Source of the DNA: Eimeria necatrix
Taxonomy: Eukaryota; Apicomplexa; Conoidasida; Eucoccidiorida; Eimeriidae
NCBI RefSeq assembly: GCF_000499385.1
Contig: NW_013655160.1
Coordinates: 20,482 to 50,063 of the forward strand
Direction: 5' to 3'
DNA: 29,582 bases
Shown here: positions 1 to 29,582 of the stretch, one piece after another
Layout: each line of letters opens with the position of its first letter
Position numbering within the stretch: the stretch's first letter is position 1
Made by a program: the position numbers and the translations under genes
The notes under the pieces: generated by a model
Seen by the model: only the letters and a program-made list of their open reading frames with translations
Database searches by the model: none
Told to the model about the DNA's origin: nothing

Positions 1-448
1 TTGTTACGTTAACCGCGCCGTGGCATGTGCCGGCACGCACTTTCAGGCATGACACTCCTTTGTCAGACAGGGTAAAAGTATACATCCAGGGCCGCAAAAA
101 GTAGTTTGAGGAAAACATGAGCCACGTCAATGCGTCATTCAATGTGGATGTTTGCCTGCCGCTGCTGATAGTACCTTTGCTGCCAGTTTTTTCCACTGTT
201 TTGTTTCTTGCATGTCCTTCCGTGTTTACGCGCGAGATCGTCAACTAAATCTCGACAGAAAGTAGGCGGCTCCTTCCAGTTTCTAGACGTAAACAGAATT
301 ATCTCACGAAGAAAAAGATGCGGCAAGTGACAAGTTGTGCATGGCAACAGTTGCCTTGAAGCGTCATCACTTGCTGAAGCGCAAAAACAAATTGGTATGA
401 ACAAAACTAACACTGAATACGAATAATTGTGCCACATTTTGCCGGAAA
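1..448. other. Leading stretch without a supported gene
   Basis: No strict composite splice-like site occurs here. A weak CAG-AAA-GTAGGC lies near 256. The open frames on the - strand here are about 100 codons or shorter and have no recognisable domain. This could be the tail of an upstream intron ending at the site at 449. Confidence 0.4.
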
Positions 449-460
449 CAGCTAGTAAGT
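449..460 (+). other. Micro-exon site, triplet CTA (452-454)
   Basis: CAG-CTA-GTAAGT. This is the first strict site in the window. Its flanks match the site at 7214 over about 20 bases with three transitions, so the two are probably duplicates. Confidence 0.65.
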
Positions 461-3400
461 GCTACACTCATATTTATAAAGGTATTGAAATACAATTCGA
501 TATCTAGACGAATTGGCGGGTTCAACGGTAGACATTTACAGGACATGGACATTGATAGCCAAGTAGATGTGCGTCTTGTGTGGTATAAGCACACTTTTGC
601 GTGTCAGAAGCTACCAAGCAATCTGCCATTGTGTCGCAACAGTAGTTAAGGATAGACGCAAACTGCAGGGATGCTTTGTGCAAATCCAGCCACGGATCTC
701 ACTTCCTTGGTAGGATGCAATTGCCTACCGTGAGAAAGCACTGTTTTGCTATTCACGTACTTGGTTGCACCGCTTTTGATGATTTTGGGTAAGAGCCGAA
801 CCTGATTTATGATACTACGCTCATCGACTAGTTACTTGCACAAACACAAATGACGGACTCTGATGCACATGCGTCGCCAAAACTCATGTAAGAGCCTCTA
901 CACGGAAACGAATAACGAGGACTGCGGCATCGCAAGACAGGCCTGATGCAGAAGTGTGCAGCAAATATATAAGATGGTCTGACTCCACTTTTCACAGATT
1001 CCGATGATTCCGGGTATACGACGGCTTAGGCAGTGAGTCCTGCAGAGCGTTTACAGGCATGCAAGAGTGGCGTACTTATATCTGATGAAAGGGGTAAGAG
1101 AAAAAAGCCGGGGTGGAGCTGGGCACAACTGTGAGGCCGCAGCGCCATGCAGTGTTTGGAAATCCTTACAAACCACATCAGGAGTGATTTCAGTTGAGCA
1201 TTCAGTCCACAGCAACACCCGGGAGAACTGAAATACACGGGCAAGAACTGCAGCAGAGGCTCTGCCACACTTGAAGCAAGAACACTATGGTGGAAACACT
1301 TGAGACTTTGCCCAAAGAAAGTGTCGGCTTGAGTTGGCGATCAAAGGTAAGCATCCTGATAAGGAATGACTGTTGTGGCACTGCGTAAATCTGCTCCAAG
1401 ACTGTCATGATGCAGAGCTGTTGTAGCGCGATGTGAAGTTACTGCCGGCAGTCCTGCAGTCCTGGTGGGACGCTTAACAGTGACAAATGATGCTGTTATG
1501 CAGGTTTTCGCCACATGTCTTGATCGTCTGGTCGTGCATTGCTAATGTTTCGAGTAGTGTGTGCTTTTCGAAGTGCTGCGATTATTTCGACGCACTATAC
1601 CACCCATAGCCCACAGCCCAACCCGATAGCTGCACGCCAACAACGAAAGAGAGTAAGTAGCTGGCTTTACTTCCAGACTTCTTAAGGGCATGCACCAATA
1701 AATTGCTTATGTGCGTTTCAGGAATATGCGCCATAGTTGTTTCATTTCGGCTTCTCCCAGTAGCCGGGTCCCGACAAGGTTTTATTGCTTGGAAGCATGG
1801 GATGATTTACTCATTTTCTTAGTAACAGTATATGCCTGTGATAAACGTCTGAAGGTTATCTGAGGTTATCAGCAACATGCAATTTTTGAAACGCAGCTTC
1901 AATTCAGCATCGCTGTGCTGTGAGACATCATGGAGGCCGTGTCCTTATGGGGCAAGATATCAAAGGCGCTGCCTTCGTTTTAATCTTGTTGTGCAGGCAC
2001 CTATACAGTGTTGATGTGTTAGATGGAACTGGACGATAAGCAATGCGAAGGGGGAAAAATTGTCTAGCTGCCGGAAAGCAAGCTAGTACAATTCCTTAAT
2101 TGCAGCAAGTACGTGCACGCTTCTTTGTAGATCTTTTTGCTCGGAAAGCTCGCACGCTGATTTAAGCGAATACAACACAGGTTAGAAACAAGTGGCAGCG
2201 GTGGCTTGTTGGCAGGGCGGGCGACCACTGGGCGGACGCTTAAGAGGCGAAGTTTCGCGTGGTAGCGCGTGTCATGTATAAGGTAACTGAACGGTTTCAC
2301 ACTAGACTTTTACTTGTGGAAATCCAGGAGTAATGCGTTTGTTGGGCGCTCCCAAATCGCGGCTTTCTGCGCAAATGTGTGGTGCTGCGAACCAAGACAT
2401 TTTGCAACGAATTGAAGCTTCTTGAGAAACATCGTATCCGAAAGCGTTCGGAGAGAACGCTTTAATATTCTGCAAGTTCTTCCCCATTAGCAGGCCGAAG
2501 GCAATCGCGTACAAATTTTATGCAGCTAGTACGGCAGGCCTTTAGCCATCTTTTCTCCAATATCGTCTTTTGCGTGCTTTGAACTGGGAACTGCAGGCTA
2601 TGCAGGGAATGCTCAAAAACTCCTGCAAGATCACTAGCTGGGAATGTGGCGCAAAATGACCTTGTTGTCGCGCATATTATAATTTGTCAAGGTGCGTGAG
2701 ACGCGCATGATGGACGATCGCAGATTAACAGATACAAATGTACGTGTTTGTTGCTTAAGTGCAGAATACCAAATTTCGAAAGATAGAAAATGCCCAAGCA
2801 GAAAACGTAAAGGCCTGCCTAGAGCCAGTGCTTTTGTTGACATTGATCCATGATTTCGTAAACACAAATACAGGGACAGGCTTGCATAACTTGGTCCAGA
2901 GCAATGCTGCATTTGGATCGCGGGCGATGTCAGGATTCTCCTTTTGTTCCACTGATCGTGCAAAACAATGGTTTATCATTTCATTGCATCGTATCGGAGA
3001 AGACGGTATGCATTGGACCATGAAGAAGACATCACGGTCGCTTTATTATGTCAGCGCCACGCCGACAAAACGCAGCTATTACACACATGCAAGGCAGCAG
3101 CTTTTGTTCAGCCTCTAAGTGTCTTGCTTCGAGCCGAGTGGCTGATGGCACACGGCAATGCTGGTGCAAACGAGGATTTGAAAGCGTGCGCGGCCAACAG
3201 GTGCTATGTTAATGTGTAGCGTACATATGGAATGTGATAATATGCCGCAAGCAGTATACCTGCACTACCGCATGCCGTTTTGTGGGGTGCAGGTAGTAGG
3301 TGTTGCTTACATAACAAACCCAGTGACAAGCAGATGAGAATGTGGTTCTGTTTGCCAGGCTTGAGGTGAACTGAAGGCGTATATCACGTGCATTACGATC

Positions 3401-6400
3401 CGCAACCACAAATAACGCCGCACTTGCCAGTACGCAATAAAATAAAAATTTTTCGAAGGCGCGGTAAGTAAGTCGCGTGCGAATCAGAGATGCGTGCTAC
3501 TGAAGGTAAATATTTTGAGGGAAATATCAGCAGCCGCCACGCACCACGCTGTGCGCCGTATTTCAACGCTACTTTGGCAGGCAAAAGATGTATTTTCCGT
3601 GTAAATACACGAATTATCATGAACTGCATATGCGGGGTGGCTCTGAATGAGCTTGCTGTTCTATTGATTGAACACACTATATTGAAAATCCACCAAAGAT
3701 TCACAGGATATTTTGCCAAATATTTAATGACATCATTTTCTGGCTATGCATGAATAGAAAGAATCAGATACAATGCGCTTGCTTCGCTCCATGAATATGA
3801 AGGATGTACGCAAAATGCCTAATGAAGTGTGATGCACATATTTTCTTGAGTGCAACGGCGGCGTGGGTATTGGGACATCAGGACGACTTGCCGAGCAGCA
3901 TGCTACGCTACACAGAATCAGATATCACGACGTTTAGTTCTTTCGAAAGATATTTTTGCATTTTCTTGCAACGTTGTCTTTAAATGCTTTCTTCTATTCT
4001 CTTCGCCAGGAGGTCAGTGCGGTATCGACAGAGGAACCTGCTGTGCTCCAGCCCTACCTGCAACCAATTTTTTAAGGCAACATTTCGTTCATGTGAAATG
4101 CGTGGCGCCAAAGGACGTCTTCGTCACATTGCTTGCAGGAAAAAGCGCAAACCGACAATTTGCGGAGAAAAAACTACTAAACGTTTGTGGTGCAGCATTT
4201 TTGTTAATCCTGCGTGCTGCCGTTTTTAATCTTGAGCTAGCGTGGGGCATGGTCTATCTTATGAACAATTATTGAAAAGACAGAACAGCCTGCTTTGTCA
4301 TGATCCGTGTCGGCTGTATTTTCCAGCAGTATAGGCATCAAATACCGTGTTTCTGAGGGCGTGTTTTGAAGGACGTAAGTGCAGCGCTCACAGCATAATT
4401 TGGCGACCTTATCTAACAAGTGCCACAACATTCTTAGTGACGCCATATTGAAAAACAAAATCTAGTCCTGCGCCATCTGGGCGTTTTTAGAAGACCATCC
4501 CTGTGCTGACACTGCAACAGATTGCATAGGGAATATTGGATGTGCCTCCTCAAATGTACAGAGAAAGCAGTTCAGTGCTGTGCAGGCTACTACCAAGACG
4601 ATGTGTTGGTTGTTACTGCTTAACGCGCTCACGCAAATTTTAACTGGGAGTTGCAATCCTCTACTGACAGGCAGTACGTTGTTTTTTTCACAATTTCAAT
4701 ATCTGGTCACCCACTCCAAAGCAACTTGACGACATGCCGCTTTGAAGCATACTCCGAGCACGTAGAGCTGTCTTGTGAGGCAGTGGCACTAAAAGTGTGA
4801 ATGCAGCCAGCAACGGCAAAAGGCCCTAAAAGAAGTGATCGACTTACGATTAGGAATGTGTATTACTGAACCGGCACTAGTTGCTGATTGCAGGAAGACA
4901 AATGTGACATTGGCACGTCCAGTAGTGGTGATTACTGCGTCAAACTGCTGCTTTCGACATGGAAAAGCTGGCGATGGCCAGTTCAAGCGAAATGTCCGCC
5001 GTCTGCGACGTGAGCGGCATAGTAAAATGTGGAACAAGGGCGACAAGTGTAGGAAGCCCATAGCAGGTGCCTTCACGAGGTTGGCCCGTAGACGTGTGCG
5101 TGAAATGGCTTCGTTCGTCTTTATGGCAACAGAGAGTGAGTTTTAGCTGTACTGAGCTGCAAGGATACGACTGAACAACTAGATTGCCCTTAGTCCCAAC
5201 CTGTAGACTGGATCCCTGAGGCATCTGCAGCCCGTTGTTTGTTGATGCGACATGATCGAATGCTTGTAAGTAGGAGGCCGTGTACACGTACGATGAGCGA
5301 GATGAAAACTTTAGGCTTGCAGACCAAATGTCACTGTATAATAGTTTTGGCCAGTCACCAAAGTGCTCTCACATTAGTGCTTTGTGCTTAAGTCGTATTT
5401 GCCATCGTGCATTGAATAAAAGAGAAAGCATGCAAGTACACTACGCGTCGAAAAGTGTGCAGTTTGAGGCAGACATGCTGCTGGCTTTCTGAATTGTGTC
5501 GCTGAGGCTTTTTGCCCCATTCGCTCTCAAATCTAAGCATTTGAGCGAGGCGTGAGTGGATATGGAGCCGTTTTTGACTCGCCGTTTTCCTCACGCGCAG
5601 TTGTCCTTACTATAGTAGCATCAAGCCAAATTTCTTTTAAAAATGCGTTCCAGCAAAATGAAATGGCAGTGGCTGGCCACATCGATACTGTTGTAAACTG
5701 GGTCGCTAGTCAGCCAGAAAATGCCTCAACGGCACAACAACGCAGCTGGCTAGCGTAGCGGAGACTTCGGTTCTGCGTGTGACCGGACCTTTGCTATCCA
5801 CAGCTGGTGGGTGTGTGCTGTGGTGCTGCACTCGAAATTGTCATCGCTTCTTTAAACGTTTCCCCCACTGCAGAGTAAGAGCTCTAGCATTGTTCTGAAT
5901 GCAATCATAATGAAGCCAAATAGTAGAACAATATCGTTGACGTGCTCAATTTTCTAGTGGCATTAACAGCTGATGCAAGGGAACCTGCGTCGTTTCTGCA
6001 CACAGGATGTGAGTGAACAGATACTGGGGATCTTCAGGGCAGTTGACATTCGCTGTTCCTTAAATCCTTTGCGACTCTCCCGCAGCATCTACTACACGTA
6101 GCGTTCAACTAGCAAACCAGCCAAGCAACGAGTGAGCTTGTCCACACATATATAATTTTACAAGGCCTTTCTGACATGTCGCGACTACAACTAAGTTTCA
6201 GATAAACACAGAAAACTGGTTTGCAGCAGCAGGCCGTAGTTATCCACTTTTGAAATTTTCTTGGCACTGCAACGATGCTACCGCCTAAAACGTTGGAGTC
6301 ACGCAAGAAAGCAATGGAATGCTGAAAAAATTCTGGCTAAAGCAAAGCGACTCCAACCACGTGACTACGTCACTCGCAGACAGACATTACAATACACTAG

Positions 6401-9400
6401 TTGGCAAGGCTTGCGTATGAGCTGTACAAAATGTGAGTACGCTGAGGGCTTGATCTCGGCAAGACATATTTTGCAACCGAGATAGGCTCGAAGCTCTACT
6501 TATTCACTCTTCTGAAGTGCTTGCAAAGCGCAGGCGACTTGCTGAGCAGTAATGACAGGTTCTGACAGCAGAGGAGTTGCATATGCGGCAATTTCGCTAG
6601 AAAGTAAGTGACCTAGAAGTTCCTGCACAACGGTACATCTAATTCGCAAATACCCTGCAGGAATGCTGACGCAACCTTTCAAACGAATGTGGCGATGGCG
6701 CGTAGACACCAGAGAAATGCTGTGTAAGTTAGACGAGTGATGCTTTCAACGAATGTACAACTACCCAACAGTTGCGTATCATGATTTTCAAGTATATGCA
6801 GTTCGCACACAATTTGCTGCTTTCCGCGTCGCAGGTGTGTACTGCTGTTGATGCGTTTAATACTGCAAAAAAGTGTTTTAAACGATATGAGACTCGCTGT
6901 TACGTTAGGAATCGCCGAAGGCGTTTAAAGTGGATTACTGTCGCAGCCATCTTATACAAAAGCCTTTTGAAGTTCCGATTTACACGCGCAGGCCTTTCTT
7001 TGCCCTTTTTTCCCAAACTGAGTACATCAATCCCATTTTGTAGCTTGTGGTTTCAAGCTACGTTGTACTACCTACTAGCAAATTAAATGAAGCAGTCTTG
7101 ATGCCTGCAATCGAAGTGACTGCGCCATTAGGCATTTCAGTAGTGAAATTGTTGGTCTCCTGAGGCTGCCGCAACGCGCTCCTAAGCCGTGAAAAGTTTC
7201 GGCTGCCCGGAAATAGCTGGTGAGTGCTTATGCCAAGGCTTCCCGAGCAAAAGAAATGTGAAGATGCACTTCGCAGCCGTGCAAAGCGTCTTTAGACGTA
7301 CCACTTATCTGTAACTGAAGCATAGATGGCCTGCTCTTGTGGTGCCTGATGTGCTACTCGTGCAGCGCTTTTAGCGAAATCGCAACTGGAATTTTTGCTA
7401 TGGCAGTTGCTCTTCTACTCAAACGTAGCGCAAGACCGTCCAGGGTTTATGCCCAGCGCCGATATATCAGGCATATACTGAAAAACGCTTGTAAACACGC
7501 CATGCTATGCAAAGTAGTCATAGTGACTTCGGCCTAGTGCGCTTTTGCCACACCTTGTGGCTGCGGTGTCTAGTCGTTTGTGTGTTAAGGCGTCGGCGTC
7601 GGGTTGTGGTCATGAGCAGAAGGAAAACACAAACGTGTGCAAGCAGCACGAGTCACACTTGGAGGGCGTGAAACCAAGCATTGGCTACCATGAACAGAGC
7701 ATACCTAATAGGCCTCGCGTTAAGGTAATGAATCAGATATATAACCTTGACACTCTGCGTATAACCAGCATTTTCAACTAGTGGATTCAGCTTTTGTGGC
7801 TCCGTAGCAAGGACTGTACTTTGAATCAGATATATAACCTCGAAACTCTGCGCACAATGAACGTTTTCAACTGGCAAATTCAGCTTTTGTGGCTTCGCAA
7901 CAGGGGCTGTACTTTTATCTTCATCTTGCTTGACCTGCTACAGCTAGTGGGTATCCATGTTGCTTGACCCCACCCAAGCTCCTACTGACAACATCAAAAA
8001 TTTTGAAGACAAATAGTTTAAATTGCTGAAAATTGTCAAGAAAAGTTGTTTCCTCAACCCGATATACAAAGCATCATAATACAGAAAGCTGTGCTATGCC
8101 GCGTTTGCATGCCTGTCTCAAGCAATGTAGAAACCAACTGGAGAATTCAGTATGGATATTGGAGCATACGAGAGACTGTGAAGAAATAGCTGCGTATCCC
8201 GTAATTAGCGTTGTAGCTTGAAAACGACGAACTGACCCCATCAAATCGTGCTTCTCTTGAATACACTACAACATGCCTATATGTGTTGTTTCATCTAGCT
8301 ACGGCTACTATGTGTTCCCCGACTGCACACAGAAAGTGTGTGAACGCCAGCCAAAGTTTACCAACAGGGCCAATGCTGGCAACTAAAATGTCTTACAGAA
8401 TATGAGCAGTCGTAGGTTCCAGTCAAAGCTTTCTCGTCGAGATGTTCTTGTTGAGGTACGTGGATACGTAGAAAGTTGCTCGAGCAATACATCACTTAAG
8501 TGCTTGAGCTTCAGCACGAAGGACAGAATCCTAGAAAAACGCGGAACACCAGTTCTGAATGGTAGCGCCAAGCAGAAAAAGATCACCCCGAGAAAGCGGG
8601 TGCAAGGTGGAAGCATTAAGGAAACTTAGTTTTGCCGCTTTATGAAAGGTAACGGGTTCTTGGCTATTGTTCGTTCCAAAAAATGGACACTAGTCAAACG
8701 TGCTGCTTGTACATAGGAGCTTGCAGCCTTGGCGCACTGGTTTTAGGACTTTCGATTGCCACTGGTAAGAAACAGTTTCGAAATTGCCTTTTTTGTCTTT
8801 TAAGCAACATCGTTTCGAATGACGGATATGGCGGCGTCTTCTCCTTGCGTTCCCTGTGCTGGCTCTAGCCAGAATTCAGTTGATTCTAGATTACTGCTGA
8901 CAGACCGTATGTATTGCTCGTTTTTTCTACATTGTTCTTCCACGCAGGCTTCTGGGGGGTTGAGCCCCGAGAAATCGGTGAATGGGCAGTGTCGTAGCTT
9001 TGAGGCTGTTTACGGCGTGTTATGCTATCGTGTCATGGTTTTGCATTGCTACACTATTCTTAGGCAACGCATCATACCTCAAAGCCATGAATGATCTTGA
9101 AAAGCGCACATTACATCAAGGTCACTCTGTACACATTACGCTCTTGGATTTTCTCATGCTTTGCGCCCGTGCAAATAGTGGTGAAGGTTACCTTAGTAGA
9201 ATCCTGCACGATATTAGGGTAGACGATGATGTACACCTGAAGAAAAGTCAAGAGTGAATCCACCACCGAGCAGTAGACGCGACATGCGTGCAAAGGTCGG
9301 GAATTACTAAAGCATTTGCTTTGGGACATTCTAATGATGCAATTCAGTAGTTATGCAAAGCTTACTTTCATGAACTGTATACGGAAACAGACCCAAATCG

Positions 9401-12400
9401 TTTGCATTTCCACAGCAAGTCAGTACCCATTTATATTCTTGTGAAACGGAAGATGCGAGTGCACTGACCTCTGCGAGCCGCGCGGTGGCAAAGTTCGCAG
9501 ACAAACAGCATGCAGACGTATGCCAACTAGGAAAGCAAGCAATAGTTGCCACTTGCCAAGAACTGAATGGCACGTTTCAGTAATGCCTTTAAACGTGCTT
9601 CTGGAGGTATTCTGTCTTCTTGTCGAGCCGAAAGTATAGGGGTGCGATCCACACATTCGGGCGTAAGCACTCAGCTGCATTGTTATATTTGTACTATGAC
9701 GGTCTCTGTCACTAATCCATCGCTTAATGCTTGAACATTACGCGATGGATTAGTAATATTGACTGTCATGTCGCGGTTCCCAATGATCTCCACGTGTCCC
9801 CTATGCTCAGGCATAGGGGACAAGAGGAGATCATTGAAGACCGCGGAGGAATATTGGAAAAGGGGACAATGACCGTTACGTATACTGTGAGTGGCAGACT
9901 TGCCATTGCTTTTAGAGGCCTCTTCATGTGTCATCGCACCACTGCTGTCATGGATCCATCACATGCTTCTGTTAAGGTGCTATGCGAGTGGCGTGCAGAG
10001 AGTGAGTGCAGAACCCTTGTGTCTTTGTAAAGAGTGCCCTTGGCCATTGTGACGTTTTGTTAAATGCCTCAGTTGCTGCCTTATGTGACACAAACAGCCC
10101 TAATATCTACAAGAGCGGTGTCTTCCTGGCATTTTTGAATCGGGTTTAAAGAGAAAGCATGAAAAACGCGTAGGAGCCCGCAGTGTGTGCCTGGAGTTTG
10201 CTGCTCTGCCGGCATTTCCAGTTGCTTTTCAAGGTAATCGGCTTCAGCGCATTTTCTCAGTGATCCGACTACTTTGTTTTGCTTTGTTTCACGCAACATG
10301 TGCTACATACCTTCCAGCATTTTGCCTTAGCCGGAAGAAGGCAGAAAGCATGATGTAGTTTTGCAGTCATGTCAGTAGCTATATTTCTTTCGCACTTTTG
10401 AGGGGCAACTTGTGCGTAAATCGTCTTCCCTGCAGTTTCGTTGCATTTTCACTTCTCTGAAGCTGAAACGCAAAGCGACCTTTTGAAGATATATTCGTAA
10501 CCTAATCAGCGTTCCGAAAGCAACATATGTGGAAACATATTATTGTCAATAGAGGGTGCGTACCTTTACCCCCCCGCGCACTTACAGAGTTACTGTCTGT
10601 GCTGTTAATGGAAGGGGACAAAGTGCAGCACCATATTTTTACGGTACTTTCGAGAGGTTAATTTTTATGAGGGCGCATGCAATTTTTTCCACGCGATCAC
10701 GCGCGTGTTGCGCAGGTTTTCGTTATTAATATTGTGGAATTTATTCCTACATACTTACGCTGACTACGTCAGGATAGTTTACTACATAAGAATGATGGCG
10801 CACGCGCTTTTGTATGATGCATAAATAAGAAGTGTATGAGTGAATTGCTATAACAGTGAATACGCAAAATAAAGATGCAATTGCACGTGTTAAGTAAAAG
10901 GCGAAATCACAAAGGTGACTGGCTGGCACCTTCCACTTGTCTGCGTTCACACCTCTGCAAAATGCATCAAAAACTACTAACCAGTCACATAGTGGATATA
11001 AGAACTGCTCACAAGTCTGAGTAAATTGTTAACGAAGAGTATAACACATGCTGAATTGATATGCTACTTTGATTTTACGCCTCTTCAGGATCTGCTGTAC
11101 GTTAGAGTTGCCGGAGCATATATTTTCAGGCATCACATCTAGACGAATGTATTTGTGATGCCTGAAAATATATGCTCCGGCAACTCTAAGGTACAGCAGA
11201 TCCTGAAGAGGCGTAAAATCAAAGTAGCATATCAATTCAGCATGTGGTCACCGTCAGCTATTGGAATCGCGGAGAAGTACGCGGCCGTTGCGAACCTGCT
11301 GTTCCCAGCGCAGGTTTATTTTTACTATAACGTGTATGTCTTCACTGCGTGTGCTTCTTTACAGCTGGTGGGTCTCCACAAGGTGAGAACATATATCAAG
11401 GGTTTGGATCTATGATATTAAAACTACAAAGTATTAGCTATTTTACTCAAAGTAACCGTCAAGCAGCCAAGGTTCAATCAATATTATTAACTGATGATAA
11501 AAATGCAACACCACTCTCGCGTTAAATTTCCAACAGGAGGTGCGTGCAGCCATGCTATACTACAGCTATCTTTCGTGGGAGTCAAAAGGTTCGGTCAGCG
11601 GCTCCAGAGGCACATGACAAGACAGGCTAAATAGCAGAAACGTAGAACTCTTCCACGGCCCAAGGTGCTGGTTTACATCCTCTTAGATATGCTGAAAATA
11701 AAAATGTGGCCGTGCTCTCCACTCGACATTAGAGTATTGTTTGGCGCTGGCTAGAAGACGCTTTTTGTTCTGCAGATGCATCATTAGAGTAATTCTCCAG
11801 TATAATAGCTTTACATAGAATGCACACTTCGAGGTTAAGCTTGTTCATACTATTTGTTTCTTCATAGAAAGTGCGTTTGCCCATTTTTGATCGCTTGAAA
11901 AATCCGTGCTCGTTAACAGGCATTTCCACGCGGCAAGCATCACAAGCTGATAACACAAAATAGTTCCATGCTGCAAGTAACAATGCACCACTAAGTTCTC
12001 CGTCAGAGTCGGGAACAGCCTTGAAGTCGACGTGTAGCATGCCGATGACAATATTATGCAAGCAACAATAATGCAGGCAGCATTCCATCAACTTCCTGTC
12101 CTTGCTTATCTTGCAGCTTTGCACTTTCAAACCAATCATGGCATTTAAAAAAGACACTTCGGTTCATATGAAAACGCTATGTCACTGGTTGACTAGAGCT
12201 CGATAAAGCTAAAAATATCGATGGGACCTTTGGATTTTTTCCGCAACTGCCAAGATGATGCACTGCTGAATGCCTTCCTACTATGCTTCAGTATTCTGCA
12301 ATCATGTCATCGTGAGTGTCATGCAACATCGCAGGAAGTGTGTCTACTGCTATGTTGAGTAGGATGGACGCTACGTCAAAGGTGCTACACGTGCATATGC

Positions 12401-15400
12401 TATTTGAATTTTCGCGAGTCATTGAGTAACGACATTACGGCAGTTAATTCATACACGTTAACAATTGTGTCGCGGTGAGAGTATTGTACAACTGCAAGTG
12501 ACGTGCCAACCGTGGTTGGCTGAGTACGACGCAAACTAGAGAAATTCCACATGAGTTTGGTTTGCCGAATCTCATTATGATTTTTGCACCATCGCGGATA
12601 ATTACAGCAAGGGCAACTTTGCCAGAGTATACTATGACGCAGCTCTCTAGTAATAAGAAGTCCTTTCATATTAATGGAAAGTGCAAAATTAGTGTGGCGA
12701 GCATCTTTGACCAAATGGAGTTAGAAAGACGAGGGTATAATTTGCTTGGTGGATGTTTCCTTCCCCATAAACCTGTAACGAGGCGCTTCCATTATCTTAA
12801 TTTTCTTTGTGAGCATAGCTGTGCCGAAGGCCCTGGCAGCGGTTAGAATGTGGATTAAAACTTTGTTCTCCGGAATTTCACACTCCAAAATTAAGCGTGA
12901 AAGTTCCACTGCGGCATCCATCAGCTAGACAGCATGCATTTGGTTCACATCGGTTCGACAGTCCCCCGACACTGGTAGTGGAATGATGTGCTACCGTCCC
13001 TCACGGTCTCCCAACTTGCCTCCTTTACTCCATTTGCCCGTTGTTCTTAACGTCTTAGGTTTTGCTGATATGTGGATGTTACGTGGATATTTCTCTCGAG
13101 GAATTTCCAGTCGCCGCTGTGGCCTGTCTGTTGCTAAAACGACTTGTCTCTGTAAGGCATGCCTGGAGCTCTGTCATGAGGAATCTTGAAGTCCTTTATA
13201 AAATCCAGAGTGGTAGATTTTCGACAATTGTAAACAATGTTTTGGTGAATTACTAACAGCACGTGGGTTGTTGATTCCATTGTTTGAGCTCATCATCATC
13301 TAGCGTCTGCAGTAGCTCCAGCTTCCTAAGAGACTGCCGCCGAAGTCTTCAGACCTTACTCAAAGTGCTGTGATATAGAACCAACGTGATATATGGTGTT
13401 GGTTCTGCTTGGTTCCAGTTTTCGTGTATTTTCTTGGGGCTGCAGAACATAATGAACGATCGAGCGAAAGCACAATCCTGTGAAGCCGCAAAATATTTAA
13501 AATTTGAGCGTGCTTCAGGCTGAGGTCAAGTGGACAGTGCTGGTTGGTGGTCATCACCACAAATCACCTATACGGCGTGATGCAATTACACCTTTGTTCC
13601 AACAATGCCGATTCTTCTTGCGCGTCCTTGATGCTGGTTGCGACAGGAACTATTGCGTTCTTGCTGTTGCACAAGAAAAGGAAGCTATTACTTGAGGTTA
13701 GATCCCAATGTAGATCTAATTAGCCACCAGTACGCATCAATAAAAATACGCGGCGCCTGTTGTTCGGTGGCTTTTAGCCTGTTGTCATTAGGCGGCCTGG
13801 AATTTTTGCTCGCATCTAATTGGATACATAAACTGAAGAGCAGTGAAAAGCTATGCGGGTCTGCAGAAGGCAGCTAGTTCGTCTAATCATCTGACGGTCA
13901 GCAGCACTCATACTTTGACTCGACGTGTCTCCAGCAAGTGAGCAACAGCATTACCCCCGCCCATTGCAAAATGTATTTCCCCATAATATCTTGAGCTATA
14001 TAGGACCAGATATATTGAGAAGAGCATAGGGGCTCATCGCAAAAAATCCGGAAAATTTCCTGCATGCCAAATTGTCGCTTTTTCGTCTTACGACTTATGT
14101 CCTTGCATGCTTAGAGGATGTTGTCTAAAGCCTTTCTTGGACTGATGCCACCGTTTTGCTTGGGATTCACCTTTATGCTCCAGATGCTGAATATAGAGGC
14201 TGGACCTTGCTTACCATTTTCCCACTAGCAAGAAATTCCGTCGACACATTAATATAAAGCCACAGGGAGATTACATCATTGCGAACGTGTATTTCGCCAT
14301 GGCAAACAAGGGCAACTGAGCATTTGACCTCTTACGTCCCCTTGGAGATGCAGTCTCATCTTTGCCATGTGATTCTCCAGCGAGCAATGTCAAATGATAT
14401 AGACCTGAGAAATCTGTGTGCATGTGAACGCAGCGAGTCAGTCAAGATCTCTCTGATTTTTTCAGTTTACCTGCTCTTTGCGCAGCCGCGAGAAAATTAA
14501 GCACTGAGAGTTGCAGAATGCTTCTCTAGTGCCGTGATGAAAGATAAGCAAAAGTAATTATTTTTTTCCCTAGGAAAGCCAGCTGTAAGGATAATTAGTT
14601 TCGCGTTGAAGTTTCCTGCTTCCAGTTACGGATTTTTTGTTGTATTTTTTTAGTTATATATCTTTTCGTGCAAGCGTCATCGAATTTCAGTGGCCTTGAG
14701 GAAAGCGAGTCACAGCATAAGCGCTTGAGGTAGCCTGAAGTGATTTGATCCATGCCGCCTTCCGCTGCAATGCGAATTATCACAACACGTAATGTAAACG
14801 TAGGCTTCGACGCGTGCTCATATTAACTGTCCTCGTCGCAGCTCGGTAAACCGAGCATTTTGCGCTAGTTGTCGCAGTATGTGTGAAAGTATCAACTTCT
14901 CTTCGTTGTATTAGTGGACTCGGCCAGGACTCTGAGGACTCCTGTTTCAGTCTCTTCTGACGTTTCATAGGGATGTATTTGAAAAAGCTTTAGTTTCTAA
15001 AAGCACTTTCCGATGACTGCGCGCATTATTGAAAGAGCGTACGCATTCCACTTCATCATATGAAGCCCTGAGCCATTTCGCAGTTTCAATAATAATACAT
15101 TTGCGTCAGCTCATGCGCAGTGCTTCGAGGGAGTGTTTCTGTGCCTATCAGTTTCAGAAGCCGCGGCAAAGAGCATCCTTTTGGGTGCTCAGAGATTTTA
15201 AGTTGAAAGCACTCAAGAAACAGCTGTATTCGTGTTTTGCTTGGGCATTCAGTCTGTGCCGCAGCTTTGTTGGGTGGAACACAGCTCTTCCTTGTAGTAT
15301 TGGCAAGCGCCGTATGCCTGTGTGCTTCCAGTAGATAGAATGGAATGCAGTGTGCCTTGTAGTAACCTTGGCGTATAAATTGCCTTGCAACATTCATATG

Positions 15401-18400
15401 TGTACAGCATCTCGTTGTCACTTTTTCTGCTTGGCACCAGTTCTATTGGTGGTTTGATGGTTGTCCAAGTGCGCTTCTTGTATCCAGGTGTTTTCTGACG
15501 ACGCCGCTGAATAGAATGTTGACACGGTGTTGTCTACCACACATAGAGTATGTAGAAAACCTTTTGCTCGTTGACAATGCAGACAAAAGCTTTTCTACGT
15601 CATCGTTGTGTGGTAGAAACGTGGCCCGGTACGTTGGCATCTTCATAAGCTGTTCAATACCAGAATATATTTGGGAAAACTATTGCTTGAGCTGCATCAG
15701 AAGCGCTTATTAACCTGGTAGTGTAAAGTATCTGTGATAGCAAGGTTTTGAACTACCCATGTAGCGCATTCTTCGAAACGCCTTGCGATGCGCTAGTTGA
15801 ATTTTACATGTAAACACTACGAAGCTAACTGTATTTCATCACTGCGGGCTGTGTGAAATGTGCATTGCACCATGCTGACAAGCACGGAATATGTGAAGAG
15901 TATGCGACCTCTCCGTTAGACGTCGGTGGTCCTCTTTAGCGCCATGTTTTCGAAACTGCTTGCTAGTGGAATAAATGAGCTCTCCTAGAACGTTTGTTAG
16001 GTTGTACGTACTGAGCCAGCCAACCTTTCAAATCTCAGTTCTCCTCTGTGCGTAGCAAAGCCACTTCGGCATTTAGTCCTGCTTTATTTCGGCCTTGCCC
16101 AAGGCCGAAATAAATCGGGACGGCTACATTCAATGCAAATCTTGTAATCATGGGCAAGGCGCTGACAAAACTAACAAGCATCCTGTACTCTTGGCACAAG
16201 TCATTTACTTATGTCGGCACTATTGCTTCACCCCATTCCGACCGCCAACCTAATTGCCCGTGAAATACTACAACAAGGCGCACTGGCCTTAATCGTTGAT
16301 AACGAGGTACACGATCGCTCACTGCGCAGTCACTTCTTTGTCCTGTGATACATTATGCCAGTGCTACATTATGCCAGTTTGGTGAGGCATTGAACCTCGT
16401 AACTAAGACTCAGCCGGTTGATCTGTATATCAATTGTAAATGTGGCATCCTTAGTCCCGCTAAAAATATTTCAATTTTTTTACGTTTCTTAAATGGCATC
16501 AATATATGGGCTTGCTGACAATAACTGGCAGAAAGTGTGTTGAAGCGCTCACAGCGTGAATTTCCTCAAAAATGCTTTGCAGTATCTAAAACATATGTAC
16601 TCGTTTGAAAGGACTGCGACATTTTTGCCGCTGTACGTGTTCAAAAGATTTAAAACAGCTCTTGCATTTATCCCGTGTGGCTCAAGTCACTCATATGCGA
16701 GGATATCTGCGCCACAGTATGAACATATATCACAAGACGACCACATTGATGCGCCTGAGAGTTTTCACTTAGTTGTTATTTTGAGTGTGACTTCTAATGG
16801 CGAGCTTTAGATACACAGTCGCCGCTGGTTTCGGGTACCTGCAGATGGTGCGTGCCTCCACAACTCCAATGTAATCATGAATACAGTGTGGGTGCTTTTG
16901 CTCGTACCGAAGTATTTAAGGTACTGTCAGAACGAGACGTGCGAAACAGAAAAAGTAACCTTAAGCATAGCTTTTGCTTTGCGGATAGTGCGAAATGAGT
17001 TTCAGACGTGTTGTTAAATGCGCATTGCCAGTGTGGACCGAAATTGACTTATAAAACGCACTCAGAGGATGACGTGTGTGGAACTGTTGCCAATACGGCG
17101 TTACGCAAGGCAAAAAGACGAACCTGTGTAAGCGTGGCACGAAAGCGTTCTCTTCATCCTAGTGAAGACCTCGCGCCCTAATAAAAGCGCTGCATTCAAC
17201 CTGAAATTGCATGGTAAAGACGTAAAAGCACTTATGTTTACAACGATGCACTAGGCACTGATTATATGAAGCAATTAAGGAGTTAGATGCTTTTCGTACC
17301 CATGGATCTTTTGAAGAAAATATAAGTAGCTGACCACTCCAGCAACACGCCCTTAATTTTTGGCATCTCAGTAATCAAAATGTCAGCACAGGGCACGACT
17401 CACTTATTTGTTAGTAAATTACACGCACAATTTGTGCTCAACTGGAAAGGTACGGAGAAGCCTGACTGATGCTAACTACGGGAATCAGTGAAAGTGCTGA
17501 CTTGTCCAAGTAGCTGTGAGCAAGTTGCACACTTCGTGCGACTGGGCTAGCGCTTACACGTTCGCAGCAAATCGCCTTCTCATGTTTCCCAAGCAACAGA
17601 TAATGCACACGTTTTTTGCAGCTGAATGCTTGCCGCATCGAAGACAAAGTACCTGCTGACTGTTTCTGGCTCAATTGATCTGTTTTTTTCTTCCGTGGAC
17701 ACTGCACGCTCTTTTTTTTGACGATTGCAGCTTGGTCTGCACATGGACACAAAATCGCCGTTCCTGATTTATACAAACTCTTGTAAACCACTTTTGACAG
17801 AGAGTGTGTAGCCTCGTTCATTGTCTTACAATAGCGTCAACGTAAGCGGTAAATCTCGCAGAAGCTGCGCGTAAGCTTTTGGATAGCAGCATCTTCCCCT
17901 TAAAATGTTTTGGATACTTTTGTTTTTATGTTGCTGGGTGCTGCGTAGCGCTATCTCAGAAAGCACGTAACGTCAAAGATTCTTCGGGAGAGAGCTAAAG
18001 CAGTATTGATCTCAACTGAAGGCAAGATCTCTTTGTGCAAGTTTGCGTGGTAAATCCAGGAAGTACGTACTATCTTTATCGGGCCTAAATCAAGAAATAC
18101 ACTGCCCCTGCAACAGTTTCCACGAAGGCGGCAAAAGCGGCCGTCAGCAGCTGCTGTTCTAAAGAACCGTAGTGCCAGGAAAGTGTTATGTTTGTCGTTG
18201 CTTGGCAGAGTCGCAAGTAGGTTGGGACTGTCTGTGCGGATATGTTGGCGACAACGTGTGCTGGCTTCCAGCCTTTAGTGTGCAGACTAAGCTATGCGTT
18301 TGAGGCCAATATTACTCGTGGTCATACTTCGCAACCACTGTAAATATCGAAACAATCGGCTGAGCTCTGTCGGCGACACTAGCAGGACAGTGCCTTTCGG

Positions 18401-21400
18401 CTTATGGCATTCACAGCAAATAGCCCAATTCGCTGAAACGGGATCTTGTCGAAGGGCCAAGATTGAAGGTGGGAACACCTTATCGCCATGTGTGGTTTTT
18501 GGATAGTGCTATTGTCTATTTTAAAGCCTCAATTTCAAACCACGCGTAGCTAGTGCGCAAAACGTCTTTGAATACATTTTCGCACAATTAGTTGACACGC
18601 AAGAGCGGTACTGGTAGTGCCAACTTCGAAACACTTGAAAACTAGTACAAAATGGCTGGACACTATGTGGAAACTAGCCAAGTAGGCATACTTTATCCAG
18701 TAAATGGATAGTCGCTTTGTCAGCTAAGAATCACATTTAGTGTTTTCAGCTTTGTGAACGGAGCGACCGTGTGGACGCAGTGCTCTCAGAGTCATCATTT
18801 ACAGAAAGTAAGCAGCTGCATAATCTGTATCATCATTTTCGTGCAACAACGCCAGCAGCTTTCACCGACTTAAGCTCAAGCGCCAAGCCATTTAGCACCG
18901 GCAGCATAAAGCATTTCTGAGCTACTTGGACTGACCTCGACGCGAAGGCCATGAATACGTGCGTATGCATGTGACCGTGCGTGTTCTTGTTATGCAGTGC
19001 CGCTTTGAATGGGCTCGGCACCCAAAGCTATCATCTTCCCCTGACTAGACAAAAGCATTTAACATGCAACAAAATCTCCAAAAGTTTCCAAAACTCCTAG
19101 CGAAACTATTGACCCTCTCCTGTAAGATTAAGTGGGGCAATTGCTAGATGAATTTGTTCATCTTCTCACAGCTGGTGAGTTTTTACGTGACTGTGCACTA
19201 CCCAAAGTTGAATAGCTCGTTGTGCAAATTAACGAGGATGCCCAGATGATCGTTTTAATAATAGCATTACGGCTGAGGAAAGATTGCTTTGAAGATTGAT
19301 GCTCAAAAGAAACAAAGTAACGATTTGCACGGCTCAAATAAAGCCTGTGAGTGGTTTTCAAAAAGAATCAATCAGTGTGGCAGCGTCCTTTGCTGTGCAT
19401 TGAACCACAGTGAGAAACTTTTCGTGTGAGCACTTATATTACGCTGTTTCTTTTGCTGACCTGAGAGAACAATGCACCTCACTACATAGAAAATATGAGC
19501 GTGACCGAAGCGACCTTTATAATGTGTGCACTTCAGCTACGGAAGCTGTGCTCCAGCAATGGCACTTTGGGTATTGCTCGATAGAAACAGAGCAACCACT
19601 CGCAATGGTGAGATTTAGCGTGTGAGTGTTTTTTCACATAGATTAAACTACAGGAACGTAGTCGCAATATGCTGTGTTGAACCATAATGTGTTACATTCT
19701 GCGTAGGAGATTTAATTGTGAGCTTGATGGATAATTCACTGCACTAAGAAGATGAGCGAACCCTTGGAGAAGTGAAACAATATTTTTTGCTGCAGTCCTC
19801 TTGTGAGATGGCGATATTGTTCACATTTGACATAGTTCTTGCCAAGTTGTCCAAATACCGCTACCGTATGTGCACTCGCTGGGAAAAGGGCCTGCTCGCT
19901 GCAGCTGCTCTTTGCAAACATTGGTGCTTTCTGAGTGCCCAGTCTGGTGTATGATCTGCCTAACAGCGTGGCAGGTAAATGCGTGATCACCCTAAAAGAA
20001 GTTACAGTTGTGTGCTTTCTTTTAGTACAGCAAATATGCAGAACGCCTGCTGTTTGTTAGATTCACAAGCAGCATATGCTAACCTTCAATACCCACACTT
20101 TTCGTATGCTGTGAAATTGTTATGCAGCAAACCAGTATACGGTGCCAGCACTAGCCAGAAACTTCATGCAGCATGGCAGTTTTGCTACCGCATTTGCGTC
20201 TAAAGTATAAAGCTGTAAAAGAGGCTCAATTAGTAGATGCAAGACACGCGCTGGCGTCAAAGATCATGTTGCAGACTTACCACGCACTGTCGGAATTTTG
20301 TGGGATTGCCAAGGGTGGTTTTTTATCCAGACTTGCAGCGTAACTTCGCTATATCCCACCATAACGCCAATGCGGGTATTTTAAATCATTTGGCTGTTAT
20401 AGTCACTAACTGTTTCAACGACTGTTTATACATGTGGCCAATAAGCTTCTTTTGGTACTCGTCTCTTCAAATATTTTGAAGTCTATGTAACTGGTGTTTT
20501 CGTACCTGGGATACAGGGCACGTGTTTGCCTAAAATGTGAGGAGTACCCCGAGGGCGTCACTCGCTGTCTCCCAGCAGACGCACCGTTTGTGCAGAGCAA
20601 TTCGAATTAATCTTGCTGTATCGCTTCACTTTTCTGCTGCTGATGTGGAGCAGGGTTTTATTATTTTGCAACGCTGCCACTGATAAGCTACTCCCGCATG
20701 ATGAAATATCGCATGTAGTCTAAAATTGTGAGACAAGTCGGCATATTCTCGGCAGGTGTATATATGGCTCGGTGGCTGTTACAAAGAACACGTTTGTAGC
20801 ACAAATATTTCAGGAGCAACCACGCGCAGACTGCTATGGCGTGTGAAGCAGCTCTTCAGACGATTTGAACACAAGTTGTGAGAGATGGACCCACTTCTTT
20901 GAACACTGTGTCGCGACTTACCTGTCAGTGCGCGGTACAATTGTGCGGCTGGCGCTGACTCATGGCGCCGCCTCCTGGTCGAAATCTGAACAATGTTTTT
21001 TACAACATGAATTCAGCTTTGAATCGGCTTTCGCTCATACCGGAATTATCCAGGGAGTAAGTGATGCGGAGTATACGCGAAAGAAGAACAGGCCATGTTC
21101 AATGCTAGAAAGGGCGTTGTCGCGCTTGTTTCTTCAGATTGACGGCTCATAGAATCTTATTGGCACTGCATGCATCTTGCTTAAAGCTGGGGTTGCATTT
21201 GCTGTGCACGAATGCATCTGCGAGCAGATTTTGGGGCGCTGTCGGTGTGCTGCCTCGTTTCGCCAGAGCGTTTGTAGCTGGGTGTTCTAAAAGCAAAGTT
21301 GAGACTTTACCCAAAAAGCAGTAGATACATGTCCATCATATCAGCCATGAAATAATTTTTAAACCCATGCCTGATTCGTAGATTCCAGCGTTTTGTTGAA

Positions 21401-24400
21401 AGTGTTTAAACGGTACGTGGAAAATATGTGCATTGCACGCGGGTTGCTTGTTAATCAGCCTTCAGTATCATAACGTAAGACAACCATACTAATTACGTTT
21501 ATTGAAATTGATTGTTTTAACAAAGCCCGAGTTGCAGGTTTTGTTTGTCGTGAAGTGGTATGCGTCGCTTGCTGATCGGAGAGTAGCATTTCCAGCTACG
21601 GAGTCACGTGCCATTGTTGCTACAACAACTTATCAAGGATACGGACAACAGAAAACACTGCTGACATCTTTCCTTCTACCAACAAGCAGGTTGATTTCTA
21701 TACAGTGCTTTCCGTACAACATTTGGAGGCGATATGAAGAAAATTGGGGCGAACACAAAAGCACAGCCTGCCTCATGATGCAATAGGAAATATTGCCTCC
21801 AGAGTTTTCTTTGGACACAGATGGTGCGTACTTTCTGAGTATACTCATGAATAAGCGTGCCGTTTACAACTGTGCAGACCATCAAATATGGATATCAGTA
21901 GCACGGCTCGTCAAATAGACGGGTACAGCCAGAGAAACAACCGATTTCTACTTCCCCGGTAAAGCCACAACAACAAATCTCGAATTGACGAGCTGTAAAA
22001 CCTGTGATAGAACAATATATTCAATGTCCTGGCTACATATCTCATAGCCCTCTTTGCAGGTCTTTTGGGCGCCCAAGGGTATGCGCCAGATGGGGATGGG
22101 AAAGTAGCAGTTCCTGAATGTCTCAATTCAGCGCCTCACGATTTGGCTGTTACTGGAAATCATGAAAATAACGCAAACGCAGTATTGATGCATTTCCGTC
22201 CACCAGTGAGCTGGTCTACTCACAGACAGTGTGTACTCTGCACTAACTGAATGGGATGAAGGAGCTTTCCGAACTATCACAATGCGACTAGCAATTTTGC
22301 TTCCGAGCTCCAGCTTTTGCCAACTGAGCACAGGATGTGCGTACTTGCTGTTCCTCCTTTTCTAATAGGTTGCGGCAATTTACATATTTATGAACAATAG
22401 AATTCGCTGTAACGCGAGCATCTTGTAGTGACAGGATATACTTATAGTCCCATTTCTCTGATAGCAAGAAAGAACAACCCGCATCGCACTGGAAATGTAG
22501 AACCAAGCGTATGTGGTACAAAGCATAAACGTGACAGTTTCCTGTCTGCTGTTGTACTCGTGGTCACGCTTTTTACATCACTTCGCAGCGTCTTTTCAAA
22601 ACGTTCCTGAGAGTTGTGCTTTGAATTTGTACGCAGAAAGTAATTAACGACCTGTGTAGCTCTGCAAGAGCTTCAGTGGGAAATATATTGTAGGATATGT
22701 GCAGTGAGCAGAGCTGACTTGCACGCACGGATATCGCTCTGAGGTTTGAAAATGCGGCCGCTATATCTCAGCGAATACCTTTTGTTTTGAGCCTTGCTGA
22801 CGCGTTGTAATAGCATGTGTTAGCGCGTATATTTTTCAGTGGGCAATGCAGCAGCCATTTAGTGACATGGAGCAAGGCGCTTCCTTGCTGTGAAAAGTAC
22901 TGTAGCCAATACCGGAGCTATGTGTACTCTAAAATTAAGAGTAAGCAATGAAAAGCGTATTTCCAGGTGACACAATGAGATGACCATGCACTCATCAACC
23001 TAAAACCTTCAAAACGTACGCTTAGAAGGCTCTGAATTTTAGCGCTATGGAATTAGCACTGTGAATGCGGTCTCTCTGAGTACTTGAAGTGCTCATGGCT
23101 TTTTCGAACATAACTACTGACTAAATGGTGGTAGGGACACCTAGCAATCAATGCTGCAATTTGTAAGTACAGGTCCCGTTGTTGTAGTGCTTTATCGCTG
23201 TTGAAAATGCGTCGATTGGAGAGCAGTGCCTGTGGGGAAAGAAGCTGAGACAGTCTGTAATTATTCTGCAGGTGCTGCTTTGTGAAAATTAGCTTCTTTG
23301 TTGGCACGACGTGTTGCAGTGCGGTTTGGCCATGGTGTGTACGCTCTCTTGTCACATGCTAATTTGAGTCATTCACTAATCTGATCTGCAGCGGATATGC
23401 TATTGCACATATTAGTGTGTTTGCTGGACGCAGCATTCAAAACGTGCTTCGGGAGTGTCATTCTCTTCTCTTTCGCTCCCACTATCCAGGAATATGGCGT
23501 GACATTGTGTTTCGTATGTGTTTTGTGTTTTGCATGTCCCCAATCGAGCTACATTTGTAAGGGTTCGTATTTTGTGTGCTGCTGCAGGACGTGAGTGACA
23601 AGAGTGCTTGCATCGCATGAACAAGTGTAATTTTGCTTAAGCTGAAGCAGTCTGATCATGATGGCAAGAGTTTGATGATATTGATGAGGATTTTACTGTG
23701 AAAAAGACTGGAGCTCATTTTTTGCAGCTGTCTTGTGAGTATGTGCCGCCTGCAGATTGCTTAAGCTGAAGCAGTCTGATCATGATGGCAAGAGTTTGAT
23801 GATATTGATGAGGATTTTACTGTGAAAAAGACTGGAGCTCATTTTTTGCAGCTGTCTTGTGAGTATGTGCCGCCTGCAGAAAGTGCATAGCATCTGACAG
23901 CTAAGGACGGCTCTGCTGGTCGAAAGCGCAGAGGGGCTCCTATTCGGCTTTGTGAGTACAAGCTGTTATATTGGTTAAAGTGCTCTTCATGACAATAGTA
24001 ACAGGGTGTAAACCACATAAAACGTGAGTGCGCTGTAGGTTTCGCCAATCTAACTCTGCCTGCCGAGAGTCACAAGGAGTACAGAATGGGGATAAACGGT
24101 GGAACGGATCCAGGTGCAGTACAAGGCAACAGCCATGCTGCGCATTTTTCTATGCTGCAGCACTACCACTGACTACGGTTGACAGTCTGTGACGATTTTC
24201 TGCCAGGACGAATAAAGTATAAACGCCGAGTGGCAGGGGCATGCTCTGACATGCTTATTCAGATACTGCGCAGCATATGGCCGTAGATGCTCTTCATATT
24301 CTGTGCAGGTACTAAAGCACATTTGGAAAATGCACGAGACGTGGAAGTCACAAGAAATGAGACTGTGGTCTCCGGGCATTGTGGCAGTCGCTGACTGTAC

Positions 24401-27400
24401 GCTTTTGCATCGTATGTTTTTTGTTACAGCTGGTAGGTGCCAGCATGGCTTCGCGAAAGACAGCAAATAGGTGGGTGCAGCTAAAAGATCTTAATACCTG
24501 AATGGAGGATCATTAGATGAGATCGCCAATTGGCGTGTAAAGCCAATGATTCTGGCTTCCTGCAAGCAGCTGCCAACGTAAGTGAGTGTCCTGTAAAGGA
24601 GACGTATATGTAAGTTAAGTGCACCCTACCAAAAGTGACGTGATAGAAAGAAAATTATCTTCGTATTGTTTCTTTGCAGGAGAATAGTGCCAGGCACTTG
24701 AGGCAGAGGTTTTACCATGTCATCAGTTTTATTCGGTATGTAGTTGCTAGCCGAGTGCACGATTCTGCGTCTCATGCCTCTGCAGTCTGGTTGTTCGCAA
24801 CAACGGCATCAACATTAGGCAGTTTAAACAAAACTCTGGTTGTGACTAGAATCGTGGATTTTAAAGCCTCATGGTGTGCCCGATTTCGCCGTCAACATTA
24901 CGCCAACTCAACCATATTGTGCAACTGCATTTTCGTTCCTCGCAGGACGTACGTGCAGAGCTGTCAATTTCGCTTGCATTTGATACTTTAGGTGTAAAAC
25001 GACGCGACTGCAGTAGTCGTCCTAGACATTTTGCAGCTTCCGTTTTCAGCACGCTTGAATTAAGGCCCTCATTTTCGTTCCTAAGTTGTGGCACTGTTAC
25101 GAATGCGCAAAACCGACTACAGCTCAACAAAGTTTTGTCTGTTCAAAAAATACTGCGAAAAGCAGGTTATTCTCTAGCTTGAGGTGATTCTTTTGCAATT
25201 TGCGATTGCGATGTTGGTGACCAGCAATAGAGGTCTAATTTGGAGGTAAGTGGATTCACAGACAACAATGCAGATGCTTGCTTTCTAGGGACTTTTTTTA
25301 CATTAAACTGTCACATTAGAAAATCTGCATTTCTTGCAGGACACAGCCTTCTTCAAAACAACTAAAGTAGTCCGCGAACTACAGGCTTTGCTCAAGCACG
25401 CGTTTCAAGAATTATGTTGGCGTAGACCTTTGCATGATGAGCTACAAGGCGCTCTATAAAGACGAAGCGTAGCAAGTGCCACTGCAGCTTTCTGTATTTA
25501 GCGCATGATTCGTTTGTGTCATCATACTACTAGGGGCCCCACTTCTGACTGGCTGCTTCTCGATGTCCTCGCCGCAGGAGGTGGGTCACTGCGTCATTGA
25601 AGCTGGCCACGGTTAAACCGTGGACGCTTTTGCATGCCTTGTACAAGCCATATCCAAGAACAGTACAACAGAAACAGAAACACGAACGTACGATCACCGT
25701 CGATTAGGTTGTATTCGGCAGTAGCTCAGCAAATTCTTAAGTGCACCATCAAAATGCGAGTGCCGTTTTCTTTGGCCGAACTGCCTGTGGTGTTAGCGGC
25801 ACCGTTCAGTGCAAACTCAGTCTCACTAATTAAACTGCGATCAAAGACCTTTAGTTCACATGCTTTTACTTGCTGTTGGCAAGGCGAAATCTGCCTTCAT
25901 AGAGAAAACGCCACACCTATGGGGCGTGCAGCCACACCTTTCTGCGGAGAGCCTCTATGCAGCTCACACGATGCTGCTTGCCTGTACTTGAATGCAGCAC
26001 GTGAGTAATGGTGATATTTCAGAGGGGGAAACGCTTGTTCATATATATGCGGCCAAAGCTGCTAGTTCCGTAAGAATCCGTCCTCAGGCTGAGTGAAGCA
26101 CAAGCGCGAATACAAGAGCTGGCTTGTTTGCTTATTCGAACAGCTATTCAGCTCGGCAGGAGACTCATAGGCTTGCACTTGAGGCTAACAAACAACCACT
26201 GGCAGCTGTTAGGACTGTAATTTGCTGATGAAAGAGTGGGCATCGCGGGATGAGTGTCCTCCCGACGCAGCGTCAAGGAACTGCGTGGACAGATGGTTGC
26301 TAGAAATCACGCTTATTGGCACTGTTCCTTATGCTAACCAGCGAATCCTTTTCTACAGAATGCGAGCTCTGCATTAGCTAAAGGCGATACAATAAAACTG
26401 ACCAGGCGTCTACAAATACAAAATAGGCAGCAAGTGTGGTAATGCAACAAGTAATTTTGCTCATGATTTTTCTTTGCGGAGCACAGCTTGTGCGTACTTG
26501 TCTCTCTGATTTTATGTCCATGTGCTGTTGTGCACTCCATCAAAACGAGGCTTCAATAGCTAAGAGCCTTGCAAAACGCATGCCATCACGAAGGCAGCCT
26601 ATAACTAATTTCACGATAAATCCGCAACCGCTAATGTTAGGTGGAGTTGGACATTAGCTAGCAGCTCGTTTGGAGATATGACCAATTACTTTGGGGAAGC
26701 TGGAACACGCGAAGAACTGTACGGCCTGTAGGAAGGTTTTCTGTGATGGCAGGTTGAAACAATCCGCATCACACTGAAAAGGTAGAACCAAGCCGATGTG
26801 GTACAAAGCATAAATGTGACAGTTTCCTGTCTCCTGTTGCACTCGTGGCCACGCTTTTTACCTCACTTCGCAGCGTCTTTTCAGAACGCTCCTGAGAGTT
26901 GTGCTTTGAATTTGTACGCAGAAAGTAATTCGCGAGCCGTGCAGCTCTGCAAGAGCTTCAGTGGGCAATATATTGTAGGGTCTGTGCAGTGGACAGAGGT
27001 GACCTGCATGCACGGATATCACTTTGAGGTTTGAGAATGTGGTCGCTGTTTCTTAGCGAATATCTTTTATTTTGAGCCTTGCTGGAGCGTTGTAGCAGCA
27101 TGCGTTAGAGCGCGTATTTTGCAGTGGGCAATGCAGTAGGCACTTAGTGACATGAAGCAAGGCACTTCCTTGCTGTGAGAAGTAGTGCAGCCAATACCAG
27201 AGCAATGTCTATCTCAAGCTCAGGTGCATAAAATATCTCTGGCAAGCGCTTTGCCACACAGAACAGCAGAAGAGTACGAGCTGGACAGGGTAACACATGA
27301 ATTGACGTGGAATTGACGACATGGAGGACCTTGCAGGAACTGCCAACGCTCGCACTATTGTCATGACAAATGGTAAAAGATGAAACTTCATATGGGCATC

Positions 27401-29385
27401 AAAAGCCTTCTTTCACTTCAAAACCATGACAGGAGGGGGCCTGAAGAGGGCAATTGCATTTATTCGCACCGAGAAATTCAAAGCATAAGAGCCAGGGGCA
27501 AGACACAATATGCACTCGAATCGGTGGCCAAAAGCATAGCAAAACACCGAGGCTAACTCAACAACATTGAAACCACCTGTGTATCACAGATGAATATTTG
27601 AAGCCACAATCGAACTTTTAAAAGCTCTGCTCGCCGCTGTGAAGCACAAAAGTTCCGTTCCTTCACAGTCTTACACATATAGTTTTTCTTTGCCTGCAGG
27701 GTTTTGGCTGGGAGCGAGTCTACGATTAATGACTGTAGGCCAATGAATGCAGAGAGTAAGTTTACGTGGGCACCATGAAGACTCCTGAGTTAGCTGCAAT
27801 ATAAAACTGCCACTGAGTGCCTTTTTTGTGCGTACAGTTCACTGAAAATCAAAGCTTACTTGAGTCATTCGAAATCCTGCGAATGAATTCATAATTACTC
27901 TTTAGCAGGTGCTTCGGAGCGTGTGCAGCTGCAAACCACTGGGTCAGAGAAAGCACACATCAAATTACCAACTGCACAGGAAAAACATATCCCGGTGGGC
28001 GCAGCCTGCTCACGTTGGTTCTGTTGCAGCAGCTTCGCTGTAACTGTCCGCTTGTGCCTTGGATTCAGTGAGCAAGATGAGTTTCCTGTTTGTTTGGTAA
28101 GTAGAGCTTTCCGGGGTATCAACAGTGCGTGTTCGCCATCCCTAGTTAAAAGCATGGTGCTACGCTGCCGTTCTAGATTCGAAAGACACGGCGAAATCAA
28201 CGCGCCGCCATAGCTTAGCAACGCGCATGGCTTACTGAGTGGCAGCCAGCATGCAAGACTGAACGTGTCAATTTGAGCTGGTTCGGCAGCAAGAGATGGC
28301 AGTTTCAGTCAAGCGGCCTTGGATCTGCAAAGGCAATAATTAAAGTACAGTCCTCACGCCGTGAGTTGCTAGCTGCTAGGCACAGTCTGTTAATAAAGTA
28401 GTGATGGTTGATGACGAGACTAATCTTAAAATGTGTGGTTCCTATCTTCAAAAGAATGCGAGCTTGGTGTACTTACTTCCGCACCTTATATGATTCATTG
28501 CAGCGTGTGGGTGCAAAACTCATCTTAGCTGCCGGCAGGCAATTGTGCAATCTTCTATGAGTAGCGCTCCGGCAGAATATGAAAGTAGGGGCATAAGAGA
28601 GCCGTAGGTGCGCTTCCTATTATTCAGACTAGCAAGATCTGCATTTTTCGTGTGGGTGTAAGAACTCGTGATTCGCTTCAGTGTCCACGTTTCCAATACG
28701 TCCGTGCACATAAAGCCGCATATTGTACATCGGATTTCCCAAGCCGTTTTCGCATTTTGCTGATGCGAATCAAAGCAGCAAGGCGCGTCATGTGAATAAA
28801 GAGCACCGTGCAAAACGGAATGCATAAAATCATGACGAACTGCAGCTACATGTGTAGCCGCCTTTATGTGAATTGCTCCAAGCGCTAGGAGAATAAAGCT
28901 ACGAAAAGCCAGCACCTGATGCCCGAATATAGAGCGTGAGCTAAAGTTATGATCCTTGTTTGAAGCTACGGCCTGCGCACTCTATAATACCCGGGATATT
29001 GCATCATAGGCATTACGGGCCTCCAGTCATGTGGTATGGTAGACTTTACACCGCGCAAATCAATCGCAAGAGCATTATGCTGCAGTATTGTGAAGCACTG
29101 CTGCGTCGCTCTGATGAATGCTTTGTTTTTGTCACCCCTTTCACGAGACTAATTCTCGAAAGCTAGAATTCGTGAAAATTTCGCAAAGTTGGTGAGAGGT
29201 TTTTGGCGCTGCAGTTACAGCAGAGCAGATGGTGGTGCGTCGCTCTGACAGAGAGTATGACCAAGTTTCAGCCTGCACGCCACTCGCCAGCGACTCAGTC
29301 GATAGACGCATGCCGACCGGCAGCCGGTGCAAAGGGTTCTACAGCAGTAGACACGCTCGCAGGATTTTTGTTGAAGAAAGTGCGT
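449..29385 (+). CDS. Candidate giant gene(s) made of serial single-codon micro-exons
   Basis: No known family is recognised. The span holds 42 strict copies of HAG-NNN-GTRNGT plus about 20 weaker ones, all on the + strand, spaced mostly 170 to 800 bases apart. Each copy looks like an intron acceptor, a 3-nt exon and an intron donor. The strict triplets give 8 Leu, 8 Arg, 5 Lys, 5 Asp, 4 Glu, and a few Ala, Val, His, Met, Gln, Thr, Pro and Gly, with no stop. First bases are 14 A, 14 C, 14 G and 0 T. Donor hexamers are GTGAGT 10, GTGCGT 8, GTAAGT 6, GTGGGT 6, GTACGT 5, GTGTGT 4, GTAGGT 2 and GTATGT 1. The bases between sites are non-coding in appearance. I cannot see the true first or last exon, whether one gene or several are present, or whether longer exons are interspersed. 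The alternative is a 12-base motif with a non-splicing role. The motif array is certain; the gene interpretation is inference. Confidence 0.42.
1027..1038 (+). other. Micro-exon site, triplet GCA (1030-1032)
   Basis: TAG-GCA-GTGAGT. The implied upstream intron, from 455, is about 575 bases. The run before the acceptor is not especially pyrimidine-rich. Confidence 0.6.
1647..1658 (+). other. Micro-exon site, triplet AGA (1650-1652)
   Basis: AAG-AGA-GTAAGT. The donor is canonical but the acceptor is AAG rather than YAG, and the upstream run is A-rich, so the acceptor is less certain. Confidence 0.5.
2103..2114 (+). other. Micro-exon site, triplet CAA (2106-2108)
   Basis: CAG-CAA-GTACGT. The acceptor follows a T-rich run (ATTCCTTAATTG). 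The donor is of the GTACGT subtype seen at five strict sites. Confidence 0.65.
2523..2534 (+). other. Weak micro-exon site, triplet CTA (2526-2528)
   Basis: CAG-CTA-GTACGG after AAATTTTATG. The donor lacks the final T. It is retained because CTA recurs as a triplet and the spacing of 420 bases from the previous site is typical. Confidence 0.4.
3290..3301 (+). other. Micro-exon site, triplet GTA (3293-3295)
   Basis: CAG-GTA-GTAGGT. It is ambiguous because GTAGTA directly after CAG could itself serve as a donor with no intervening exon. The upstream run CCGTTTTGTGGGG is T/G-rich. Confidence 0.5.
4007..4018 (+). other. Micro-exon site, triplet GAG (4010-4012)
   Basis: CAG-GAG-GTCAGT. This has one of the best acceptors in the window: about 25 bases of nearly unbroken pyrimidines (3980-4006, including TTTCTTCTATTCTCTTCGC) precede the CAG. 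The donor has C at the third position. Confidence 0.6.
4369..4380 (+). other. Micro-exon site, triplet GAC (4372-4374)
   Basis: AAG-GAC-GTAAGT after GTGTTTTG. The donor is canonical and the acceptor is of AAG type. GAC is also the triplet at 23588 and 24946. Confidence 0.55.
4668..4679 (+). other. Micro-exon site, triplet GCA (4671-4673)
   Basis: CAG-GCA-GTACGT. The acceptor follows AATCCTCTACTGA. The TGACAG ending is shared with sites at 8901, 17798, 24183 and 29249 and may include a branch-site-like element. Confidence 0.65.
5130..5141 (+). other. Micro-exon site, triplet AGA (5133-5135)
   Basis: CAG-AGA-GTGAGT after the pyrimidine-rich run CTTCGTTCGTCTTTATGG. AGA is the most repeated Arg triplet (1650, 5133, 9999, 17801, 27753). 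Confidence 0.7.
5801..5812 (+). other. Micro-exon site, triplet CTG (5804-5806)
   Basis: CAG-CTG-GTGGGT after CCTTTGCTATCCA. It resembles the sites at 7941 and 11362, which have the same acceptor and donor and a Leu triplet. Confidence 0.7.
6003..6014 (+). other. Micro-exon site, triplet GAT (6006-6008)
   Basis: CAG-GAT-GTGAGT after CGTTTCTGCACA. The implied upstream intron is about 195 bases, among the shortest in the array. Confidence 0.68.
6598..6609 (+). other. Micro-exon site, triplet AAA (6601-6603)
   Basis: TAG-AAA-GTAAGT after AATTTCGC. The donor is canonical. AAA is the commonest Lys triplet in the array. Confidence 0.65.
6710..6729 (+). other. Possible 11-nt micro-exon (6713-6723)
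   Basis: CAG, then 11 bases, then a canonical GTAAGT. The spacing is not a multiple of three, so it would shift the frame unless compensated. It lies only about 100 bases after the donor at 6604. It may be chance, since any given spacing yields one or two hits. Confidence 0.2.
7214..7225 (+). other. Micro-exon site, triplet CTG (7217-7219)
   Basis: TAG-CTG-GTGAGT. The flanks GGAAA and AGTGCT are shared with the site at 449, where the triplet is CTA. Both triplets encode Leu, so the difference is synonymous. Confidence 0.68.
7730..7915. repeat. 93-bp diverged tandem repeat, two copies
   Basis: Copy 1 is 7730-7822 and copy 2 is 7823-7915. Both begin GAATCAGATATATAACCT and share TTCAGCTTTTGTGGCT and CTGTACTTT, with roughly 80% identity by eye. 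It lies in the interval between sites 7217 and 7944. Each copy contains CAG followed five bases later by GTGGCT, a weak splice-like arrangement. Confidence 0.85.
7941..7952 (+). other. Micro-exon site, triplet CTA (7944-7946)
   Basis: CAG-CTA-GTGGGT after ATCTTGCTTGACCTGCTA. Together with its flanks it matches the site at 11362 over 19 bases with two differences, one of them the synonymous third base of the Leu triplet. Confidence 0.7.
8330..8341 (+). other. Micro-exon site, triplet AAA (8333-8335)
   Basis: CAG-AAA-GTGTGT after TTCCCCGACTGCACA. It shares its core and the following GAA(C/G)CGC-like bases with the site at 16529. Confidence 0.65.
8683..8764 (+). CDS. Possible first exon encoding a hydrophobic leader
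   Basis: An ATG in a favourable context (AAAAAATGG) opens 27 codons plus one base, ending at a GTAAGA donor-like hexamer (8765-8770). Residues 8 to 26 are hydrophobic and rich in Leu, Gly, Ala and Cys, compatible with a signal peptide or membrane anchor. If used, it would mark a gene start inside the array. It ends in phase 1, whereas the surrounding triplets read openly only in phase 0, which argues against a simple join. No family is recognised. Confidence 0.18.
8901..8912 (+). other. Micro-exon site, triplet ACC (8904-8906)
   Basis: CAG-ACC-GTATGT after ATTACTGCTGA. This is the only strict site with a GTATGT donor. Another strong acceptor (a long T/C run then CAG at 8945-8947) follows 40 bases later, with no donor three bases beyond it. 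Confidence 0.6.
9413..9424 (+). other. Micro-exon site, triplet CAA (9416-9418)
   Basis: CAG-CAA-GTCAGT after CGTTTGCATTTCCA. The acceptor is good and the donor has C at the third position. Confidence 0.55.
9699..9876. repeat. Multi-stem fold: two hairpins within an outer stem
   Basis: Stem A pairs 9711-9729 with 9736-9754 (19 bp, one mismatch, 6-base loop). Stem B pairs 9772-9805 with 9812-9845 (26 of 34 positions paired, two symmetric 4-base internal loops, 6-base loop). An outer stem pairs 9699-9710 with 9865-9876 (10 of 12). This would give a three-way junction within the interval between the sites at 9413 and 9996. It may be a structured intronic RNA or a decayed inverted-repeat element. 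Confidence 0.7.
9996..10007 (+). other. Micro-exon site, triplet AGA (9999-10001)
   Basis: CAG-AGA-GTGAGT, the same 12 bases as at 5130. The upstream run is not pyrimidine-rich (GCGAGTGGCGTG), so the acceptor is weaker than at 5130. Confidence 0.6.
10550..10561 (+). other. Micro-exon site, triplet AGG (10553-10555)
   Basis: TAG-AGG-GTGCGT after TTATTGTCAA. It precedes the 808-base interval that contains the large inverted repeat. Confidence 0.6.
11045..11246. repeat. Near-perfect inverted repeat, 93-bp arms
   Basis: The left arm 11045-11137 pairs with the right arm 11154-11246, with a 16-base spacer (11138-11153) and a single G-G mismatch (11101 against 11190). Because of the symmetry, nearly the same short open frame reads on both strands. 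It lies in the interval between the sites at 10550 and 11362. The low divergence suggests recent origin by inverted duplication, or a fold-back artefact. Transcribed, it would form a long hairpin RNA and could bring the flanking splice sites closer. Confidence 0.92.
11362..11373 (+). other. Micro-exon site, triplet CTG (11365-11367)
   Basis: CAG-CTG-GTGGGT after GTGTGCTTCTTTA, a strong acceptor. It is a probable duplicate of the site at 7941. A secondary donor-like AAG-GTGAGA lies just downstream near 11381. Confidence 0.72.
11534..11545 (+). other. Micro-exon site, triplet GAG (11537-11539)
   Basis: CAG-GAG-GTGCGT after AAATTTCCAA. The implied upstream intron is about 169 bases. Confidence 0.65.
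11865..11876 (+). other. Micro-exon site, triplet AAA (11868-11870)
   Basis: TAG-AAA-GTGCGT after CTATTTGTTTCTTCA, a clear pyrimidine tract. Confidence 0.7.
12332..12343 (+). other. Micro-exon site, triplet GAA (12335-12337)
   Basis: CAG-GAA-GTGTGT after ATGCAACATCG. There is no strong pyrimidine tract. Confidence 0.55.
13257..13268 (+). other. Micro-exon site, triplet CAC (13260-13262)
   Basis: CAG-CAC-GTGGGT, preceded by TGAATTACTAA. CAC recurs at 25998. The interval since 12335 is long (925 bases) and contains only a weak TAG-AAT-GTGGAT at 12844. Confidence 0.6.
13932..13943 (+). other. Micro-exon site, triplet CAA (13935-13937)
   Basis: CAG-CAA-GTGAGC after GACGTGTCTC. The donor ends in C instead of T. 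Confidence 0.5.
14431..14442 (+). other. Micro-exon site, triplet CGA (14434-14436)
   Basis: CAG-CGA-GTCAGT. The donor is of the GTCAGT type seen at 4007 and 9413. The upstream run is mixed. Confidence 0.45.
14571..14590 (+). other. Possible 11-nt micro-exon (14574-14584)
   Basis: TAG follows an excellent pyrimidine run (TTATTTTTTTCCC). A donor-like GTAAGG comes 11 bases later, and CAG-CT-GTAAGG is an alternative within it. The frame effect is not a multiple of three. Confidence 0.25.
14875..14886 (+). other. Weak micro-exon site, triplet TAT (14878-14880)
   Basis: CAG-TAT-GTGTGA after CTAGTTGTCG. It is one of few candidates whose triplet begins with T, and its donor is weak. Confidence 0.35.
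14887..15985. other. Long interval with few splice-like sites
   Basis: No strict composite site lies in these 1.1 kb. Weak candidates are CAG-TCT-GTGCCG at 15249 and TAG-A-GTATGT at 15544. An acceptor-like run ending in CAG (15485-15487) is followed directly by GTGTTT. No gene is recognised. Confidence 0.4.
15998..16009 (+). other. Micro-exon site, triplet GTT (16001-16003)
   Basis: TAG-GTT-GTACGT. The 12 bases just upstream (15986-15997) form a second, weaker copy, TAG-AAC-GTTTGT, abutting it head to tail. If the upstream TAG is the acceptor, the exon would be 15 nt (15989-16003) rather than 3. Confidence 0.5.
16036..16053 (+). other. Possible 9-nt micro-exon (16039-16047)
   Basis: CAG follows a pyrimidine run (CAACCTTTCAAATCT), and nine bases later comes GTGCGT. 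It lies only about 30 bases from the donor at 16004, too close for both to bound one intron, so it may be an alternative to that site. Confidence 0.25.
16076..16121. repeat. Hairpin with 22-bp arms and a 2-base loop
   Basis: Arms 16076-16097 and 16100-16121 pair with two mismatches; the inner 15 bp are perfect. No T-run follows and no coding unit precedes it, so a bacterial-type terminator is unlikely. It is probably an intronic hairpin or element terminus. Confidence 0.8.
16529..16540 (+). other. Micro-exon site, triplet AAA (16532-16534)
   Basis: CAG-AAA-GTGTGT, the same 12 bases as at 8330, with similar bases after the donor. Confidence 0.62.
16842..16853 (+). other. Micro-exon site, triplet ATG (16845-16847)
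   Basis: CAG-ATG-GTGCGT after TTTCGGGTACCTG. The same core occurs at 21818. Confidence 0.65.
17798..17809 (+). other. Micro-exon site, triplet AGA (17801-17803)
   Basis: CAG-AGA-GTGTGT after CCACTTTTGA. The interval from 16845 is long; a weak TAG-CT-GTGAGC occurs at 17511. Confidence 0.62.
18057..18068 (+). other. Micro-exon site, triplet GAA (18060-18062)
   Basis: CAG-GAA-GTACGT after GTGGTAAATC. The donor is good and the acceptor tract is poor. Confidence 0.58.
18547..18558 (+). other. Weak micro-exon site, triplet CTA (18550-18552)
   Basis: TAG-CTA-GTGCGC. The donor ends in C. CTA also occurs at 452 and 7944. Confidence 0.42.
18802..18813 (+). other. Micro-exon site, triplet AAA (18805-18807)
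   Basis: CAG-AAA-GTAAGC after GTCATCATTTA, a fair acceptor tract. The donor ends in C. Confidence 0.52.
19169..19180 (+). other. Micro-exon site, triplet CTG (19172-19174)
   Basis: CAG-CTG-GTGAGT after TTTGTTCATCTTCTCA. This is one of the strongest combined acceptor and donor pairs in the window. Confidence 0.75.
19341..19352 (+). other. Micro-exon site, triplet CCT (19344-19346)
   Basis: AAG-CCT-GTGAGT. The acceptor is of AAG type in an A-rich context. This is the only Pro triplet among the strict sites. Confidence 0.45.
19616..19627 (+). other. Micro-exon site, triplet CGT (19619-19621)
   Basis: TAG-CGT-GTGAGT. CGT recurs at 28504. The bases GTGTGAGT allow a one-base exon as an alternative register. 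Confidence 0.55.
19628..21050. other. Long interval lacking strict splice-like sites
   Basis: This is the widest gap in the array (about 1.4 kb). Only loose candidates appear: CAG-TCTG-GTGTAT at 19940, AAG-TCTAT-GTAACT near 20478, TAG followed nine bases later by GTGAGA near 20717, and CAG-GTGTAT at 20754. A longer exon could hide here, but no open frame stands out. Confidence 0.4.
21051..21062 (+). other. Micro-exon site, triplet GGA (21054-21056)
   Basis: CAG-GGA-GTAAGT after CTCATACCGGAATTATC. It has a canonical donor and resumes the array after the widest gap. Confidence 0.65.
21264..21275 (+). other. Weak micro-exon site, triplet AGC (21267-21269)
   Basis: CAG-AGC-GTTTGT. The acceptor follows CTGCCTCGTTTCGC and is strong. 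The GTTTGT donor is unusual but is also seen at 15992. Confidence 0.4.
21818..21829 (+). other. Micro-exon site, triplet ATG (21821-21823)
   Basis: CAG-ATG-GTGCGT after GTTTTCTTTGGACA. With 22331 and 26484 it shares CACAG before the triplet and GTGCGTACTT after it, while the triplet differs in all three. Confidence 0.7.
22331..22342 (+). other. Micro-exon site, triplet GAT (22334-22336)
   Basis: CAG-GAT-GTGCGT. The flanks GAGCA and ACTTG are the same as at 26484. It lies about 300 bases before the duplicated AAA site at 22634. Confidence 0.68.
22498..22514 (+). other. Possible 8-nt micro-exon (22501-22508)
   Basis: TAG, eight bases, then GTATGT. In the duplicate copy near 26780 the donor GT is lost (GATGTGG), so it is not conserved between the repeats and is probably chance. 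Confidence 0.15.
22634..22645 (+). other. Micro-exon site, triplet AAA (22637-22639), repeat copy 1
   Basis: CAG-AAA-GTAATT after TTGAATTTGTACG. It is fully conserved in the duplicate at 26919, which raises confidence despite the GTAATT donor. Confidence 0.5.
22821..22832 (+). other. Weak micro-exon site, triplet CGC (22824-22826)
   Basis: TAG-CGC-GTATAT. The duplicate copy has two inserted bases here (TAGAGCGCGTAT), so the 3-base spacing is not conserved. Confidence 0.25.
23251..23262 (+). other. Weak micro-exon site, triplet TCT (23254-23256)
   Basis: CAG-TCT-GTAATT in a purine-rich context (GAAGCTGAGA), so the acceptor is poor. Confidence 0.3.
23585..23596 (+). other. Micro-exon site, triplet GAC (23588-23590)
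   Basis: CAG-GAC-GTGAGT after TTTTGTGTGCTGCTG. It is a strong site. The 124-bp tandem duplication begins about 40 bases later. Confidence 0.7.
23725..23740 (+). other. Possible 7-nt micro-exon, tandem copy 1 (23728-23734)
   Basis: CAG after CTCATTTTTTG, then CTGTCTT, then GTGAGT. Both splice signals are strong. Seven bases would shift the frame; with the second copy the total is 14. An 11-base exon ending at GTATGT is an alternative register. Confidence 0.4.
23849..23864 (+). other. Possible 7-nt micro-exon, tandem copy 2 (23852-23858)
   Basis: Identical to the site at 23725 and created by the 124-bp duplication. Inclusion of one or both copies would leave different frames. Confidence 0.4.
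24002..24013 (+). other. Weak micro-exon site, triplet GGT (24005-24007)
   Basis: CAG-GGT-GTAAAC after CATGACAATAGTAA. Neither the donor nor the acceptor tract is strong. Confidence 0.3.
24183..24194 (+). other. Weak micro-exon site, triplet TCT (24186-24188)
   Basis: CAG-TCT-GTGACG after GACTACGGTTGA. It has the TGACAG acceptor ending and a weak donor. Confidence 0.3.
24427..24438 (+). other. Micro-exon site, triplet CTG (24430-24432)
   Basis: CAG-CTG-GTAGGT after CGTATGTTTTTTGTTA, a very strong acceptor tract. Confidence 0.72.
24567..24583 (+). other. Possible 8-nt micro-exon (24570-24577)
   Basis: CAG after TTCTGGCTTCCTGCAAG, eight bases, then GTAAGT followed at once by GAGTG. It lies about 130 bases from the preceding donor. 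Its length is out of frame. Confidence 0.3.
24943..24954 (+). other. Micro-exon site, triplet GAC (24946-24948)
   Basis: CAG-GAC-GTACGT after TGCATTTTCGTTCCTCG. Both splice signals are strong. An acceptor-like run TTGTTTCTTTGCAG (ending 24679) lies about 265 bases upstream with an open frame between, so a longer exon is possible here. Confidence 0.7.
25470..25481 (+). other. Weak micro-exon site, triplet CAA (25473-25475)
   Basis: TAG-CAA-GTGCCA. The donor is poor and the site lies only about 100 bases before a strong one. Confidence 0.25.
25575..25586 (+). other. Micro-exon site, triplet GAG (25578-25580)
   Basis: CAG-GAG-GTGGGT after CTGCTTCTCGATGTCCTCGC, a strong pyrimidine tract. Confidence 0.72.
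25995..26006 (+). other. Micro-exon site, triplet CAC (25998-26000)
   Basis: CAG-CAC-GTGAGT. A 124-codon open frame (25634-26008) ends at this donor, so the exon could extend upstream rather than being 3 nt. No domain is recognised in that frame. Confidence 0.62.
26063..26075 (+). other. Possible 4-nt micro-exon (26066-26069)
   Basis: TAG-TTCC-GTAAGA, only about 60 bases after the donor at 26001. It has a good donor and a poor acceptor. Confidence 0.2.
26428..26439 (+). other. Weak micro-exon site, triplet CAA (26431-26433)
   Basis: CAG-CAA-GTGTGG. It is close to the stronger site at 26484 and may be chance. Confidence 0.25.
26484..26495 (+). other. Micro-exon site, triplet CTT (26487-26489)
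   Basis: CAG-CTT-GTGCGT after GATTTTTCTTTGCGGAGCA. It is a duplicate of 22331 with conserved flanks but CTT in place of GAT. Confidence 0.7.
26738..27214. repeat. Dispersed direct repeat, copy 2 (about 477 bp)
   Basis: Partner of 22455-22930, about 4.28 kb away in the same orientation. The matched sites at 22334/26487 and 22637/26922 show that the older duplicated block spans at least two consecutive sites, with about 130 bases of indel between them. Confidence 0.9.
26919..26930 (+). other. Micro-exon site, triplet AAA (26922-26924), repeat copy 2
   Basis: CAG-AAA-GTAATT, identical to 22634 although the surrounding repeat has diverged. Confidence 0.5.
26931..27749. other. Interval without a strict splice-like site
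   Basis: It holds the rest of repeat copy 2 to 27214, then about 530 bases of unremarkable sequence. CAG-G-GTAACA occurs near 27287, and a strong acceptor-like run TTTCTTTGCCTGCAG ends at 27700 without a donor three bases on. Confidence 0.4.
27750..27761 (+). other. Micro-exon site, triplet AGA (27753-27755)
   Basis: CAG-AGA-GTAAGT. The donor is canonical and the acceptor tract is weak (GCCAATGAATG). Confidence 0.6.
28501..28512 (+). other. Micro-exon site, triplet CGT (28504-28506)
   Basis: CAG-CGT-GTGGGT after CACCTTATATGATTCATTG. The upstream interval from 27756 is about 745 bases and contains a lone GTAAGT (28096-28101) and a lone GTGAGT (28361-28366). Confidence 0.65.
28930..28941 (+). 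other. Weak micro-exon site, triplet AGC (28933-28935)
   Basis: TAG-AGC-GTGAGC. The donor ends in C and there is little pyrimidine tract. Confidence 0.4.
29186..29197 (+). other. Weak micro-exon site, triplet TTG (29189-29191)
   Basis: AAG-TTG-GTGAGA. It has an AAG acceptor and a T-initial triplet, so it is doubtful. Confidence 0.28.
29249..29260 (+). other. Weak micro-exon site, triplet AGA (29252-29254)
   Basis: CAG-AGA-GTATGA after CGTCGCTCTGA. The acceptor is good, but it lies only about 60 bases after the previous candidate. Confidence 0.38.
29374..29385 (+). other. Micro-exon site, triplet AAA (29377-29379)
   Basis: AAG-AAA-GTGCGT after GATTTTTGTTG. This is the last strict site; the array probably continues beyond the window. 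Confidence 0.5.
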
Positions 29386-29582
29386 CATTTCATTCACGCA
29401 CTAACTGGCTGCGGAAAGTCGCACCCGCCCAGCTCAACATTTACAATTGAGCATAGCCATCACTTCAATCTTTTGCCTTGGTTTGCTGTTGAGAAAACGT
29501 GTTTAATAAGTAAAAACGAGTACTGCGTAGAGCTGTGACACTTTTTCGAAGACAATTCAAAAGCATGTTAAATTATTCGGAC

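Follow-up and report, generated by a model that had tools for sequence, protein, structure and literature searches.

A putative gene of consecutive single-codon exons in the coccidian parasite Eimeria necatrix

Introduction

One strand of a stretch of Eimeria necatrix DNA carries, over and over, a splice acceptor and a splice donor separated by exactly three bases. The stretch, called the window below, is 29,582 bases long and corresponds to bases 20482–50063 of contig C64 (NW_013655160.1), its right edge being the contig end. The question that it raises is whether the triplets are exons, each of them one codon long. Schistosome micro-exon genes (MEG) make protein variants by exon skipping, and their proteins are secreted and have a signal peptide. 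Aphid bicycle genes have many small exons. The ratchet points of recursive splicing, found in Drosophila and vertebrates, leave no base between acceptor and donor. To our knowledge, no gene class of serial single-codon exons is known. Among the papers listed on Eimeria, Cyclospora, apicomplexan microexons and 3-nt exons, mostly open ones judged by title and the start of the abstract, none is about genes with serial 3-nt exons. From the analysis given here, the window is very probably part of one plus-strand eimeriid gene whose coding sequence, as far as it is seen, would consist of about 50 consecutive one-codon exons separated by phase-0 spliceosomal introns of about 100–2000 bases. The stretch is assigned to a single gene because the sites share a single strand.

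Results

Sites in the window

The strict site, YAG-N3-GTRNGT, occurs 39 times on the plus strand of the window and once on the minus strand (29396–29407). With the acceptor relaxed to HAG, the counts become 43 and 2. The first-pass annotation had given 38 and 42 for the plus strand, correct in substance and slightly low in figure, and had taken the minus strand to be empty, which it is not; the extent that it assigned to the sites, 449 to 29385, is the same on recount. It had also made its reading depend on an excess at spacing three over shuffled sequence, and such an excess is present. Dinucleotide shuffles (n = 100, both strands) gave a mean of 3.30 strict sites and a maximum of 7, against 40 observed. 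Every other YAG-to-GTRNGT spacing (k) from 0 to 30 gave 0–7 matches on the plus strand and 0–3 on the minus strand, the largest being k = 8 with 7 and 1. The spike at three described earlier is sharp, but the range of about one to three matches that had been quoted for the spacings from 0 to 11 was too narrow. Acceptors that abut the donor (k = 0) are not enriched, with two on the plus strand and one on the minus strand.

The window contains 105 GTRNGT words on the plus strand and 33 on the minus strand. Outside the spacing-3 sites, 62 are left on the plus strand, against 65 expected from base composition and 61 from a first-order Markov model; for the minus strand, the predictions are 49 and 43. 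The strand excess of GTRNGT is mostly the spacing-3 class, and three is the only exon length that stands out in the window. As both models overestimate the minus strand, a modest number of real donors (perhaps 15) of exons of other lengths may hide among the remaining words.

The sequence common to the window sites comprises splice-like positions and nothing further: T or pyrimidine around −6, −7, −10 and −14 to −17, CAG or TAG, a purine at −1, and GTRNGT. G is not enriched at the position before the donor. AG is depleted at −13 to −3 of the 47 best sites (0.019 per base versus 0.066 overall), as at true acceptors. The triplets thus have the acceptor context upstream and the donor GTRNG(T) downstream that belong to a 3-nt spliceosomal exon, and the array on contig C485 (below) adds a lower limit of intron length. 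A splice score was built from that array, with the letters of the triplet outside the score. At score 8, forward sites in the window number 55 and reverse sites 8, which makes it probable that several of the 53 listed here are false; at score 9, the numbers are 47 and 6. The median site-to-site spacing is 490.

Candidate single-codon exons of the window are listed by position, strand, triplet with the residue that it would encode, kind of site and splice score. Strict sites are YAG-N3-GTRNGT; HAG sites and other rows carry an AAG acceptor or a variant donor.

259..261, +, AAA (K), CAG/AAA/GTAGGC, donor outside GTRNGT, 10.2
452..454, +, CTA (L), strict, 13.6
1030..1032, +, GCA (A), strict, 9.8
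1650..1652, +, AGA (R), HAG site, AAG acceptor, 8.2
2106..2108, +, CAA (Q), strict, 14.8
2526..2528, +, CTA (L), donor GTACGG, 11.2
3293..3295, +, GTA (V), strict, 11.7
3803..3805, +, GAT (D), AAG acceptor, donor GTACGC, 11.3
4010..4012, +, GAG (E), donor GTCAGT, lower confidence, 8.7
4372..4374, +, GAC (D), HAG site, AAG acceptor, 11.2
4671..4673, +, GCA (A), strict, 13.4
5133..5135, +, AGA (R), strict, 18.2
5804..5806, +, CTG (L), strict, 12.3
6006..6008, +, GAT (D), strict, 14.4
6601..6603, +, AAA (K), strict, 8.4
7217..7219, +, CTG (L), strict, 10.1
7944..7946, +, CTA (L), strict, 11.6
8333..8335, +, AAA (K), strict, 11.8
8904..8906, +, ACC (T), strict, 10.4
9999..10001, +, AGA (R), strict, 15.5
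10553..10555, +, AGG (R), strict, 12.5
11365..11367, +, CTG (L), strict, 14.5
11537..11539, +, GAG (E), strict, 15.1
11868..11870, +, AAA (K), strict, 12.6
12335..12337, +, GAA (E), strict, 12.9
13260..13262, +, CAC (H), strict, 13.4
13935..13937, +, CAA (Q), donor GTGAGC, 12.9
16001..16003, +, GTT (V), strict, 8.9
16532..16534, +, AAA (K), strict, 13.9
16845..16847, +, ATG (M), strict, 15.4
17801..17803, +, AGA (R), strict, 10.5
18060..18062, +, GAA (E), strict, 12.7
18550..18552, +, CTA (L), donor GTGCGC, lower confidence, 8.4
18805..18807, +, AAA (K), donor GTAAGC, 13.6
19172..19174, +, CTG (L), strict, 17.1
19344..19346, +, CCT (P), HAG site, AAG acceptor, 11.7
19619..19621, +, CGT (R), strict, 10.3
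21054..21056, +, GGA (G), strict, 13.4
21821..21823, +, ATG (M), strict, 13.8
22226..22228, +, ACA (T), strict, 10.9
22334..22336, +, GAT (D), strict, 13.4
23588..23590, +, GAC (D), strict, 15.5
24430..24432, +, CTG (L), strict, 13.7
24946..24948, +, GAC (D), strict, 14.5
25578..25580, +, GAG (E), strict, 11.4
25998..26000, +, CAC (H), strict, 14.3
26487..26489, +, CTT (L), strict, 14.1
26922..26924, +, doubtful site AAA, donor GTAATT, within duplicated block, other copy has the same letters, 8.4
27753..27755, +, AGA (R), strict, 14.8
28504..28506, +, CGT (R), strict, 13.4
28933..28935, +, AGC (S), donor GTGAGC, 11.5
29252..29254, +, AGA (R), donor GTATGA, lower confidence, 9.8
29377..29379, +, AAA (K), HAG site, AAG acceptor, final site before contig end, 11.5

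The window has other features of its own. A 474-base block is present in two copies (22453–22926 and 26738–27211; 411/474 identical), both located between strong triplet sites and each with a weak CAG-AAA-GTAATT. At 23633–23880, a 124-base unit is repeated twice with no difference, and contains an acidic open frame before GTGAGT. A near-perfect palindrome of about 200 bases (11045–11246, 94%) was found by self-comparison on opposite strands.

Arrays in the rest of the genome

The genome searched comprises 44.0 Mb in 1148 contigs. A genome-wide count of spacings, which the first-pass annotation had proposed as a check, gave 6834 strict sites at spacing 3 (3357 + 3477 on the two strands), against 2835 at spacing 4 (1430 + 1405) and 3251 at spacing 6 (1584 + 1667). 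The same motif read backwards gave 1488 + 1444. Strict spacing-3 sites exceed the counts at neighbouring spacings by 3600 to 4000. Among the matches listed, the sites form one-strand arrays on several contigs at the loci examined. In six cluster strands pooled, 82 sense sites and a single antisense site have k = 3, and other spacings up to 79 give 1–14 sense; at k = 6, 9, 12 and 15, there are 3, 8, 5 and 9 sense and 2, 3, 2 and 1 antisense sites.

Several clusters sit on contigs of 11–15 kb, and one on C3 adjoins telomere-like repeats. The examined loci contain telomere-type TTTAGGG repeats, and runs of alanine and glutamine in open frames. One short-chain dehydrogenase fragment is most similar to sequences of Eimeria maxima (68% over 77% of the query) and E. 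praecox (84% over 52%), in keeping with an eimeriid host. No start exon and no end exon were found at any locus. When window positions 4000–8500 were searched in the genome, they matched only themselves; 10-kb stretches of C485 and C561 each found one piece elsewhere, of 84 and 122 bases respectively.

The loci have other features as well. At the end of C14 (L024, 7400–9068), a subtelomeric repeat of diverged units lies just before the TTTAGGG telomere; repetition gives it YAG-N3-GTRNGT words, but it is distinct from the arrays and lies outside the triplet set. On the minus strand of C2, L023 has an internal duplication of 1610 bases with 87% identity. L025 has an open frame at 3241–3744 with no Pfam match at 0.001, which by eye we take to resemble part of a dynein heavy chain. 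In L027, units of INGG/INSG type repeat along a long open frame (3650–4850).

The array on C485

The clearest array is on the minus strand of C485 (8001–18000), where HAG-N3-GTRNG occurs 82 times; the plus strand has none, and shuffles give 6.0 for both strands. The array was extended by the adjoining 6 kb. At a score of 8 or more, there are 129 forward and 2 reverse sites, and at 9, 128 and 0, although these counts are not independent of the score, which was trained on C485. The chain has 128 sites over 16 kb, with spacings of 93–253 (median 116). The chaining step itself forbade spacings under 60; with no spacing forbidden, however, none of the 117 sites scoring 11 or more are closer than 93. 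In 2000 random placements of 128 points, the minimum spacing was never above 8. The spacing floor of about 90 bases looks like a minimum intron length, and with such a minimum, most of the chain has no room for further exons.

The C485 introns have a median length of 113 bases. AG is depleted at −13 to −3 of the sites (0.013 per base versus 0.073 overall). The spacings are even over modulo 3 (44, 42 and 41), and 124 of the 127 introns, if retained, would break the frame or bring a stop. An example stretch of the predicted spliced peptide is VDEEDPGYGFPYA.

Three neighbouring C485 introns share pieces of 52 and 70 bases with 90–93% identity; among the 127 introns, likeness is limited to two neighbouring pairs and a third, weaker one. 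Neighbouring identical residues are in excess in this array (15/127, mean 8.1, P = 0.012), with 6 neighbouring identical codons (mean 3.3, P = 0.12). Over all loci, there are 35 neighbouring identical residues versus 30.3 (P = 0.20). Growth by codon duplication was rejected as a general rule, as the excess of repeated residues is confined to C485 and few introns are alike.

The paralogous contigs C5 and C6

The alignment of C5 with C6 covers about 11 kb, and 7658 of its 10608 bases are identical (72%; 28% differ). Each has 22 HAG-N3-GTRNG sites, 19 of them at the same place. Other spacings from 0 to 30 have 0–3 conserved sites on this strand and 0 or 1 on the other; k = 0 has two sense and one antisense. 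The spacings k = 9 and k = 15 keep three sites each, and exons of these lengths may exist in small number.

Of the triplets at the 19 shared sites, 8 are unchanged and 11 have diverged, among them CTA/TTG twice (leucine), TAC/TAT (tyrosine), GTT/ATT, ACT/AGT and ACA/TCA. The BLOSUM62 sum of the 11 changed triplets is +17, versus −0.3 for random changes at the same positions (P = 0.008), and 3 changes are synonymous versus 1.06 expected (P = 0.045). No stop arises, an outcome that chance gives in 18%. The triplet bases that differ (20/57, 35%) are not below the whole alignment (28%). As judged from the alignment, what the two contigs conserve is the layout of the sites and, to a lesser degree, the residue type. 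Between two triplet sites, a third-position bias runs over 24 codons of C5 (L015, about 5207–5340) and the matching part of L021; a stop follows shortly in one copy, and the stretch is possibly a longer exon or a relic.

Stop codons and composition of the triplets

Stops were counted over 13 arrays, where 1 of 432 triplets is a stop, located in C570, versus 13.6 expected when letters are shuffled within each position. Eight of the 13 strands were met first in the genome-wide site list or lie on the window's contig. The other five (C184, C485, C561, C570 and C637; 249 of the 432 triplets) were picked for having several TAC or TAT triplets, a choice that favours sites with T-A triplets. The test was therefore repeated without these strands and without TAY. 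The eight strands not picked in this way have 0/183 stops versus 4.5 expected (P = 0.006), and all 13 strands with TAY triplets removed have 1/415 versus 9.3 (P = 0.00025). The set leaves out L001–L005, L014, L024–L027, L034 and L035, and ten scored loci among these have 0–5 sites per strand at score 11; L006–L008 overlap L023, which is included.

Intronic triplets served as controls, at 13 offsets on 12 strands. They contain 13–23 stops versus 21–27 expected; 3 of the 13 offsets have P < 0.05, the strongest with 13 stops versus 26.7 (P = 0.0007). In the same 12-strand comparison, the exon triplets have 1/425 versus 13.5. The introns are mildly deficient in stops, and the deficit is far stronger at the exon triplets. 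Across the arrays, the triplets show the near absence of stops and the codon-like substitutions expected of phase-0 coding exons.

The window by itself gives no test for stops, since shuffling its 53 triplets yields 0.00 expected stops, and none of the 39 strict triplets begins with T. The claim that the window codes is made because of its likeness to the other arrays. At sites genome-wide, there are 61 TAR triplets (backwards control 113), 45 TGA (38) and 143 TAY (138); a background of 2835 sites, as at k = 4, spread evenly over the 64 triplets would give about 89, 44 and 89. The genome-wide excess adds no visible stops but few TAY either, so we regard this comparison as weak support.

The window triplets are mostly charged or aliphatic (42/53). 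Amino-acid classes differ among 12 loci (χ² 102.9, P = 0.0002), more than at any intronic offset. Several intronic offsets, too, show significant differences between loci (up to χ² 73.6, P = 0.004), and part of the between-locus difference at the triplets is therefore a matter of base composition.

Homology and small-RNA searches

The spliced peptide of C485 (129 amino acids) gave 25 candidates and no match at E ≤ 10 in 5.8 billion proteins. Its best scores were 0.26 in Pfam, 0.044 in NCBIfam (NinE) and 0.52 in the PDB; the best PDB match of the window peptide was 0.036. Seven spliced peptides had no Pfam match at E 10, and that of C561 (51 amino acids) gave no candidate. Homology was rejected for the weak matches, which look like chance: SPT16 (E = 0.52), PHO23 (E = 0.036), Rsm22 (E = 0.26), NinE (E = 0.044) and BamD (E = 0.23). 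Rfam has no match in the window at gathering scores, nor in L028, L033, L013 and L030 at E ≤ 0.5. A host gene of small RNAs (snoRNAs) was rejected on these searches, which cover described families.

Discussion

The proposal of 3-nt exons made in the first-pass annotation is favoured by the genome-wide spike, the one-strand arrays, the stop deficit and the conservation between paralogues, all of them computational tests. We infer that the triplets are included in mRNA, where they would be joined in order and then translated. As acceptor and donor factors can hardly both sit on three bases, the introns would be recognised each across itself and removed one after another. The lack of G enrichment before the donor suggests that recognition rests on the intron side. 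After one splice, the triplet would close the lengthening upstream exon, and its GTRNGT would serve as the next donor. Each step would resemble a ratchet point of recursive splicing, except that one codon is left behind. New codons may arise by tandem duplication of an intron-plus-codon unit, and one run in C485 looks recent.

The nearest competing account keeps the splicing and drops the protein: the sites could serve as stepping stones by which long introns are spliced recursively, or be exons of a non-coding host transcript, their triplets carrying no protein information. The architecture is like that of ratchet points, and many window introns are long; the triplets of C5 and C6 evolve no slower than the whole alignment, no spliced peptide has a relative, and the window's own triplets give no stop test. 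However, zero-length sites, which are what ratchet points would leave, are not enriched, and the C485 introns are too short to need stepping stones. The scarcity of stops, much stronger than in the intronic controls, and the changed triplets of C5 and C6, which resemble amino-acid replacement, also speak against it, as do the Rfam searches against a non-coding host. We consider this account unlikely. Another possibility is that the genes do code but that most triplets are optional cassettes, whose skipping or inclusion keeps the frame and yields many variants per locus. The only clearly enriched exon length is indeed frame-neutral, and variants made by skipping are attributed to schistosome micro-exon genes, but constitutive use would agree just as well with the strength and even spacing of the signals in C485. 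Optional use is a version of the single-codon-exon reading and shares part of its probability; taken for most triplets, it is possible but rather doubtful.

Decayed gene copies are common beside telomeres, and the arrays might be decayed or silent copies that have kept their splice signals through recency only. Several clusters are on short contigs, one of them beside telomere-like repeats; gene ends were not found, and C570 has its stop triplet. Yet C5 and C6 have kept 19 of 22 sites while differing at 28% of bases, and stops are avoided across the 432 triplets, which makes decay very improbable. Hardly any weight is left for an origin of the motif in chance, in low complexity or in a dispersed repeat. 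The subtelomeric repeat at the C14 end does carry the motif, but the window sites share only splice-like positions, and pieces of the window, C485 and C561 find in the genome only themselves and the 84-base and 122-base matches. Chance and composition are rejected by the dinucleotide shuffles (window and C485), which fall far below the observed counts, and the arrays are one-stranded.

A gene of single-codon exons would resemble several known systems. Excerpts of a study of Schistosoma mansoni give MEG genes 10–20 exons of 6–81 bp (3–81 in its abstract), most of 15 bp, with long introns (PMC10526429). The arrays are alike in that exon lengths are mostly a multiple of three, with three dominant here. 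They differ from the MEG exons described there in being clearly enriched in length 3 only, in number, the chain at C485 having 128 sites, and in occurring in a protist. By exon length, the arrays fall outside the MEG genes; a likeness in style remains. Aphid bicycle genes, in insects, have longer exons. As at ratchet points, acceptor and donor are too close together to be used other than successively; three bases, one codon, lie between the signals here instead of none. For the 1-nt exon of Arabidopsis APC11, excerpts of PMC4674806, which also name recursive splicing, propose that the flanking introns are removed one after another. That case agrees with the arrays in that splicing can handle exons of 3 nt or fewer; tiny exons of the APC11 type, as described there, are isolated, whereas the gene here would be made of them.

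In E. tenella, a parasite of the same family, gene-poor subtelomeric regions are described (excerpts of PMC9131526), and the genome is segmented into feature-poor and feature-rich regions (excerpts of PMC3505466). As these excerpts have it, the chromosome-end regions have few predicted genes, and one class is not enriched for any particular repeat family. Our guess is that arrays may fill such gene-poor subtelomeric regions of Eimeria.

If the reading is true, exon size is at its practical limit throughout a gene, with the coding sequence cut at every codon, and the spliceosome must handle more than 100 successive exons, none of which has room for both splice sites to be occupied together. The excess of 3600 to 4000 strict sites genome-wide is a measure of the scale. 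It is a long extrapolation, put forward tentatively, that this coccidian has a whole class of genes with several thousand exons, one codon per exon. As every exon would be a frame-neutral single codon, splicing could lengthen or shorten the protein by single amino acids, and each tandem duplication of a unit of about 110 bases would contribute one more; regions near coccidian chromosome ends that pass for gene deserts may be packed with such genes. Runs of 3-nt exons are outside what ordinary gene finders and read aligners expect, and for this reason eimeriid gene catalogues may miss a class of proteins.
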